In this document: piece by piece, positions 1 through 64,000 of the stretch
Numbering within the stretch: position 1 is the stretch's first letter
Layout of the letters: each line of letters begins with the position of its first letter
Assembly (NCBI RefSeq): GCF_003024155.1
Contig: NZ_CP028136.1
Span: 4,216,001 to 4,280,000, forward strand
Direction: 5' to 3'
Source of the DNA: Christiangramia fulva
Lineage (GTDB): Bacteria; Bacteroidota; Bacteroidia; Flavobacteriales; Flavobacteriaceae
DNA: 64,000 nt
Position numbers and translations under genes: made by a program
Notes under the pieces: model-generated
What the model was told of the DNA's origin: nothing
Seen by the model: the letters and a program-made list of their open reading frames with translations, nothing else
Database searches by the model: none

Positions 1-395
1 ACAAAAGGGGACTTCAGTTTATAGATATTTTTCTTCCCAATGAAGCAGAAATTTTAAAATTAACAAAGAGTAAAACACTCCAGCAAGCCATTGGTAAAAT
101 TCAACCTTACGATGGCTACCTTGTTATCAAGCAAGGAATAAAAGGTAGTAGAGGTATCCATAAAAATGAAGAAGTGGTATGCCCTGCTTATCATTTAAAA
201 CCCTTTGTGGATGCCATAGGTGCGGGGGATAGTTTTAATGCAGGATTTATTTTAAAATTTTTAGAAGAAGCTTCACTAGAGGAATGCCTGGATATGGGCA
301 ATAAGATTGGAGCCATTAGCACAACCGCCACAGGGGGTACTAAGGCGTTTGAAAATAAGAAATCCATTGAAAAAAGATTAAGCCAATTACATTAA
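1..395 (+). CDS. PfkB-family sugar kinase, C-terminal part (cut by window start)
   Basis: The frame is open from base 3 to the TAA at 393-395, so this is the 3' end of a gene that begins outside the window. The visible part reads IFLPNEAEIL, typical of the middle of ribokinase/PfkB kinases. It then has DAIGAGDSFNAGF, the PfkB signature 2 with the catalytic Asp and the anion-hole GAGD. The family phosphorylates sugars or sugar phosphates with ATP in the cytoplasm. One base separates it from a class II aldolase gene, so it probably makes the aldolase substrate. A tagatose-6-phosphate or fructose-1-phosphate-like kinase in GalNAc catabolism would fit, but 2-keto-3-deoxygluconate kinase cannot be excluded from this fragment. 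Confidence 0.85.
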   Translation, partial: KRGLQFIDIFLPNEAEILKLTKSKTLQQAIGKIQPYDGYLVIKQGIKGSRGIHKNEEVVCPAYHLKPFVDAIGAGDSFNAGFILKFLEEASLEECLDMGNKIGAISTTATGGTKAFENKKSIEKRLSQLH

Positions 396-396
396 A

Positions 397-1236
397 ATGA
401 AAATAAAAGACAGACTAGTAGAATTTACGAAGAAAAAAAGGGGGTTGCTGGCAACCAATTTTTACAATTTAGAGACTTTACATGGCGTTCTTCGAGCTGC
501 GGCTGATCTAAATGAACCACTCATTTTACAGCTTACCCAGAGTTCAATAGATTATATGGGATTAGAAACTGCCGTAAATCTTGGACGTACCGGATTGAAA
601 CAATTTGGAGTGGAAGGCTATTTACACCTGGATCATGGCGGCTCTGTAGAATTAGTACAAAAATGTCTGGATGCAGGATTTGACTCTGTAATGATCGACG
701 GAAGTGAACTTCCATTCGATGAAAATATTAAAATTACCAAAGAGGTCGTCAAAAGGGCTAAAAAATACGGCGCCCATGTAGAGGGAGAACTGGGTTATGT
801 AGCGAAACTGGGACAAGATCACGGCGGTGGTTTCACCCAACCCCACGAAGCAAAAACCTTCGTAGAAGCAACCGGCGTAGATGCCCTCGCAGTAGCCATA
901 GGAACTGCTCATGGCTTTTATAAAAAAGAACCCAAATTAGATCTCCCCTTACTGCAGCAGATTGCAGCAATTACGCCATCCACCTTAGTATTACATGGTA
1001 GTTCTGGGGTGCCTTCCAAACAAGTGCAGGCCGCCATTAGCAAAGGGATATGCAAAGTGAACCTTGCCACAGAGATTAAAAATATATTCATGAGTACTCT
1101 TCAACAAGAATTACAACAAAGCCAAGAGATTGATTTACGAAAAGTCTTTCCAAAAGCAACAATGAAGATTACAGAATTGGTTAAGATGAAATTGATAATG
1201 ATAAAAAATGAGAATTATGCTACGACCATTCATTGA
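397..1236 (+). CDS. Class II (zinc) ketose-bisphosphate aldolase, KbaY/GatY/FbaA-like
   Basis: The 279-residue product is the usual length for class II aldolases, which cleave fructose- or tagatose-1,6-bisphosphate into two triose phosphates. The zinc-site motif HLDHGG carries the catalytic Asp79 and the ligand His80. Further ligands are His172 in GTAHGF and His200 in LHGSSG, and the phosphate-binding glycines follow. The gene starts one base after the kinase stop and overlaps the next gene by 29 bases, so the three are translated as an operon. With a PfkB kinase upstream and GalNAc-releasing enzymes nearby, a tagatose-1,6-bisphosphate aldolase role in GalNAc breakdown is my preferred inference. 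Fructose-bisphosphate specificity is equally possible from motifs alone. Confidence 0.85.
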   Translation: MKIKDRLVEFTKKKRGLLATNFYNLETLHGVLRAAADLNEPLILQLTQSSIDYMGLETAVNLGRTGLKQFGVEGYLHLDHGGSVELVQKCLDAGFDSVMIDGSELPFDENIKITKEVVKRAKKYGAHVEGELGYVAKLGQDHGGGFTQPHEAKTFVEATGVDALAVAIGTAHGFYKKEPKLDLPLLQQIAAITPSTLVLHGSSGVPSKQVQAAISKGICKVNLATEIKNIFMSTLQQELQQSQEIDLRKVFPKATMKITELVKMKLIMIKNENYATTIH

Positions 1237-2221
1237 TGCCCATGTGCATTTAAACACCCCTACTCTTGAAAAACTCAAGATGGCCAAAGATTTAGATGCC
1301 TATTTCGTATCTATCAATACCGAAATCCCATTCTTTATTAGCCTAAAGGAGCAAGAGAAAACGATTCATAAACTAAATGAATTTGATAAACGAATCGCTT
1401 TTATTACCAGTTTTGAAACCAAGAATATTAATGAGGATAATTGGAGCGATAGAGCCATACAGCAGATAAAAACAGGTTTGGATCATGGGGCTAGAGCCGT
1501 AAAAATATGGAAAAATATAGGAATGGATGCCAGCCTGAAAGACCGTGAAGGTAATTTTATTATGGTGGATCATCCCAAATTAATGCCTATTTACCAATAC
1601 TTAAGTGATAATGATATTTTACTTATAGGACACCAGGGTGAACCTAGAAATTGTTGGCTTCCCCTGGAAAAAATGACAGTAGACTCCGACCGTAATTACT
1701 TTTCAGAGCATCCAGAATATCACATGTATAAGAATCCCGAATACCCTTCCTATGAGGAACAAATGAAGGCCCGTGATAATGTGCTGGAAAAATTTCCGAA
1801 AATGAAATATGTGGGACTCCACTTATTTAGTATGGAATATGATATCGAGGAGGTTGCCAAAAGACTAGATAAATACCCGAACACAAAAACGGATCTTGCA
1901 GAGCGGATATGTCACATTCAACTCCAGGCAAAAAACGATCCTGAAAAAGTTCGTGACTTTTTCATTAAATATCAGGACCGAATAATCTATGGAACAGACG
2001 TCATAGATGACGGCTCATTTACGGCTAAAGAAGCCACAGAAAGACTGAAATACCTCTGGAATTACCATTGGAAATTTTTTAGCACTTCACAGACTATGGA
2101 GGCGGAAGAATTCAAAGGCACTTTCAAAGGGCTTGAACTACCGGAAAAAGTTCTTACAAAGATTTTCCGGGACAATGCGATTGAAACCTATCGCCTTGAT
2201 AAAGAATTATTGACTTATTAA
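1208..2221 (+). CDS. Amidohydrolase-2 family TIM-barrel metal hydrolase
   Basis: The protein begins with FIDAHVHLNTP, the HxH metal-binding strand of the amidohydrolase superfamily. Further metal-site features are KIWKN (possible bridging Lys), GHQGE, GLHL and the late YGTDVID Asp. The order fits PF04909-type hydrolases and decarboxylases. There is no signal peptide, so it is cytoplasmic. The ATG at 1208 lies inside the aldolase gene; the ATG at 1217 would remove three residues and still overlap. Its position in a kinase-aldolase-GH109 operon suggests a sugar-lactone or acylated-sugar substrate. It is not a NagA/AgaA-type deacetylase by motif, and the exact substrate is unknown. Confidence 0.75.
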   Translation: MRIMLRPFIDAHVHLNTPTLEKLKMAKDLDAYFVSINTEIPFFISLKEQEKTIHKLNEFDKRIAFITSFETKNINEDNWSDRAIQQIKTGLDHGARAVKIWKNIGMDASLKDREGNFIMVDHPKLMPIYQYLSDNDILLIGHQGEPRNCWLPLEKMTVDSDRNYFSEHPEYHMYKNPEYPSYEEQMKARDNVLEKFPKMKYVGLHLFSMEYDIEEVAKRLDKYPNTKTDLAERICHIQLQAKNDPEKVRDFFIKYQDRIIYGTDVIDDGSFTAKEATERLKYLWNYHWKFFSTSQTMEAEEFKGTFKGLELPEKVLTKIFRDNAIETYRLDKELLTY

Positions 2222-2232
2222 AACTTAAACCG

Positions 2233-3642
2233 ATGTCCGACAACACAAACAGAAGAAATTTTTTAAAGCTCTCATCCCTGGCAGGAATTGGCCTGGTTAG
2301 CGGAAATGTTATTGCCAAAAGCAGTGAAAATTACATTCCTTTCAAAAACCCCTTGGAAACCTCGCATTTCAACATGTCAGGTTACGCAGCACCAAAGCTG
2401 GAGACCGTACGTGTCGGAATTATTGGGCTTGGCATGCGAGGACCAGGAGCCGTTACCCGCTTAAGCTATATCGAAGGTGTGGAAATTAAAGCGCTGTGCG
2501 ATCTCCGACCAAAACAAGCTGAAAAGGCTAAAGAATTATTAAAAAATACATCGCACGATCCTGATTTATATTCTGGAAGTGATTACGTTTGGAAGGAAGT
2601 TTGTGACCGCGACGACATCGATCTTATCTATATTGCCACTCCCTGGGAATGGCATACCCCTATGGCTGTTTACGCTATGAATTCCGGAAAACATGTTGCT
2701 GTAGAAGTTCCCGCTGCCAAAACAATTGATGAGTGCTGGGAATTGGTGGAAACTTCCGAAAAAACAAAGAAGCATTGCATGATGTTGGAAAATTGCTGTT
2801 ACGATTTCTTTGAGCTTCTAACCTTGAATATGGCCAGACAGGGATTTTTCGGAGATATTATTCACGGTGAAGGTGCCTATTTGCATAACCTATTAGATTT
2901 GAATTTTAGCAAAAATGGCTACGAGGATATGTGGAGACTTAGAGAAAATGCTCATAGAAATGGTAATTTATATCCTACACATGGTTTGGGTCCCATCTGC
3001 CAAATCATGAACATTAACCGTGGAGACCGCATGGATTATTTGGTTTCCCTCTCCAGTAATGACTATAATATGCACCCTAAAGCAGTGGAGCTAGCCAAGG
3101 AGGATCCATTTTTTGAGAAGTATACCGATGTTAAGTTTCGAGGTAATATGAATACCACCACTGTGAAAACCAAAAACGGTAGAAGTATAATGGTCCAGCA
3201 TGATGTTAGCTCGCCCCGACCTTATTCAAGAATTCATCTGGTGACAGGAAATAAGGCGACAGCAAGAAAGTGGCCTGAACAACTAATCTCCAAAGGACAT
3301 GAATGGATGAGTCCGGAAGAAATGAAGGAAGTTGAAGAGAAATATATGCCAGAAATCGTTAAAAAAGTGGGAGAACTCGCTAAAAAGGCAGGCGGCCATG
3401 GAGGAATGGATTTCATTATGACCTGGAGGCTCATCGATTGTCTTCGAAATGGCCTCCCATTGGACCAGGACGTTTACGATGCAGCCACCTGGAGCGCTAT
3501 TGCACCTTTAAGCGAATATTCCGTAAGAAATAAATCCCAAACATTAGATGTGCCTGATTTTACCCGAGGGAATTGGAAAACTAACGAACCTGTCGATATC
3601 AGTTTAAAAGGAGCAGGTAATACCAAAATTCAAATACAATAA
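2233..3642 (+). CDS. GH109-type alpha-N-acetylgalactosaminidase (Gfo/Idh/MocA fold)
   Basis: The 469-residue protein has an N-terminal RRNFLKLSSLAG twin-arginine-like export signal, then GIIGLGMRG at residues 62-70, the dinucleotide-binding turn of Gfo/Idh/MocA proteins. IATPWEWHTPMA and EVPAAKTIDECW follow the normal family layout. The C-terminal half has GGHGGMDFIMTWRLIDCL, which I recognise from GH109 enzymes. These use a tightly bound NAD to cleave terminal alpha-GalNAc by an oxidation-elimination mechanism. Export suggests action in the periplasm or on the cell surface. It closes the kinase-aldolase-amidohydrolase operon, 11 bases after the previous stop, and is followed by a terminator. 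The family assignment is from memory of motifs; other exported Gfo/Idh proteins share part of them. Confidence 0.8.
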   Translation: MSDNTNRRNFLKLSSLAGIGLVSGNVIAKSSENYIPFKNPLETSHFNMSGYAAPKLETVRVGIIGLGMRGPGAVTRLSYIEGVEIKALCDLRPKQAEKAKELLKNTSHDPDLYSGSDYVWKEVCDRDDIDLIYIATPWEWHTPMAVYAMNSGKHVAVEVPAAKTIDECWELVETSEKTKKHCMMLENCCYDFFELLTLNMARQGFFGDIIHGEGAYLHNLLDLNFSKNGYEDMWRLRENAHRNGNLYPTHGLGPICQIMNINRGDRMDYLVSLSSNDYNMHPKAVELAKEDPFFEKYTDVKFRGNMNTTTVKTKNGRSIMVQHDVSSPRPYSRIHLVTGNKATARKWPEQLISKGHEWMSPEEMKEVEEKYMPEIVKKVGELAKKAGGHGGMDFIMTWRLIDCLRNGLPLDQDVYDAATWSAIAPLSEYSVRNKSQTLDVPDFTRGNWKTNEPVDISLKGAGNTKIQIQ

Positions 3643-3653
3643 TAAAAGCTATC

Positions 3654-3687
3654 CCTTCCCAAGACTATAGTTTTGGGAAGGATTTTT
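3654..3687 (+). terminator. Intrinsic terminator after GH109 operon
   Basis: Nine-base arms CCTTCCCAA (3654-3662) and TTGGGAAGG (3673-3681) form a hairpin with a 10-base loop, followed by ATTTTT. It sits 12 bases after the GH109 stop and before the DeoR gene, so it should end the upstream operon. Confidence 0.75.
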
Positions 3688-3775
3688 GAAACAAAAATAA
3701 ATTTCTATCATAAACTTTCGTTTTATCTGAAAAATATTTCGATTATTGCGATATTTGTAGAAATTCGTAAGGCCT

Positions 3776-4534
3776 ATGAAAAAAACCGCGCAACGACGTT
3801 CCCTGATATTAGAAGAACTTGATAAGAACGGACAAGTAGATGTTAATGAATTAAGTGAACTATTAGGGGTTAGTGAAGTAACAATCAGAAATGATTTAGA
3901 TAAACTAGCCAATAACAATCTACTGATAAGAGCGCACGGCGGTGCCTTTAAAACGAGTAATATAGCCCTTACGATTAATGAGAAAAAGCGCTTAAATATT
4001 GATGTAAAAAGGAAAATTGGTAAAAAAGCTGCTTCCTTAATTAACGAAGAAGATTCCATAATTTTAGATTCCGGGACAACCACTTTTGAAATCTCTAATA
4101 ATCTTGGAGATTTTAACAGGGTTACCGTTATAAGTAATGCACTGGATATCATAAATAACTTAGCAGAAAAACCTTCTGTAGAAGTTTTTATGCCTGGCGG
4201 CTATTTAAAAGAATTCTCCATGTCATTGGTTGGACCTATGGCTGAAAGAAATTTGAAACAACTTTTTTGCAACAAATTATTTCTCGGGGTCGATGGAATC
4301 CGATTAAACCAGGGAGTCTTTACACATCACATGGAGGAAGCTTACCTCAACCAAATCATGATCGACATTGCCGAAGAAGTCATCCTTGTAGCAGACAGCT
4401 CAAAATTTAATAAATCTGGATTGGCCTTTATATGCGGTTTTGACAAGATCAACAAAATCATTACTGACGATAAAATTTCTCAAAATGAACTTTCCTTTTT
4501 TGAGAAAAATAATATCGAAGTAATTATTGCCTGA
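3776..4534 (+). CDS. DeoR/GlpR-family transcriptional regulator (AgaR-like)
   Basis: The 252-residue protein has the DeoR N-terminal winged helix, with DVNELSELLGVSEVTIRNDL as the helix-turn-helix and RAHGGA as the wing. The sugar-phosphate sensing domain follows, with DSGTTTFEI, VISNALDI, PGG and the late VADSSKF. Family members repress sugar operons and are released by a phosphosugar. The upstream operon encodes a sugar kinase and a bisphosphate aldolase, and an AgaR-type regulator of GalNAc catabolism would fit. This gene has its own upstream region after the terminator. The start at 3776 places the helix-turn-helix at the usual distance from the N-terminus. Confidence 0.9.
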   Translation: MKKTAQRRSLILEELDKNGQVDVNELSELLGVSEVTIRNDLDKLANNNLLIRAHGGAFKTSNIALTINEKKRLNIDVKRKIGKKAASLINEEDSIILDSGTTTFEISNNLGDFNRVTVISNALDIINNLAEKPSVEVFMPGGYLKEFSMSLVGPMAERNLKQLFCNKLFLGVDGIRLNQGVFTHHMEEAYLNQIMIDIAEEVILVADSSKFNKSGLAFICGFDKINKIITDDKISQNELSFFEKNNIEVIIA

Positions 4535-4568
4535 TTTCATTTTATCCAATTATTTACCTCGCTTCCGA

Positions 4569-4689
4569 TTACCCTTTACTGTCGATAATTAATAACCACC
4601 CTTTCCTGGGTGATACAGAAATGGTTTCCCCTATTTTAAATTGCTTAGCGGGCTGGAAATCTTTTATTTCAGGAGCATAAATCCTGGCC
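4569..4689 (-). other. Out-of-frame C-terminal tail of the DUF6067/GH123-N-like gene
   Basis: Directly after the stop of the 4690-7545 gene, the next frame (skipping one A in CCCAAATAAGG) stays open to a TAA at 4569-4571. It reads NKARIYAPEI, then KDFQPAKQFK, then IGETISVSPRKGWLLI. This looks like a natural C-terminus (a beta-rich closing strand such as glycosidase tails have) rather than random translation. The most economical explanation is a one-base insertion in the AAA run near 4690. A sequencing error or a programmed +1 shift at CCC-A is also possible. Confidence 0.6.
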
Positions 4690-7545
4690 TTATTTGGGTT
4701 TGATACCTAATAATTTCCAGTTGATTTGAAGGGATACCTCTGTTTGTTCAGGATACCAGCTGGCCATAGAGATTAAAACTTTCTTCCCCTTTTTATAAAC
4801 CGTCACCAGCACTTGATCATTGTCGGTTTTAACTGGACAATCCTCTGCCCAATAACCTATCATTTCTGATCCCTGTATTTCAAATTCGTCCCAAAGTTTC
4901 CATATAGGTCTTGGATCTGCATTTGCTGACCATGGCATTCGATTTGTCATACCATATAACATTCCGCGATATAAATTACCTCCATCTTGTAACATTTCAC
5001 CCATCAGACCAAAAGGAATTCCACTTACTTCGGTAAGCATAAAATCCGGTCCATTGTTTTCATAATCAAAATATTCTCCAAACCAGAGACGATTCAAATA
5101 TGGGAAATGTTCCAAATACAAATTGGCACTATTATTAAATCCATCTCGCTCATTATATTGATTAGCCGAGTGTAAATCAATAATACCCGGATGACCATTC
5201 TTAGTTAAAACACGTTTTATCCTTTTCATGGTAATCCGGTCAAACGCAACATCATCAAGATAGATTCCATCAATGTCTATATTATCTACCAGCCAATTCA
5301 TTCCTTCCACATAATAATTATGCCACCGATTCATTCCACTATTAATGATCGCAGCGTCATGGAATTGAGGCACATACCATGCGGCTATATAATCATCATT
5401 TAAGTGCTCTTGCAACCAGGAATAACCTCCCCCCTCTCCCGAAGAAAAAACTTCATGGCCCAAACTCCGGATGGGATATAATTCATAAAGTCTATTGGAA
5501 ACCTCCCGTATCGTATTGTAAATTTTTACTTTTATTCCTTTTTGGTGGGCCTCATCCACATAATCTTTCATTTCCTTCGTGGCAATAAACGGATAATTGA
5601 TATAAGGATTTATCTCGTTACCGTGATGGATATTTACCACCGTTGCACCTGAGGCTACCACAGTATCAATTGGTTTATAAGCATGATAAAATCGCATATC
5701 CCACTGTTGTGAAGTGTTGAGTGTATGAAATGGGGTTATTAATAAATGAAAATTGTAATATAAAGAATCACCCTTTTTCAGATCTCGGGTTCCACTATAG
5801 CAATTTACCGTAACCATATCGTCCTTGCTATCGATATTAATTCCTCCTTTATTATCATTTCCCCATGAGGTGGGCAATAAAAGCGGTTTTTTCAGATAAA
5901 AATTGGTATTTAAGGGACGCATGTAGTGCTGGTCGCGCAACGAAAACTGAATTCCCCCATTGACGCCACCAAACCATCCTCCATCCTGGTTCTTGTGGGT
6001 AACATCCCATTTCCACTTTAAGGAATCAGGAGCATTCCCTCCTTTTTTACCCAGGCCCATGAAGTAACGGAATTTATTTTTGGCTACAGGAATCTCCATG
6101 GCGATATCATTTAAACTGACTGGCTCCTTTGCAATAACTTTCACTTTATAATCCATAAAACCATCAAACTCTATGGAACCTAAAATCTCCAACTCCATTT
6201 TTGAAAAAGTCAGAGTTGTCTTCCAACTTACCTTTCCATCTTCCTTTTGAGTAAATTTTAAGGAGGAAGCCTTAAAATGAAGGAATTCATCTCGACTATT
6301 TTTGATTTGAAATTGAATAGGCTTTGCTAATATATCTGATGGACGGTCCAGAATCCGTGTCATCCTGGAGTTAAAATAAGTAAGAATTCTTTTTGGTAAT
6401 CCACTAGAGTCAAGAATTACTTTTCTTCCAAGAAGCTGAATTTCATTTCCTGTAATCTTTAAAGGTTCATAAGGAGCAATAACAGTATTTCCTTCGGCTA
6501 ATCTAGAATTAAGCCACGGTAACCTCGTCATTTTCCATGGCTCGTCAAAACTGAGATTTTTGGCAATATCCTCTCTTACATCAAATTGTAATTTAATTTC
6601 CTTTTTATTCTTTTGACCCACAGTAACTGTAGCAATACCCGTGTAAGTTCCGGGAGCCAAATCTTTCTTAATTTCAAACCCACACCACAGGGGCTGAATT
6701 ATCCCTTTGGGTATATTCACCTCCTGACGCATTGGGTTTCCTCTATAATCCACCCCTTCCGTATTAAAACAGGTAAAATTATTACGGCTAATGACATCTC
6801 CAGTCTCGCTTTTTAAGTCAGAAACAGACACTTCTACTTGATCAAGATTATGGTCAGCAGACCAAATTCCTAACTGGAAAGCATAAAAGGCTCCTCTAGA
6901 TACTCGATCCCGCAAAATTTCCGAAGCCCCTTTTTTAATCATCCATTTTTTAGGCAGCCTATTTTTCATTATAATCGGCTGTCTAAAAGTCTCGGGGAAG
7001 ACATAGTAAGGTTGTTTACCCGTTTTATTGAGGAATTCTGTGATTTCATTCGGTGAGGCAATAATTTCCATCTCCGAACTATTATTAAACTCATTTACTG
7101 ATTCAATTCGAAGGAATTTGGTATTGGCTCCCTTTTTTAATGCACTTGTTTGCAAGGGAACTTCTCGCGTTAGATAAACGGCGTTTGGATAATTTTTAGA
7201 ACCATGTAATTCATATGGTAAAAAATAAACATAATAAATTCCCTTACCTGAATTTGGATGAAAACGAAACGTTCCAGAAAGTGCATTCATTTCATTGTAT
7301 TGAGTCGGATAAAATCGATGATTGGAAAGACTATCTACAATAATTAATTGTTGTTCATTTGAAACATTCCTATTCCTCCACGGAATAGTGGCTGATACGG
7401 TATCGTCATCAGAAAGAACTTTTAATACAGCTCTTTGGGTGCCTAACGAATCTGCATTCCATTTGTACTGTTGCGGAGGATATGTATGTTGTGAAAACGC
7501 AGATACATACAGCAATATCAACAAACCAAATAGGGTATTTTTCAT
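4690..7545 (-). CDS. Large exported glycoside hydrolase, GH123-N/DUF6067-like
   Basis: The preferred start is the ATG at 7545, which begins a standard signal peptide (MKNTLFGLLILLYVSAFSQ); an ATG five codons upstream adds only MYCLA. The first half is beta-sandwich-like and the second half reads like a TIM barrel, with GIYLDDVAFDR, GIIDLHSANQ and GEYFDYENN. The paired Asp residues after GIYL are candidate catalytic residues. I recognise the layout of the DUF6067 (GH123 N-terminal) family found in Bacteroidota glycan loci, for which I know no firm activity. It lies a few bases downstream of the GH31 gene and is probably co-transcribed with it. The stop at 4690 appears premature because a matching C-terminus continues in the next frame. 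Confidence 0.7.
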   Translation of the reverse strand: MKNTLFGLLILLYVSAFSQHTYPPQQYKWNADSLGTQRAVLKVLSDDDTVSATIPWRNRNVSNEQQLIIVDSLSNHRFYPTQYNEMNALSGTFRFHPNSGKGIYYVYFLPYELHGSKNYPNAVYLTREVPLQTSALKKGANTKFLRIESVNEFNNSSEMEIIASPNEITEFLNKTGKQPYYVFPETFRQPIIMKNRLPKKWMIKKGASEILRDRVSRGAFYAFQLGIWSADHNLDQVEVSVSDLKSETGDVISRNNFTCFNTEGVDYRGNPMRQEVNIPKGIIQPLWCGFEIKKDLAPGTYTGIATVTVGQKNKKEIKLQFDVREDIAKNLSFDEPWKMTRLPWLNSRLAEGNTVIAPYEPLKITGNEIQLLGRKVILDSSGLPKRILTYFNSRMTRILDRPSDILAKPIQFQIKNSRDEFLHFKASSLKFTQKEDGKVSWKTTLTFSKMELEILGSIEFDGFMDYKVKVIAKEPVSLNDIAMEIPVAKNKFRYFMGLGKKGGNAPDSLKWKWDVTHKNQDGGWFGGVNGGIQFSLRDQHYMRPLNTNFYLKKPLLLPTSWGNDNKGGINIDSKDDMVTVNCYSGTRDLKKGDSLYYNFHLLITPFHTLNTSQQWDMRFYHAYKPIDTVVASGATVVNIHHGNEINPYINYPFIATKEMKDYVDEAHQKGIKVKIYNTIREVSNRLYELYPIRSLGHEVFSSGEGGGYSWLQEHLNDDYIAAWYVPQFHDAAIINSGMNRWHNYYVEGMNWLVDNIDIDGIYLDDVAFDRITMKRIKRVLTKNGHPGIIDLHSANQYNERDGFNNSANLYLEHFPYLNRLWFGEYFDYENNGPDFMLTEVSGIPFGLMGEMLQDGGNLYRGMLYGMTNRMPWSANADPRPIWKLWDEFEIQGSEMIGYWAEDCPVKTDNDQVLVTVYKKGKKVLISMASWYPEQTEVSLQINWKLLGIKPK

Positions 7546-7571
7546 AGCAAGACAATACATTTTAATACTTT

Positions 7572-10500
7572 TTAAAAGGAATTGGAATGGAGATTTTTAT
7601 CAACCATTATTCCCTGTGAAAGATGTAAGTTATAGGTGACCGGACGTTTCGCCTTTAATTTTATGATCATTAATTCCAGGTCTCCGTTTAGGGTTTCCTT
7701 ATTTCCCAGGTTTACAAATGTGGGGTATAAGATGGTTTGTCCATTAGTATGCAACCTGTTATTGGTGAAATTTTTCATTTCTTTAGTCCCTAAGGGTTCC
7801 ACTCCCAAATATTCAAACTTACTGGTATCATAAGGCAGGGCAAAGCTAAATGCATTGACTCCTTCCATTTTTTTCCCAATTACCTTTATTTGTATAATCT
7901 CACCCTTATCGAATCTATTTTTTTCTGTTTGCAATACAATATTTCCTGCGATACTATCTGATTTCTCAGTCTTAGCGATCCCTCCCTCTAACTTGATAGC
8001 AACATTGGAAATATCATAGGCATCTATAATTCCATTTTTATTTACATCACCGTTACTAACGTATCCTTCAAAGTCTGAATCACCAAGTTTAAGACCTGTA
8101 TAGTTTTGGTAAGAAGTCAGATCATTAGAATCGATTAATTGGTCGTTATTTATATCTCCCGGCAAATAGGATGAAGCTCCTGGAACCCTGAACACATATA
8201 GTTCACGGCCCGATCCAAAACCACCTACTCCTTCGGTGACAGAAATTTTGATATACCTGGCCACCGGTTGTTTGGTAAATTTTAAATGCTTGTTTTGAGA
8301 ATTGTTATTCCATTGAATGTTTCCACCTGGGATCCAATGTTGTGCATCACTGCTGTATGAGACAGCTCCTTTTAATATGATGCCATTCCCTCCACTACTG
8401 CGTGGCACATATTCCAATTTATCCAGTTTAGTAAAAGAGTTCAGATCGATCACCAATTCAAATGGTACAGCGGATTTCCCCCACTGGGTATGCCATAAAG
8501 TTCCCTCGTCAAAATCAAAAAGATTCGCAATCCCATCTCCTGGTTGATTTTTAACATTCGTTTTTGCCGTTATACCTCTTATGGCAAATTCTAAAGGGTT
8601 AGCATTCGTGGTTGCAGAAAATTCCTGCCATGGAGAATATTCATTTTTATTTACAGCCCTAATTTGAAAAGAATAGGTTTTTTCAGGTTGTAGATATTCT
8701 ATAAGGTATTCTTCCTTTTTTATAGTAGAATAGATAAGACCATTAAACTTAATTTCGTAATAATCCGCATTGGGAACTGATTCCCAGCTTAATTTAATAT
8801 TATAAGGACTGGTTTTCGCCTTAATTTGATTTATAGGTGTTAATTTCCCGCTACTCCTTTTTTGTTGATTGGGTGAATTGAATTCATAACCTTTTATAAA
8901 AACCGTAAGAGCCTGTGTCGTGATATCGGCTTTTTGAACCTTAACAATCAATTGCGGATTCCTTCTGATCTTCACTTTTTCAAATTCGGATCCCTTAGTA
9001 GCAAAACGGTTAAAATCTGTATCATCATTATAATAATAGGCATTTTGGGATTCCTTGAGTTTATTTAATGAAGTAACTTCCTTAAGATGAATATTTTTGT
9101 TGTCAATTTTTAGCTTAATCTTACGTGGCCTTTTTGTAAGGTTAATCCTGAATTCTGTTGATTTTTCTTTTTCAAAACCTTTAAAATTCCCTTCGGAGGG
9201 ATGAACCATAACTGTTAGATGATCATCTTCAAGTTTAGATTCTATTAAGGTATACAGGGCCTCGCCTTTTTTATACGCGGTTGTTTTTCCATCGTCATCA
9301 TATTGTTTGAATGTTGTTGTGCCATAAGGATATATTTCATAGATTCGATGCTGGGTATCAATTTCGGATATATTATTATTAGGATTATTCAAAGGAATGA
9401 TAGCTCCTTTTTTTACAAAAACCGGTAATTTCCATATCGGACTCCAAAAACTATTAATAACCCTTCCCCCTTCATATTCCTGACCGGAAAAAAAATCAAT
9501 CCATTTACCCTTGGGTAAGTAAATGCCATGTCGAATATCATTCCCTTTGGAATCTGCATTGGTGTTTTGATATATAGGAGCCACCAAAAAATAAGGTCCA
9601 TACATGAATTGATACCTGGTCGCTGATCCCAGTGTGTAATTATTTTTTTCTTCTAAAAACATTGGTCTGATCATGGGAAGACTGTCCACGGCTGTTCTGG
9701 CGATCGTGTAGCTATAGGGCAATAACTCAGATTTTAATTTTAAATAATTTCTGTTAATGGAGGTCGCAGGTTCACCTAGCGCATGTGGATATTTAGGATT
9801 CTTCCCCCATCCATCCATATTTAATTGCATGGGAGTGAAGGTTTTCCATTGGAAATCACGAATATTGACAAGGGTATTTTCTCCCCCAAAGATACCATCC
9901 ATATCTGAAGTTATATTTGGTTGGCCTGATAATCCCGCTCCAATATAGGTAGGAATGTGAAAACGAATGTATTCCCATAGTCCCCCGGTTTGATCCCCTG
10001 TCCAGATGGCTGCATATCGTTGCGTGCCTGCCCAGCCATCCAAAGTGATAATAAAGGGGCGCGCCTGATGTCCATATTTGGGCATAATTTGACCGACATC
10101 TGCTACTCCATTTAAACCGAAGGAATAACCCGATCCTACCCAGGCTACATCTGTCTTTAAAACACGCACGCCAGCTTCTCCTACTTCTTTGATAATATCC
10201 CTTTGCAATAAGGGATCTATCCCTTTTTTAGGGTGTAGGTCGGATTGGGTCCAAAGTCCTATTTGCACCCCATGAGCTCTCGCATACTCCCCAAACTCTT
10301 TTAAATTTTGAATGTTCCCTTCAAGTGTTCCAGTTTGTCCATATCCAGCTCCATAACCATCATTAGGCAGAATCCACCCCAGGGGCATATCATGCTTTTT
10401 ATAACGATCTATAACAGCACGTGCTGAGAATTGATAATTATTATTTTCCCCATTAAGCGATTCCTTAATTCCACCGCTATCGGTTTGACTTTCAGAATAC

Positions 10501-11396
10501 TTTTTTCCATTTTCAAAAGTTATGCCCTCCTTCTTATCCTCAGCCCAGTAGTCTCGGTTATAAGCATTTAGATGACCCTCATAAAATCCAAATTTTGGAA
10601 TTAATACAGGGTTCCCCGTAAGCTGGTAATAATCGTTTAAAATTTCAAAAGGTTCCTTGTCGATCATAAAAAATACATCGAGATGATCTGTATTGTGACT
10701 AAGTAAAACATTTCCAGGTATTTTTTTACCAAAATCATATTCCCCCTTTTCGAAGGTATACCACATAAACCCGTAGCCATTTGTAGACCAGAAAAAGGGT
10801 TTTGGGGAGGCTACACCTCCATCTGTCCATCTATTTTGGTTTTCAATGGCTATTGTTTTTCCCTTATGAGAAAACCTTCCATTTTGGACCCCTCCGCCAT
10901 AAAAAAATTCATCGGGATCCTCTCTTAATGCTATACGCACCCGGGTACTATCCATTTGTACCGGCGCCACTTCTTCTAACACAACATGATTCGATTCAAG
11001 ATCTGTAACGTTAAAAGTGCCAGATGTTTTATTAAAGACAATTTTAACGGCATCAGTTCTGATAATTATTTCCGTATCATTATTAGAAAATTGAAGCCCT
11101 GAAATGGGTTGTTTGGGATTATCCACTAATATCTTGGCAGGAGGATTTGCCTTGGGTAAATGCACCCCGGTAAAGGGCATATCCTGATACAATCTAAAGA
11201 TTCTATTCCCATAGAAATCGACCACGATACCAGAGGAATTCTTCTGATCTATCCTTATCGCTGTTTCGCTTATTTTGGTAAGTTTCCAATCCTCCCCTGG
11301 ATGATCCAAAGTTGATTTTTGAGCAAAACAAAAAGTGATTGTAAAAAATAAAAAAATTAATAATAAAAAATACTTTGTAAATTTTTTTAATTTCAT
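7572..11396 (-). CDS. Multidomain GH31 glycosidase with FN3, F5/8C, dockerin-like and cohesin-like modules
   Basis: The chosen start at 11396 begins a clean signal peptide (MKLKKFTKYFLLLIF, ending FCFAQ); an upstream ATG at 11468 would add a second hydrophobic stretch. In this 1274-residue numbering the GH31 catalytic domain spans about 150-720, with nucleophile Asp416 in VLKTDVAW and probable acid/base Asp498 in ITSDMDGIFGG. It resembles the GH31 subgroup that removes alpha-linked GalNAc. An FN3 domain follows at about 855-930, then an F5/8C (CBM32-like) domain at about 935-1072. A dockerin-like pair of loops comes next (GDINNDQLIDSNDL and GDVNKNGIIDAYDI), and a cohesin-like domain at about 1150-1270. 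Secretion and carbohydrate binding fit extracellular attack on glycans. Alpha-N-acetylgalactosaminidase is an inference from the subgroup and from the GH109 and GH123 neighbours. Confidence 0.85.
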   Translation of the reverse strand: MKLKKFTKYFLLLIFLFFTITFCFAQKSTLDHPGEDWKLTKISETAIRIDQKNSSGIVVDFYGNRIFRLYQDMPFTGVHLPKANPPAKILVDNPKQPISGLQFSNNDTEIIIRTDAVKIVFNKTSGTFNVTDLESNHVVLEEVAPVQMDSTRVRIALREDPDEFFYGGGVQNGRFSHKGKTIAIENQNRWTDGGVASPKPFFWSTNGYGFMWYTFEKGEYDFGKKIPGNVLLSHNTDHLDVFFMIDKEPFEILNDYYQLTGNPVLIPKFGFYEGHLNAYNRDYWAEDKKEGITFENGKKYSESQTDSGGIKESLNGENNNYQFSARAVIDRYKKHDMPLGWILPNDGYGAGYGQTGTLEGNIQNLKEFGEYARAHGVQIGLWTQSDLHPKKGIDPLLQRDIIKEVGEAGVRVLKTDVAWVGSGYSFGLNGVADVGQIMPKYGHQARPFIITLDGWAGTQRYAAIWTGDQTGGLWEYIRFHIPTYIGAGLSGQPNITSDMDGIFGGENTLVNIRDFQWKTFTPMQLNMDGWGKNPKYPHALGEPATSINRNYLKLKSELLPYSYTIARTAVDSLPMIRPMFLEEKNNYTLGSATRYQFMYGPYFLVAPIYQNTNADSKGNDIRHGIYLPKGKWIDFFSGQEYEGGRVINSFWSPIWKLPVFVKKGAIIPLNNPNNNISEIDTQHRIYEIYPYGTTTFKQYDDDGKTTAYKKGEALYTLIESKLEDDHLTVMVHPSEGNFKGFEKEKSTEFRINLTKRPRKIKLKIDNKNIHLKEVTSLNKLKESQNAYYYNDDTDFNRFATKGSEFEKVKIRRNPQLIVKVQKADITTQALTVFIKGYEFNSPNQQKRSSGKLTPINQIKAKTSPYNIKLSWESVPNADYYEIKFNGLIYSTIKKEEYLIEYLQPEKTYSFQIRAVNKNEYSPWQEFSATTNANPLEFAIRGITAKTNVKNQPGDGIANLFDFDEGTLWHTQWGKSAVPFELVIDLNSFTKLDKLEYVPRSSGGNGIILKGAVSYSSDAQHWIPGGNIQWNNNSQNKHLKFTKQPVARYIKISVTEGVGGFGSGRELYVFRVPGASSYLPGDINNDQLIDSNDLTSYQNYTGLKLGDSDFEGYVSNGDVNKNGIIDAYDISNVAIKLEGGIAKTEKSDSIAGNIVLQTEKNRFDKGEIIQIKVIGKKMEGVNAFSFALPYDTSKFEYLGVEPLGTKEMKNFTNNRLHTNGQTILYPTFVNLGNKETLNGDLELMIIKLKAKRPVTYNLHLSQGIMVDKNLHSNSF

Positions 11397-11407
11397 TTCC
11401 TTTCTTT

Positions 11408-11425
11408 TTAATATTACAATATTAA
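11408..11425. promoter_or_regulatory. Perfect palindrome between divergent GH31 and GH123 genes
   Basis: TTAATATT-AC-AATATTAA is an 18-base perfect inverted repeat, 12 bases upstream of the GH31 start and just before the GH123 start region. Its position in a divergent promoter makes it a candidate operator, possibly for the DeoR regulator. AT-rich palindromes also arise by chance. Confidence 0.35.
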
Positions 11426-11442
11426 GAATAAGTTCAAAAGAA

Positions 11443-13287
11443 ATGAAAATATATAAAACATTTATCACAACTTCTTTGATGACATCATGGTTCCTTCTTC
11501 TCTTTAACAGATTTCGATCGAAAAGAAATAATGGTATGTATTTACTTTTCCTCAGTTTACTTTCGCCCAGCTTGACCTATTGCCAGAAAACTCAAGAAAG
11601 TCAAGTGGTGAATTATAAAGAACTGCCAAATCCCATTCACCCCCCTTCCGATCTGTGGAAAAAACGTAACCAGAATTTTATAAGTTGGGGCAGCACCTAT
11701 GAACGTTACAAAAAAGAGGCGCCACCCTCGATAGGAAAAGCTCAAAAAAGAATACATCTAAAAGGGTGGAAAGGTGAAAAATTAAATGCTCAATTCCTGG
11801 TATCCACCTATAAAAAGCCCCTTAATCTGTCCATTGATATTTCTGATTTGAAAAGTTCAAGTACCGCGTATACCATCAAAAATGACTTAATTGAAACCAA
11901 TTTTGTTCGTTATGTGATCACAGACGAATTAAACCACGACGGTAAAGGAGGTTGTGGTCCGAGGAATGCTCACGATTTTGATTCTACCCTGGTGGCGGAC
12001 CCCCTGGATAATATTACGGAAGTTTTGCCGGTTCCGCTTCATACAACCCGGCCCGTATGGCTAAAAATAAATATTCCCCCCTTTGCTCCAGCAGGCACCT
12101 ATAAAGGATTCGTTAAGATAAAAGATCATGATCGCATTCTAAAGGAACTTATCATTTATTTAAAAGTTATAAATAGAACATTACCTGCTTCCAAAGAATG
12201 GAAATTCCATTTGGATCTATGGCAAAATCCTTACGCGGCAGCTAGATATTATCAAGTCGATCCATGGAGTAAAGCACATTTTTCGGTGATGAAGAAAGAT
12301 TTGAAGCATTATGTCGAGGCAGGTGGTAAATCAATCACAGCTTCCATTATTAATAAACCTTGGAATGGACAAACTTATGATGCCTATCATTCTATGGTTA
12401 AATGGACATTAAAAAAAAATGGAAGCTGGAAATTTGATTTTACGACTTTTGATAAATGGGTAACCTTTATGACTGATTTAGGAATAACAAAACAAATTAA
12501 CTGCTATTCTATGGTTCCCTGGAGCTATTCCTTTGACTACTTCGATGAAGCAACCAACACTGTTAAGACAATTAAAACGCAACCAGGAGATCCTACTTAT
12601 AACCGTATGTGGAAATCCATGCTTATTTCATTTGCCGACCATCTGGAAAAAAAGGGTTGGTTTGAAAAGACATTTATTGCTATGGACGAACGTCCAAAAG
12701 AAGTCATGCTTTCAACCATAGCATTAATTAATTCGACCGGAAAAAATTTCAATATTTCATTTGCAGGTGAAAAACATGCGGAAATTATGAATGAAATAAA
12801 GGATTATTGTTTCCCTATTGACAACCCCTTTTCTCCAGAGACTATAATAAATAGAAAAAAGAAAGGTTTTACGACCACCTTCTATACAAGCTGTTCTCAA
12901 TCTTTTCCCAATAGTTTTACCTTTAGCGATCCAGGGGAAACCGAATACTATGGATGGTATGCTGCCTCCCACAACCTGGATGGTTATCTCCGTTGGGCTT
13001 ACGCAAGTTGGGTTGCACAACCTTTATTGGACAGTCGCTATAAAACCTGGGCTGCTGGTGATACCTACTTAATCTATCCAGATGGTCGTTCATCTATACG
13101 ATTTGAAAAATTGCTTGAGGGCATCCAATACTACGAAAAGATCCGTGTTTTGAAAAAGGAACTTAGAAAGAATACCGCTTCCTGGAATAAACTCGAAAAG
13201 GTATTAGAAGAAAATAAATCGGCAAAAAATAGGCAAACTTTAAGAGAGCAATTGATAGAAAGTAAGGAAATAATTAATTCACTTTAA
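11443..13287 (+). CDS. GH123-family beta-N-acetylgalactosaminidase (DUF4091)
   Basis: The protein has an N-terminal beta-sandwich (IHLKGWKGEKLNAQFLVST) and a barrel containing FIAMDERP. The adjacent Asp-Glu pair in that motif is the substrate-assisted catalytic pair expected in GH123. The family removes terminal beta-GalNAc, for example from glycosphingolipids. Late motifs such as DGYLRWAYASW and LLDSRY support the DUF4091 assignment. The start is uncertain. ATG 11443 gives a long N-terminus with two hydrophobic runs, while ATG 11536 gives a short signal-like peptide ending LTYCQ. The gene is divergent from the GH31 gene and convergent with the SGNH gene, with 14 bases between their stops. 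It lies in the GalNAc-rich part of the locus. Confidence 0.85.
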   Translation: MKIYKTFITTSLMTSWFLLLFNRFRSKRNNGMYLLFLSLLSPSLTYCQKTQESQVVNYKELPNPIHPPSDLWKKRNQNFISWGSTYERYKKEAPPSIGKAQKRIHLKGWKGEKLNAQFLVSTYKKPLNLSIDISDLKSSSTAYTIKNDLIETNFVRYVITDELNHDGKGGCGPRNAHDFDSTLVADPLDNITEVLPVPLHTTRPVWLKINIPPFAPAGTYKGFVKIKDHDRILKELIIYLKVINRTLPASKEWKFHLDLWQNPYAAARYYQVDPWSKAHFSVMKKDLKHYVEAGGKSITASIINKPWNGQTYDAYHSMVKWTLKKNGSWKFDFTTFDKWVTFMTDLGITKQINCYSMVPWSYSFDYFDEATNTVKTIKTQPGDPTYNRMWKSMLISFADHLEKKGWFEKTFIAMDERPKEVMLSTIALINSTGKNFNISFAGEKHAEIMNEIKDYCFPIDNPFSPETIINRKKKGFTTTFYTSCSQSFPNSFTFSDPGETEYYGWYAASHNLDGYLRWAYASWVAQPLLDSRYKTWAAGDTYLIYPDGRSSIRFEKLLEGIQYYEKIRVLKKELRKNTASWNKLEKVLEENKSAKNRQTLREQLIESKEIINSL

Positions 13288-13301
13288 AATAATTACAAAA
13301 T

Positions 13302-14411
13302 TTATTTATTGAAAATTTCTGAAACAAGGTTGAAATAAGCCGCTGCATATTTTTCCATTCCTCCATCGGTTGGGTGAAGACCATCAACAAAGTCTCTTGA
13401 CTGCAATCCAATTTGCTGTTGGGTCAATAAATATAAATTCTGATCTCCCTTTGCTAATAATAATTCATAAGCCTTATGATTCGCTTTATTTAAACGATCA
13501 ACTGCGTGCTTTCTAGGGGAATAAATATCAGCATCCCCATAACCCGCATGGTCTGTAAAAATTATGGGGGTATTAGGATGAATGGCTCTTATTTTCGCAA
13601 CGGAATAAATTAATCTTTTGTAGGCTTCATCCGGTCCAAGGGAAGGTCGGTCAAAATTTGCCAGACAATCCAAAATATAAGCCCGTGCCTGCTGTTGTAC
13701 CAAATACTCCAGGATTTCAGGTTCCAGCCATCCATTTCCAGAAAACCCAAAATTGAGAATAGGAATGCCGGTCTTGCGACCCAGTTTATTGGTCCAGGCG
13801 TTACCAGGTCGGCTCGCACATGCTCCCTGGGTAATTGAAGTACCATAAATTATCATCGGAAGGGAACCCTCCGATTTTTGAATATTAATACCATTTGATT
13901 GAGATACGCCTATCTGCATTCCCTCAACCGTGGCGTACAAGGGTAAGTAAAGCATAAACTCTTTTAGCTTTCCTGAGGAGTTATCTAATTGATAGTTATA
14001 AGAAATCGTATCACTAAAATGATAAGTACCCTTTACCCATTGCCATTTATCCATTTTATTCTTTAGGTAAAGATCGATTCCACTTACTCCTGTAGCCGGC
14101 ATATGAGGAAATGCTAATTTTCCTTTGACCTTATACTTGATAATTATTTGATCGGCCTGTGTCTTAAATTTAATAGTAACCCCTGCCGGATTTAACGATA
14201 AGCTCCACACTTCAGGTCTTACTGCCTTTTGCATCGTATCGGGAAATCGCTGAAATGGATTTTGAGTGTTTTGTGAAACCTTACCATACTTATAAACCTT
14301 GGCAAGATCATACCAAATATAATCCGTGGATTCCTGTGCAGAAGTAGCAGAGAGAAACAACAAGGCGATTAAAAGATTGAAAAAATTGCGTTTCCTGATT
14401 CTGACAACCAT
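13302..14411 (-). CDS. Exported SGNH/GDSL hydrolase with GxDLY N-terminal domain
   Basis: A signal peptide (MVVRIRKRNFFNLLIALLF, ending SATSAQ) leads into a beta-rich domain containing SGIDLYL, the GxDLY signature. The SGNH hydrolase follows, with YGTSITQG (Ser nucleophile), GFSGNGWLE (oxyanion Gly/Asn) and DGLHPTDGG (catalytic Asp and His). Family members are carbohydrate or lipid esterases. The start codon shares one base with the stop of the transporter-mutarotase fusion gene, so translation is coupled. In this locus the likely substrates are O-acyl groups on sialic acid or other glycan residues. A sialate esterase complementary to the second esterase at 17214-18737 is an inference. Confidence 0.8.
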   Translation of the reverse strand: MVVRIRKRNFFNLLIALLFLSATSAQESTDYIWYDLAKVYKYGKVSQNTQNPFQRFPDTMQKAVRPEVWSLSLNPAGVTIKFKTQADQIIIKYKVKGKLAFPHMPATGVSGIDLYLKNKMDKWQWVKGTYHFSDTISYNYQLDNSSGKLKEFMLYLPLYATVEGMQIGVSQSNGINIQKSEGSLPMIIYGTSITQGACASRPGNAWTNKLGRKTGIPILNFGFSGNGWLEPEILEYLVQQQARAYILDCLANFDRPSLGPDEAYKRLIYSVAKIRAIHPNTPIIFTDHAGYGDADIYSPRKHAVDRLNKANHKAYELLLAKGDQNLYLLTQQQIGLQSRDFVDGLHPTDGGMEKYAAAYFNLVSEIFNK

Positions 14412-17119
14412 TATATCGATTTATTACTTTTTATTCGCTTATTTTTTCGGCTATATACCAACTCATTCGATACCGGTGTTTTCACAGGAACGAGTAATGA
14501 AATAATATAGCCCGTTACGACACAGGTAGGAATAGCAATTAATGGATATATATAAAAATTCAGTTCCGTGTAATACTTTACAAAAATGAGGGAAAGAACA
14601 CTTAAAATTGCTCCTGACAAGGCTCCAATCCAATTGGCTTTTCGAAAAAAGATTCCCAGCATAAAAACTCCAGCCAGGGCACTACCAAAAAGTCCCACTA
14701 CTTCCTGAAAGAAGAAAAATAAGGAGGCTATAGGATAGGCTGCCATAAACGCGGCGACACCCGTTCCGAGCACTCCAACAATTATAGTAACCCATCGTGC
14801 GATACGCATAGTGGTTACATCAGATTTAGGTCGGGTAAAGCGTTTAAAATAATCCACTGTAACCACCGTAGAAACACTATGCATACTACTATCTAAACTC
14901 GACATAGCCGCCGAGTAGATACCTGCAATAACCAATCCAGCTACTCCTGGCGGTAAATGGTCCGCAATAAACAATGGGAAAATCCCATCATTCTGCATAC
15001 CTATTTGCAGAAACTGAGGATGATCTTTAAAATAGACGTATAAAAAGGTCCCTAATAAGAATATTAAGAGTCCCGCCGGTATTGAAATGATGGCATTCAT
15101 CCAAATACTCTTTCGAGCTTGCTTCTCATCAGAAGTAGTAAGATAACGTTGAACCACTGCTTGATCTGTGGTATAGGGTGCAAAATTCAAAGCAAAAGTT
15201 CCAAGAAATAGAGACCATGTAACTACCTCTGTAAGACTCCATCTAAAATCAAAAAGCTGGAACTTTCCGTCCTGGTAGGCTGTTGAAAATATATACCCAA
15301 CATCACCTATATCATATGCAATAAAGATTAATCCAAGTATAAGACCCCCGATTAATACGATGACCTGAATTACATCGGTCCAGATTACAGCTTCAATACC
15401 CCCCATTACGGTATATAGTATTGCTAATACTCCCATAATTATAATGGCCATATAAATATCAATTCCTACAACCGTGGATAAGGCCAAAGCTGGCAGGTAA
15501 ACCACTATTCCCATACGAGCTAACTGGAAAAGCACAAACGAAGTGCTTCCAAACATCCTTATAAAAATATTGAACCGTTTTTCAAGATATTCATAAGCGG
15601 TGGTGATATTTAGTTTTCTATAAAATGGCAAATAAAAGGTTATAATTATAGGCACTATCAAGATAATGGTAAAATATCCTAAGTATGCCTGCCAATCGTA
15701 ACTGTATGCTAAGGCTGGTTGAGAAAGATAGGTGATCGCACTTAACATGGTTGCGTAAATACTTAAACCTGCAGCCCACCAGGGAATTCGGCCCCCAGCC
15801 AGGAAATAATCGTTACTACTTTTATTGCGCCGGGAAAAATACCATCCAATTCCGATCATTAACCCTAAATAAAGAATAAGGGTAGCATAATTTACCAACC
15901 CGAAATTTGTTTTTCTTGGGTTGACATCGACACTTCGAATAATTGGAGTTCTAATACCGGGACGGATTTCCCCTAAAGGTATAACAATGTCATCATCCCA
16001 TTTAAGTGCCTTCGCAACTACTTGAGTCTTTCCCGGAATGGTTCCTCGTTTTGACCAGGTATCTGTAATGGTATGATACGCCCATATGGTTTTTGAAAAT
16101 GAGGTATTTTGATAATTTTCCGCAATTTTATTGTTCAGGGAATCCAGCTTTTTTGAACCTGATAAAGAATCTTTTTTTTCTGATTGAATCGATTGAAGCT
16201 GTTTTAAAAGGGGAAGTCTTTGGCTCCATAGCTGATGATCACCTCCTGCACCTCCAAAAAATAATATATGTGCGTCACCCAGCTTAGTTACCGGAGCCGC
16301 TCCAACATACCCACCCTGAAGTCCTGGAGTACCATTGTTAGGGATTGAGGCTTTCTGACTCCATTGATCCGATAAAGGATTGTATTGCCATACATCGGTC
16401 AGGAATTTATTAGGATCCTGAGCAGTACTATCATAATACGTCCCGCTAAAAACATATACGACATTGGTTTTTCCATTGTTCTGAGCAATAACAACCGGCT
16501 GAATTCTACCCTGCCCAGGAATATCTTTTAATCTTTGCCAGCCCTTTCCCGGGGTAAATGAAAAGAAATTTTTAGTTGCTTTCCCACCTATTTCTTCCTG
16601 TCCCCCTGCAATATATATTTTATCATTTATAACCGTGGCATCCATATTTGCCAAAGGCGTCGGAAGCGGAGGCTTCTTTTGAATCCTTATTTCTTTTAAA
16701 TCCGAATCCCATTTTATAAGAAATACATCTTTGTATATTCCTTTAGAATTCATTCCTCCAATGCACCACAGCCCTTGTGAGGTAACGACTGAAGCCCCAT
16801 AAGCCATAGGTTTTGGTAGTTCAACCTCATTCTTAATCCAATTATAGTGGTTGTTAATTTTTTGAAGAATGAAAATCTTCTTGTAATATTTCTTATTACC
16901 TCCTTCCCAAACCGGTTCATTCGGAAAATTGGCACCCCCTGCTATGATTAAAACACCATCATTAATCCCTGCAAAGCTTCCATTAAGACCTTTTTCTAAC
17001 GGTAACTTCGCAATAGAATCCCAATGGAATTGAGCTTTGTCCATTTCTTGAGAATAGGTAGTGCATGTTGTAAAAACAAAACAATACAAAAGGAAAAAAA
17101 ATAGAGATTTGCGAACCAT
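14411..17119 (-). CDS. Kelch/cyclically permuted mutarotase fused to sodium:solute symporter
   Basis: The 902-residue protein joins two functions. After a signal peptide (residues 1-24), about 30-390 is a Kelch-type beta propeller with repeats such as IAGGANFP, CIGGMNS, IAGGQEE and FFGGAGG. It resembles NanM, the periplasmic N-acetylneuraminate mutarotase. From about residue 406 to the end there are some 13 hydrophobic helices of the SSS sodium symporter family, including YFLAGGRIPWWAAGLSIYAT and SAAMSSLDSSMHS. The propeller would sit in the periplasm and feed the correct anomer to the attached transporter. The most plausible substrate is sialic acid. The gene is preceded by a TATGT-N3-ACATA operator at 17181-17193 and is followed by the overlapping SGNH esterase gene. 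Confidence 0.85.
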   Translation of the reverse strand: MVRKSLFFFLLYCFVFTTCTTYSQEMDKAQFHWDSIAKLPLEKGLNGSFAGINDGVLIIAGGANFPNEPVWEGGNKKYYKKIFILQKINNHYNWIKNEVELPKPMAYGASVVTSQGLWCIGGMNSKGIYKDVFLIKWDSDLKEIRIQKKPPLPTPLANMDATVINDKIYIAGGQEEIGGKATKNFFSFTPGKGWQRLKDIPGQGRIQPVVIAQNNGKTNVVYVFSGTYYDSTAQDPNKFLTDVWQYNPLSDQWSQKASIPNNGTPGLQGGYVGAAPVTKLGDAHILFFGGAGGDHQLWSQRLPLLKQLQSIQSEKKDSLSGSKKLDSLNNKIAENYQNTSFSKTIWAYHTITDTWSKRGTIPGKTQVVAKALKWDDDIVIPLGEIRPGIRTPIIRSVDVNPRKTNFGLVNYATLILYLGLMIGIGWYFSRRNKSSNDYFLAGGRIPWWAAGLSIYATMLSAITYLSQPALAYSYDWQAYLGYFTIILIVPIIITFYLPFYRKLNITTAYEYLEKRFNIFIRMFGSTSFVLFQLARMGIVVYLPALALSTVVGIDIYMAIIIMGVLAILYTVMGGIEAVIWTDVIQVIVLIGGLILGLIFIAYDIGDVGYIFSTAYQDGKFQLFDFRWSLTEVVTWSLFLGTFALNFAPYTTDQAVVQRYLTTSDEKQARKSIWMNAIISIPAGLLIFLLGTFLYVYFKDHPQFLQIGMQNDGIFPLFIADHLPPGVAGLVIAGIYSAAMSSLDSSMHSVSTVVTVDYFKRFTRPKSDVTTMRIARWVTIIVGVLGTGVAAFMAAYPIASLFFFFQEVVGLFGSALAGVFMLGIFFRKANWIGALSGAILSVLSLIFVKYYTELNFYIYPLIAIPTCVVTGYIISLLVPVKTPVSNELVYSRKNKRIKSNKSI

Positions 17120-17180
17120 TCTTTTTGTTTAATTATGAAAGAAAATTAGTTAGATCGTAAATATAAAGAAACTAATGTTT

Positions 17181-17193
17181 TATGTTATACATA
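17181..17193. promoter_or_regulatory. TATGT-N3-ACATA operator, upstream of mutarotase-symporter
   Basis: The sequence TATGTTATACATA has perfect 5-base arms and lies 62 bases upstream of the 17119 start. It matches the GT-N3-AC core common to FadR-subfamily GntR operators. It is one of eight sites in this locus and is the only spacer between this unit and the sialate esterase gene. Confidence 0.75.
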
Positions 17194-17213
17194 TTAAGAA
17201 CTATTTTGAAAAT

Positions 17214-18737
17214 CTATGGATTTACAATTAATTTGAATGTCGAAGCCGGTAAATTTTCACTATTGTAAAGATTCCCTGTTGAAAATGGTTGCCATCCATA
17301 AAAGATATATTCCGGCTGCTCTTTAACCTTGATAATCACTTTGTCTTGATGAATTATTGCAGGGATCGGAGTTTTTCCATTTATAGAAAAACCCAAAAGT
17401 TTTTTGTTCCCCATTGTTTTCAATCCATCACCGGTATACTGGAAAGAAATGATCACTTTCCCATTTTTATAATGTGCTTGAACGGGTAACGGACCAGAAG
17501 TAATCATTTTTACACCATAACAATCATTTAAGGCCCAGCGAGCTAGCCGTTCTCCCACATCTTTTTTATTACTTGGATGTATATTTGTTTGGTTCCCAAT
17601 ATCACTGCTTACGACCATCCCCCCATGCTTTATACTTTTCAATAAAAGACGTTGATTATTTCTAAAGGGAGGCCAGTAATGGGAATCATAGTTTATCGTA
17701 TCAATGGAAGATAATTGCACCCAGTAAAAAGGCATTTTCGGCTGGCGCCATTTCGAACGATAATTCTGTATCATTAGCTTTTGTAACGCAGGATACTCCT
17801 CCACCCTTTCTTGTTCTTGTGCATTACTTTCTCCCTGGTACCACACTATTCCTTTTATTGGAAAGGGGAGTAACGTTTTAACCATTGCTTCATAGGCAAA
17901 ACCAGGCTTATAGGAATGATTAGGACCTAAAGAATCCTTGTAAATAAAACTATTTCTCACGTTCTCCATTCCTCGTTGCCTGATCCAAACCGGTAAAGCA
18001 TCATTATATAACCAATTTCCTTGAACCTTTTTTCGGAATACTTTTGAATTCTTCAGTCTATTAACTGAAATGAAGGTCTCAATAGGGGCTCCGCCAATCG
18101 CAATATTTATTAAGCCAATAGGAACGCCGGTTTCGGTTATTATTTTTTTTCCAAAATAATATCCTACCGCACTTAATTCTTTTACCTCTGGCAATTGACT
18201 CTCTTGCCAGGTTCCTGTAAAATATTCTTGCGCATTGAGTTTATTGAGTGCTTCTCTGGTATACTTTTCACCATAAATACCTTTCCCGATATAATTCGCA
18301 TTGAAATACCTTAATCTTCCATCTACTAGTTGTTCTTGTTCTTTGGCAAAATGGGCCTCAGAACCTAAAGGATATTCCATATTAGACTGTCCAGACAACA
18401 ACCATACATCCCCAATTAAAATATTATCCAGTACTATTTTTTCATGCTTGGACCAGATTTCTAATTTTTGGGGTTCTTTTGTAGCCGGTAATGGTTGAAA
18501 TTCTACATTCCAAGTACTATCAACTCGGGTTACGACATTTTTGTAATTCCCGGAAAATAAAATATTAATATGGTTCCCTGGGGCCGATTTCCCCCAAATA
18601 GTTATAGGAACATTTCTTTGAAATACCATATTGGAAGTAAAAATTTTCGGTAAGGTAACCTGGCCATAGCTAGCGCAGACTAGGCAGGTTAAAACTAATA
18701 GTAACGTTATTTTCCTATAAAAACCAGTCAAGAACAT
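17214..18737 (-). CDS. Sialate O-acetylesterase (SIAE-type SGNH esterase)
   Basis: The 507-residue exported protein has a signal peptide ending CASYGQ. An N-terminal beta domain with MVFQRNVPITIWG follows, as in SIAE proteins. Catalytic blocks are SGQSNMEYPLG (nucleophile Ser), AIGGAPIE, WYQGESNAQE and a late NIHPSNKKDVGERLA with the catalytic His. The family removes O-acetyl groups from sialic acids, which lets sialidase and lyase act. The gene overlaps the lrgB gene by 23 bases and is the last of a reverse-strand operon starting at the epimerase near 24.6 kb. Periplasmic location and context strongly support the sialate assignment, although related enzymes deacetylate xylan. Confidence 0.85.
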   Translation of the reverse strand: MFLTGFYRKITLLLVLTCLVCASYGQVTLPKIFTSNMVFQRNVPITIWGKSAPGNHINILFSGNYKNVVTRVDSTWNVEFQPLPATKEPQKLEIWSKHEKIVLDNILIGDVWLLSGQSNMEYPLGSEAHFAKEQEQLVDGRLRYFNANYIGKGIYGEKYTREALNKLNAQEYFTGTWQESQLPEVKELSAVGYYFGKKIITETGVPIGLINIAIGGAPIETFISVNRLKNSKVFRKKVQGNWLYNDALPVWIRQRGMENVRNSFIYKDSLGPNHSYKPGFAYEAMVKTLLPFPIKGIVWYQGESNAQEQERVEEYPALQKLMIQNYRSKWRQPKMPFYWVQLSSIDTINYDSHYWPPFRNNQRLLLKSIKHGGMVVSSDIGNQTNIHPSNKKDVGERLARWALNDCYGVKMITSGPLPVQAHYKNGKVIISFQYTGDGLKTMGNKKLLGFSINGKTPIPAIIHQDKVIIKVKEQPEYIFYGWQPFSTGNLYNSENLPASTFKLIVNP

Positions 18738-19407
18738 AAGGTGTCAATATTGAGGTTATTATTCCGTTCAGGCACATGGCTAAACCGCTATATACCCCTG
18801 CAACTTCTCCAATTTCAAAAGCTCTCGCGGTACCGATACCATGTGCAGCAGTACCTAGCGCTGTACCAATAGCAGCTTCATCCCTAATTCCTAAACCCAT
18901 TAAAAAGCTTGTCCCAAAAACATTTCCAAATATCCCTACAAGGATAACCATTCCTGCTGTTATCTCAGGAAGTCCTCCTAGAAGTTTGGTAATCTCGATG
19001 GCGATGGGTGTTGTCACCGATTTTGCAGCCAGTGATTGAATGAGAATTTGGGGAGTATCAAGAAATAAAAGAAAAAGAACCATACTTATGATACCCGAGA
19101 TCCCGCCAAAAAAAACAGCACAAACAAAAATTTTAAGCCGCTTTTTAATTTCATTGAATCGCTCATGTAAAAAAACCCCCATTGCCACAACCGAAGGAGC
19201 TAAAAACATTTCTAAATAACTGGCCCCCACTTTATAATCGGTAAAATCAATATTACTAATAAATAAAAAAGTAATTATCAGCACAATGGCCATTAAAACC
19301 GGGTTAAGGAATGGTAGACGAATTTCTTTATTGATTTTTAACGCTAAATAATAACACATAACCGTAAGTACCCCCCCAAAAAGATGAATGCTGAAAAATA
19401 ATATCAT
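18715..19407 (-). CDS. LrgB/CidB-family membrane protein
   Basis: The 230-residue protein has about six hydrophobic helices and the LrgB hallmarks LEMFLAPSVVAMGVFL, SVTTPIAIEI and GTALGTAAHGIGTA. LrgB works with the small holin-like LrgA, encoded just upstream with a 4-base overlap. LrgAB/CidAB proteins were first linked to autolysis, and several LrgAB-type pairs are now known as pyruvate transporters. Here the pair is inside an operon for sialic acid breakdown, where neuraminate lyase makes pyruvate. Moving pyruvate across the inner membrane is therefore an attractive, untested role. Confidence 0.85.
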   Translation of the reverse strand: MILFFSIHLFGGVLTVMCYYLALKINKEIRLPFLNPVLMAIVLIITFLFISNIDFTDYKVGASYLEMFLAPSVVAMGVFLHERFNEIKKRLKIFVCAVFFGGISGIISMVLFLLFLDTPQILIQSLAAKSVTTPIAIEITKLLGGLPEITAGMVILVGIFGNVFGTSFLMGLGIRDEAAIGTALGTAAHGIGTARAFEIGEVAGVYSGLAMCLNGIITSILTPYVLDWFL

Positions 19408-19676
19408 TCTTTTTTGAATTGTTTAAATATCCAGGCGGTGATCCATAAGGTGAATAGTGTACTCAAAAAAATGGCCCCTAACATACCCATCAAATTATTC
19501 TTTATTAGGTTAAAATACTCCATTAAGCCAACCCCAAAGGGTACAAAAAAGAGTGCTAAATACTTTAAAAGGAAGTCGGAAGCAGGTTTTACCCAATGTA
19601 ATGGAACAATTTTCAATTGCAAGGAAATAAAAAGGACCAACATTCCTACGATACTCCCAGGAATAGCTACACCCAT
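19404..19676 (-). CDS. LrgA/CidA-family holin-like protein (start uncertain, probably longer)
   Basis: From the first ATG (19676) the product is 90 residues and begins VAIPGSIVGMLVLF, normally the second segment of LrgA proteins. The frame is open upstream to a TAA at 19812-19814 and encodes RAIRSLAILLFFLGIG, a convincing missing first helix. That stretch has no ATG, GTG or TTG. An ATT start at 19748 would give about 114 residues, the usual family length. The gene overlaps lrgB by 4 bases and follows the GH20 gene in the same operon. Either a non-standard start is used, or the start codon has been lost or mis-sequenced. Confidence 0.7.
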   Translation of the reverse strand: MGVAIPGSIVGMLVLFISLQLKIVPLHWVKPASDFLLKYLALFFVPFGVGLMEYFNLIKNNLMGMLGAIFLSTLFTLWITAWIFKQFKKE

Positions 19677-19816
19677 AACCCCTACTATTAAGCTACCGAT
19701 ACCTAAGAAAAAAAGCAGTATGGCAAGGCTTCTAATCGCCCTGAGAATAGTATACCAATAACCTTTTATATATAGGATTAATTCTGTGATAGCAATTCCC
19801 TTGAAATTACATTAGG

Positions 19817-21460
19817 CTATTGGTCCACATCTTCAAAGATGTGAGACGCATAGGTATAACCCAGCGCTTCATAGCGCTCTTTTAACTGAAATAATCTTGT
19901 TTTGAAGCCGTCCCAATCTTTCATACCCCGAGGTGTCCAATCTACTTCCGCCAAAGCACTCATTCTTGGCAAAACCATATATTCAACATGATCCGGGGTT
20001 TTCATATATTCCGTCCACACATTACCTTGGGCCCCAAGAATACGATCTTTTTTTGAAGCCGGTAAGGCATCAGGAATTGGTTCGAAAGAATACACTTTTT
20101 TTACTGGAGTATATCCGCCTATTGCTAAAGGCTCATTTTTAGGATCAGCCTGGTAATGATCAAAATACATATGAGAACCCGGGGTCATTATTACATCATG
20201 CCCCATTTGTGCAGCTTCAATCCCTCCTTCTATCCCTCGCCAGGACATGACCGTAGCATTGGGAGCCAGTCCTCCTTCCAGGATTTCATCCCAACCTATA
20301 ATCATTCTGCCATTTTTATTTAAGAATTTTTCGATTCTTTGAATAAAATAGCTTTGTAACTCATGCTCATTTTTTAAGCCCTCCCTTTTGATCACCTCCT
20401 GGGCCTGTGCACTCTCTTCCCATTCCTTTTTTGGAGCTTCATCTCCACCTATATGAATATATTTACTAGGGAAAAGATCCATGACTTCTGTAAGTACATC
20501 TTCTAAAAATTTGAAGGTAGTTTCCTTTGGAGCAAATATTTGAGGAAACACGCCCCATTTAGTGGCCACTTCATAAGGACCTGTATCGTTACCCAATTCC
20601 GGATAAGCAGCCAAAGCAGCCAAAGCGTGGCCCGGCATCTCAATTTCAGGAATGATTACAATTTGCCTTTTTTGGGCGTAAGCTACAATATCTTTTATCT
20701 GATCTTGAGTATAATATCCTTTATAAGCCTGACCATCACTTTTGTAAGGATCGAAATTTTTGCCAACGATAGTTTCTTTTCGCCTGGAGCCTACCTCCGT
20801 TAATTTGGGATACTTTTTTATTTCGATTCTCCATCCCTGATCTTCGGTAAGATGCCAGTGAAATCGATTCATTTTGTGAAGCGCCAAAAGATCAATATAT
20901 TTTTTTATAAAAGTTGTTGAGAATAGATGTCTTCCCACATCCAGGTGCATTCCCCTATAAGGAAAACGTGGTGCATCATCAATACTTACAGCAGGAAGGG
21001 TAAGATCAGAAATTGCTTCTTTTTCGGAAGAAGGAGGCAGCAACATACGAAGGGATTGAATTCCATAAAATACACCCGCAGCAGTTGCTCCAATGATTTT
21101 AATACCATTGTAAGAAATATCTAATTTATAGCCCTCTGGATTTTTAATTGAAGAATCCACCTTTAAAATTATTTGATGCCCTTGAGCGTGCTCCTCTGAG
21201 CGGTTAAGTTCGAAACCGGAGGCTTGAGAAAGCATATTTACCAGGTAGTCAGCTTCCCAATTAAGAGAATCAGCTGCAGCCACTGAAGTATTTTTATCAA
21301 TCAAAAACCTCCCTTCATTGATTTGCATTTTTTCCGGAAGTGGAATAATAGGGTAATCGTCCTTGGTATTTTTAACCGTTTTAAATTCTTCATAGGACTT
21401 ATTAGGAGCACAAGAAAAAATAAGCGTTATTAGGACGACCAAATAAAATTTTCTTTTCAT
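19817..21460 (-). CDS. GH20 beta-N-acetylhexosaminidase, lipoprotein
   Basis: The 547-residue protein begins with a lipoprotein signal peptide (LIFSC, Cys17) and has the GH20 N-terminal alpha/beta domain (YPIIPLPEKM). The barrel contains RGMHLDVGRHLF, HWHLTEDQGWRIEI and HIGGDEAPK. Asp340-Glu341 in the last motif are the substrate-assisted catalytic pair. It removes terminal beta-GlcNAc or beta-GalNAc from glycans in the periplasm or on the surface. It lies 35 bases after the sialidase gene and upstream of lrgA in the same reverse operon, consistent with stepwise trimming after sialic acid removal. Confidence 0.93.
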   Translation of the reverse strand: MKRKFYLVVLITLIFSCAPNKSYEEFKTVKNTKDDYPIIPLPEKMQINEGRFLIDKNTSVAAADSLNWEADYLVNMLSQASGFELNRSEEHAQGHQIILKVDSSIKNPEGYKLDISYNGIKIIGATAAGVFYGIQSLRMLLPPSSEKEAISDLTLPAVSIDDAPRFPYRGMHLDVGRHLFSTTFIKKYIDLLALHKMNRFHWHLTEDQGWRIEIKKYPKLTEVGSRRKETIVGKNFDPYKSDGQAYKGYYTQDQIKDIVAYAQKRQIVIIPEIEMPGHALAALAAYPELGNDTGPYEVATKWGVFPQIFAPKETTFKFLEDVLTEVMDLFPSKYIHIGGDEAPKKEWEESAQAQEVIKREGLKNEHELQSYFIQRIEKFLNKNGRMIIGWDEILEGGLAPNATVMSWRGIEGGIEAAQMGHDVIMTPGSHMYFDHYQADPKNEPLAIGGYTPVKKVYSFEPIPDALPASKKDRILGAQGNVWTEYMKTPDHVEYMVLPRMSALAEVDWTPRGMKDWDGFKTRLFQLKERYEALGYTYASHIFEDVDQ

Positions 21461-21495
21461 AGGTAAGTATTGATTATTAGACTGGCACTACTTTT

Positions 21496-22602
21496 TTAAT
21501 TCTGGGTAACAAATTCAATGGGAAAGCTTACAAATACATTTTCCGTGTAATCATCCTTTTCAAAAAAAACTCCAATATCTCCATTTTCCAGCACGGTCAT
21601 AGATGAATAAGCAGCACTGCCCGGGTAGATCACCTTCCCTGCACTCCAGGTTTTTCCCTGATCATAACTAACTTTTATGGTAAGGTTTTTTCGACTGTCC
21701 CTGTTGTTGGAATTAGTAAATAGAAGTAGGTTTTCTGTTTTGCCATTTTTATGGTAGGGATATACAACGATGCTGGCATTATTTCCAGGATCTGTAAGCT
21801 CTTTTTCAGGCCTGGTCTCCCAGGTCTTTCCCTTATCATGAGAAATATGGACATACCTATACCCCATACCACCGTTAACTCTTGAATTAATCATATAATC
21901 CCCATTGTCTAATTCAATGACTTTAGATTCATCGGCAGGATTCACCGGCGAATCAATAAAAAACCAGCTGGCACCATGGTCATCACTTCCAAATAAATAG
22001 ACTCCCTTATCTAAATCGACAAGCGTATGGAGCAATCGACCCGATTGGGCTTGAATACCATGTCCGGAGGTTATAAACTTGAAATCGTTATACCATTGAT
22101 CTTTAGTTATTTGGGATGTTATATCTTTAGGTTTACTCCAGGTTTTTCCATTATCTGAACTTTTGACAAACTGTAAATAATAAATATCCTTTTCATTCTC
22201 TAAATCCATATAATTATAGAATAAAAAGACCTCTCCCGTCTCTTGATCCACAATCATTGAAGGATCAGAGGCAGACACTCCAAAAGGAAAATCCACGACG
22301 GTTTCAATATCACCCCAGGTTTTTCCATTGTCCTGGCTTCGTCGGATAACAATATTGATATCCTTACTACCCCGAAGATCAGCACAACCAAGTGCACGCT
22401 CATCAATAGCCGCAATAAGGTCTCCATTAGGAGCAGTTACAAGTGCTGGAATCCGAAAACATTTAACCCCATCAACCTCCCGGGCATCAAATAATTTTTG
22501 ATAGTTTGATGTTTCTTCAGGGAACTGAGAAGGAACTGGTGGATTTTGAGCTGAGCAACTCGTTAAAATCAAAAAGACAAATAGTAAGATTACTTTATTC
22601 AT
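21496..22602 (-). CDS. GH33 exo-alpha-sialidase, lipoprotein
   Basis: The 368-residue protein has a lipoprotein signal peptide (ILTSC, Cys16) and the sialidase FRIP motif (Phe49-Pro52) with the first catalytic Arg. Five Asp-boxes follow: SQDNGKTW, SSDNGKTW, SDDHGASW, SHDKGKTW and SYDQGKTW. These define the six-bladed propeller of GH33. It releases terminal sialic acid from glycoconjugates outside the inner membrane. No extra lectin domain is visible and the length is that of a compact sialidase. It sits between a creatininase-like gene and the GH20 gene in the operon controlled by the 24587-24599 operator. Confidence 0.93.
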   Translation of the reverse strand: MNKVILLFVFLILTSCSAQNPPVPSQFPEETSNYQKLFDAREVDGVKCFRIPALVTAPNGDLIAAIDERALGCADLRGSKDINIVIRRSQDNGKTWGDIETVVDFPFGVSASDPSMIVDQETGEVFLFYNYMDLENEKDIYYLQFVKSSDNGKTWSKPKDITSQITKDQWYNDFKFITSGHGIQAQSGRLLHTLVDLDKGVYLFGSDDHGASWFFIDSPVNPADESKVIELDNGDYMINSRVNGGMGYRYVHISHDKGKTWETRPEKELTDPGNNASIVVYPYHKNGKTENLLLFTNSNNRDSRKNLTIKVSYDQGKTWSAGKVIYPGSAAYSSMTVLENGDIGVFFEKDDYTENVFVSFPIEFVTQN

Positions 22603-22628
22603 AAGAGTATGTAATTAGGTATTATGGG

Positions 22629-23402
22629 TTAGGTTTCATAGAGATTATCAATGGAGCATTTTTGAAGTTCTTTCAAAAAACCAGCTATTTTTTTAACAGA
22701 ATCCTGAAAAAATTTTTTACCGTTTTCTTCCGTAGCTTTTCTTGGGTTACCCACCCCGGTATCTTCTGTAACTTTGGACCATTCTCTTTGTGAAACGACC
22801 CATCCTTCACGAATGCCCCTTAATTTGGATTTTTTTTCTTTTCCTAAACCAGCCTGGTTTAAAGGCAACACCAGGTCGGGTTTTAAATACATCATTGCAG
22901 CTGTTTCCAACTCCCCCGCATGATCGCCAGGTTCGGAAAAATATTCCGTAGCCTTTTCAATCTGCCACCAGTTTATAGCACATGTAAAAACCTCTGGATG
23001 CATCATACTTAGTTCACGAATAATTTGTTTAAAATTGTTACCCCCATGCGCATTAATGATCACCAGTTTATCAATACCATCTTTTTTCAATACCTGTATG
23101 ATATCCGAAAGAAAAGCCAGTTGGGTACTGGGATTCATGTTCATACATAAAGGCACTTTCATTTGCCCAGTATTAACGCCATAAGACATGGTCGGTAATA
23201 CAATGGAATGAATATTATTATCCCATGCCTTTTCCGCAGCTTTGATTGCTACTTCTTCTGCTAGAAAATTATCCGTACCATATGGTAAATGATAATTGTG
23301 GGCCTCTGTGGCACCCCAGGGAAGTAAAGCCATATCAAACTTCATTTCTCTGACACTTTTAAAGTTGGTTTCCTGTAAGGAGAAAGATCGTATAGTTTTC
23401 AT
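22629..23402 (-). CDS. Creatininase-family metal-dependent amidohydrolase
   Basis: The 257-residue protein carries creatininase-fold metal-site motifs: LLPWGATEAHNYHLPYGTD, NAHGGN and GDHAGELET. The family opens lactams or cyclic amides, and in some pathways cleaves peptides or formamides. There is no signal peptide, so it acts in the cytoplasm. Its start overlaps the epimerase stop by 4 bases (ATGA type), so it is translationally coupled to a sialic acid catabolic enzyme. A role on a modified or cyclised amino sugar, such as a neuraminic lactam, is conceivable, but I know of no such assigned activity. The function is left open. Confidence 0.8.
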   Translation of the reverse strand: MKTIRSFSLQETNFKSVREMKFDMALLPWGATEAHNYHLPYGTDNFLAEEVAIKAAEKAWDNNIHSIVLPTMSYGVNTGQMKVPLCMNMNPSTQLAFLSDIIQVLKKDGIDKLVIINAHGGNNFKQIIRELSMMHPEVFTCAINWWQIEKATEYFSEPGDHAGELETAAMMYLKPDLVLPLNQAGLGKEKKSKLRGIREGWVVSQREWSKVTEDTGVGNPRKATEENGKKFFQDSVKKIAGFLKELQKCSIDNLYET

Positions 23403-24583
23403 ATTTCGAACTTTTTATGACCCCCGTTCTTTTCCTCAATGGCCTGGAAATTTTTCCAACATTGGTATAAACCTCTGGGAACATGGAAGCATCCCTTCCA
23501 TTTTCCACCTTTCAAGGTTAAATGTGGCTCGCCTTGTCTATTTAGATAACCAAACCATTCTCCGAATTTTTTATCAGGAAAATGATTCCAGGTATACTGG
23601 TGTACTTTTTCAAACCATTTAAAGAGCGCTGGATTCTGCGTATGTAAGTAAGCCTTTGATAAAGCTATTAGCGCTTCCAGATGTACCCACCATAATTTTT
23701 GATCCCATTCCAGTTGCTGGGGTGGGTATCCCTTTATGTCCATGAAGTAGAAGATTCCTCCATACTGTTTGTCCCAGCCATATTCCATTATATTAAGGAT
23801 AACTTCAGAAGCCTTTTGTATTAGATCCACGTCTTTTGTTCGTACACCAATATCAATCATAAACCACATGGCCTCCAGCCCATGACCTGGATTGATGAGC
23901 CTGCCTTCAAAACTATCATTGAAGCCTCCGTCGGGATTGACATTTTCAAAAATGAGCCCCGATGAAGAATCCAAAAAAGTTGTCATTATCTCATCACGAC
24001 TAAAAGCAATAGTTTCTTCAACTTCTTCATTAGATAACACATCTTGCAACTCCAGCACCAGGTTCGAAAGAATCATCGGAAGTGAAAAATTCTTTAGTAT
24101 CCTTGCGCCCGTAGCCTTTTCATATTTTCCCTTAGGATTTCTACGACGTCGTAGTATACCGCGGTAGGTATTGATGGCAAGATTTTTAACTTCATGATCC
24201 CGTGTTGCCTTAGTGTATTGGCCGAAGGCCATTGCAGCAAAACAATCGGAAAAGATATTATAAGGCTCAATAAGAGGCGTTCCTTCACGAGTCAATGAGA
24301 AATAAAAATCGCCAGCTTCATTGACCGCTTTTTTCCTAAGGAAATCTATCCCTTGTCGAGAAATTTCGAGCCATTGTGGTTTCTTTTCTATGTTATTGTA
24401 TAAAAAAGAAAACATCCATGCCTGCCTTCCCTGCATCCAGGTAAATTTATCGGTTTCGTAAACTCTACCCTTTTGATCCAGGCAAGAAAAGTAACCACCA
24501 AAGTCCGGGTCTAAAGAATTTTTTTCCCAAAAAGGAATAATATTATTAAGTAATTCTTCTTTATATAATTGGGAATACTTCAT
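23399..24583 (-). CDS. N-acylglucosamine 2-epimerase (AGE), ManNAc to GlcNAc
   Basis: The protein is an alpha6/alpha6-barrel AGE-family enzyme with WMQGRQAWMF, INPGHGLEAMWF and KLWWVHLEAL. Late FHVPRGLYQCW completes the candidate catalytic His set. AGE enzymes interconvert ManNAc and GlcNAc, the step after neuraminate lyase. I place the start at 24583 (MKYSQLYKEELL). The upstream in-frame ATG at 24598 encodes MYNI, which is the TATGT-N3-ACATA operator itself read as codons. The gene heads an operon with creatininase, sialidase, GH20, LrgAB and sialate esterase genes. Confidence 0.88.
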   Translation of the reverse strand: MKYSQLYKEELLNNIIPFWEKNSLDPDFGGYFSCLDQKGRVYETDKFTWMQGRQAWMFSFLYNNIEKKPQWLEISRQGIDFLRKKAVNEAGDFYFSLTREGTPLIEPYNIFSDCFAAMAFGQYTKATRDHEVKNLAINTYRGILRRRRNPKGKYEKATGARILKNFSLPMILSNLVLELQDVLSNEEVEETIAFSRDEIMTTFLDSSSGLIFENVNPDGGFNDSFEGRLINPGHGLEAMWFMIDIGVRTKDVDLIQKASEVILNIMEYGWDKQYGGIFYFMDIKGYPPQQLEWDQKLWWVHLEALIALSKAYLHTQNPALFKWFEKVHQYTWNHFPDKKFGEWFGYLNRQGEPHLTLKGGKWKGCFHVPRGLYQCWKNFQAIEEKNGGHKKFEI

Positions 24584-24586
24584 ATT

Positions 24587-24599
24587 TATGTTATACATA
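24587..24599. promoter_or_regulatory. TATGT-N3-ACATA operator abutting the epimerase start
   Basis: TATGTTATACATA has perfect arms and ends 3 bases from the preferred epimerase start. A bound repressor here would block transcription start or early elongation of the seven-gene sialic acid operon. Confidence 0.75.
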
Positions 24600-24749
24600 A
24601 TACAAATATATAAAAATCTTTTACTTTGAAATTACCATCCAATGGAATTTTGTGGGTTTTAAACAGGAATTAATAGTACTACCACTGCCCGCTATATAAC
24701 CACATCCGCCTACAGTAGAGGACTTATACCTTAATGAAATAAGCATTCA

Positions 24750-25895
24750 TTAATTTTGAGGAAAGGCCGCTGAGTCATATTGAAAAATGTTATAGGGCAA
24801 AGCTTTTCCTTTAATTTTCAATACCACGGTACCATGAGGTAGTACTTTAGCACTTAAATCTTTCCTTACTCTAGTTTCAAGGTCCTTATGTTTCCAAAGA
24901 TCCCGTATGTTGACCGCCGTTTGAGAATCCAACCCAACGGCTTCGAGTGAGAATTTTATGATTTGTTCCTTATTAGATCTATTCAAAAGAGCCACTGCAA
25001 CCTTCCCGCTCATAGTTGAAGTTAAAGGTTTTGCCCAGACTTCAGTATCCCCATTGTCAATGACACGCCTTGCCTGATATACCAAAGGATCTTGATTAAG
25101 AGCTATGAGTTCTTTATTCGTGAGTATTTCTAAAGTTGCTCTCGAAATTTTGGTCAGATCATTACCAGCGATCAATGGGGAGTTTAACATGCACCACATA
25201 CTAAAATGTGTTTTATCTTCCTCATAAGTCATACCTCTTCCCATCTTGAGCATATCCATGTCATTCACGTGTCCAGGGCCTGAATAGGGCCATAAATTTG
25301 CATTCTGATCAATAATGTGCATGACGGACTCGAAATTATTAGCGATATCTCCTGAAATTCTCCAGGAGTTAGCAGGATATATCACCCAATCACCTGGAAA
25401 TTTCCAACGGCATATATTATAATTCACTTTAGGATTTATGGCATATATGATTTTCCCAAGCATCATATACCTGCTTCGATCGTCCAGCCCCAAATTCTTA
25501 CCCCCACACCAATCAACTTTTATAAAGTCATAATTCCATTCTTTTAACATCAAAGTTAAATCCTGGACTTCATGGCCGTAAAGCCCCATACCTACTCCAA
25601 TGGTATCATTATCCCATATTGAAGCACAGGTATTAATACCGGCATCTGTGTAAATACCAGCCTTTAGACCCTTATCATGAAGATATTTAGCTAACGCTTT
25701 CATTCCGCTGGGGAACTTTTTAGTATTTATCAATAATTTTCCCTCCTGATTCCTTCCTCCGAAATATCCATCATCAATATTTATATAGTTATATCCGGCC
25801 TCCCGCATTCCTGTCTCTATAATGGCATTGCCCTGTCCCTTGATAATTTTTTCATTAATATGAATTCCGTAATGATTCCAACTTGCCCAGCCCAT
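24750..25895 (-). CDS. GH27 alpha-galactosidase; signal peptide lacks a usable start
   Basis: The reading frame from ATG 25895 starts MGWASWNHYG, the very first strand of the GH27 barrel. It contains NIDDGYFGGR, FIKVDWCGG (nucleophile Asp128), WRISGDI (acid/base Asp183) and MLKMGRGMTYEEDKTHFSMW. GH27 enzymes remove terminal alpha-galactose, or alpha-GalNAc in some members. Upstream in the same frame lies an obvious export signal (PLLGFLIFSSLDGYSQAK) back to a TAG, but with no ATG, GTG or TTG. An ATG at 25983 in another frame suggests a one-base indel in the T runs near 25.96 kb. As it stands the product would be cytoplasmic. Confidence 0.85.
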   Translation of the reverse strand: MGWASWNHYGIHINEKIIKGQGNAIIETGMREAGYNYINIDDGYFGGRNQEGKLLINTKKFPSGMKALAKYLHDKGLKAGIYTDAGINTCASIWDNDTIGVGMGLYGHEVQDLTLMLKEWNYDFIKVDWCGGKNLGLDDRSRYMMLGKIIYAINPKVNYNICRWKFPGDWVIYPANSWRISGDIANNFESVMHIIDQNANLWPYSGPGHVNDMDMLKMGRGMTYEEDKTHFSMWCMLNSPLIAGNDLTKISRATLEILTNKELIALNQDPLVYQARRVIDNGDTEVWAKPLTSTMSGKVAVALLNRSNKEQIIKFSLEAVGLDSQTAVNIRDLWKHKDLETRVRKDLSAKVLPHGTVVLKIKGKALPYNIFQYDSAAFPQN

Positions 25896-26052
25896 TATAG
25901 GAAGTTGGGAATCTTGAGAATAGGTTTTCGCCTGACTGTAACCATCTAGACTTGAAAAAATTAAAAAACCTAAGAGGGGCCATGTAAAAGAGTGTAACTA
26001 TAATTAGATTCTCGTTTAATTGGTTTAAAAAAATTAAATTCCATGAGATCCT

Positions 26053-27957
26053 TTAACGCTGGTTAATTATTCGATCCACTACCTCCGGATTCAATAATGT
26101 TGACGTATCCCCAAGATCAGAAGTATCTTTGGAAGCTATCTTTCTTAAAATTCTACGCATGATCTTTCCTGATCTTGTCTTGGGAAGACCTTCTACAAAC
26201 TGAATCTTATCAGGTTTGGCAATGGGGCCGATCTTATCGGAAATCTGCTGATTAATCTCTTTTCGAAGGTTATCCTGATTCCTGTATTCTCCAGATTCTT
26301 TCAAAATCACAAATCCATAGAGCGAGTTCCCTTTCACCTCATGTGGGAAACCAACTACTGCCGATTCGGCTATAGCCGGATGTTCATTGATAGCATCTTC
26401 AATTGGGGCGGTACCCAGATTATGACCGGAAACGATGATCACATCATCTACCCTACCGGTAATTCGATAATAGCCGACTTCATCTCGAAGGGCGCCGTCC
26501 CCGGTAAAATATTTATCTTTAAATGCAGAAAAATAAGTATCGCGGTATCTGTCGTGATTGCCCCAGATAGTTCGGGCCATGGAGGGCCATGGGAATTTGA
26601 TGCAAAGTCTGCCATCAACCTGGTTGCCTTTGATCTCCTCACCATTTTCGTCCATTAAAACCGGCTGTACCCCCGGAAATGGTAAAGTGGCAAAAGTTGG
26701 CTTGGTTGGAGTCGCAAATGGAATCGGAGAGATCATGATTCCCCCGGTCTCTGTCTGCCACCAGGTATCCACAATAGGGCTTTTTCCTTTACCTATATTA
26801 TCATTATACCAGTGCCAGGCCTCCTCATTGATAGGCTCCCCTACTGTTCCAAGTACTTTTAAAGAAGAAAGATCATATTTATCTACCAGGTCAAGGTTCT
26901 TCTTGGCTAGCGCACGAATTGCTGTAGGCGCGGTATAGAACTGGTTTACCTTATGCTTTTCTACAACTTCCCAGAAACGTCCGGAATCTGGATAAGTGGG
27001 CACGCCTTCAAACATCATCGTGGTTGCCCCATTGGCCAGCGGACCGTAAACGATATAGGAATGCCCGGTGATCCAGCCAATATCTGCCGTACACCAGTAC
27101 ACATCATCATTCTGATAATTGAAAATATTCTTAAAAGTATAGGCCGTGTAAACCATATAACCCGCGGTGGTATGAAGCATTCCTTTTGGTCGGCCAGTTG
27201 ATCCCGAAGTATAAAGAATAAAAAGCGGATCCTCAGCATCCATGATCTCTGGTTCGCATTTATCTGAGGCTTCATCCAACAAGGGTTGCAACCATTTGTC
27301 TCTGCCCTCTTTCATATCGATATCTGATTTGATCCTTTTCGCGACCAAAACCGTCTTTACATCGGGACATTCTTCCAGGGCTTTATCTACAATTCCTTTC
27401 AGGTCGATCGTTTTGCTGCCGCGGAAGGAACCATCGGCAGTGATCATCATTTTACAGTCGGCGTCCAGTGTTCTCGTTGCCAAAGCCGATGCAGAAAATC
27501 CGGCAAAAACCACCGAGTGGATCGCACCAATTCGAGCACAGGCAAGTACGGCATAAGCCAGTTCCGGGATCATGGGCAGGTAAATACAAACCCTGTCGCC
27601 TTTTTCGATTCCGTTCTCCTTCAGCACATTCGCGAACTTATTTACCTTTTTGTGAAGTTCTTTGTACGAAATATGAAGCGCATCTTCCTCCGGGTCGTTG
27701 GGTTCCCAGATAATAGCGGTTTTATCGCCTTTGGTAAGCAGGTGGCGGTCAATACAGTTTTCGGTAATATTTAGTTTGGCATTTTCGAACCATTTTACCT
27801 CTGGTTTTGAAAAATCCCATTTCAGCACATTATCCCATTTTTCACGCCAGACAAAATGTTCTTCGGCGACTTCCTGCCAGAAATTTTCGGGTTCCCTTAC
27901 AGATTTTCGGTATACCTGGAAATACTCTTCCAGGTTCTTAATGTGATAATTGCTCAT
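26053..27957 (-). CDS. acs: Acetyl-CoA synthetase (AMP-forming)
   Basis: The 634-residue protein has the full Acs layout: N-terminal cap (NIKLNITENC-like block), LFILYTSGSTGRPKG (AMP-binding P-loop), DTWWQTETGG, YFTGDGALRDEVGYYRITGR (hinge) and PKTRSGKIMRRILR with the catalytic Lys that acetylation normally controls. It activates acetate with ATP and CoA in the cytoplasm. Its codons look more GC-rich than the neighbouring glycosidase genes, as expected for a conserved core gene. Lying between GH27 and GH29 genes, it could capture acetate released by N- and O-deacetylation of amino sugars and sialic acids. No operator of the locus precedes it. Confidence 0.97.
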   Translation of the reverse strand: MSNYHIKNLEEYFQVYRKSVREPENFWQEVAEEHFVWREKWDNVLKWDFSKPEVKWFENAKLNITENCIDRHLLTKGDKTAIIWEPNDPEEDALHISYKELHKKVNKFANVLKENGIEKGDRVCIYLPMIPELAYAVLACARIGAIHSVVFAGFSASALATRTLDADCKMMITADGSFRGSKTIDLKGIVDKALEECPDVKTVLVAKRIKSDIDMKEGRDKWLQPLLDEASDKCEPEIMDAEDPLFILYTSGSTGRPKGMLHTTAGYMVYTAYTFKNIFNYQNDDVYWCTADIGWITGHSYIVYGPLANGATTMMFEGVPTYPDSGRFWEVVEKHKVNQFYTAPTAIRALAKKNLDLVDKYDLSSLKVLGTVGEPINEEAWHWYNDNIGKGKSPIVDTWWQTETGGIMISPIPFATPTKPTFATLPFPGVQPVLMDENGEEIKGNQVDGRLCIKFPWPSMARTIWGNHDRYRDTYFSAFKDKYFTGDGALRDEVGYYRITGRVDDVIIVSGHNLGTAPIEDAINEHPAIAESAVVGFPHEVKGNSLYGFVILKESGEYRNQDNLRKEINQQISDKIGPIAKPDKIQFVEGLPKTRSGKIMRRILRKIASKDTSDLGDTSTLLNPEVVDRIINQR

Positions 27958-28004
27958 TTTAATTTATGATTTTTAAAAAGTAATTAATTCCAATCCCATG
28001 TTTA

Positions 28005-30224
28005 TTAATTTGCCACTGAAAAACCGATTTCAGAAGCAGTGACAGTTTTTTTATCACCCGCTATCTTCTCAGCTTTTATCCGAAAATATCTACTCATTAC
28101 GGGTTTTCTAAATCGGTAAATCCTTTTGGAGGGATCATTATAAATGTTACCAAAATGAAAACTTCCGATTTCATCCCAATGAACCCCATCCCTACTACTT
28201 TGAATCGTTCCTTTTTCCATTAAACCTTCGCCCATTATTTTCTTGGGAGCATAAATAAAACCTCCTACTTTATACTCTTTTGCAAGATCCAAAGCAATAT
28301 AATGTTCCTTGTTAGTTTCATCTGAAATCCAATAACTATCAGAATTAGCATCAATAGCATTTAATACTAAATGATTCTTCCTTGAATGACTGGAAGACAA
28401 CACCTTCCAATTCTTTTTAAAAAGCCCGAAATATACTCCTGAACCCGGACTCTCTTCATCCTCATTTCTTATAAAAGCTTCTACCGAACCTTGTTTTAAA
28501 AAAAAAGGCCCGTCATAAATTCGTAGGGGTTCTTCCCCATTAATGCCAAAAATTATTTTTTTAAAACCTAAAGCCCGGTTTGCCATACTATCATTAATGG
28601 AAATATGGACCAGGCCGTCAGAATCCCGGGTGATGGAAAGCTGAGGCATCGGTTGATGGTAATAGAAAGCCCCAACGGTAGCAATTACCGGTCGGTTTCG
28701 AACCTTTAAAAACTTAATTCGGATTTTTTTTAATTCTACAGGAGAGAACCGGAGAATCCGCTTATAGCCAATATTGGTTCCCTCACCCAGATCCTGCCAC
28801 CTACCGTTAATCCAGCCTTGTACAAGATGCTTTTCAACCCTTTCGCCATATGAGCTTACCGCCTCTTGAATAACAAAGCGGTTGAACATAATAGGTTGCT
28901 TTAATGAGAACTCAATGGTTGAGTCATTTTGAGAAAGCAATTCGAAAGTTTCAAGATCATCGTCCAAAAGTCTTTCATGCTCCTCAGATCCGGACAGCAG
29001 ATTATCCCGATAAGTATCCTCTATAAATTGACCCACCTTTTTTAATACCTTTAAGTCCTTTTTTGCAAAACGACCTTCTCTGTTAGGAGGAACGTTTAAA
29101 AGAAATATGGCATTCCCTCCTACTGCAGATTCATATATATTAAATACTTCTTCCGCGCTTTTCACACTTTGGCTCGTCTCATCTCTATAAAACCAACCAT
29201 CTCTTATGGATGTATCTACCTCAGCAGGATAGTAGTGAAGAAAATGAGCATTATACAATTTTGTTCTTGACCCAAGGTCGTTTTCTGTTAAGTCAGAAAA
29301 CATATTGATAGAGTCGGGATTTTTCTGGAAAGGAATTACATTCCATTCCGTTTCTCGGGTGTCTCCAGCCTCATTGCCAACCCAACGAAGATCCTCTTTA
29401 CCGAAAATAACCGCACTTGGAGCTAAGGTATGAATCAGCTTTTTCCAATCCTGGTAAGCATATTTTTGATTACCTTTTTTCTTAGGATTTGCACCATCAA
29501 ACCACACCTCACTGATTGGACCATATTCCGTTAACAGTTCAAATAGCTGGTTCAGAAAGTACTCATTGTAATCATCAACTTTAAATGTAAATGTCGTTTT
29601 ATTTTGGAAAGGGCGGTTCATAACCGGACGGGGGATTATCCTTGTAGAATAGGCACTTGAATTCCCATAATAGCCTTTGGGATTCTCTAACTGATACAAA
29701 TCGGCCGGTGATAAATACACCCCTAATTTCAATCCGTATTTCTTGCAAGATTTAGATAATTCTTTAAGAATATCTCCTCTTCCTCCCTGGTAGGGCGATG
29801 ACATTATGCCATGTTTAGTGTACCTGCTTTGCCAAAGAACGTAGCCATCATGATGTTTTGCCGTAAAAATAACTTTTTTCATTCCGGCGTCTTTCATAGC
29901 CCGGCACCATTGGTCTGTGTCAACAGAAACCGGATTAAAAATTCCCGGATCCTCCTTTCCGGTACCCCACTCTCTTTTGGTAAAAGTATTCGGTCCAAAA
30001 TGAATAAATCCAATAAAACCATCCTGAAGTGCCTCCAGTTGAGAGTGTGTGGGAACGACATGAGTCGCCTTATCAATAATAACCGATTCGGAATCTCCTT
30101 TTTTAATTTCAATAGTATTGTGGAAAGAAGCATTCTTGGCTTCCTGCGCATGCAGGCTAATGCCACCGCAGATTTCAATAAAAACAAGGATGATTATCCG
30201 GTAGATCAGATGAAAAGGATTCAT
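28005..30224 (-). CDS. GH29 alpha-L-fucosidase with C-terminal F5/8C-like domain
   Basis: The 739-residue exported protein has a signal peptide ending SLHAQ. The GH29 barrel contains GFIHFGPNTFTKREW, FTAKHHDGYVLW and EVWFDGANP, with the nucleophile Asp243. LLNVPPNREGRF closes the catalytic domain near residue 390. A beta-rich middle region and a C-terminal F5/8C-like domain (about 600-739, with HYIALDLAKEYKVGGFIY and SRYFRIKAE) suggest glycan binding. The layout is closest to alpha-1,3/4-fucosidases (GH29-B), which act on Lewis-type structures. It is divergent from the GntR gene and shares the operator at 30343-30355 with it. Confidence 0.9.
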   Translation of the reverse strand: MNPFHLIYRIIILVFIEICGGISLHAQEAKNASFHNTIEIKKGDSESVIIDKATHVVPTHSQLEALQDGFIGFIHFGPNTFTKREWGTGKEDPGIFNPVSVDTDQWCRAMKDAGMKKVIFTAKHHDGYVLWQSRYTKHGIMSSPYQGGRGDILKELSKSCKKYGLKLGVYLSPADLYQLENPKGYYGNSSAYSTRIIPRPVMNRPFQNKTTFTFKVDDYNEYFLNQLFELLTEYGPISEVWFDGANPKKKGNQKYAYQDWKKLIHTLAPSAVIFGKEDLRWVGNEAGDTRETEWNVIPFQKNPDSINMFSDLTENDLGSRTKLYNAHFLHYYPAEVDTSIRDGWFYRDETSQSVKSAEEVFNIYESAVGGNAIFLLNVPPNREGRFAKKDLKVLKKVGQFIEDTYRDNLLSGSEEHERLLDDDLETFELLSQNDSTIEFSLKQPIMFNRFVIQEAVSSYGERVEKHLVQGWINGRWQDLGEGTNIGYKRILRFSPVELKKIRIKFLKVRNRPVIATVGAFYYHQPMPQLSITRDSDGLVHISINDSMANRALGFKKIIFGINGEEPLRIYDGPFFLKQGSVEAFIRNEDEESPGSGVYFGLFKKNWKVLSSSHSRKNHLVLNAIDANSDSYWISDETNKEHYIALDLAKEYKVGGFIYAPKKIMGEGLMEKGTIQSSRDGVHWDEIGSFHFGNIYNDPSKRIYRFRKPVMSRYFRIKAEKIAGDKKTVTASEIGFSVAN

Positions 30225-30342
30225 TAGTGTTGGGAAATTTTGATATTCTAGTCGTGAAATTCCATTTAAAAATTGGATTAGATTTCTTTATTTTGTTGGC
30301 TCTTTAAAGAAATAAATTTAAATATACTCCTTTTATTATTTT

Positions 30343-30355
30343 TATGTCATACATA
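30343..30355. promoter_or_regulatory. TATGT-N3-ACATA operator between fucosidase and gntR
   Basis: TATGTCATACATA has perfect arms and is followed at once by a further TATGT half site (30356-30360). It lies 119 bases upstream of the fucosidase start and 63 bases upstream of the GntR start, as expected for autoregulation of a divergent pair. Confidence 0.75.
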
Positions 30356-30417
30356 TATGTTTTAAAAAGTGTATTTTTAATACCTAATTAGATAAAATAC
30401 TAATCCGAAAATTTTTC

Positions 30418-31134
30418 ATGAAAAAATTCAAAAAATTACAACCTGTAGAAACTCTATCTCTCGTAGATAAAGTAGAGTTAAGATTACTGGAATTCTTTAA
30501 AGAAAATGAATTAGAACCTGGAGATTCCATCCCCAAAGAATTAGAATTTGCCGAAACCCTTGGAGTAAGCAGAACAGTAGTAAGAGAAGCCCTTCTTCGT
30601 TTAAGAACTCTTGGTCTTGTAGAGTCGAAGAAGCACCGGGGAATGATCCTGACCGAACCAGATATTATAACCAACTTCGAAAGGATTCTTGATCCTAGCT
30701 TATTAGGAATGGATATATTGAAAAACCTTTTTGAACTTCGTCTTATACTCGAAATGGGAATGGCAGATTTTCTTTTCGAAAGAAAAACCGATAAAGATTT
30801 ATTAGAGCTTCAGGAAATAGTAGAGGCCGAAGAAAAAGCGGAGGCAGAAAAATCTCATTTTAGTCTTGACAGAGAAATCGCCTTTCATGGAAAATTATAT
30901 GAAATATCACAGAATAAAACCTTACTTAGATTTCAAAAACTACTTCTTCCTGTTTTTGAATATGTTCATCTTAAAAATAAGCCGGAAGATTTCGAATACC
31001 GATATAGCAGCGGCAAGTTTGTCACCCACAAAATGTTGGCCGACAATATTAGAATGGGAACTCCGGAAACCTTCAGAAATGCCATGAGACAACATCTAGA
31101 ACCTCACTTTGATTCCATTTTCAAATCCTCTTAA
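30418..31134 (+). CDS. GntR-family (FadR/FCD subfamily) transcriptional regulator, probable sialic acid/amino-sugar regulator
   Basis: The 238-residue protein has a GntR winged helix at about 20-80, with ELEFAETLGVSRTVVREALL. An all-helical FCD sensing domain follows, whose candidate metal or ligand residues lie in FELRLILEMGMADFL, DREIAFHGKLYEIS and THKMLADNI, with the closing HLEPHF. FCD regulators bind acids and sugar acids and are released from palindromes of the form GT-N3-AC. The sites TATGT-N3-ACATA in front of this gene and of seven sialic acid and glycan units make it the best candidate for the regulator of the locus, by analogy with NanR. The effector could be sialic acid, ManNAc or GlcNAc-6-phosphate. 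Confidence 0.9.
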   Translation: MKKFKKLQPVETLSLVDKVELRLLEFFKENELEPGDSIPKELEFAETLGVSRTVVREALLRLRTLGLVESKKHRGMILTEPDIITNFERILDPSLLGMDILKNLFELRLILEMGMADFLFERKTDKDLLELQEIVEAEEKAEAEKSHFSLDREIAFHGKLYEISQNKTLLRFQKLLLPVFEYVHLKNKPEDFEYRYSSGKFVTHKMLADNIRMGTPETFRNAMRQHLEPHFDSIFKSS

Positions 31135-32624
31135 TCCTTATCGGGGGGTAAATCCCGCCCTGACCAATGTAAAGCTGGCCCACCCCCGGCAGTAAAACCT
31201 AAACTTTCACCGGTAATATAGGGAGAAAACCAAAAAGAGAATAAGGCGCCCTTTTCAACATAAAATTTTAAAACAATGGATTTTGAAGCGATCGACAACA
31301 GCGATTCTTTAGTTTCCCATCGAATTCTATATTTGGTATCATTCTTACACATAGGAAGACAATCATCTTTAGAAAAACCTGGAATTACTTCCAACTGGTC
31401 ATTTAAAACTTCGACTTTTAATATTCCTTTGCTCATATTCGCATTTACAAACAAGAATTCACCTGTAAAATCAAATAAGTTCGTTATTAAAAAACCATCT
31501 TCTTTTTCAGCTCTTAAGGATACAAAACCATCCCTTCTTAGTCGCGCCAGCCCGGTAGACATATGACTATCCCACATAATATCATTCCGTCTTCTTCCTG
31601 AAAAATAAAAGTAGAGAAAATCGCCTACTACAATTGGAGAACCATTATAGGACTGCACATTCCCATAATTCCAGGATCCAGGTGTTTCATCAACTCCAAA
31701 AAATACAGGGTGATCAGTTTTGCTAAATGAATTTCCGTCTCTGCTGAAACCTAAGATCACTTCATTACGCTTATGAATGCCCAATTCCTCCGCCATCTCA
31801 TTCGTAGGTCCCTGCCAAATAGTATAATATCCCAGGTAGATACTTTCATATGCAATAACATCAAAATTATATATCCCCGGATGAATTTCCGGAAATCGAG
31901 GATGACGTGGTTCCGTCCCATCGGGGCCAAACCAAAATTTTTCTTCCGACTTTCCTATACCTTCGACAAGCTTCTCGGGATCCACATTGGTAGCATAGGT
32001 TCTGGTTTTAATTGCATCGGAAGTTTCATGGCGAAGGCTAACAACCCAACGCGACTGAAAAGGATCAAAATAAGCAGAAAAGCGATCCCTGATTTTACCT
32101 GAAATGGCTTTAGGGGGGGACCAGTGGATACCGTCACTAGAATATTTTAGCATCAGCCTGGAATCCTTTCCTTCCGATCGCCGATTGGTTAAAAACATTT
32201 TATACCGTTTATTGGGTTGCCTATCCATTTTATCTAACCAAATGGTGGCGGCATCTCTTATGGTACAATCCACCACATTCGTATCGGGGATGACATCACG
32301 AAATTCTTTCTTCCAATGAATCCCGTCATCAGATTCCGCATAACAGGTATAAAATGCATTTTCCAGGGACGGATATTGATTACCCGCTCCAGCCATATAC
32401 CACATTTTAAAACCACGTTCTGATTCATCATACCATACTCCATCACTAAAAGGAGCGGCATATAGCGCTCCAATACCGGTTTTTTCCCATTCCTCTTTGG
32501 GTTCCAACACGGGGTTAAACTTATAAGGTTCAGGCACATGAAAGGTTCGTTCGAGGTTTGTTTTATTTATCAGAAAATCATCCACAAAGAGCTGTCTTCC
32601 TTTTTGTAAAAAAATATGCCTCAT
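31131..32624 (-). CDS. Five-bladed beta-propeller glycosidase-like protein (GH32/GH43-like), function unknown
   Basis: The 497-residue protein begins RQLFVDDFLI and has repeated propeller strands with Asp/Trp motifs such as YAESDDGIHWKKE, LKYSSDGIHWSPP and SRDGNSFSKTDHP. A late GSWNYGNVQSYNGSPIVVGD and a C-terminal beta domain follow. This resembles the family 32/43/68 superfamily of glycosidases, which act on beta-fructosyl or arabino/xylosyl bonds or as GH130-like phosphorylases. There is no signal peptide, so a cytoplasmic location or an undetected export route must be assumed. It overlaps the GntR gene by 4 bases tail to tail. The substrate cannot be told from sequence. Confidence 0.6.
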   Translation of the reverse strand: MRHIFLQKGRQLFVDDFLINKTNLERTFHVPEPYKFNPVLEPKEEWEKTGIGALYAAPFSDGVWYDESERGFKMWYMAGAGNQYPSLENAFYTCYAESDDGIHWKKEFRDVIPDTNVVDCTIRDAATIWLDKMDRQPNKRYKMFLTNRRSEGKDSRLMLKYSSDGIHWSPPKAISGKIRDRFSAYFDPFQSRWVVSLRHETSDAIKTRTYATNVDPEKLVEGIGKSEEKFWFGPDGTEPRHPRFPEIHPGIYNFDVIAYESIYLGYYTIWQGPTNEMAEELGIHKRNEVILGFSRDGNSFSKTDHPVFFGVDETPGSWNYGNVQSYNGSPIVVGDFLYFYFSGRRRNDIMWDSHMSTGLARLRRDGFVSLRAEKEDGFLITNLFDFTGEFLFVNANMSKGILKVEVLNDQLEVIPGFSKDDCLPMCKNDTKYRIRWETKESLLSIASKSIVLKFYVEKGALFSFWFSPYITGESLGFTAGGGPALHWSGRDLPPDKD

Positions 32625-32674
32625 AAAAGATCAATTTCTAAAAGCAGAAAATTAACTTACCTAAATTAAGAAAT

Positions 32675-32707
32675 AAAAAAGGCCATCGGATAAAGATGAC
32701 CTTTTTT
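32675..32707 (-). terminator. Intrinsic terminator of the susC-susD operon
   Basis: The arms AAAAAAGGCCATC and GATGACCTTTTTT (one mismatch) flank a 7-base loop. On the reverse strand the stem ends in a T run. It lies 33 bases after the SusD stop. Confidence 0.75.
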
Positions 32708-32739
32708 GAACTAAACCAAACTAACTATTACTAAAACTA

Positions 32740-34245
32740 CTACTGATATCCTGGTGTTTGTTCTAATAGGGGGTTTCTTCCAATCATATCCAAGGTGATT
32801 GGCAATAAGAGTTTATATTCATCTCCTGGATTTAAATATTCTACGTTGTTGATGACATAAGAATCTCCGGCTCGACGCAGGTCCCACCATCTTTTTCCTT
32901 CTCCAATAAATTCAATATATCTCTCTTTCAAAATGGCTTGTGTATTTTCCGCTATAGATCCATTCGCATAAGCATCAACCGCAGGATCATAATTTTCCCC
33001 ATAAGCCCTTTGTCTTATTTGATTGATCTCCTCTGAAGGATCTTCACCCAAATGATTTTTTGCTTCCGCAAGTAAGAGAAGGACATCGGCATACCTGTAA
33101 ATCGGTACGTCGTTATCAAAAATTCTTACACTACCATCTACTCTGCCTAAAAATTTCTTGAGAATAGCTCCGAAATATTTCTCCTCGTTTAAACTACTGT
33201 ATCCTTCACCATTATTGGAATCACTGAATAAACGAATAAAGGTAGCATCTTTTCTAGTGTCGAAATTATCGTCAGAAAGTTGTAGTGTTTTTATACTGGG
33301 ACCATAACGGTTGGATCCGTTAATAACAAATCCTTCCATAGACTCTCCTTCTTCATTGTACTGGGGCCATATTTCAGTAGTTCTACCGGTAAACAAGTTA
33401 TAATAATTTTCAGCTTCATTTTCAGCATATTGAATAGCAAAAATGAACTCATTGTTATTTTCATTTTCCGGCCCCCACAGATCGGAGTAATTTGAAACAA
33501 GATTTATATTGGGGATATCTTTTATTTGCTCTAAAGCATTTTTAGCCTCCTGGAAATCAGAATCTCCTCCGTTTAATAAATTTCCGGACCAAATATAAGC
33601 ATCTCCCTTCAAGGCCAGCGTTGCCGCTTTAGACCAATAGTTTCTGTTTCCGTTCCAAAATGAATCGTCATCACCAAAAGCTTGCAAACTTCTCTCAAGG
33701 TCATCTTTAATTAGCTGCATTACTTCCTCCTGCGAAGATCTAGGCTTGCTCAATCCTTCGGCAGATGTAGTATTCAGGATTTCTGTACTAATAGGAACCG
33801 CACCCCAGGTTTTTAAAAGGGTATAGTAATAATAGGCACGTAAGCCGTAGGCCTCCCCCATTAAATGATTTTTGGTAACCTCATCGCTAAAATTGATGTT
33901 CGGTACGTTTTGAAGAAAATCATTTATTTGATGAATTCTTCCATAGAAGCCAGCCCAGCCCCCAAATGGTGCCGTTGAGACGGTAATATTAGATTCGATT
34001 AAATCAATATTAAAAGGAGATTCGAAGGTTGGCCCTCCCCACTCATCACTCCGTATAGCTCCTAATAACCAGATATCATAAGTTTCTCCTCTTAAGGCTC
34101 CGTATAGACCGGAATGTGCGGCAAGCGCTCCGGTTTCACTATTCCAGAAACCATTATACGTAAGTTCACTTGGCGAATCCAGCTCCAGTTCACTCTCACA
34201 AGATGTGAGAAACAGAGCAGCCAAAATGATATATAAATATTTCAT
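32740..34245 (-). CDS. SusD/RagB-family glycan-binding outer-membrane lipoprotein
   Basis: The 501-residue protein has a lipoprotein signal peptide (FLTSC) and SusD features. These include the N-terminal FWNSETGALAAHSGLYGALR helix, MGEAYGLRAYYYYTLLKTWGAVP, a TPR-like helical core and the C-terminal RYIEFIGEGKRWWDLRRAG. SusD proteins cap SusC transporters and bind the glycan at the cell surface. The gene follows susC with an 11-base gap. With sialidase, fucosidase, galactosidases and hexosaminidases around, the ligand is probably a sialylated or mucin-type oligosaccharide. Confidence 0.95.
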   Translation of the reverse strand: MKYLYIILAALFLTSCESELELDSPSELTYNGFWNSETGALAAHSGLYGALRGETYDIWLLGAIRSDEWGGPTFESPFNIDLIESNITVSTAPFGGWAGFYGRIHQINDFLQNVPNINFSDEVTKNHLMGEAYGLRAYYYYTLLKTWGAVPISTEILNTTSAEGLSKPRSSQEEVMQLIKDDLERSLQAFGDDDSFWNGNRNYWSKAATLALKGDAYIWSGNLLNGGDSDFQEAKNALEQIKDIPNINLVSNYSDLWGPENENNNEFIFAIQYAENEAENYYNLFTGRTTEIWPQYNEEGESMEGFVINGSNRYGPSIKTLQLSDDNFDTRKDATFIRLFSDSNNGEGYSSLNEEKYFGAILKKFLGRVDGSVRIFDNDVPIYRYADVLLLLAEAKNHLGEDPSEEINQIRQRAYGENYDPAVDAYANGSIAENTQAILKERYIEFIGEGKRWWDLRRAGDSYVINNVEYLNPGDEYKLLLPITLDMIGRNPLLEQTPGYQ

Positions 34246-34256
34246 AATTCTATAAT

Positions 34257-37200
34257 TTATAAAGTTAAGTTAAGTCCTAAAGTGAGTGTACGAGGTAAAG
34301 GAAATTCTCCTGCCTGATATCCTCCCATTTCAGGAGTATCCCCACTGTAGCTTTTAAAATAGTGCAAATTCGAACCTGTCACATACAGACTTAATTTTTG
34401 AATTTTATCTTTCAACAGTTCTTCCGTGGGAACGTCATAGCTAAGCGTGATTTCACGCAGTGCTAAATAGTCTCCTTTTTCCCAGAACCTGCTGTTTACA
34501 ATCCCTTCACTTCCTCGAAAAATATTTCTTTGGGCATCCACGAAAACAAATCGTGGAACATCCGTGTCGGTATTTTCTGGAGTCCAGGATTGAAGGACCA
34601 GAGCATCTTGATTCAAATTACCCTGAGTTTGAGCAAGTCCTTTACCTCTGATATGGTTGTAAATGATATGACCGGCAGCAAAATCAGTTTTAACATATAA
34701 ACCAAAATTTTTATAATTAAGGCTTGTGGACAATCCTCCATAAAAATCCGGCGTTGTTCTTCCAATTACCTGCCTGTCATAGCTATTAATGACATCATCC
34801 CCATTTACATCGACCCATGCCACATCTCCCGGATATCTTTTAAAAGGATTTGGAAGAAGATCATCCTGCACGTTGGCATCCGCATCTACTTCAGCCTGGT
34901 TTGCATAGATGTAATCCTGCACGTAAGTAACCACTAAATCTGTACCTACTCGTTGACCTTCCTGCAATCCTCCAACCCATTCTAACTCCCCGGTATCTGG
35001 ATTATAAATCTGAGTACCTCCCTGGCGATTCAATTCATTATCATTTTCAGGTAAGGAGACTACAAAACTTTTAATCTTGGAGAGCGTTCCCCGAATATTC
35101 CAGTTTAAATTCTCTGTTTTAATAAGATCGGCGCTCAACTGGACTTCAACTCCTTTATTTCTAAGTGTTCCATTATTGGTAGTAATCCCACTGAAACCCG
35201 TCCAGTACGGCAAAGTCAGCGAAGCCAGTTTATCTTCAACATCTCTTATAAAATAATCCCCGATAAAATTTATACGGTCATTAAACAGGGATAGATCCAA
35301 CCCGAAATTCAAAGTGGTTGAACGCTCCCATTGTAATTCAGGGGTGGGTAAGGAAGTATTTGCATACCCCGTTTGCCCATCATAAATTCCCTGAGAACCA
35401 TAAGATCCAAAGGTTGAAAAATTACCTAAAACATCCACGTTTCCGTTTACACCGTAACTTATTCTAGGCTTGATTTTTGAGAAAATATTATCTAAGGAAG
35501 AATCTTTGAAAAAATCTTCCTTATGTAAATTCCATCCAAAAGAGGCACCGGGGAAAAATCCGAATTTATTATTGCCCAGTCGGGAAGAACCATCATATCT
35601 GAAGGTAAGGCCTACCAAATATTTTTCATCAAAATCATAATTTAATCTTCCGAAGCCAGAGACAATTTTATGTAAAGTCCTAAAACTATAAGGAACACCA
35701 TTTGCTTCAGATCCCGCATTGAGCGTCGTGATTAAATCTGTTGGAGAATTTTTCGTTCCCGCACTGAAAGTAAAATATTCATCTTTATAGTATTCCGAAC
35801 CCAATAACACATCAAAATAATGTTTCCCCAAGGTTTTGGTATAATTTAAAGTACCTGTCAGCTGATTCCGAAGAGTTTTATCGACTCCTGCCGAAGCATT
35901 TCTGGAGGTAATTAAAGAACTACCGTTTAAATATGCTTTATTGAACGACTCATCCAAATTATTAATAGCAAAATGACTACCTGTAAGAGAAAAGGTAAGG
36001 TTAGAAAGGATGTTCCAATCGATACCCATGGAAGCCGTAATTCGCTGTTCCAAATTATCTCTGATAAATTTATCTTGATAATAAAGGGGATTACCAAATC
36101 CGGCATTGGTACCAGGGTTTAATTCATCAGACAAACTCCCGTCAGGATTGTTATTATACGTCCGGGATGTAGGAGGTTGCCCTGCAAATCTTCTAAAGAC
36201 GGTATTATTACTTCCTAAAGGGCTGAGACTTAAATTGGAATGAGAATATAATACATTGGCATTTACACTGAAATTATCAAAAATATTATATGAACCTGTT
36301 AATTTTCCAGAATATCTCTTAAACCCTGATCCTAAGATCAAACCTTCGTTATCCAAATATCCGAGACTGGCATATAAAGAACCTTTGTCATTACCTCCCT
36401 GGAAAGCTAAATAATGATCGATGCTTCGACTGGGTTGATAAATATTCCCACTCACATCATTTTGACGGAATAAAATTTCCTTGGAGGGATCTACTGGATC
36501 CGTAATTGTCGCCCATCCAGGATAATTTAGTAAATAGCGGTTATCATCGGTTAAATATTGCGTAGTGAAAGGGGAATTTGTGGTATTACCTCCCGTACCA
36601 AAAGCCGTGGCTCCATTGAGGAAACCAGCATTGAAATTGGTCCTTCCGGTAGCTTCATTGTAATATAAAATCGCCTGTCTATTGTATCGAATGAAATCTG
36701 CAGCATCCAAATACTCAGGTGTTTCTCTGCGGTAATTAAAACTATATTTATGCTTATAAGTAATGGTTGCTCTACCCGCATTTCCCGTTTTTGTGGTTAC
36801 CAGAACCACACCATTGGCAGCTCTCGCCCCATATATTGCCGTTGCGGCAGCATCTTTTAATACTTCTATAGACTCAATATCATCCGAATTTAGGGCATAA
36901 AAACTGCCAGGGACCCCATCGATTAATATTAAAGGAGATCCGGAACCACTGAAACTGGTTCCTCCTCGTAAGACAAGATCCGGGGTAGCTCCCGGTTGGC
37001 CTGTGGTATTAGTTACTCTTAAACCAGGAATGGTTCCCTGTAATGCGGTAGCGGGATTTGACCTGGTAGAGGTTTCCAAGATCCGGGTATCCAGTTTCGA
37101 AATCGATGTAGTAAGTTTAGCACGAGATTGCTTTCCATACCCGGTAACTACCACTTCGTCAAGGCTGGCTAAGTCTTCTTTCATTGAAACGTTTATTTCA

Positions 37201-37538
37201 GATTCAGTTCCAACTACCTTTTTTTGAGTTTCAAACCCCAAAAAACTGAAAACCAGAATATCCCCTGGAGTCGCTTTGATATTATATTTACCATCAAAAT
37301 CGGTTTGGGTTCCTGTGGTTGTGTTTTCAATAACCACATTAACCCCCGCCAAAGGCATCTGATTTCCATCTGTCACTAATCCGGTGATTTCCTTTTCCTG
37401 AGCTAAGGCCGAAACCCCAAGCAGTAAAACAAAAAGGAAAATTCCAGTACTCTTAATTTTTTCAATAGCTGTTTTGATCGAAGGCAAACAACTTAGAAAA
37501 AAAGAATTGAAATCTTTTTTCAAGTAATAAGGATTCAT
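34257..37538 (-). CDS. SusC/RagA-family TonB-dependent outer-membrane transporter
   Basis: The 1093-residue protein has a long N-terminus with a signal sequence ending VSALAQ. A carboxypeptidase-regulatory-like domain (ITGLVTDGNQMPLAGVNVV) follows, then the SusC signature DEVVVTGYG. The plug contains LRGGTSFSG and IESIEVLKDAAATAIYGARAANGVVLVTTK, and the C-terminal beta barrel ends TLTLGLNLTL. It imports oligosaccharides across the outer membrane using TonB energy. It is transcribed with the SusD gene and has a TATGT-N3-ACATA operator 57 bases upstream, so uptake is under the same control as sialic acid catabolism. Confidence 0.96.
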   Translation of the reverse strand: MNPYYLKKDFNSFFLSCLPSIKTAIEKIKSTGIFLFVLLLGVSALAQEKEITGLVTDGNQMPLAGVNVVIENTTTGTQTDFDGKYNIKATPGDILVFSFLGFETQKKVVGTESEINVSMKEDLASLDEVVVTGYGKQSRAKLTTSISKLDTRILETSTRSNPATALQGTIPGLRVTNTTGQPGATPDLVLRGGTSFSGSGSPLILIDGVPGSFYALNSDDIESIEVLKDAAATAIYGARAANGVVLVTTKTGNAGRATITYKHKYSFNYRRETPEYLDAADFIRYNRQAILYYNEATGRTNFNAGFLNGATAFGTGGNTTNSPFTTQYLTDDNRYLLNYPGWATITDPVDPSKEILFRQNDVSGNIYQPSRSIDHYLAFQGGNDKGSLYASLGYLDNEGLILGSGFKRYSGKLTGSYNIFDNFSVNANVLYSHSNLSLSPLGSNNTVFRRFAGQPPTSRTYNNNPDGSLSDELNPGTNAGFGNPLYYQDKFIRDNLEQRITASMGIDWNILSNLTFSLTGSHFAINNLDESFNKAYLNGSSLITSRNASAGVDKTLRNQLTGTLNYTKTLGKHYFDVLLGSEYYKDEYFTFSAGTKNSPTDLITTLNAGSEANGVPYSFRTLHKIVSGFGRLNYDFDEKYLVGLTFRYDGSSRLGNNKFGFFPGASFGWNLHKEDFFKDSSLDNIFSKIKPRISYGVNGNVDVLGNFSTFGSYGSQGIYDGQTGYANTSLPTPELQWERSTTLNFGLDLSLFNDRINFIGDYFIRDVEDKLASLTLPYWTGFSGITTNNGTLRNKGVEVQLSADLIKTENLNWNIRGTLSKIKSFVVSLPENDNELNRQGGTQIYNPDTGELEWVGGLQEGQRVGTDLVVTYVQDYIYANQAEVDADANVQDDLLPNPFKRYPGDVAWVDVNGDDVINSYDRQVIGRTTPDFYGGLSTSLNYKNFGLYVKTDFAAGHIIYNHIRGKGLAQTQGNLNQDALVLQSWTPENTDTDVPRFVFVDAQRNIFRGSEGIVNSRFWEKGDYLALREITLSYDVPTEELLKDKIQKLSLYVTGSNLHYFKSYSGDTPEMGGYQAGEFPLPRTLTLGLNLTL

Positions 37539-37594
37539 AAGTTTTTAGTTTTCGTTTAAGAAATAATTAACAAGGGACAATTTAAGCATTGTTT

Positions 37595-37607
37595 TATGTA
37601 TTACATA
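37595..37607. promoter_or_regulatory. TATGT-N3-ACATA operator upstream of susC
   Basis: TATGTATTACATA has perfect arms, 57 bases upstream of the SusC start and 17 bases before the stop of the lyase gene. Confidence 0.75.
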
Positions 37608-37624
37608 ATAAATATCAAAAAAAA

Positions 37625-38530
37625 TTATAAAACTTTCGAGTTCTTACTTAAAAAATTTGAAATACCTAGTTGACCGAATTCCTCTCTTACCTCTTGAAGC
37701 TCTTTATCTGTAAGGGTTGGATGGGGAAAACGAGAAGGTCCGCAATCAATTCCAAGGGATTTCATAAAGCTTTTTCCTCCCCCATTAAAGCTTCCGGCCC
37801 GGCTCAAAATTTGTACAAATTTTAGTACAAAAGATTGCAGCTCTCGAGCCTGGGATAAATCAGTATCATAAAATTGATCGGCAATCGATTGATATAAAGG
37901 CATTAAATGATTAAAAGTACTTCCCACCCAACCTTTGGCACCTGCCGCCAAACTAGGAAGGAAAGCTTCATCAACACCAAAAAAGATATCCTTTCCCCCC
38001 GCCTGATCGTTGGTTTCTTGGAAAGAGACAAGGTTATTTTCGGTAAACTTTATTCCTGCAAAATTTTCAATGCATTGCGAAGCCCGTTTTAAAAATTCGA
38101 CCATATTAAAATTAACACCTGTAAGTGCAGGCAAATGATAGTAGTAAAATGGCAGATCAGGAGCACAAGCAGCTATTTCCTCACAATATTTTACCAGCTG
38201 ATCCAGAGAGGATGGCTTAAAATAAAAAGGAGCAATTGCAGCAATGGCATCCGCCTTTCCCTGTGAATGGAATGCTAATCGTTTAGCTTCCTCCAAACTG
38301 GTATCTCCAACGTGATTAATTAGTGTTAAGGCGCCTTTGTGCTCTTTCCAGGCTTCAAGTAGTTGCATTCTTTCATCGGTACTCAGGGACACAAAATCAC
38401 CAGTTGATCCATTTATAAAAATACCATGGACCTTATTCTCCTGTAGATACAGGCCATAATCAGGCACCACTTCAGGGTTCAAAGAAAGATCTTTTTTAAA
38501 AGGGGTGTAAGTAGCAGCAAAAATTTGCAT
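37625..38530 (-). CDS. nanA: N-acetylneuraminate lyase (DapA/NanA family)
   Basis: The protein has the DHDPS/NAL barrel motifs INGSTGDFVSL, FYYYHLPALTGVNF (catalytic Tyr) and FAGIKFTENN (Schiff-base Lys). The YYYHLPALTG block, rather than the DapA YNVP/R pattern, points to neuraminate lyase, which splits Neu5Ac into ManNAc and pyruvate in the cytoplasm. I prefer the start at 38530 (MQIFAATYTPFKK), the normal N-terminus. The in-frame ATG at 38554 reads MYNIMLNN, which is the operator palindrome translated; an ATG at 38542 lies in between. The gene lies between the operators at 37595-37607 and 38543-38555. Confidence 0.88.
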   Translation of the reverse strand: MQIFAATYTPFKKDLSLNPEVVPDYGLYLQENKVHGIFINGSTGDFVSLSTDERMQLLEAWKEHKGALTLINHVGDTSLEEAKRLAFHSQGKADAIAAIAPFYFKPSSLDQLVKYCEEIAACAPDLPFYYYHLPALTGVNFNMVEFLKRASQCIENFAGIKFTENNLVSFQETNDQAGGKDIFFGVDEAFLPSLAAGAKGWVGSTFNHLMPLYQSIADQFYDTDLSQARELQSFVLKFVQILSRAGSFNGGGKSFMKSLGIDCGPSRFPHPTLTDKELQEVREEFGQLGISNFLSKNSKVL

Positions 38531-38542
38531 ATTATTAAGCAT

Positions 38543-38555
38543 TATGTTATACATA
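38543..38555. promoter_or_regulatory. TATGT-N3-ACATA operator upstream of neuraminate lyase
   Basis: TATGTTATACATA has perfect arms and lies 12 bases before the preferred lyase start, identical in sequence to the copies at 17181 and 24587. Confidence 0.75.
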
Positions 38556-38585
38556 TAAACAAATAAAAACTATTTTTTTTTATTT

Positions 38586-38918
38586 TTAAAGGATTTGAAG
38601 AAAAAACTTATAAACCTCAGAAAATTGAGAAGCTCTTTCCTTGCAGTTCATTTTTGTTCGTCCTGTAAAGGTTACCTCGGCAAAATCTGAAGTACGCTGT
38701 GTTTTCCTTTTTATTTCACATTTCACGCCGGGAAATCGTATCACTAAAGAGTCGGAAAATCGCTGTTGTTGGTATAAATCAAATTCCGCCTCCAGAAGCC
38801 CCAGTAGCTTCATATATCTGCCAGGTCCTGCTGTCTCGAATTTCATTTGAAACAGGAAAGTCCTACCTGTGGTCTTCCAATTTTCGGCTCCTATATCCTT
38901 TCTTCTTTGAGGGTTCAT
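38586..38918 (-). CDS. Hypothetical small protein between lyase and NagB fusion genes
   Basis: A 110-residue frame with alternating beta-like segments (FLFQMKFETAGPGRY, SDSLVIRFPGVKCEI, SDFAEVTFTGRTKM) ends in a hydrophobic helix. I do not recognise it. It fills the gap between two genes of the same strand in the operon order, which favours a real gene. The other-strand frames over the same bases look like shadows. There is no signal peptide and no clear motif, so the call is tentative. Confidence 0.35.
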   Translation of the reverse strand: MNPQRRKDIGAENWKTTGRTFLFQMKFETAGPGRYMKLLGLLEAEFDLYQQQRFSDSLVIRFPGVKCEIKRKTQRTSDFAEVTFTGRTKMNCKERASQFSEVYKFFLQIL

Positions 38919-38947
38919 AGCTGTTCAACTTAAGGCATTCGAAAAAT

Positions 38948-40882
38948 TTATAGCTTCATTCGCTTAAATGCTTCCATGGCTGCATATTTTGCTAATCCCA
39001 GGTCCCTGTATTTGATAGCCGTTTCTTTGTTACGATCCTCGGCCCGGACCCAAAACTCCCGAATGTCTTCTCCCTGAAACATGACTCCATCCTTTTGAGA
39101 TTGATGAAAAAATATGGCCTGCCTTTTTTTCAATACCTGATCAGGACTTAAAGGAACAGCCATATCTATTTCATGTAACTCAAATTCATGCCATGCTCCT
39201 CTATAAAGCCATAACCAGCAATCTGCCATGTAATCCCGATCTTTTAATTCTGCCAATGATTCGAGAATTATATCCAGACACACCTTATGAGTGCCATGAG
39301 GATCGGCAAGATCTCCAGCGGCATAAATTTGGTGGGGTTCTATCTGATCAATCAATTCTTTAACTATATCAATATCTTTTTGAGACAAAGGATTTTTCTT
39401 GATTGTACCGGTTTCATAAAAGGGAAGGTTCAAAAAATGTACATTAGTATCTGGCAATCCTTCAAATCTTGTGGCCCCTAAAGATTCATTCTTGCGAATA
39501 AGTGTTTTTAATCGCCTTACCTGTTCACTATTAATTTCGTTTTCTTTTCTTTGTTTCAGTTCCAGGATTAAAGGCGCCAATTTTTGTTTGTCCATATCGC
39601 TCGCAAATTCCCAGGCTATTTCAGCGAATTTAAGAGCTTCATGATCGGCAACTGCAATATTCCCCGAAGTCTGATAAGCTACATGAACCTCATGACCCTG
39701 CTCAACCAGACGATCAAAGGTCCCTCCCATAGAAATAACATCATCATCAGGGTGTGGGCTGAATATCAATATTCTTTTGGTCTTTGGAAGTGCTCTTTCG
39801 GGGCGATTCGTGTCATCAGCATTATACTTACCTCCTGGCCACCCGGTGATCGTTTGTTGCATTCTATTAAACATACCGATGTTCAAATTGTAAGCAGATC
39901 CTTCCTGAGCCAGTAAATCCGACATTCCATAGTCATTGTAATCTTTGTCAGTAAGATTTAAGATAGCCTTCCTGACTTTTTGGGATAACCAGATGATCCC
40001 TTTGTTTTTTAATTCTTCCGACCAGTTACAGGATCCTACCAGCCAGGGAGTCTTAATACGGGTTAATTCCGAAGCGGCACCTTTATCAAGTACAAAAGTG
40101 GTATTTTGATGATTTTGAAGGTAAGTAGCCGGAATAGCACTGGAAATTTCACCTTCTATAGACTTTTTTATGATATCTGCTTTATTTTGTCCCCACGCCA
40201 AAAGCACAATTCTATGAGCTCTTTTGAGTGTATTAATACCCATAGTTATAGCTTTTCTGGGGACGTTTGAAATTCCGTGAAAAGATGAAGCAGCATCAGA
40301 TCTGGTTAAATAATCCAGGGTTATTATTCGGGTTCCGGAGTTATAATGAGAACCGGGTTCATTGAAACCTATATGACCGGTTCGACCAATACCCAAAAGT
40401 TGAAAATCAATTCCACCCGCGTTCTTAATATTCTCTTCATAATCCAAACAATAGTTCATCAACTTATCCTGAGGAATGCTCCCATCGGGAATATGGATGT
40501 TTTCGGGACGGATATTAATATGTTTGAACAGATGTTCGTGCATGAAATAATGATAACTATGTACATTATTTCTATCCATGGGCCAGTATTCATCCAGGTT
40601 GAAGGTGATGACGTTGTCAAAGTCTAGTCCTTCTTCCTTGTGGAGTCTCACCAATTCCGCATAGACATTAATTGGGGAAGAACCCGTGGCAAGTCCTAGA
40701 ACGCAGTTTTCCCCTTGCTGCCGCTTTGATATAATTAATTCGGCAATTTCTTTTGCTACCAGTTTAGAGGCATCCGCAGAGTTTAAAAAAATTTCATTAT
40801 GGATTTTTTCAAAACGAGTCTCTTCGAATTTACCGGGAGATTTATAAAGGATATTCTGATATTCTTTTTCAAGGATTTTCAT
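38948..40882 (-). CDS. nagB: Glucosamine-6-phosphate deaminase fused to PIG-L/LmbE deacetylase domain
   Basis: The 644-residue protein has NagB at about residues 25-290, with LGLATGSSP, FNLDEYWPM (catalytic Asp97) and GIGRTGHIGFNEPG. NagB converts glucosamine-6-phosphate to fructose-6-phosphate and ammonia. A linker leads to a PIG-L/LmbE zinc deacetylase domain starting at ILIFSPHPDDDVISMGG near 370. Its late DLADPHGTHK supplies the third metal-site His. PIG-L domains deacetylate GlcNAc-type substrates. No NagA is visible in the window, so the fused domain may remove the N-acetyl group before the deaminase acts, though this is an inference. A degenerate operator lies 40 bases upstream. Confidence 0.9.
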   Translation of the reverse strand: MKILEKEYQNILYKSPGKFEETRFEKIHNEIFLNSADASKLVAKEIAELIISKRQQGENCVLGLATGSSPINVYAELVRLHKEEGLDFDNVITFNLDEYWPMDRNNVHSYHYFMHEHLFKHINIRPENIHIPDGSIPQDKLMNYCLDYEENIKNAGGIDFQLLGIGRTGHIGFNEPGSHYNSGTRIITLDYLTRSDAASSFHGISNVPRKAITMGINTLKRAHRIVLLAWGQNKADIIKKSIEGEISSAIPATYLQNHQNTTFVLDKGAASELTRIKTPWLVGSCNWSEELKNKGIIWLSQKVRKAILNLTDKDYNDYGMSDLLAQEGSAYNLNIGMFNRMQQTITGWPGGKYNADDTNRPERALPKTKRILIFSPHPDDDVISMGGTFDRLVEQGHEVHVAYQTSGNIAVADHEALKFAEIAWEFASDMDKQKLAPLILELKQRKENEINSEQVRRLKTLIRKNESLGATRFEGLPDTNVHFLNLPFYETGTIKKNPLSQKDIDIVKELIDQIEPHQIYAAGDLADPHGTHKVCLDIILESLAELKDRDYMADCWLWLYRGAWHEFELHEIDMAVPLSPDQVLKKRQAIFFHQSQKDGVMFQGEDIREFWVRAEDRNKETAIKYRDLGLAKYAAMEAFKRMKL

Positions 40883-40921
40883 AGTATGCTAACTTTTTTG
40901 AACTTTCTTCAAATTTTGTTT

Positions 40922-40934
40922 TATGTTATACTTG
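40922..40934. promoter_or_regulatory. Degenerate TATGT-N3-AC operator upstream of nagB fusion
   Basis: TATGTTATACTTG keeps one full arm and the GT-N3-AC core but has a changed right arm (ACTTG). It lies 40 bases upstream of the 40882 start, at the spacing seen for the GlcNAc kinase site. Confidence 0.5.
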
Positions 40935-40951
40935 TTGATAGGATAAATTTT

Positions 40952-44104
<3,153 letters not shown>

Positions 44105-44105
44105 T

Positions 44106-44118
44106 TATGTATAACATA
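44106..44118. promoter_or_regulatory. TATGT-N3-ACATA operator upstream of GH2
   Basis: TATGTATAACATA has perfect arms, directly before the GH2 start codon. Confidence 0.7.
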
Positions 44119-44475
44119 ATACTTTTTCAAAACTACTATATTATTTGAAGATTTTTAGCCTAGCCATACTTTTTTTAAAAATCCTTTTCTCCTTTATCAT
44201 AAGCTGATAATCCGTTCCTTGTATAGATTCATTGGATAAATACTAGCTGCAGATGAATTTTCTGGAATTATTCCCATTGTAACATTATTTAAAGAAGCTA
44301 TAAGATTCATAAAAAGTAGCCGTGATTACCTGTCATAACAGGCTGATGACTGAATTTTCTTATCCATCACTCTTTGTAGTGGAGCTGCAAAATTAAGCTC
44401 AAGCCGAAATAGCGCTGGAGACCGTGATTTATATAGATTTGAAACTACTTCCAAAGTAATTTGAGCTAAATAAAA
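44119..44475. other. Intergenic stretch, no gene seen
   Basis: About 360 bases between the GH2 operator and the GlcNAc kinase stop. The GH2 promoter must lie here. I see no convincing frame, hairpin with T run, or repeat. Confidence 0.5.
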
Positions 44476-45330
44476 CTATGCTGGACTCTCTAGCATGTTG
44501 TCTACCAAGGCATCGATTGGGCTTTTAACAAAATTGCCTGGCTTATAATTTAATTGCAATAATTCCTCCTCGATAATATTTCTGCAATAATAGGCTACCG
44601 AACCAATAAAATGGACGGGATAGCATTGCAATTCCTCTTTATAAGGTTGAAGATTTTCAATTAAAAAATTTTGAATGTTCCTTCTTATAAGATCCTTGAA
44701 AAAAGGTTTATCTAAATTTTGGATAGCTAACTTAGTAAAAGAGGCCAGATACCGGTTTGGAAAAGATTTCTGATATAACTGGGTGAGTACGAATTCAAGT
44801 TCCATATTGAAGGACTGATCAAATATCCTTCGCAGATGCCGGGGCATTTTTTCAAAATAATAACTCTGTAAAATTTCACGCCCGATCGCATTTCCACTAC
44901 CGGCGTCGTCCAATAAATAGCCTAAAGAAGGCATCCTTTGAACGATATTTTTTCCATCAAAAAAACAACTATTTGATCCGGTACCTAAAATGCACACCAC
45001 AGCGGGTTTCAAAGTTACACTATAGACTGCTGCCGCCATATCCCCCTTAATTATAATTTCTGCAGCAGGAGACATAAGTTTTTGAAAAATTTCTTTCATT
45101 TTTTCATCCGTTTCCTTCGTACCGCAACCTGCTGCATAAAAAAATATTTCAGAAACCTTCCGAAAACTATTTTTCAATTCTTGATTGGATGAAATAATAC
45201 TTAAAATTTCTTTGTGATCAAGTAATACGGGGTTTATTCCTTCCGTGTGAAACCGGTTTTTGAAATTTCCCTGATAATCAGACAGTACCCAATCACTTTT
45301 GGTAGATCCACTTTCCGCTATTAAAATCAT
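44476..45330 (-). CDS. N-acetylglucosamine kinase (BadF/BadG ATPase family)
   Basis: The 284-residue protein has the ASKHA-fold motifs LIAESGSTKSDWVL (phosphate 1 loop), AVVCILGTGSNSCFFDG (phosphate 2) and GYLLDDAGSGNAIGRE. This is the pattern of eukaryotic-type NAGK/BadF kinases in Bacteroidota. It phosphorylates GlcNAc (or glucosamine) after the epimerase step, giving GlcNAc-6-phosphate for deacetylation and deamination. It is cytoplasmic and transcribed alone under an operator 37 bases upstream. Confidence 0.87.
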   Translation of the reverse strand: MILIAESGSTKSDWVLSDYQGNFKNRFHTEGINPVLLDHKEILSIISSNQELKNSFRKVSEIFFYAAGCGTKETDEKMKEIFQKLMSPAAEIIIKGDMAAAVYSVTLKPAVVCILGTGSNSCFFDGKNIVQRMPSLGYLLDDAGSGNAIGREILQSYYFEKMPRHLRRIFDQSFNMELEFVLTQLYQKSFPNRYLASFTKLAIQNLDKPFFKDLIRRNIQNFLIENLQPYKEELQCYPVHFIGSVAYYCRNIIEEELLQLNYKPGNFVKSPIDALVDNMLESPA

Positions 45331-45366
45331 ATCTAAAATTTGAAATAAATTTAATAAAATTTGTAT

Positions 45367-45379
45367 TATGTCCTACATA
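45367..45379. promoter_or_regulatory. TATGT-N3-ACATA operator upstream of GlcNAc kinase
   Basis: TATGTCCTACATA has perfect arms, 37 bases upstream of the 45330 start. It is the last site of the regulon in this window. Confidence 0.75.
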
Positions 45380-45613
45380 TAAAATAAATAATTTAGCTTT
45401 AATCATAGAAATTAAGAAGAGAAAATTTGGATTAGGTAAAAGGAATAACCTGGAAATGGGAGAAATTACAAAGGATGAAAAAACCTAATACTACAGGAAA
45501 TAAGAGAAAAAGGCTTTAAAAATTCCAATTGGGGCTTTTGAAGCTACTACTTACTATTTAACCGGGGTAGTTAAGCTTACAATCCCGATTCCCATGATAT
45601 CTAGATAAAAGCC

Positions 45614-45808
45614 TTAATATAGCTTTCCTTTAAGCAAGCTCTTTTGAACGACACCGGTATAGACCAATAAAACAGTGAAAATTATAAGTAATATGAGAAA
45701 GATTCCTCTTATTGCTCCGGTAGTCATAAGAATGGTTAACTCTGCAGCAATTAAATATCGCACAGCTACATCTATTTTGCTAATGTGATGAGTCTTAAAA
45801 TTTTTCAT
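45614..45808 (-). CDS. Small two-helix membrane protein, DUF2892/YgaP-like
   Basis: The 64-residue protein has an N-terminal polar helix (ISKIDVAVRYLIAAELTIL) and two hydrophobic helices, as in DUF2892 proteins related to the YgaP membrane tail. It lacks the CP motif often seen at the end of the family. An FNR-type box at 45895-45908 and a palindrome at 45855-45868 lie upstream, suggesting redox-controlled expression. The molecular role is unknown. Confidence 0.6.
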   Translation of the reverse strand: MKNFKTHHISKIDVAVRYLIAAELTILMTTGAIRGIFLILLIIFTVLLVYTGVVQKSLLKGKLY

Positions 45809-46357
45809 GATTTCTAAAATTTAAGTGTTCATAATCCTTTTTATATTTTATCATTTTGTATATACAAAGTTCGTTAAAACCTTTCTCATGTTCATTGATA
45901 TACATCACAAACCATAGCTACGCCCTGCCTTATTTTTTATGGATATATGCTCCTAAACGATATTTGTAGATAGGTTCGATTGTGTGGATTTTCGATTGAT
46001 TCAGAAGAAAATAACCACATTCTTAAGTTCCCTCCCCAAGGAAGATGTACAACTGATTTATATAGTTTCTTCTCTGGAGAATGCTCCATTTATAATATTC
46101 AAGTTCTGGAAAAGCGATTTACTCTTTTAGCAAATTCCAATTGGGATCTCCTCCTTGAAAATCCCTTTTGAAAGGCATTCATTCTTATTCAGACATTTCT
46201 CCAACATTTACCAAAGGGTTCTTCAACACATGATTGCCTCTTATCTGGTAATTACCAGTGCAACCCTAAGCGGAATTAAAGGCCAAATCATTTCAGGCTA
46301 ATAATGTATATCATACGAACTTTATAGGAAAGTTTTTTCCACCTTTGAGCTTGTATT
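45809..46357. other. Divergent intergenic region with palindromes
   Basis: About 550 bases between the small membrane gene and the symporter. It contains a perfect 14-base palindrome TTTGTATATACAAA (45855-45868) and two FNR-like boxes annotated separately. A short frame at 45980-46171 gives a 63-residue translation with no recognisable features; I do not accept it as a gene. Confidence 0.5.
45895..45908. promoter_or_regulatory. FNR/CRP-type box upstream of DUF2892-like gene
   Basis: TTGAT-ATAC-ATCAC matches the FNR consensus TTGAT-N4-ATCAA with one mismatch, 87 bases upstream of the 45808 start. Confidence 0.45.
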
Positions 46358-46371
46358 TTGATGTATATCAA
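46358..46371. promoter_or_regulatory. FNR/CRP-type box upstream of alanine symporter
   Basis: TTGAT-GTAT-ATCAA is an exact FNR consensus palindrome. A Bacteroidota -7 box TAGCTTTG lies at 46394-46401, putting the box centre roughly 40-45 bases before the expected transcription start. That is the position of a class II activator. Confidence 0.65.
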
Positions 46372-46393
46372 TGGACACCTTGATCTCCTCGTT

Positions 46394-46401
46394 TAGCTTT
46401 G
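46394..46401 (+). promoter_or_regulatory. -7 promoter box of the symporter gene
   Basis: TAGCTTTG matches the Bacteroidota TAnnTTTG consensus. Transcription would start near 46408, which excludes the in-frame ATG at 46399 and favours ATG 46429 as the translation start. Confidence 0.5.
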
Positions 46402-46428
46402 CAGCGAACAAGATTACTTAAAGCTCAA

Positions 46429-48513
46429 ATGATTAAATATCTTATAACTCTCATTGTCTTATTATCCTTTCCAATACAAGCCCAAAATCTGCAGGTTAAT
46501 GCCGATTTAGGTAATACCTCTAAACTAATCAATGATGGTTACATTAAATTAAAGGTATCGGGAGGTACACCGCCTTATACCTATAAATGGTCAGATAAAA
46601 ATACCTCATTGGAATCCTCATCGGCCTATAACCTTACGGAGGGAACTCCATACCAGGTCCTCATTACAGATAGTAAAGGAAAGTCAACTTTACGGAGTTA
46701 TGAAATTCAACCCATCCATATTGCTGAATATTTTAATGGAACTGCGGTACCACTTGTAGGATCCTTAAAAAGTTTCCTTTTCTGGGACCCCTTTAGCGCA
46801 TTTGGATTCTATGATCCGAAAGTTTATGCGGATGTCAAAAAAGTTCCAATACCCAATTGGAATCCAACTACTCATGATAAATATTATTTAAAAAAGTGGT
46901 TGGTCAAAGAGGACACTCTGGTGAGGAAGGGAACTATAATTGCCATAGTAACCTCAGAAAATTATGGAGATTTTCCGGTTAAAGCAAATGCGACAGGAAA
47001 TTTAAAGCATTTGGTACAAAGTAAGGAAATGATATACAATTCGGACAGTAAACAAGACATCATAGAAATAGGAGCTCATAACCTTGCAGAAATAAAATAT
47101 CAAACACCCGTTTTGGTGAAATATCCTAATGGAGACCCTAAAACGCATACCATCCCCCTTATAGTTATCTGGCTAATCATAGGAGCGGCCTTTTTTACCA
47201 TTCGCATGGGATTCATTAATTTCAAAGGGATAAGACATTCCATTAACCTGGCAAAAGGAAAATTTGATGACCCCGATGCACCAGGGAAAATCACCCATTT
47301 TCAAACGATGGCAACTGCCGTTTCAGCTACAGTAGGGCTTGGAAACATTGCTGGAGTAGCCATCGCAATTTCTGTAGGAGGAGCCGGTGCCACTTTTTGG
47401 ATGATCATTGCGGGATTTTTAGGAATGGCTTCCAAATTTGTCGAATGCACCCTAGGAGTTAAATATCGGATCATCAACCCTGACGGAAAGATATTTGGTG
47501 GACCAATGAATTATTTAAGATATGGATTAGAGAAAAGAAATTTAGGAAGGCTTGGAAAATTGTTAGCTACACTTTTTGCTCTTTTATGTGTCGGGGCTAC
47601 CCTGGGTGGAGGCAATATGTTTCAGGCCAATCAATCCTTCCAAATTCTGGCAAGTCAATTTGTTATCCTCCAGGGAAATGGATTTTATTTTGGATTGATT
47701 TTGGCTACCCTCGTAGGAGCTGTTATTATTGGAGGAATTGAAAGCATTGGAAAGGTTACCGGTCGCATAGTTCCTGTCATGGCCGTCATATACGTATTTT
47801 CAGCCCTTTTGATAATAGGCATGAACATTCAAAATTTAGGGTCTGCATTATATTCAATTTATAACGGCGCTTTTAATACCTCCGCGATGAAAGGTGGCGT
47901 CATAGGAGTCATGATTGTAGGATTTCAAAGAGCTGTTTTTTCAAGTGAATCAGGGGTGGGATCCGCAGCTATTGCTCATAGTGCTGGAAAAACTAATTAC
48001 CCTATCTCAGAGGGCTTTGTAGCTTTATTAGAACCTTTCATAGATACGGTAGTAATTTGTACCCTAACAGCGCTGGTTTTAATTTTCACAGGCATGCATG
48101 AAGTACAAGGGATTAGTGGTGTCCAATTAACTTCAGATGCTTTTGCCACCGTAATTTCCTGGTTCCCATATGTTCTGACTATAGTGGTTTTTTTATTTGC
48201 TTTTTCCACGATGATATCCTGGTCATATTACGGAATGAGAGCATGGACGTTTCTTTTCGGTAAAAGCAATAAAAGTGAGCTGCTTTTCAAGATAATTTTT
48301 TTACTGTTCGTTGTCATTGGCGCTTCAGTTGGCTTAGGAGCTGTATTGGATTTTGCAGATATGATGATTTTAATGATGTCTTTTCCTAATATTATTGGAC
48401 TTTATATAATGTCTGGAGAAGTAAAAGAAGATTTAGACCAATATATTTTTAAACTAAAACGCCAGGAAATAGTACCTAAAAAGAATTTATTTAATAAGTC
48501 CCCTAATTTATAA
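46429..48513 (+). CDS. Sodium:alanine symporter (AGCS) with SprB-like and lipoyl-like N-terminal domains
   Basis: From ATG 46429 the protein starts with a signal peptide (MIKYLITLIVLLSFPIQAQ). Next comes a SprB-repeat-like beta domain (SGGTPPYTYKWSD), then a segment resembling a biotinyl/lipoyl hammerhead (WLVKEDTLVRKGTIIAIV and PVKANATGNL). From about residue 245 it is a normal AGCS transporter with TAVSATVGLGNIAGVAIAIS, GGPMNYLRYG and SSESGVGSAAIAHSA. The family imports alanine or glycine with sodium. The extracytoplasmic N-terminus of roughly 220 residues is not part of classical AGCS proteins. The upstream FNR-type box suggests induction under oxygen limitation. Confidence 0.87.
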   Translation: MIKYLITLIVLLSFPIQAQNLQVNADLGNTSKLINDGYIKLKVSGGTPPYTYKWSDKNTSLESSSAYNLTEGTPYQVLITDSKGKSTLRSYEIQPIHIAEYFNGTAVPLVGSLKSFLFWDPFSAFGFYDPKVYADVKKVPIPNWNPTTHDKYYLKKWLVKEDTLVRKGTIIAIVTSENYGDFPVKANATGNLKHLVQSKEMIYNSDSKQDIIEIGAHNLAEIKYQTPVLVKYPNGDPKTHTIPLIVIWLIIGAAFFTIRMGFINFKGIRHSINLAKGKFDDPDAPGKITHFQTMATAVSATVGLGNIAGVAIAISVGGAGATFWMIIAGFLGMASKFVECTLGVKYRIINPDGKIFGGPMNYLRYGLEKRNLGRLGKLLATLFALLCVGATLGGGNMFQANQSFQILASQFVILQGNGFYFGLILATLVGAVIIGGIESIGKVTGRIVPVMAVIYVFSALLIIGMNIQNLGSALYSIYNGAFNTSAMKGGVIGVMIVGFQRAVFSSESGVGSAAIAHSAGKTNYPISEGFVALLEPFIDTVVICTLTALVLIFTGMHEVQGISGVQLTSDAFATVISWFPYVLTIVVFLFAFSTMISWSYYGMRAWTFLFGKSNKSELLFKIIFLLFVVIGASVGLGAVLDFADMMILMMSFPNIIGLYIMSGEVKEDLDQYIFKLKRQEIVPKKNLFNKSPNL

Positions 48514-48832
48514 GAAAACTAGGGTTACCATAAATATGGTTAAGATAACCACTCCCCCCTTAAGGGACAGAAAAGATGATATCCCGCAGTGCTTTCAGCA
48601 TTTTCTAAAAAATAGGGTCGGGAATATAGAAAACCTCGAGTATGAATTTCTGATAAGGCAATGAAAATCTAATACGTTATAATGGGCCGGGCAATGTTCG
48701 TAAATTGGAAAATACCGTTCCAATAATTATCGGCTAAACCGAAATTGATGTTTCACACCTACCCGATTATCTCAGTTATTAAGACCCTCTATTTTATTAT
48801 CCCTGAATGGTAACTCATTTCATTCACCAAAA
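48514..48832. other. Intergenic stretch between convergent genes, no gene seen
   Basis: About 320 bases between the symporter stop and the stress-protein stop. The start has weak inverted repeats (GGTTACC, GGTTAAG, ATAACC) that might help termination. No supported gene or strong terminator is visible. Confidence 0.4.
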
Positions 48833-49630
48833 TTAATCATGCAACACTAAAATTGGAATTCGATTGGGATGAGAAGTAAAGAGTCCGTGTTCATTATGCA
48901 TGAGTTGATCACATATTTTTAAATTTTTACCATGAATTATTATGAGATTAAATTTTTTTTGAACTTCGATCCAGGTAAGTTTCTGGAAGTTCTCAATATC
49001 CTTTAGTTGAGAGAAAATTAATTCGGATTCATTAAAATGTTGAGAAATATATGCCCTAATCAGTTTGGATTCACTTGATTCGGGGGTCATTTCCCAAACA
49101 TTCAATTTTGCCTTTTGAAACAATCTATTATTGCCCAAAAATTGTAAGTTCTGATTATGTAAAGAAATGCCATAGTCTAGCGGCATCAAGATGCTGTCAA
49201 GTAAATCAAATTGTACATCTTCCGGTATAGCAAGAATATTACATTTTATTTTGGTAATGATTTCATAAGTGTGTTTTCCCAAAATTGTTGAATGACGGAA
49301 TTCTTTTCCTACTGCTCCCATTACTAAAAGATCTACATGGTTTACCTCCATATATTTACGGGTTGCTTTCACCAACGGATCCTCAGTATAATATTCACTA
49401 AATTTTTGCATTCCAGATGAAGAACGTTCTCTCAATTTTTGTAAGCGCTCCTGCATTATTGATTTAATCGCATTTCGCTCTTGCTCCATTTCTGCTTCTG
49501 GAGCATCAGGTTTAGGATCATAAATATTCAGCAATGTGAAATTCACCTCTTCATACTGCAATAGATCCATGGCATAATGGGTTGCATTTATTGCAACTTC
49601 TGAAAAATCTGATAATAAGAGAACGTTCAT
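48833..49630 (-). CDS. Universal stress protein (UspA family)
   Basis: The 265-residue protein starts MNVLLLSDFSEVAINATHYA, the first strand and helix of a Usp domain. It has LLVMGAVGKEFRHSTILGKHTYEII, which resembles the nucleotide-binding G-2X-G-9X-G(S/T) loop. The second half is a degenerate Usp domain without the glycine motif. Such tandem proteins in Bacteroidota respond to starvation or redox stress. An FNR-like box at 49681-49694, 51 bases upstream, fits induction under low oxygen. Confidence 0.85.
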   Translation of the reverse strand: MNVLLLSDFSEVAINATHYAMDLLQYEEVNFTLLNIYDPKPDAPEAEMEQERNAIKSIMQERLQKLRERSSSGMQKFSEYYTEDPLVKATRKYMEVNHVDLLVMGAVGKEFRHSTILGKHTYEIITKIKCNILAIPEDVQFDLLDSILMPLDYGISLHNQNLQFLGNNRLFQKAKLNVWEMTPESSESKLIRAYISQHFNESELIFSQLKDIENFQKLTWIEVQKKFNLIIIHGKNLKICDQLMHNEHGLFTSHPNRIPILVLHD

Positions 49631-49680
49631 AAAACTTATTAATGAAAAAGCATAATTAGATTAAATCTTAATAACACAAA

Positions 49681-49694
49681 ATGATGATTATCAC
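49681..49694. promoter_or_regulatory. FNR/CRP-type box upstream of universal stress protein
   Basis: ATGAT-GATT-ATCAC keeps the TGAT-N4-ATCA core with both outer bases changed. A TTTG at about 49680 on the reverse strand could be a -33 element. Confidence 0.45.
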
Positions 49695-49867
49695 CTTTCG
49701 TTTCTTTTACTGATAATACTATGGAATCTTTTATGAGGGAGAAATCATTTGAAGATGAACCCAAAGTGATTAAGGATAAGGTTTAGAAAGAAAAAATTTT
49801 TAAATGGTTGCAACGGTAGGAGGATGAGCATCAATATCAATTTTCCTTAACCCGGGGTCTGTAAATT

Positions 49868-49916
49868 AAACTCTGTCTGAAGAGAAATTTAAATTAATTT
49901 TATTCAGACAGAGTTT
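49868..49916 (-). terminator. Hairpin terminator after the 50041-50352 gene
   Basis: Perfect 14-base arms AAACTCTGTCTGAA (49868-49881) and TTCAGACAGAGTTT (49903-49916) flank a 21-base AT-rich loop. On the reverse strand it is followed by AATTTAC, a weak T run. The remaining part of the 410-base gap at 49631-50040 shows no gene. Confidence 0.6.
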
Positions 49917-50040
49917 ATTTTACACCCTCTTAACCCGGATTAATAAAAATTTCAACACTATTACGGTATCCTCTGCGTATTAGCTTTAGTCTCTCCAAAT
50001 AAGAATTTAAAACCCATTGTGTTAATATATGCTCTGGTGG

Positions 50041-50352
50041 TTACGTGATTTTTTGTTTTAAATCATTTCCAGATATTACTTTTCGTAATTTTAATTTTTT
50101 GTCTTTCTTTATTTTACTGAGGCCTTCCTTAATTTTTCCATTTTTATACTCAATACCATTAAGATGCTCTACCATGAACTTTTGAACCTTCATGTACTTG
50201 TCCTTGTGATTTTTCACATCTATATGTTTATCCTGGAAGACATTGCGTATCTCGTTATCGTATTGTTGGTACCCCCAGCACACTGGACAATCAACAGGAG
50301 GAGAAGTTTTCTCCATTTTTGACTTTTTTTTAAAATAACCTAATACATCCAT
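50041..50352 (-). CDS. Conserved small protein with DCPVCWGYQ motif
   Basis: The 103-residue protein has an N-terminal CPVCWGYQQYDNEI motif, a possible metal or redox CxxC site. A Lys-rich helical remainder follows (KYMKVQKFMVEHLNGIEY, then KLKLRKV). I have seen this CPVCWG pattern in small uncharacterised Bacteroidota proteins. It is cytoplasmic and lies 25 bases after the SDR gene, so it may be its operon partner. No function is assigned. Confidence 0.65.
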   Translation of the reverse strand: MDVLGYFKKKSKMEKTSPPVDCPVCWGYQQYDNEIRNVFQDKHIDVKNHKDKYMKVQKFMVEHLNGIEYKNGKIKEGLSKIKKDKKLKLRKVISGNDLKQKIT

Positions 50353-50377
50353 TACTATAGAGATTTTTACGTCAATT

Positions 50378-51088
50378 TTAGGGTTTTCTTGGATTTAGTG
50401 GTCGAATGGTAAGTTCATTGATCAGCATATTATCCGGCGTGTGTAAAATATGAATAACGGTTGCAGCAAGATCTTGGGGCTGCAACATATTCTGATGTGC
50501 TTCTATACCGGAACTTTTAAAAAATTCGCTGTCAATGGAACCAGGGTTAAGACAGGTAACCTTGATGTTGAAATCACGAAGTTCTTTAAACAAGGCTTCG
50601 CTAAACCCCCGCACCCCAAATTTTGTAGTACTATAAGCCGCACTTTCTGCTCTAGCCATAGTTCCTAAAATAGAACCTATGTTTATAACATGCGAACTGT
50701 CTATTTTTTGTTTCATAAATGGAACCATTCGCGAAGTCAAATAATACATCCCATTTATGTTGGTGTTTACCATTGAAAGCCATTCAGTAGTAGGAATTTC
50801 ATCTATTTTACCAAAAGAGCCAATACCAGCATTGTTAATAAGGATATCCGGACAACATTGTTCTGAAAAAGTTTTGGAAATCCATTTTGTAACAGCTTTT
50901 TCTTCTGAAATATCCACCTCTACGGAAATAAAATTTTCACCAAGGATTTTCTTTAGTTCATCCAGAGCATTCTTATTTCTGGCCAGGCCATAAACTCTTG
51001 CTCCGTTTTCAACTAAAGCTGTAGAAATGGCAGCACCTAATCCACTACTGGCGCCTGTAACAACCGCTATTTTTTTATCTATCTGCAA
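50378..51088 (-). CDS. SDR-family oxidoreductase
   Basis: The 236-residue protein has the classical short-chain dehydrogenase pattern: VTGASSGLGAAIS (cofactor loop), LINNAGIGSFG, INIGSILG with the catalytic Ser region, YSTTKFGVRG (Tyr and Lys) and CLNPGSIDSEF. It is a cytoplasmic NAD(P)-dependent oxidoreductase resembling sepiapterin-reductase-like or YdfG-like enzymes. The substrate is not evident. Upstream is the AhpD-like gene and downstream the CPVCWG protein, all on the same strand. Confidence 0.9.
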   Translation of the reverse strand: MQIDKKIAVVTGASSGLGAAISTALVENGARVYGLARNKNALDELKKILGENFISVEVDISEEKAVTKWISKTFSEQCCPDILINNAGIGSFGKIDEIPTTEWLSMVNTNINGMYYLTSRMVPFMKQKIDSSHVINIGSILGTMARAESAAYSTTKFGVRGFSEALFKELRDFNIKVTCLNPGSIDSEFFKSSGIEAHQNMLQPQDLAATVIHILHTPDNMLINELTIRPLNPRKP

Positions 51089-51213
51089 TTTTGATATTAA
51101 TTCTATTTGTCAGGTTTATAAGTTCCCGGTTCTTTTCGGAAACTTATGGCAAGTCTGTTCCAACCATTAATCGCCACGAATTATTTTGCAGTTCCATGAA
51201 AAAGAAGAAAGAT

Positions 51214-51570
51214 TCAGTATTTTTCCATCTCTTCCATGGCAATATTTGCATGAGCATAAGCGGCACCCGCCCGCATTTCTGAAGCCACCCAAACAGCTTC
51301 CATAATTTCTTCTTTGCTCGCCCCTTTGCGGATAGCCTGAGGGGTATGTGCCTTTATACAATAGGGACACTGGGTTACATGAGCGATAGCCACAGCGATC
51401 AACTGTTTTGTTTTTTCATCTAATGCACCGGCTTTAAATACTGTTTTGCTAAAATTTCGCCAGGCCTCTACGTTTTGTGGTGCAAGCGCGGCTTTTTTAT
51501 CGGCAAGCTCTTTGGTCATTTTTGGATACATTCTTTTATCTTCCATATTCTCTTTGTATATTTTTTCCAT
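51214..51570 (-). CDS. Carboxymuconolactone decarboxylase/AhpD-family protein
   Basis: The 118-residue protein has the AhpD-like core CPYCIKAHTPQAIRKGASKEEIMEAVWVASEMRAG. The CxxC and the following His form the peroxidase-type active site of this family. It probably reduces peroxides or alkylhydroperoxides with a thiol partner. ATG 51570 is used; an internal Met (position 9 or 14) could also start translation. It lies between an SDR and a cupin gene in a same-strand cluster upstream of aconitase. Confidence 0.85.
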   Translation of the reverse strand: MEKIYKENMEDKRMYPKMTKELADKKAALAPQNVEAWRNFSKTVFKAGALDEKTKQLIAVAIAHVTQCPYCIKAHTPQAIRKGASKEEIMEAVWVASEMRAGAAYAHANIAMEEMEKY

Positions 51571-51675
51571 TGAAGATTAGAATCTAAAGTTTTGGTTTAC
51601 AGCCTTCCTTTTCAATACGGAATCAGCTCCTCCATTCCCCTATACGAATTTGATCTTCCTGATGCTATGGTAAGA

Positions 51676-52017
51676 TCAATTCTTTACCAGATCTTCAATC
51701 TGTTCTGCAGCGTTTGCTTTGTTTAGGCTTAATCGTAATATACTCTGTTGTATAGCTTTCAGATCATGCGGAATATTACCTCCCAGAGCGATTAAATCGC
51801 CCTTTTTAAGGATCTTAATTCTGCCCTGTACCCCAAAAGCTATACTTCCTTCAAAAATTTCGACCACGATAGGAAAAGGGGTTTGATGCTCTTCCATAAC
51901 CTGATCCTTTTTAAAGGTGATCCTAATTTCTCTTCCGGTTTCGGTATCCAATAAGACCTGTAATACCGGAAAGCTTTCGTGATGTTCAATCCCATTTGTT
52001 AATGATGCAGTTTTCAT
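51676..52017 (-). CDS. Single-domain cupin, paralogue of the 62439 protein
   Basis: The 113-residue protein is a single beta-barrel cupin with EHQTPFPIVVEIFEG as motif 1 and GNIPHDLKA as motif 2. The His and Glu residues are candidate metal ligands. It shares long identical runs (for example EHQTPFPIVVE) with the protein at 62439-62786 next to the nitrite reductase. The two probably arose by duplication. It may be a metal-binding sensor or enzyme responding to nitrosative stress. The substrate is unknown. It is 37 bases downstream of aconitase. Confidence 0.8.
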   Translation of the reverse strand: MKTASLTNGIEHHESFPVLQVLLDTETGREIRITFKKDQVMEEHQTPFPIVVEIFEGSIAFGVQGRIKILKKGDLIALGGNIPHDLKAIQQSILRLSLNKANAAEQIEDLVKN

Positions 52018-52054
52018 AGATTCTTATTTAATTTATTCTGTACAACTTCCGGCA

Positions 52055-54847
52055 CTATGAAACTTCCTTTTCCAGGAACTGACGTAGAACATACTGTAAG
52101 ATTCCGCCATTTTGATAATAATTTATTTCAATGTTGGAATCCAGTCTTGCTATGACCTGGAATTCAATGGATTTTCCTTCCCTACTTGTGGCAGTAATAT
52201 CCAATAATTTTTGTGGGGTTAATCCCTGCTCAATTCCTGATATACTGAATTTTTCTTCTCCTGACAGGCCTAAATTTTCTGCGGTTTCCCCATCTTTATA
52301 TTGCAGCGGCAATACCCCTAAACCTACAAGGTTACTGCGGTGAATGCGTTCATAGCTTTCTGCTAACACAGCCTTTATACCCAATAGAAAGGTACCTTTT
52401 GCCGCCCAGTCCCGTGAAGAACCACTTCCATATTCTTTACCTGCCAAAACGATCAAGGGTGTCTGATCCTCCTTATATTTTTGTGCGGCATCATAAATAC
52501 TCATTTCTTCACCAGAAATTAAATAACGGGTATAACCCCCCTCTTTCCGAGCAAGTTTATTCTTGATGCGAACATTGGCAAATGTCCCTCGTACCATTAC
52601 ACGGTCATTTCCACGGCGGGAACCATAGGAATTAAAGGCTTTCTCCTCTACCCCGTGTTCAATAAGATATTTTCCCGCTGCTGATTCTTTGCTAAAGGCT
52701 CCTGCGGGGGAAATATGGTCTGTGGTAATGCTGTCGCCCAATACTAATAAAGCTCGAGCGTTTTTGATATCCTGAAAAGCTGCAGGTTTAACTGTAATAT
52801 TCTTGAAAAAAGGAATTTCCTTAATGTAAGTGGAACTTTCTTCCCATTTATAAACTTTCTCCTTAGGAACTTCCAGATTTCTCCATATTTCATTTCCTTC
52901 GAATATCTCTCCATAATTTTTTTCGAAATCGCCCTGAGAAAGTACTTTGCTTAATATTTCATTTATCTCATCGTTGGTGGGCCAAATATCTTTAAGATAA
53001 ACCGGTTGCTGATTTCTATCGTAACTAATCGGGTCGTTAATAAGGTCAATATCCACTCTTCCGGCAATTGCGTACGCCACCACGAGCATGGGCGACATTA
53101 AAAAGTTCATTTTTACCTGCGGATGAACGCGAGCCTCAAAATTACGATTTCCCGAAAGGACCGATGCCACCACCAGATCGTTTGAATCCACCGCTTTCGC
53201 AATTTGAGGTGGCAAAGGTCCGGAATTTCCTATACACGAAGTGCAACCGTAACCTACCAAATGGAATTGCAGCGCTTCCAGATCTTTCATTAAATCTGCT
53301 TTTTCCAGATAATCGGTTACCACTTTTGAGCCTGGGGCCAGGGAAGTTTTCACCCAGGGTTTAACATCTATTCCATGCTCCCGAGCTTTCCTGGCTACCA
53401 GGCCAGCGCCCACCATGACAAAAGGATTAGAAGTATTGGTACAGGAAGTAATGGCAGCAATAACTACTGACCCATCTGAAAGCATAAATTTATCTTCTCC
53501 TTCCGTGATCCAGACTGTTTTAAGTCGGTTACTATCCACTTCAATGTCAGAATCAGGTCTTTCCGAATGAGCCCCCGGTACGGGTTGTTTCCCCCCTTCC
53601 GACTTCCATCGCGCGATGGAATTTTCCACATCCCGGCTGTCCCGGTCAATGTATTCTCTTCCAAAACCCGCATTTAATAATTCGATGAATTTGTTCTTGA
53701 ATTCCTTCAGAAGAATTTTATCCTGGGGACGTTTTGGTCCGGCAACCGAAGGTTCTATCATAGATACATCAAGCTCCACCACAGAGGAATATTCTATTTC
53801 ATTTTCATTCTCGCGCCATAGCATATTGTTTTTGCAATATCCTTCTACGAGTTCTATCTGTGATTCCTCCCTGTTTGTTTGGCGCATATAGTCCAGCGTT
53901 TTATTATCAATTGGGAAGTAGGTCACGGTGCAGCCAAATTCTGGCGACATATTTCCTATGGTGGCGCGGTCTGGTACAGAAAGATGATCGAGCCCGGGAC
54001 CAAAAACCTCTACAAATTTTCCTACCACACCATGTTTCCGAAGTAAATTGGCAATAGTAAGAACAAGATCTGTAGCTGTGGAACCTAAAGGTAGTTTTCC
54101 GGTAAGTTTAAGCCCAATTACCTCTGGCATAATAAAGTAAATAGGCTGTCCTAAAATAGCGGCTTCGGCTTCTATACCTCCTACACCCCAGCCTACAACC
54201 CCAATTCCGTTTACCATGGGAGTATGACTATCTGTTCCTACCAAGGTATCCGGAAAAACAACTCCATCTCTTTCCACTACTCCCTTAGCTAAATATTCCA
54301 GGTTTACCTGATGGCAAATCCCCATTCCTGGAGGAACAACGCTAAAATTATTAAAATTTTGCTGGGCCCATTTTAAAAATTGATAGCGTTCCTTATTCCT
54401 TTTATATTCCTCTTCCATATTCCTTTTATAGGAATAATTGGTACCGAAGTAATCCACCTGCACAGAATGATCCACCACCAGATCTACAGGAATAAGAGGA
54501 TTTATACTTTCTGCATTTTTGCCCTTCCTGGCTACTTCGGCGCGTAAGGCCGCAATATCTACAACTGCGGGCACACCGGTAAAATCCTGCATCAAAACAC
54601 GAGCTGGTTTGAAAGGGATATCCTTTTCTGAAGCCTGGGGGGTCCAATTTAAAAGGGTTTCAATATGTTCTTGGGTAACCGCAAAATCATCAAAATTACG
54701 AAGTGTATTTTCTAATAGAATGCGGATCGAAAATGGTAGTTTGTTTATATTATTCACTCGTTTATGAAGCTCCCGCAGACTGAAGTAGGTGAGGTTTTTC
54801 CCCCTAAAATTGAAAGATTTTTGAGTTTTAAATGGATCTTTAGACAT
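52055..54847 (-). CDS. acnA: Aconitate hydratase (AcnA type)
   Basis: The 930-residue protein has the full aconitase A layout. HTPMVNGIGVVGWGVGGIEAE, AAITSCTNTSNP (first cluster Cys) and YGCTSCIGNSGPLP (two further Cys ligands of the 4Fe-4S cluster) are present. The C-terminal swivel domain has GDSITTDHISPAG and AGKEYGSGSSRDWAAKG. It isomerises citrate to isocitrate in the TCA cycle. It stands next to redox-stress genes. Aconitase clusters are oxygen- and NO-sensitive, which may explain the neighbourhood, but it is a housekeeping gene. Confidence 0.97.
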   Translation of the reverse strand: MSKDPFKTQKSFNFRGKNLTYFSLRELHKRVNNINKLPFSIRILLENTLRNFDDFAVTQEHIETLLNWTPQASEKDIPFKPARVLMQDFTGVPAVVDIAALRAEVARKGKNAESINPLIPVDLVVDHSVQVDYFGTNYSYKRNMEEEYKRNKERYQFLKWAQQNFNNFSVVPPGMGICHQVNLEYLAKGVVERDGVVFPDTLVGTDSHTPMVNGIGVVGWGVGGIEAEAAILGQPIYFIMPEVIGLKLTGKLPLGSTATDLVLTIANLLRKHGVVGKFVEVFGPGLDHLSVPDRATIGNMSPEFGCTVTYFPIDNKTLDYMRQTNREESQIELVEGYCKNNMLWRENENEIEYSSVVELDVSMIEPSVAGPKRPQDKILLKEFKNKFIELLNAGFGREYIDRDSRDVENSIARWKSEGGKQPVPGAHSERPDSDIEVDSNRLKTVWITEGEDKFMLSDGSVVIAAITSCTNTSNPFVMVGAGLVARKAREHGIDVKPWVKTSLAPGSKVVTDYLEKADLMKDLEALQFHLVGYGCTSCIGNSGPLPPQIAKAVDSNDLVVASVLSGNRNFEARVHPQVKMNFLMSPMLVVAYAIAGRVDIDLINDPISYDRNQQPVYLKDIWPTNDEINEILSKVLSQGDFEKNYGEIFEGNEIWRNLEVPKEKVYKWEESSTYIKEIPFFKNITVKPAAFQDIKNARALLVLGDSITTDHISPAGAFSKESAAGKYLIEHGVEEKAFNSYGSRRGNDRVMVRGTFANVRIKNKLARKEGGYTRYLISGEEMSIYDAAQKYKEDQTPLIVLAGKEYGSGSSRDWAAKGTFLLGIKAVLAESYERIHRSNLVGLGVLPLQYKDGETAENLGLSGEEKFSISGIEQGLTPQKLLDITATSREGKSIEFQVIARLDSNIEINYYQNGGILQYVLRQFLEKEVS

Positions 54848-54949
54848 AGCTGCTATTTTATATTTAAAAGAAGATGATTTTTAGCACTCTCAAAATAGGA
54901 GTTCTTAAAGCTACCTGCTTCTTACAAGTCTCATTTATTGTGATAAATA

Positions 54950-54993
54950 CCTTATAAAGGTAGGCATTCCTTTAAAAAGGACAAAATGGTCCT
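54950..54993. promoter_or_regulatory. Clustered inverted repeats upstream of aconitase
   Basis: Within the 280-base gap between the aconitase start and the 55128 gene there are three small palindromes: CCTT-ATA-AAGG (54950-54960), TAAAGG-N8-CCTTTA (54955-54974) and AGGAC-N6-GTCCT (54978-54993). The second resembles the Rrf2-type operator near 60.1 and 60.6 kb but has a spacer 2 bases shorter. Candidate operator only. Confidence 0.3.
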
Positions 54994-55127
54994 AAATAAA
55001 TTTTTTAGTGTCTTATCGAAAAGTAACATTAATAATTAAGCTCAGTTTCGGTTACAGGATCGGGAACTCTTCTACTAATTTATCTATTAAGATGAAAAAT
55101 AAAAAGGCCTTTCACAATTCTTAAAGA

Positions 55128-55559
55128 TTATAAATATAAAAGATTAACACTGAATGAAAGCAAACAGCCTACTTTCATTATTTCCATTCCCACATAATAG
55201 AAATGTAAATAGGTAGGTGAAAGTTCTTCACCCCCTATCAGAATTTTCGCTCGAATATCTAAAGCAGGTAATAGCCATAGTGTTTGAACCACTAAAAGGA
55301 GAAGAGGAACAAAAAAGAGTAGGTTTCGGAAAATGAAGATATCACCTTCAACCACCAAATTGGTCATTATGGCAATTGCTAAAATCAGCTCAATTTTATT
55401 AAGAGCAGAAAAAACAAGCCTTCCGATACCTAAACCTAATTTTACAGAGATACCCGGTGCTTTAAACTTTAACCAGGATTCCATAAAACTGATAGCGCCA
55501 ACAAATCCTATCCACAGAATAGCAGCCACTATTGCAACCGGGTATTCAAGAACAGTCAT
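55128..55559 (-). CDS. Four-helix membrane protein, last gene of the oxidase operon
   Basis: The 143-residue protein has four hydrophobic helices (VAIVAAILWIGFVGAISF, NKIELILAIAIMTNLVV, NLLFFVPLLLLVVQTLWLL, MEIMKVGCLLSFSVNLL). I do not recognise the family. It overlaps the truncated haemoglobin gene by 4 bases and ends a tight six-gene operon. A small haem-exporting, haem-binding or NO-related membrane role would fit the context, but nothing in the sequence proves it. No CxxC pair or extended His cluster is visible. Confidence 0.75.
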   Translation of the reverse strand: MTVLEYPVAIVAAILWIGFVGAISFMESWLKFKAPGISVKLGLGIGRLVFSALNKIELILAIAIMTNLVVEGDIFIFRNLLFFVPLLLLVVQTLWLLPALDIRAKILIGGEELSPTYLHFYYVGMEIMKVGCLLSFSVNLLYL

Positions 55560-55939
55560 ATTAATGGAGTCGAGTTTTGGTAGGAGGCAATTTTGAGCTG
55601 AAACATCTCCGCCATTTTACTGGCGCGCCATTTAGCTTCTTCAGCCTTTTCTCCCTCAAATAGTTCATCAATGGTGGAAAAAAATAATTCCAGCCAGCGA
55701 TGGAAATGGGTACGGGATACAGGCAATTTGGCGTGTGGTAAAAAAGGACTTCCATTATAGGTATGTTCCTGTAATAGAATAGTTTGCCAAAATGCATACA
55801 TTTTTTCCAGATGTTGAGGCCACCGGTCTTTAATAACATCATTAAATATATCACTTAGCAATTTGTCATTCCTGACTTTATCGTAAAAGGTATCCACTAA
55901 AAGTTTTATATCCTCAATATTTCTTATCTCTTTCTGCAT
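55556..55939 (-). CDS. Group III truncated haemoglobin
   Basis: The 127-residue protein has the trHb3 pattern: LVDTFYDKVRNDKLLSDIFNDV at the N-terminus, MYAFWQTILLQEHTYNGSPFLPHAKLPVSRTHFHRW in the E-F region, with the proximal His in HFHRWLELF, and a short C-terminus. Such globins bind oxygen or NO. Being in an operon with a heme-copper enzyme and near a nitrite reductase, it is probably an NO scavenger or NO delivery protein. The gene lies 2 bases after the preceding operon gene. Confidence 0.9.
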   Translation of the reverse strand: MQKEIRNIEDIKLLVDTFYDKVRNDKLLSDIFNDVIKDRWPQHLEKMYAFWQTILLQEHTYNGSPFLPHAKLPVSRTHFHRWLELFFSTIDELFEGEKAEEAKWRASKMAEMFQLKIASYQNSTPLI

Positions 55940-55941
55940 AA

Positions 55942-56382
55942 TTAAAAAAATGATTTATAAAGTTCGGGTTTTAAATACATTACCAGGTAAAAAAGGCTAA
56001 ATGCGAATATGACAATAATCAAGGCCCAAATCCAGGAAGGAATTGCCTTTGGATTTTCGGAACCACGAATAATAAATTTGTCCCTTGTTTCGCTTCCATA
56101 GGCATTGATAACTATAGGCGTTTGAGTGTCAATCACTTCATTATCTTTTAAACCTATTACGGAGATTTCTGGTCCATTTCGTACTTCAAATGGTATTATT
56201 TTAACCCCTTCAAGATGATCTGAAGATTTTGCCACAATTTTCAACGAATGTTTACCGTCGGGTATTTTTGTGGTATCCAGGACAAATTTTACGGGTGGAG
56301 TGAATTCTCCAAAAGCCTCTTCTTCTTCATCCAAAAAGACTTTGATGATCCTTGAATCTTCTTTTTTTTCAAAATCCTTCAT
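55942..56382 (-). CDS. Single-helix Ig-like membrane protein of the oxidase operon
   Basis: The 146-residue protein has an N-terminal beta-sandwich-like region (FTPPVKFVLDTTKIPDGKHS, EVRNGPEISVIGLKDNEV). A C-terminal transmembrane helix follows (IPSWIWALIIVIFAFSLFYLVMYL). There is no signal peptide and no haem motif. It could be a tail-anchored subunit of the oxidase complex, like FixH-type accessory proteins in position though not in sequence. It overlaps the upstream gene by 14 bases. Function is unknown. Confidence 0.7.
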   Translation of the reverse strand: MKDFEKKEDSRIIKVFLDEEEEAFGEFTPPVKFVLDTTKIPDGKHSLKIVAKSSDHLEGVKIIPFEVRNGPEISVIGLKDNEVIDTQTPIVINAYGSETRDKFIIRGSENPKAIPSWIWALIIVIFAFSLFYLVMYLKPELYKSFF

Positions 56383-56626
56383 CTCTTACGATATTTTTGA
56401 TGTGGTTGGGATTCTTTTCGCCCGGTTTAAAAATATATTTCAAGCTCATTATCAGGGTGAATAAAACAATAATCACTGCAATGCTAATAATTACCGCATC
56501 CATAAATCCTCTTGAATCATCTGCAACAGCGGTACCTATAGGGGATACCTTTTCACAAGTCACCTGGGCGAAAAGCGAGTTCTGAATGAAAAAGAACCAA
56601 ACTAGAAAGGTTATTATTTTTTTCAT
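56369..56626 (-). CDS. Small signal-peptide and single-helix subunit of the oxidase operon
   Basis: The 85-residue protein has a signal peptide (ITFLVWFFFIQNSLFAQ), a short periplasmic part with one Cys (VTCEKVSP) and a membrane helix (AVIISIAVIIVLFTLIMSLKYIF) with a polar cytoplasmic tail. It is in the position where cbb3 operons have CcoQ or CcoS-type small subunits, but I cannot align it with either. It overlaps the cytochrome gene by 4 bases (ATGA). Confidence 0.7.
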   Translation of the reverse strand: MKKIITFLVWFFFIQNSLFAQVTCEKVSPIGTAVADDSRGFMDAVIISIAVIIVLFTLIMSLKYIFKPGEKNPNHIKNIVRDEGF

Positions 56627-57648
56627 TGTACATCGCTATTTGAATTTTTGACGATAGAATCCCTTACTTTCCTTACATCTTCCACTTGTACTGGCGGTGC
56701 ATTATTACCCCAGCTACTGCGCTCGTGCGTCATTATTGCAGCAATTTCGGCATCGGTTAGTTGGTCACCTAATGCCGGCATAGGGCCGTAGCCTTTAAGT
56801 TCATTATATCCTTCAAGGATGATACTGATCATTTTAGTTGGATCCTCATTATTTACAATCTTGCTACCTGCTAAGGGAGGGAACGCTCCTGGAACTCCTT
56901 GTCCAGTCTTTTGATGACAGGCAGCGCAGGTATTCATGAAAAGTTTTTCACCATCTAGGCCACTTATGGCAGATTCTTTTTCTGATTCCTTCCCCTTGAC
57001 AGCTTTTTCTGAAAACGGAATAAATTTGGGTGCTGATCCTTCTGGTAATTTTGGTTGTTTAAGCGATTGCAGGTATGCTACCAGATTTATAGCATCTTCT
57101 GTGGCTATTATTTTCTTTCCCGGTTTATCGAAAATGTCTTTAGGTACTGCCACTATTACATCTGATGTATCAACTTGAGTGCTATCTACCTCCTTGAAGA
57201 GCCAAGGAAAACTCGGCATTATCGAAGCTTCCACCACAGCCCGTGGATCGTATAAGTGAAGTAATTGCCAGGCAGCACTGGATTGTCGTTCTCCCACACT
57301 TGTAAGATCGGGGCCGGTACGCTCACTGCCAAGGATAGAAGGAGTTTGCCTCCATACATCCATTCGTTGTTTGCTGTAATAATAATCTTCGGGTATCGAA
57401 GGCCTTTGTCCCCAGGTTTTATCCATCTCTATATTACGTACCTGCTGGGTATGGCAGGCTACGCAACCTTCAGATATAAAAACATCTTCACCTTTTATTT
57501 CTGCGTCGCTCATTTTAGGTTGATCAGGAATAGGCGTATAATCCTCCATTTGATATGCCGGAAAAACTGCCACCCCCAGGCTCAGGGCCAAAAATACTCC
57601 GAATGCGGTAAGTACAAGTGCTTTGTGGTTCTTATTAAAATCGAACAT
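56623..57648 (-). CDS. CcoO-like membrane cytochrome c fused to a second cytochrome c domain
   Basis: The 341-residue protein has one N-terminal membrane helix (ALVLTAFGVFLALSLGVAVF). The CcoO-type region follows with GCVACHTQQVR (haem 1), SERTGPDLTSVG and HLYDPRAVVEASIMPSFPWLF (the usual CcoO Met ligand). The C-terminal domain has CAACHQKTGQ (haem 2) and a late GPMPALGDQLTD. It joins the CcoO role to a CcoP-like electron-entry domain in one protein. It would pass electrons from azurin or cytochrome c to the catalytic subunit. It lies 10 bases downstream of the catalytic subunit gene. Confidence 0.9.
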   Translation of the reverse strand: MFDFNKNHKALVLTAFGVFLALSLGVAVFPAYQMEDYTPIPDQPKMSDAEIKGEDVFISEGCVACHTQQVRNIEMDKTWGQRPSIPEDYYYSKQRMDVWRQTPSILGSERTGPDLTSVGERQSSAAWQLLHLYDPRAVVEASIMPSFPWLFKEVDSTQVDTSDVIVAVPKDIFDKPGKKIIATEDAINLVAYLQSLKQPKLPEGSAPKFIPFSEKAVKGKESEKESAISGLDGEKLFMNTCAACHQKTGQGVPGAFPPLAGSKIVNNEDPTKMISIILEGYNELKGYGPMPALGDQLTDAEIAAIMTHERSSWGNNAPPVQVEDVRKVRDSIVKNSNSDVQ

Positions 57649-57658
57649 AATCTTTCTT

Positions 57659-59476
57659 TTAAACGTTTACGATTTTTCCTTTTACATCCTGGATTTTCCC
57701 TGGAAGTTCTTCGGCTTTCTTTCTTCCTTTGATCATATAATAAAAGTTATAAGCAAAGAAAAGATGAGATATGAACATTAAGGTTCCTCCCACTGCACGC
57801 CACACCCAGTAAGGTTTCATAAGTATTACGGATTCAATGAAAGGATTGCCTTCAATCCAGCTCAAGCCCTTTAAAGTTCCACCGGCCATCAGAGATACCA
57901 TATAGGCGAAAAGGCCTATAAATGCCAGCCAGAAATGAGCACCAACAAATAATTGAGGCGGCTCTTTTCCTGTTAATTTTGGAATTATTGTATAGATGCA
58001 AGCCCACAGAATAAAAGAAATGATACCATACATTGTCATATGGGAATGGGCAACATTAAAATCGGTGAAATGCCAGACAAAATTGGTAAACCTGAAAGCC
58101 TGTAGACTACCTTGGGTTGAACCAACAAAATAAAATATTACTCCCACTAAAAAGAACGGTAACACATAGCTTTTTGAAATATGACTAAAACGTCCTTTCA
58201 TTGTCATTAAAAAATTTGTTGTTCCCGCAACCACAGGGATTACCATTCCCACACTAAATACAATGGCGGTGGTTTGAAGCCACCACGGTAATGGGCTGAA
58301 AACGAAATGATGCGTACCTATCATGGTATAAAATAACATCTGTGTCCAGAAGGCCAGTACGCCCAATGAATAAGAATAAATAGGCTTGTTAAGAGTAGCC
58401 GGCAAATAATAATAGACAAGTCCCAGGGTAAAAGTCATGAACCACATCCCTACGCCCTGATGCATATAATAACCCTGTATAACTGTTTCGCCCAAACCGT
58501 TCTGGTAAAAAGGAAGATAGGCTATAATCGCAAGAACAACGGTCCAGATTAGGGAAGCTAAAATAAACCAATTGGAAATATAAATTTCCGAAATTTTTCG
58601 GGTTGCTACTGTTTTGTAAAAGTTATAAAAAGTGATTATCAATCCAATCATAAAAAGAATCATAATCGGCCAGATATATTCCCTGTACTCCCCTCCCCCA
58701 TTATTAATTCCACTCATAAGCGCAATATTACCCAATAGAACAGTCAGGTTTATCAATATCCAGGTAATCCAGGCTTTTTTATAACTATGGATCTTGTTGT
58801 TAGAAGTACGGGCAATCACAAAATATCCAAGACCTATCATAGCCAAAGAACCCCATCCCCAGAATACTGTATTGGTATGCACTGGACGAAGTCTCCCAAA
58901 AGAAAGCCATGAAAGGTGGTCAAGTTCGGGCCAAACAAATTTCAACCCGATATATTCTCCCACAAGGGTACCGAAAACCAGCCAGCAAGCAGCGGCCCCA
59001 ATATAATAGATGACGATCTTTTTAAGTTCGCCCGGGGTCTCAATGCTTAATAGCGTCTTCTTCTTTTCTTCAAAAAAACTGTTATTTGGATCGGTTTGCA
59101 CAGCCTGCACCAGCCCTTTTTTATCGATCACTCTGCTTTTACTCCCCAGTTCATGCCCTTTCAATTTATATTTTAAAGCGCTTTTTCGACTCTCCAGTAT
59201 CTGATCAATTTCATCGCTCTCCATTGAAACGATATCTTCATTAAAAGCTATTCTGTTCTGCTCTATTTTCTTTTGTTTCAAACGATCAAAATAAAAGTTC
59301 ATTCTTATTAACAGAATAAATAGGCTAAGTATCAAAACAATGGCTAATAGAATCAATGTGCCAATAATTCCCGGACTTGTTAACCACTCATCCGAGACAT
59401 TTCCACTAATTTGGGGAAAAGCCTGAATAGGAGATATTATCAAAAAAGCTATAAAAGCTGTAATTGTATGTTTCAT
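57659..59476 (-). CDS. cbb3-like heme-copper oxidoreductase catalytic subunit (CcoN-type)
   Basis: The preferred start 59476 begins a signal peptide (MKHTITAFIAFLIISPIQAF); the frame extends to an ATG at 59527. After one extra membrane helix and a polar linker, the CcoN core has about 12 helices. It contains RPVHTNTVFWGWG (low-spin haem region), YYMHQGVGM (CuB-site His), YSYSLGVLAFW (candidate cross-linked Tyr), TMIGTHHF (two CuB His) and HFTDFNVAHSHMTMYG (haem His pair). The Tyr argues for oxygen reduction. However HQGVG replaces the usual GHNAVG, and the gene sits in a nitrite reductase island. An NO reductase role is thus open. Confidence 0.88.
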   Translation of the reverse strand: MKHTITAFIAFLIISPIQAFPQISGNVSDEWLTSPGIIGTLILLAIVLILSLFILLIRMNFYFDRLKQKKIEQNRIAFNEDIVSMESDEIDQILESRKSALKYKLKGHELGSKSRVIDKKGLVQAVQTDPNNSFFEEKKKTLLSIETPGELKKIVIYYIGAAACWLVFGTLVGEYIGLKFVWPELDHLSWLSFGRLRPVHTNTVFWGWGSLAMIGLGYFVIARTSNNKIHSYKKAWITWILINLTVLLGNIALMSGINNGGGEYREYIWPIMILFMIGLIITFYNFYKTVATRKISEIYISNWFILASLIWTVVLAIIAYLPFYQNGLGETVIQGYYMHQGVGMWFMTFTLGLVYYYLPATLNKPIYSYSLGVLAFWTQMLFYTMIGTHHFVFSPLPWWLQTTAIVFSVGMVIPVVAGTTNFLMTMKGRFSHISKSYVLPFFLVGVIFYFVGSTQGSLQAFRFTNFVWHFTDFNVAHSHMTMYGIISFILWACIYTIIPKLTGKEPPQLFVGAHFWLAFIGLFAYMVSLMAGGTLKGLSWIEGNPFIESVILMKPYWVWRAVGGTLMFISHLFFAYNFYYMIKGRKKAEELPGKIQDVKGKIVNV

Positions 59477-59527
59477 AAAACTTTCAGAATTTTTCAGGTT
59501 CTTGAATGATTTCCAATTAATTTTCAA

Positions 59528-60096
59528 ACAAGAGATATTATTATTAATACAGTGATTAATAAGGCGGGTCCTAGTCAGATCAAAAACCGAATTATTTCGA
59601 TTTCAATAAGTCATGTATTAAAAACTTACAATGCAACCTCAGCTACGAGAAAGATAACATATATCGAATGTAGGTGTTTAAAATATGACTCTTCAAAATC
59701 ATTAAGAATTTGAAGATAAATTTCCGTCCCTTTGTCTTAAGTTTGAGCAAAACTACACCTTTGTTAAGGCTTATTTTATGACTTGAATCATATAGAGCCT
59801 TCCATCTTTAGAGCGTTCTTTTGGGTTATTAAACATGGCGACGTTATAGCAAATCAAAAAACTAAATGATGGGTCATTTGCCCACAGATTTCAGTAAGAG
59901 TTCATTTCGAAAAACAGATTTAAAAATAAGAGCAGATGTATGGTAAAATCCTGACTGGGTAGAGAATTCGATTGTGAGATGCCTAAAGAATATGAATAAT
60001 CATCCCGATAAAAGAAAAGGCCGGTAAGTATTTACCAAGGAAGAAGAGTACCTTTTTTTGGGTAGTTAAAATATTTAATTCTCCGAAAGAAGAATC
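59528..60096. other. Long intergenic region upstream of the oxidase operon and Rrf2 gene
   Basis: About 570 bases between divergent genes. It must hold the oxidase operon promoter. I see no FNR consensus, no second copy of the Rrf2-type operator on the oxidase side and no supported gene. Confidence 0.45.
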
Positions 60097-60120
60097 ATAA
60101 AAGATAAAGACATCCTTTAT
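60097..60120. promoter_or_regulatory. Rrf2-type operator (imperfect) upstream of the Rrf2 gene
   Basis: ATAAAAGAT-N6-ATCCTTTAT has one mismatch between its 9-base arms. The same architecture occurs with perfect arms before azurin. It ends 11 bases before a -7 box and suggests autoregulation by the Rrf2 protein. Confidence 0.55.
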
Positions 60121-60131
60121 AAAACATTTTG

Positions 60132-60139
60132 TACTTTTG
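60132..60139 (+). promoter_or_regulatory. -7 promoter box of the Rrf2 gene
   Basis: TACTTTTG fits TAnnTTTG, 21 bases before the ATG at 60161. The operator at 60097-60120 would overlap the -33 region. Confidence 0.45.
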
Positions 60140-60160
60140 GTTTAATAAAAAAAGGAAAAT

Positions 60161-60595
60161 ATGATCTCTAAATCCTGTAAATATGCTATCCGGGCAGCGG
60201 TTTTCATTGCTTCTCGTGCTAGAGAAAATGTCAAATTAGGTGTAAAAGATGTGGCTGAAGAAATTGAAGCTCCTAAAGCTTTCACTGCAAAAATTCTTCG
60301 AACCTTAAATAAATATAAGATCGTTACTTCCCTTAAGGGTCCATACGGAGGCTTTTACTGCGAAAATCACCAGCTAAATTTACCAGTAATCGAAGTTGTC
60401 AATGCGATAGATGGACTATCTGTATTTAAAGAATGTGTAATGGGACTGCATCAATGTTCTGATGATCACCCCTGCCCTATGCATACCAAATATGCCAAAA
60501 CTCGAAATGCCTTCTTTAAATCATTTGAAGAGACAACTATAGGTAGTCTGGCTTCAGACCTTACCAAAGGAGCTGTATATCTAAAAAACCCGTAA
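60161..60595 (+). CDS. Rrf2-family iron-sulfur regulator, NsrR-like
   Basis: The 144-residue protein has an N-terminal winged helix (CKYAIRAAVFIASRA, then VKDVAEEIEAPKAFTAKIL) and the wing GPYGGFYC. Three cysteines, Cys92, Cys99 and Cys105 in ECVMGLHQCSDDHPC, match the cluster-binding site of NsrR and IscR-type regulators. NsrR senses NO through its cluster and releases NO-detoxification genes. The gene lies between the oxidase operon and azurin and carries an operator-like palindrome upstream, consistent with autoregulation. IscR or RirA-like iron sensing is the alternative. Confidence 0.88.
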   Translation: MISKSCKYAIRAAVFIASRARENVKLGVKDVAEEIEAPKAFTAKILRTLNKYKIVTSLKGPYGGFYCENHQLNLPVIEVVNAIDGLSVFKECVMGLHQCSDDHPCPMHTKYAKTRNAFFKSFEETTIGSLASDLTKGAVYLKNP

Positions 60596-60612
60596 AAAAA
60601 ATTTAGATATTT

Positions 60613-60648
60613 AAATTAATAAAGGATAAACTTATCCTTTATTAATTT
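60613..60648. promoter_or_regulatory. Perfect 17-bp inverted repeat upstream of azurin
   Basis: Perfect 17-base arms (60613-60629 and 60632-60648) with a 2-base centre contain ATAAAGGAT-N6-ATCCTTTAT. It lies 8 bases before a -7 box and so covers the -33 region, the position for an Rrf2/NsrR repressor. It could also act as a terminator for the Rrf2 gene 18 bases upstream, but the stem is AT-rich. Confidence 0.65.
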
Positions 60649-60655
60649 TTATTTA

Positions 60656-60663
60656 TATCTTTG
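60656..60663 (+). promoter_or_regulatory. -7 promoter box of azurin
   Basis: TATCTTTG matches TAnnTTTG; a start site near 60670 would leave an untranslated leader of about 200 bases before the azurin ATG. Confidence 0.45.
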
Positions 60664-60873
60664 GTTGGAAATAAGACGATATTAGTTATAAAGGTGACCC
60701 CTGGTACTAATACTCCTTTAATGCCAGATTCATAACATTGGCCTAGACTTATGGAATCCTATTTTGAATCTTGAAAATATAATTTTGAGCTACTTCTGGT
60801 GTAGTTAAAAAACCAGAAAAAATAATTATCCACCCTTCGAAGAGAAACAAAAACTTCGGAAAAATTTAAAAAA

Positions 60874-61353
60874 ATGAATACGCAATTTATTACAGTTTCT
60901 GCAGTGCTTTTAATGCTATTCAGCGGAAACAATTTAGCAGTGATTTCAGAAAAAGAAAACACGGTAAGGACGGAAGCAAGCCAACCGGTTCGAACCGTTG
61001 TGATCAATGCCAATGATCAAATGCGATTTGATAAAAATGAGATCAGGGTCAAAGCTGGAGATCGCATCAAACTCACTCTACATCATACCGGAAAATTTGC
61101 TAAAAATGTGATGGGACATAATTTTGTGCTGCTCACAATAGGCACGGACGTAGCTAAATTTGCACAAGCAGCCATGAGCAAGAAAGATACCGAGTATATT
61201 CCTTCAACAGGAGTCATCGCACATACCAGGCTTCTTGGAGGCGGAGAATCTACAACCATAGAATTCAACGCGCCACCTAAAGGAACCTATGACTTTCTTT
61301 GCAGCTTTCCGGGTCACTATGCTATGATGAAGGGCAAATTCGTCGTAGAATAG
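60874..61353 (+). CDS. Azurin (blue copper electron carrier)
   Basis: The 159-residue protein has a signal peptide and the azurin fold. It shows VMGHNFVL (copper ligand His82) and FLCSFPGHYAMMKG (Cys143, His148 and axial Met152 at the azurin spacing). Azurin carries electrons in the periplasm to nitrite reductase or terminal oxidases. It stands between the Rrf2 regulator and nirK, so it is the likely electron donor of NirK or of the heme-copper enzyme. The strong palindrome at 60613-60648 suggests control by the Rrf2 protein, and a terminator follows it. Confidence 0.95.
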   Translation: MNTQFITVSAVLLMLFSGNNLAVISEKENTVRTEASQPVRTVVINANDQMRFDKNEIRVKAGDRIKLTLHHTGKFAKNVMGHNFVLLTIGTDVAKFAQAAMSKKDTEYIPSTGVIAHTRLLGGGESTTIEFNAPPKGTYDFLCSFPGHYAMMKGKFVVE

Positions 61354-61365
61354 AAGTCACTCTTA

Positions 61366-61399
61366 AATTGCGCCCGACAAAAGAGTGTCGGGCGCAATT
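61366..61399 (+). terminator. Strong hairpin terminator after azurin
   Basis: Perfect 14-base arms AATTGCGCCCGACA and TGTCGGGCGCAATT with a 6-base loop lie 12 bases after the azurin stop. The stem is the most GC-rich hairpin in the window; the T run after it is poor. Confidence 0.75.
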
Positions 61400-61434
61400 C
61401 TGACCAAATCTTGAAAAAAGAAATAAAAGAAATT

Positions 61435-61899
61435 ATGGAAAAGAAGAAACCAATAAAGAGAAATCCGAATTTGCAGCCGCTTAGTAGGGACCACCATCAT
61501 ACCCTATTGCTGTGTTGGAAGATCAGAAAAGGTTTTTCAAAAGGAGTTTCACCAGAGCGAATTAAAGCCTATTCTGATTGGTTCTTTCATAACCATATTC
61601 TTTCACATTTTACTATAGAAGAAAAATACCTTTTCCCGGTGCTAGGAAAGGAAGATCCGATGATAAAAAGGGCACTGGCAGAGCATCAACGGTTAAAAAG
61701 GCTTTTCCTTAAAGAAAAGGACCTGGAGAAAACGCTTCGTCTTATTGAACAGGAACTCGATCAACACGTTCGATTTGAAGAACGGGAGTTGTTTTCCAGG
61801 ATACAGGCCGCTGCGACCCAAGAGCAACTTGAATTGATAAAGACGCACCATAAGGACGATAAATTTGAGGAAAACACTAACGATGAGTTTTGGAATTAA
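61435..61899 (+). CDS. Hemerythrin-like HHE domain protein 1
   Basis: The ATG at 61435 gives a 154-residue protein (a TTG at 61411 in frame is less likely). It is a four-helix bundle with the metal motifs SRDHHHTLLLCW, FHNHILSHFTIEEKYLFPVL, EHQRLKRLF and HVRFEERELF. These match di-iron HHE proteins. Such proteins bind oxygen or NO or take part in iron-sulfur cluster repair. The gene is 17 bases before a second, related hemerythrin gene and lies between azurin and nirK, which points to NO handling. Confidence 0.87.
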   Translation: MEKKKPIKRNPNLQPLSRDHHHTLLLCWKIRKGFSKGVSPERIKAYSDWFFHNHILSHFTIEEKYLFPVLGKEDPMIKRALAEHQRLKRLFLKEKDLEKTLRLIEQELDQHVRFEERELFSRIQAAATQEQLELIKTHHKDDKFEENTNDEFWN

Positions 61900-61916
61900 A
61901 CTAAAGAAATCTTTCT

Positions 61917-62354
61917 ATGATGTCAAAAAAGATGTTATCGCTGTTTAATGATGACCATGAAAAACTTAGAGAAATGTGTCTTCATATTAGAAATGGACTA
62001 AGAACGGGAGTCGCTACCGAAAGAATCAGGCACTATGTGGATTGGGCCAGCAAAAATTTTCTTATTCCTCACATTCAAAAAGAAGAAAAGTTCTTAACGC
62101 AGCAAACAAAAAATACCCGTATTAAAAGGGCTATGGCTAATCATCGGAGGATTATCAGGCTTTTGACCTGCAGCTGCGAAGACCTTAAAGTTCTCAATCT
62201 TCTAGAAGAGGAACTGGAGGTACATATCAACTTTGAAGAAAACATAGTCTATAAAGAGATTGAAGAAAATTCAAACTCTAAAAAAGATAACGCAACCTTC
62301 GGAACCACGAAAGGATTCTATTGCCAATGGAATGATCCTTTTTGGGAGGAATGA
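61917..62354 (+). CDS. Hemerythrin-like HHE domain protein 2
   Basis: The 145-residue protein is a divergent copy of the preceding one. It keeps the metal-site segments NDDHEKLREM, PHIQKEEKFL, NHRRIIRLL and HINFEENIVY. The C-terminal tail (GFYCQWNDPFWEE) ends in the same style as the neighbour's NDEFWN. The pair arose by tandem duplication and may act together or at different NO levels. Nothing else of function can be read from the sequence. Confidence 0.85.
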   Translation: MMSKKMLSLFNDDHEKLREMCLHIRNGLRTGVATERIRHYVDWASKNFLIPHIQKEEKFLTQQTKNTRIKRAMANHRRIIRLLTCSCEDLKVLNLLEEELEVHINFEENIVYKEIEENSNSKKDNATFGTTKGFYCQWNDPFWEE

Positions 62355-62438
62355 AAATCAAATTCCACAGGTTTTATCCTTCCGGAATTCCGACCTAAAC
62401 CTGGAGTAGGATATTCTACATTTTAAAAAATAAATATT

Positions 62439-62786
62439 ATGAAAACCGCATCTTTATTAAAAAACCTCAGTTTTGAAGACAAAAAGCCTGCGGTGCAGGT
62501 ATTAATGGAAACCGATAGCACAAAAGAGATTCGAATAGTGATGAAAAAAGGTCAAGTAATGAAAGAGCATCAAACCCCTTTTCCTATCGTTGTAGAACTT
62601 TTTGAAGGCAAAATTTCCTTTGGAGTGAATGGAGAAATCAACCATATAAATAAGGGAGACATACTTTCTCTTGAAGGGAATGTGCCACATGATCTACTAG
62701 CGGAAGAGAATAGTATTATTCGCTTATCTCTTTCTAAACTAGATAAGGTAGAACGGGTGGAAAATGTTGCAAACTCTTCAAGCTAA
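62439..62786 (+). CDS. Single-domain cupin, paralogue of the 51676 protein
   Basis: The 115-residue protein has the cupin motifs EHQTPFPIVVELFEG and GNVPHDLLA and starts MKTASL like its paralogue at 51676-52017. More than half of the positions look identical by eye. Located between hemerythrins and nirK, it may be a small metal-binding protein made under nitrite or NO conditions. Its substrate is unknown. Confidence 0.8.
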   Translation: MKTASLLKNLSFEDKKPAVQVLMETDSTKEIRIVMKKGQVMKEHQTPFPIVVELFEGKISFGVNGEINHINKGDILSLEGNVPHDLLAEENSIIRLSLSKLDKVERVENVANSSS

Positions 62787-63277
62787 TGTTATTCAAAAAA
62801 TTAATAATAAATATCTCCACTTAGACCTGACGATTTTGACTATTTGAGATAAGAAAGCACTTCATTTTTTCCAGGTTTCTATTTTAAGAAATTAAAAGAT
62901 CATAAAAATACTGTTTCTGAAATCAGAAATCGGATTAGAAAGAGCCGATGAAGAAGACATAACCTGTTAAAAGCGCTCCATTTTTTGTGCAATTTGAATG
63001 AATTCCTTATCTACTTCTTAACTTTTGCCAGCAATTGATACTCTTTTCTAAAATTGGAAAATCCTTCTTTCAAAAAGATTTATACTAGATAGCAGTTTCC
63101 TTCTTCATTTACGTATGATTTTAAAAAATTAGAGAATCTCTTCATTAAAATCTTTTGGATATAAAGTGCAAGATAAAACACTGAATTGCAGAAATGTTTC
63201 TAAAATTGATAGTCGTCATATATTTCGGACAATCTGGTCCTTAATTTTACCACCGAATTAAAAAAAGTGATTTGAAA
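62787..63277. other. Intergenic region upstream of nirK
   Basis: About 490 bases with no supported gene. A weak -7 candidate TATATTTC lies at 63219-63226, 52 bases before the nirK ATG. I find no copy of the ATAAAGGAT-N6-ATCCTTTAT operator here and no FNR consensus. Confidence 0.45.
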
Positions 63278-64000
63278 ATGAAAAATTTAATTAATAGACA
63301 GAGCATCAGTTTATGGTATATGGCGGTACTTTTCCTTTCTGTTTCACTGCAATCCTGTATCTCTGATGTTGAAGGTTCAACAACCGAAATAAGTACAGTT
63401 TCCAACATGACAGCTGAATTGACTGCTCCTCCCAATGTTCCTCCCCCAGTAGGAGCAAGAAAAGCTGCCAAATTAATTGTAGATATGGAGGTCGTTGAAA
63501 AAGAAGGTGAAATGACGGATGGAGTAAAATATATTTACTGGACCTTCAACGGCACTGTACCAGGAAGTTTTATAAGAACCAGAGTTGGTGATGAAATAGA
63601 ATTTCATCTAAAAAATCATCCCAACAATAAGCTACCTCATAATATAGATTTACACGCTGTAACAGGTCCTGGTGGTGGTGCCGAATCCACTTTTGTAGCT
63701 CCCGGGCAGGAGAAAGTGTTCTCCTTTAAAGCTCTTAATCAAGGACTTTTTGTTTACCACTGTGCTACCGCTCCGGTCGGAATGCATATCGCAAATGGGA
63801 TGTATGGCCTTATTTTAGTTGAACCAAAAGGTGGCCTTCCTCCTGTAGATAAAGAATATTATGTAATGCAAGGAGATTTCTATACTAAAGGTAAATATGG
63901 AGAACCTGGTTTGCAACCATTTGATATGGAGAAAGCAATAGACGAACGCCCAGATTATGTGGTATTTAATGGAAAAGTCGGAGCTCTGAATGACGACAAT
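63278..64000 (+). CDS. nirK: Copper nitrite reductase, AniA-type lipoprotein (5' part, cut by window end)
   Basis: The first 241 residues are present, starting with a lipoprotein signal (LQSC, Cys27). The first cupredoxin domain has [13 protein letters not shown] (type 1 ligand His121, catalytic Asp124, type 2 ligand His126). [18 protein letters not shown] then supplies His161, Cys162, His170 and Met175. This is the AniA-like arrangement of Neisseria rather than the Alcaligenes type. It reduces nitrite to NO in the periplasm or at the outer membrane. The second domain lies beyond the window. The island next to it holds azurin, Rrf2 and hemerythrin genes. Confidence 0.96.

Follow-up and report, generated by a model that had tools for sequence, protein, structure and literature searches.

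Which protein reads the palindrome TATGT-N3-ACATA, which recurs in front of sialic acid and glycan genes in a 64-kb stretch of the Christiangramia fulva genome (the window), and what does it do there? An earlier note on this DNA had listed seven copies with perfect arms and a degenerate one at 40922, and all were found, the last with two mismatches (Table 1). The seven exact copies compare with a mean of 0.06 in shuffled versions of the window, none of 100 shuffles reaching at least seven. Across the 4.38-Mb genome the exact motif occupies eight places, seven of them in the window (reversed control pattern, 5), and the binomial probability that seven of eight fall within one given 28.2-kb stretch is 3.6e-15. 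The eighth, at 1040144, lies within an ORF and was taken as chance. With one mismatch allowed there is no genome-wide excess (118 for the motif, 118 for the control). A profile derived from sequence alone, with 63 sites of relatives and none of the C. fulva genome as input, returned only the seven window sites (14 matches counting both strands, E up to 10), although weak sites may escape a search that scored 150 of 2995 first-look candidates. Seven of the eight genome sites lie in the cluster itself. Together with the relatives' loci described below, the shuffles, genome count and profile search rule out a chance origin, while the exact, one-mismatch and profile scans lend no support to a regulon beyond the cluster in this species.

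The note had placed the copies 2-62 bases before their genes. The upstream placement stands, but with the epimerase and NanA starts corrected the gaps are 0 to 61 bases: the mechanical ORFs (24598 and 38554) begin within the operator, and the in-frame ATGs at 24583 and 38542 lie 3 and 0 bases past it. For the copy at 30343, distances given as 63 bases (GntR) and 119 bases (fucosidase) were measured as 62 and 118. The 40922 copy alone is no evidence, the window holding 38 matches with at most two mismatches where 39 are expected, and the relatives' profile, with 150 of 2995 first-look candidates scored, does not pick it up; we accept it only because two sister species (loci L092 and L093) have perfect copies 42-47 b upstream of this NagB-fusion gene. 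A 21-bp extended palindrome, GTAT-TATGT-N3-ACATA-ATAC, was also considered and showed a weak preference only, its perfect form occurring in 2 of 158 loci.

Table 1. Operator copies and genes of the cluster (window coordinates).
Feature	Position	Strand	Remarks
Operator	17181..17193		Exact; 61 b before NanM-SSF fusion gene
Operator	24587..24599		Exact; over predicted transcription start of epimerase operon
Operator	30343..30355		Exact; between GntR (62 b) and GH29 fucosidase (118 b)
Operator	37595..37607		Exact; 56 b before susC
Operator	38543..38555		Exact; immediately before nanA
Degenerate operator	40922..40934		Two mismatches, one arm intact; 39 b before NagB/PIG-L fusion
Operator	44106..44118		Exact; 1 b before GH2 (LacZ-type)
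Operator	45367..45379		Exact; 36 b before BadF-family kinase candidate
NanM-like Kelch domain fused to sodium:solute symporter (NanM-SSF)	14411..17119	-	
SASA sialate acetylesterase-type protein	17214..18737	-	Neighbour, without own operator
GH20 hexosaminidase	19817..21460	-	Presumed epimerase operon
BNR-repeat sialidase	21496..22602	-	Presumed epimerase operon
Creatininase-family protein	22629..23402	-	Presumed epimerase operon
GlcNAc 2-epimerase-type protein	23399..24583	-	Start corrected
GH29 alpha-L-fucosidase	28005..30224	-	
GntR/FCD regulator, 238 aa	30418..31134	+	Proposed binder; PF00392 and PF07729 above cut-off
SusD-type protein, NanU-like	32740..34245	-	333.6 bits, cut-off 425
SusC/RagA TonB-dependent importer	34257..37538	-	
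N-acetylneuraminate lyase-type protein (DHDPS family)	37625..38542	-	Probable start; NCBIfam NanA models below their cut-offs
NagB deaminase fused to PIG-L deacetylase domain	38948..40882	-	
GH2 beta-galactosidase, LacZ type	40952..44104	-	
BadF/BcrA ATPase-family sugar kinase candidate	44476..45330	-	26.5 bits, below cut-off of 31.5

Comparison with relatives supports the GntR well as the binding protein. The 59 loci of relatives with this GntR contain 152 copies of the motif and a single copy of its reversed control; 53 of these loci hold at least one site. Sites stand upstream of the genes for GntR (52/58), epimerase (47/51), NanA (43/50) and SusC (35/42), and of only 11 of 45 NanM-SSF genes. 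Sites before other genes are rare (SusD 0/37, SASA 0/23, sialidase 1/63, GH20 1/28, creatininase 1/22). Operators rarely precede operon-internal genes in these loci. Among 299 genomes of the family, at least two refined-motif sites were found in 25 of 26 GntR carriers, compared with 22 of 267 non-carriers (Fisher 3e-22). Of seven operators retrieved far from the GntR gene in other carriers, six lie before GH2, GH27, SusC or sialidase genes or between GH29 and NanM-SSF, among them that of L078, 83 b upstream of a gene of SusC type; the seventh (L077) lies within an AraC-type gene. In three Capnocytophaga loci (L062, L063 and L065; 51-53%) the 330 b upstream of GntR hold no copy, even with two mismatches allowed. 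Comparison thus shows the motif, its place within promoters and its link with this family of regulators; the protein that docks on TATGT-N3-ACATA is very probably the regulator encoded in the same cluster.

That regulator combines an N-terminal GntR winged helix (PF00392, 53.9 bits; cut-off 27) with a C-terminal FCD domain (PF07729, 59.7 bits; cut-off 24.3), with which structure matches agree. No other FCD-type protein was found in the genome. By a manual alignment count, R108 and three putative metal-binding histidines match residues with which E. coli NanR binds Neu5Ac and zinc; in 24 aligned sequences the three histidines are invariant, and the aspartate of the Asp/His3 metal site of FCD proteins is replaced by an invariant glutamate. 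NanR Arg203 is not conserved, being H184 here and a variable position. The same pocket residues also occur in paralogues beside GH28 genes, and for this reason they do not prove Neu5Ac as the ligand. We nevertheless lean towards Neu5Ac as the inducer, which would sit in the FCD pocket, held by R108 and by a metal bound by E153, H157, H204 and H226. It is conceivable, though we think it unlikely, that the GntR binds these sites and senses a catabolite (ManNAc, GlcNAc or GlcNAc-6-P) in place of Neu5Ac. The regulon does include GlcNAc-level steps (epimerase, kinase candidate and NagB fusion), and the lack of conservation at Arg203 points the same way, but R108 and the metal-site residues suit a carboxylated ligand, and in this genome a second NagB fusion, a GH20 gene and a ROK kinase are neighbours of a distinct HTH-ROK regulator.

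The position of the operators within promoters bears on how the GntR would act. The available text of PMC9723704 places the -7 box at -12 to -5 of the start. Among relatives, an exact box (TAnnTTTG) begins between -14 and -7 relative to the operator in 37 of 47 epimerase and 25 of 44 nanA promoters. In the window, the epimerase promoter alone has an exact box in this over-the-start position (TATATTTG, 11 b upstream of the operator's first base); the nanA promoter has a box with one mismatch at -12, and the GH2 promoter has TAGTTTTG at -17. Boxes of the form TAnnTTTG or TAnnTTG downstream of the operator were found in 14 of 35 susC and 7 of 11 nanM promoters (shuffled, 1.1 and 0.7), a class that rests on 21 of 46 promoters, compared with 1 of 47 epimerase and 0 of 44 nanA promoters. 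The susC promoter of the window has TAAATTGT, of the TAnnTTGY type, 23 b downstream of the operator's first base. From this arrangement, the transcription starts of the epimerase operon and of nanA are predicted to lie under the operator; at susC and the nanM-symporter gene it is probably the -33 region that the operator overlaps.

The mechanism is likely to be repression, and we hold with considerable confidence that the 30418 GntR acts as a repressor through these sites. We propose that a GntR/FCD dimer binds TATGT-N3-ACATA and would repress the sialoglycan cluster, its own gene included, by keeping RNA polymerase out wherever it sits over a start or a -33 region. Once sialic acid is present, binding of an acidic sugar (most probably Neu5Ac) would free the operators of repressor. 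The downstream boxes put the operator ahead of the -7 box in susC and nanM promoters, which would be compatible with activation at least at these two, but there the operator would cover the -33 element, and at the epimerase and nanA promoters activation is implausible because the operator lies over the start; we judge an activator improbable.

Operators are changed in diverged relatives, and they differ where the helix and wing residues of the GntR differ. Residue 53 is T or S with an A/T operator centre and N with a G/C centre; in the wing, SKK goes with TATGT, SRT mostly with TTTGT and SNK with ATTGT. A residue-53/centre-base code was downgraded as independent proof because on the tree the T53 proteins all fall into one clade. 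The core operator is not unique to sialic acid, for TATGT-N3-ACATA, with another centre, also accompanies a related GntR encoded next to GH28 genes. Binding by another regulator, either a ROK-type NanR as predicted for Bacteroides thetaiotaomicron BT0433 (available text of PMC3878776) or another GntR-type protein, is very improbable, for although the genome encodes a 422-aa HTH-ROK protein and two more GntR-HTH proteins above cut-off, both without FCD, the separate 14-kb island of the ROK gene has no copies at up to one mismatch, and the motif follows the FCD-GntR gene across the 299 genomes and varies with its helix and wing residues. Returning to the proposed FCD-GntR repressor, we tentatively suggest a wider picture, in which its clade may be spread through Bacteroidota glycan loci with the GT-N3-AC core kept and specificity retuned by residue 53 of the recognition helix and by the wing; the two promoter positions of the sialic-acid operator, over the start at catabolic genes and over -33 at import genes, could then stage induction.

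If true, these proposals would provide, for a large group of Flavobacteria, the regulator, operator and targets that govern their use of sialic acid, with the operator list ready for testing. They would also suggest that control of sialic acid and of GlcNAc is divided between two regulators of one genome, and would offer a natural paired series of regulators and operators for studying how GntR proteins select DNA. The only sialic-acid regulator that we have met in print for the Bacteroidetes phylum is a ROK protein, and no GntR sialic-acid regulator of Bacteroidetes is named in the titles and abstract openings found, a survey with subscription journals and RegPrecise outside its scope.

The earlier note had called the GntR a "NanR-like" regulator of all these units. 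Motif, genes and regulator co-occur across relatives. As a label for the proposed function the description stands, but the protein does not belong to the E. coli type: its score with the NCBIfam NanR model is 91.8 bits where 260 is the cut-off, no GGTATA pairs spaced 0-6 b, as in the direct-repeat (GGTATA) operator, occur in the window, and the 32-residue N-terminal extension is absent, the GntR domain match running from residue 17. The ROK-type NanR BT0433 belongs to the same phylum and is predicted, in the available text of PMC3878776, to control sialic acid and GlcNAc genes, but its protein family is unrelated to the 30418 GntR, whose Pfam matches include no ROK domain. A further comparison is with the palindromic regulators of the FadR subfamily (FadR, LldR, PdhR and others). 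The available text of PMC4494728 gives them a GT-N3-AC operator, as in the palindrome here, and links the residue at HTH position 39 (T53 in our protein) to the operator centre; Bacteroidetes FadR-type proteins are absent from its data set as presented there. In contrast to that subfamily, the 30418 GntR has no Arg at HTH position 28 (L42), and where FadR-subfamily operators often read TGGT, here TATGT has T replacing G at the matching base. Judged by protein and operator sequence, the regulator is a member of the GntR/FadR (FCD) family outside the E. coli-type NanR, a fresh example of a familiar type of gene switch.

The seven perfect-arm copies of the palindrome TATGT-N3-ACATA claimed for the window in the earlier note were all recovered as exact matches, where shuffling gave a mean of 0.06. 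Across the single-contig genome of 4.38 Mb there are eight exact copies, the eighth within an ORF, and five copies of the reversed control pattern. When one mismatch is allowed genome-wide, motif and control are equal at 118 each, so the excess is limited to the perfect copies in the sialoglycan cluster. Genome-wide, 7/8 exact sites fall in the cluster, and a profile built from 63 sites, all from other species and none from the C. fulva genome, matched only the seven window sites (150 of 2995 candidates scored).

The same association recurs at 59 loci that carry a gene for this GntR, in genera including Gramella, Salegentibacter, Maribacter, Arenibacter, Muricauda, Neolewinella and Capnocytophaga. 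These loci (1.15 Mb) hold 152 exact copies versus one of the control, and 53/59 have at least one. Of the six lacking an exact copy, three (L054, L060, L061) have a one-mismatch copy no more than 330 bases before GntR, and three (L062, L063, L065) have no copy with up to two mismatches in that interval. Among genes with a placeable start and 300 bases of upstream room, the operator lies upstream of GntR (52/58), epimerase (47/51), NanA (43/50) and SusC (35/42), less often of the NanM-symporter fusion NanM-SSF (11/45) and GH29 (1/4), and seldom or never of SusD (0/37), SASA (0/23), sialidase (1/63), GH20 (1/28) or creatininase (1/22). Eight of the 152 sites had no gene assignment, four of which (L016, L029, L064, L066) stand just before a SusC match. 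In a small sample of seven operators far from the GntR, hand-picked from listed places in four other GntR-carrying genomes (G012, G123, G178 and G209), sites lie before a GH2 (L075), a GH27 (L076) and a GEVED/BNR sialidase (L079), 83 bases before a SusC-type gene with a two-component gene on the opposite side (L078), between GH29 and NanM-SSF (L080, L081), and inside an AraC-type gene (L077).

We also accept the earlier assignment of the degenerate copy at 40922 to the set. In two sister Gramella, the NagB fusion (77-79% identical) is preceded by a perfect operator, at distances of 47 and 42 bases, and the 40922 copy is best read as a decayed member. Within about 4.9 kb, thirteen other NagB-fusion loci (12 distinct; 56-69% by BLAST) lack an exact copy; in two of them a copy with one mismatch occurs, over 1 kb away from the gene.

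Across 299 family genomes, the GntR is present at 51% identity or above in 26, only a more distant one (37-49%) occurs in 6, and none is found at E 1e-30 in 267. The unrefined motif is widespread, with at least one copy in 269/299. The refined motif TATGTATNACATA, drawn from the 59 loci, some possibly from species also among the genomes tested, gave 86 sites versus 15 for the control in carriers, 2 versus 3 in the distant-GntR genomes and 122 versus 204 in non-carriers; at least two refined sites occur in 25/26, 0/6 and 22/267 genomes, respectively.

Apart from the GntR, no FCD protein was found in the C. fulva genome. For 94 distinct homologues, the scan of the region upstream of the gene was limited to the arms TATGT, TTTGT and ATTGT. 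Among sites found, Thr at residue 53 goes with an A/T operator centre in 64 and G/C in 2, Asn with G/C in 10/10, and Ser with A/T in a single case; six of the 16 N53 proteins (L137, L138, L141, L143, L146, L156) have none of the three arm types upstream. Wings SKK/TKK/SRK are paired with TATGT (70/70), SNK with ATTGT (2), and SRT with TTTGT (4) or ATTGT (1). Since the T53 proteins form one clade, the pairing rests on few events. Published HTH numbering was placed on this GntR through the FadR sequence. In PMC4494728, position 39 is tied to the bases that flank the operator centre, where Asn prefers A/T, and Arg at position 28 to an operator G. The pairing agrees with these contacts in part: AGT and ACT fit the Asn preference and AGG and CCT half fit, whereas position 28 is L42 in this GntR and the matching base is T. 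Paralogous FCD-GntR proteins beside a GH28 gene (L071, L072) have TATGT-N3-ACATA sites whose centre is G/C upstream of both a SusC-like gene and the GH28 gene, so the core motif is not confined to sialic acid. More distant FCD-GntR proteins in L069, L070 and L073 adjoin DHDPS-type lyases, L069 also having a sialidase, and their operators are altered to TTTGT-N3-ACAAA or ATTGT-N3-ACAAT.

Locations of features and -7-like boxes in window promoters (box positions from the first operator base)
Feature	Location	Observation
DeoR-type regulator	window 3776-4534	outside operator set
GH123-type and GH31 glycoside hydrolases, with the DeoR-type regulator	window 3776-13287	neighbouring, outside operator set
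NanM-type Kelch and sodium:solute symporter fusion	window 14411-17119	same fusion in relatives L080, L081
497-aa protein without clear family	window 31131-32624	4-base tail-to-tail overlap with GntR stop; ~60% conserved in two sister species
Paralogous FCD-GntR and GH28	L071 9052-11287	
Paralogous FCD-GntR and GH28	L072 9243-11484	
GlcNAc-type island	L158 2885-10802 (genome 1630884-1638801)	separate from the cluster
Epimerase promoter	-11	exact box
nanA promoter	-12	one-mismatch box
GH2 promoter	-17	exact box
susC promoter	+23	TAAATTGT
nanM promoter	+28	one-mismatch box
NagB fusion and GntR promoters		no clear -7 box seen

The flavobacterial -7 box, TAnnTTTG, occupies -12 to -5 of the start (PMC9723704). 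Measured from the operator's first base, 37/47 epimerase promoters have an exact box beginning between -14 and -7 (36 at -11), as do 25/44 NanA promoters (-11 to -9), which places the operator on the transcription start; the corresponding counts are 1/35 for SusC and 0/11 for NanM-SSF. A TAnnTTTG or TAnnTTG box instead lies 18-32 bases downstream in 14/35 SusC and 7/11 NanM-SSF promoters (shuffled 1.1 and 0.7), versus 1/47 epimerase and 0/44 NanA promoters, so that the operator would cover -33. Both positions would suit repression. The -7-like boxes of susC/nanM promoters in relatives are often TAnnTTGY, a separate promoter class (SM5) in a published flavobacterial map.

Judged by family matches, the cluster's products are of the kinds needed for release, import and breakdown of sialic acid and the sugars beneath: sialidase, sialate esterase, GH20, GH2, GH27 and GH29; a SusC and NanU-like SusD pair and the NanM-symporter fusion; and a NanA-type lyase, GlcNAc 2-epimerase and NagB/PIG-L fusion. 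The kinase candidate is BadF-family, its match below the family cut-off. Mechanically called ORF starts of the epimerase and NanA fall inside the operator, and an in-frame ATG follows it by 3 and 0 bases, respectively.

The AlphaFold model of the GntR has two domains (mean pLDDT 84.2, pTM 0.75) and matches FCD regulators by structure, E. coli NanR among them, not first. Counting on the alignment, R108 falls on the NanR Arg holding the Neu5Ac carboxylate and E153, H157, H204 and H226 on zinc ligands, whereas NanR Arg203 falls on H184, which is variable (PMC8012715). The pocket suits an acidic sugar, with Neu5Ac the natural candidate.

Taken together, the switch would be of an ordinary kind, and the GntR-operator pairing is very well supported by comparison; we found no description of such a GntR switch for this group in the accessible literature. 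Greater interest attaches to the operator code and to the pair of promoter positions. The GlcNAc-type island encodes an HTH-ROK protein, a second NagB/PIG-L fusion (57% identical), GH20, an MFS transporter and a ROK kinase, and its 14 kb contain no TATGT operator with 0 or 1 mismatch. In Bacteroides thetaiotaomicron, one ROK protein is predicted to govern both sialic acid and GlcNAc (PMC3878776), whereas C. fulva appears to divide these tasks between two regulators.
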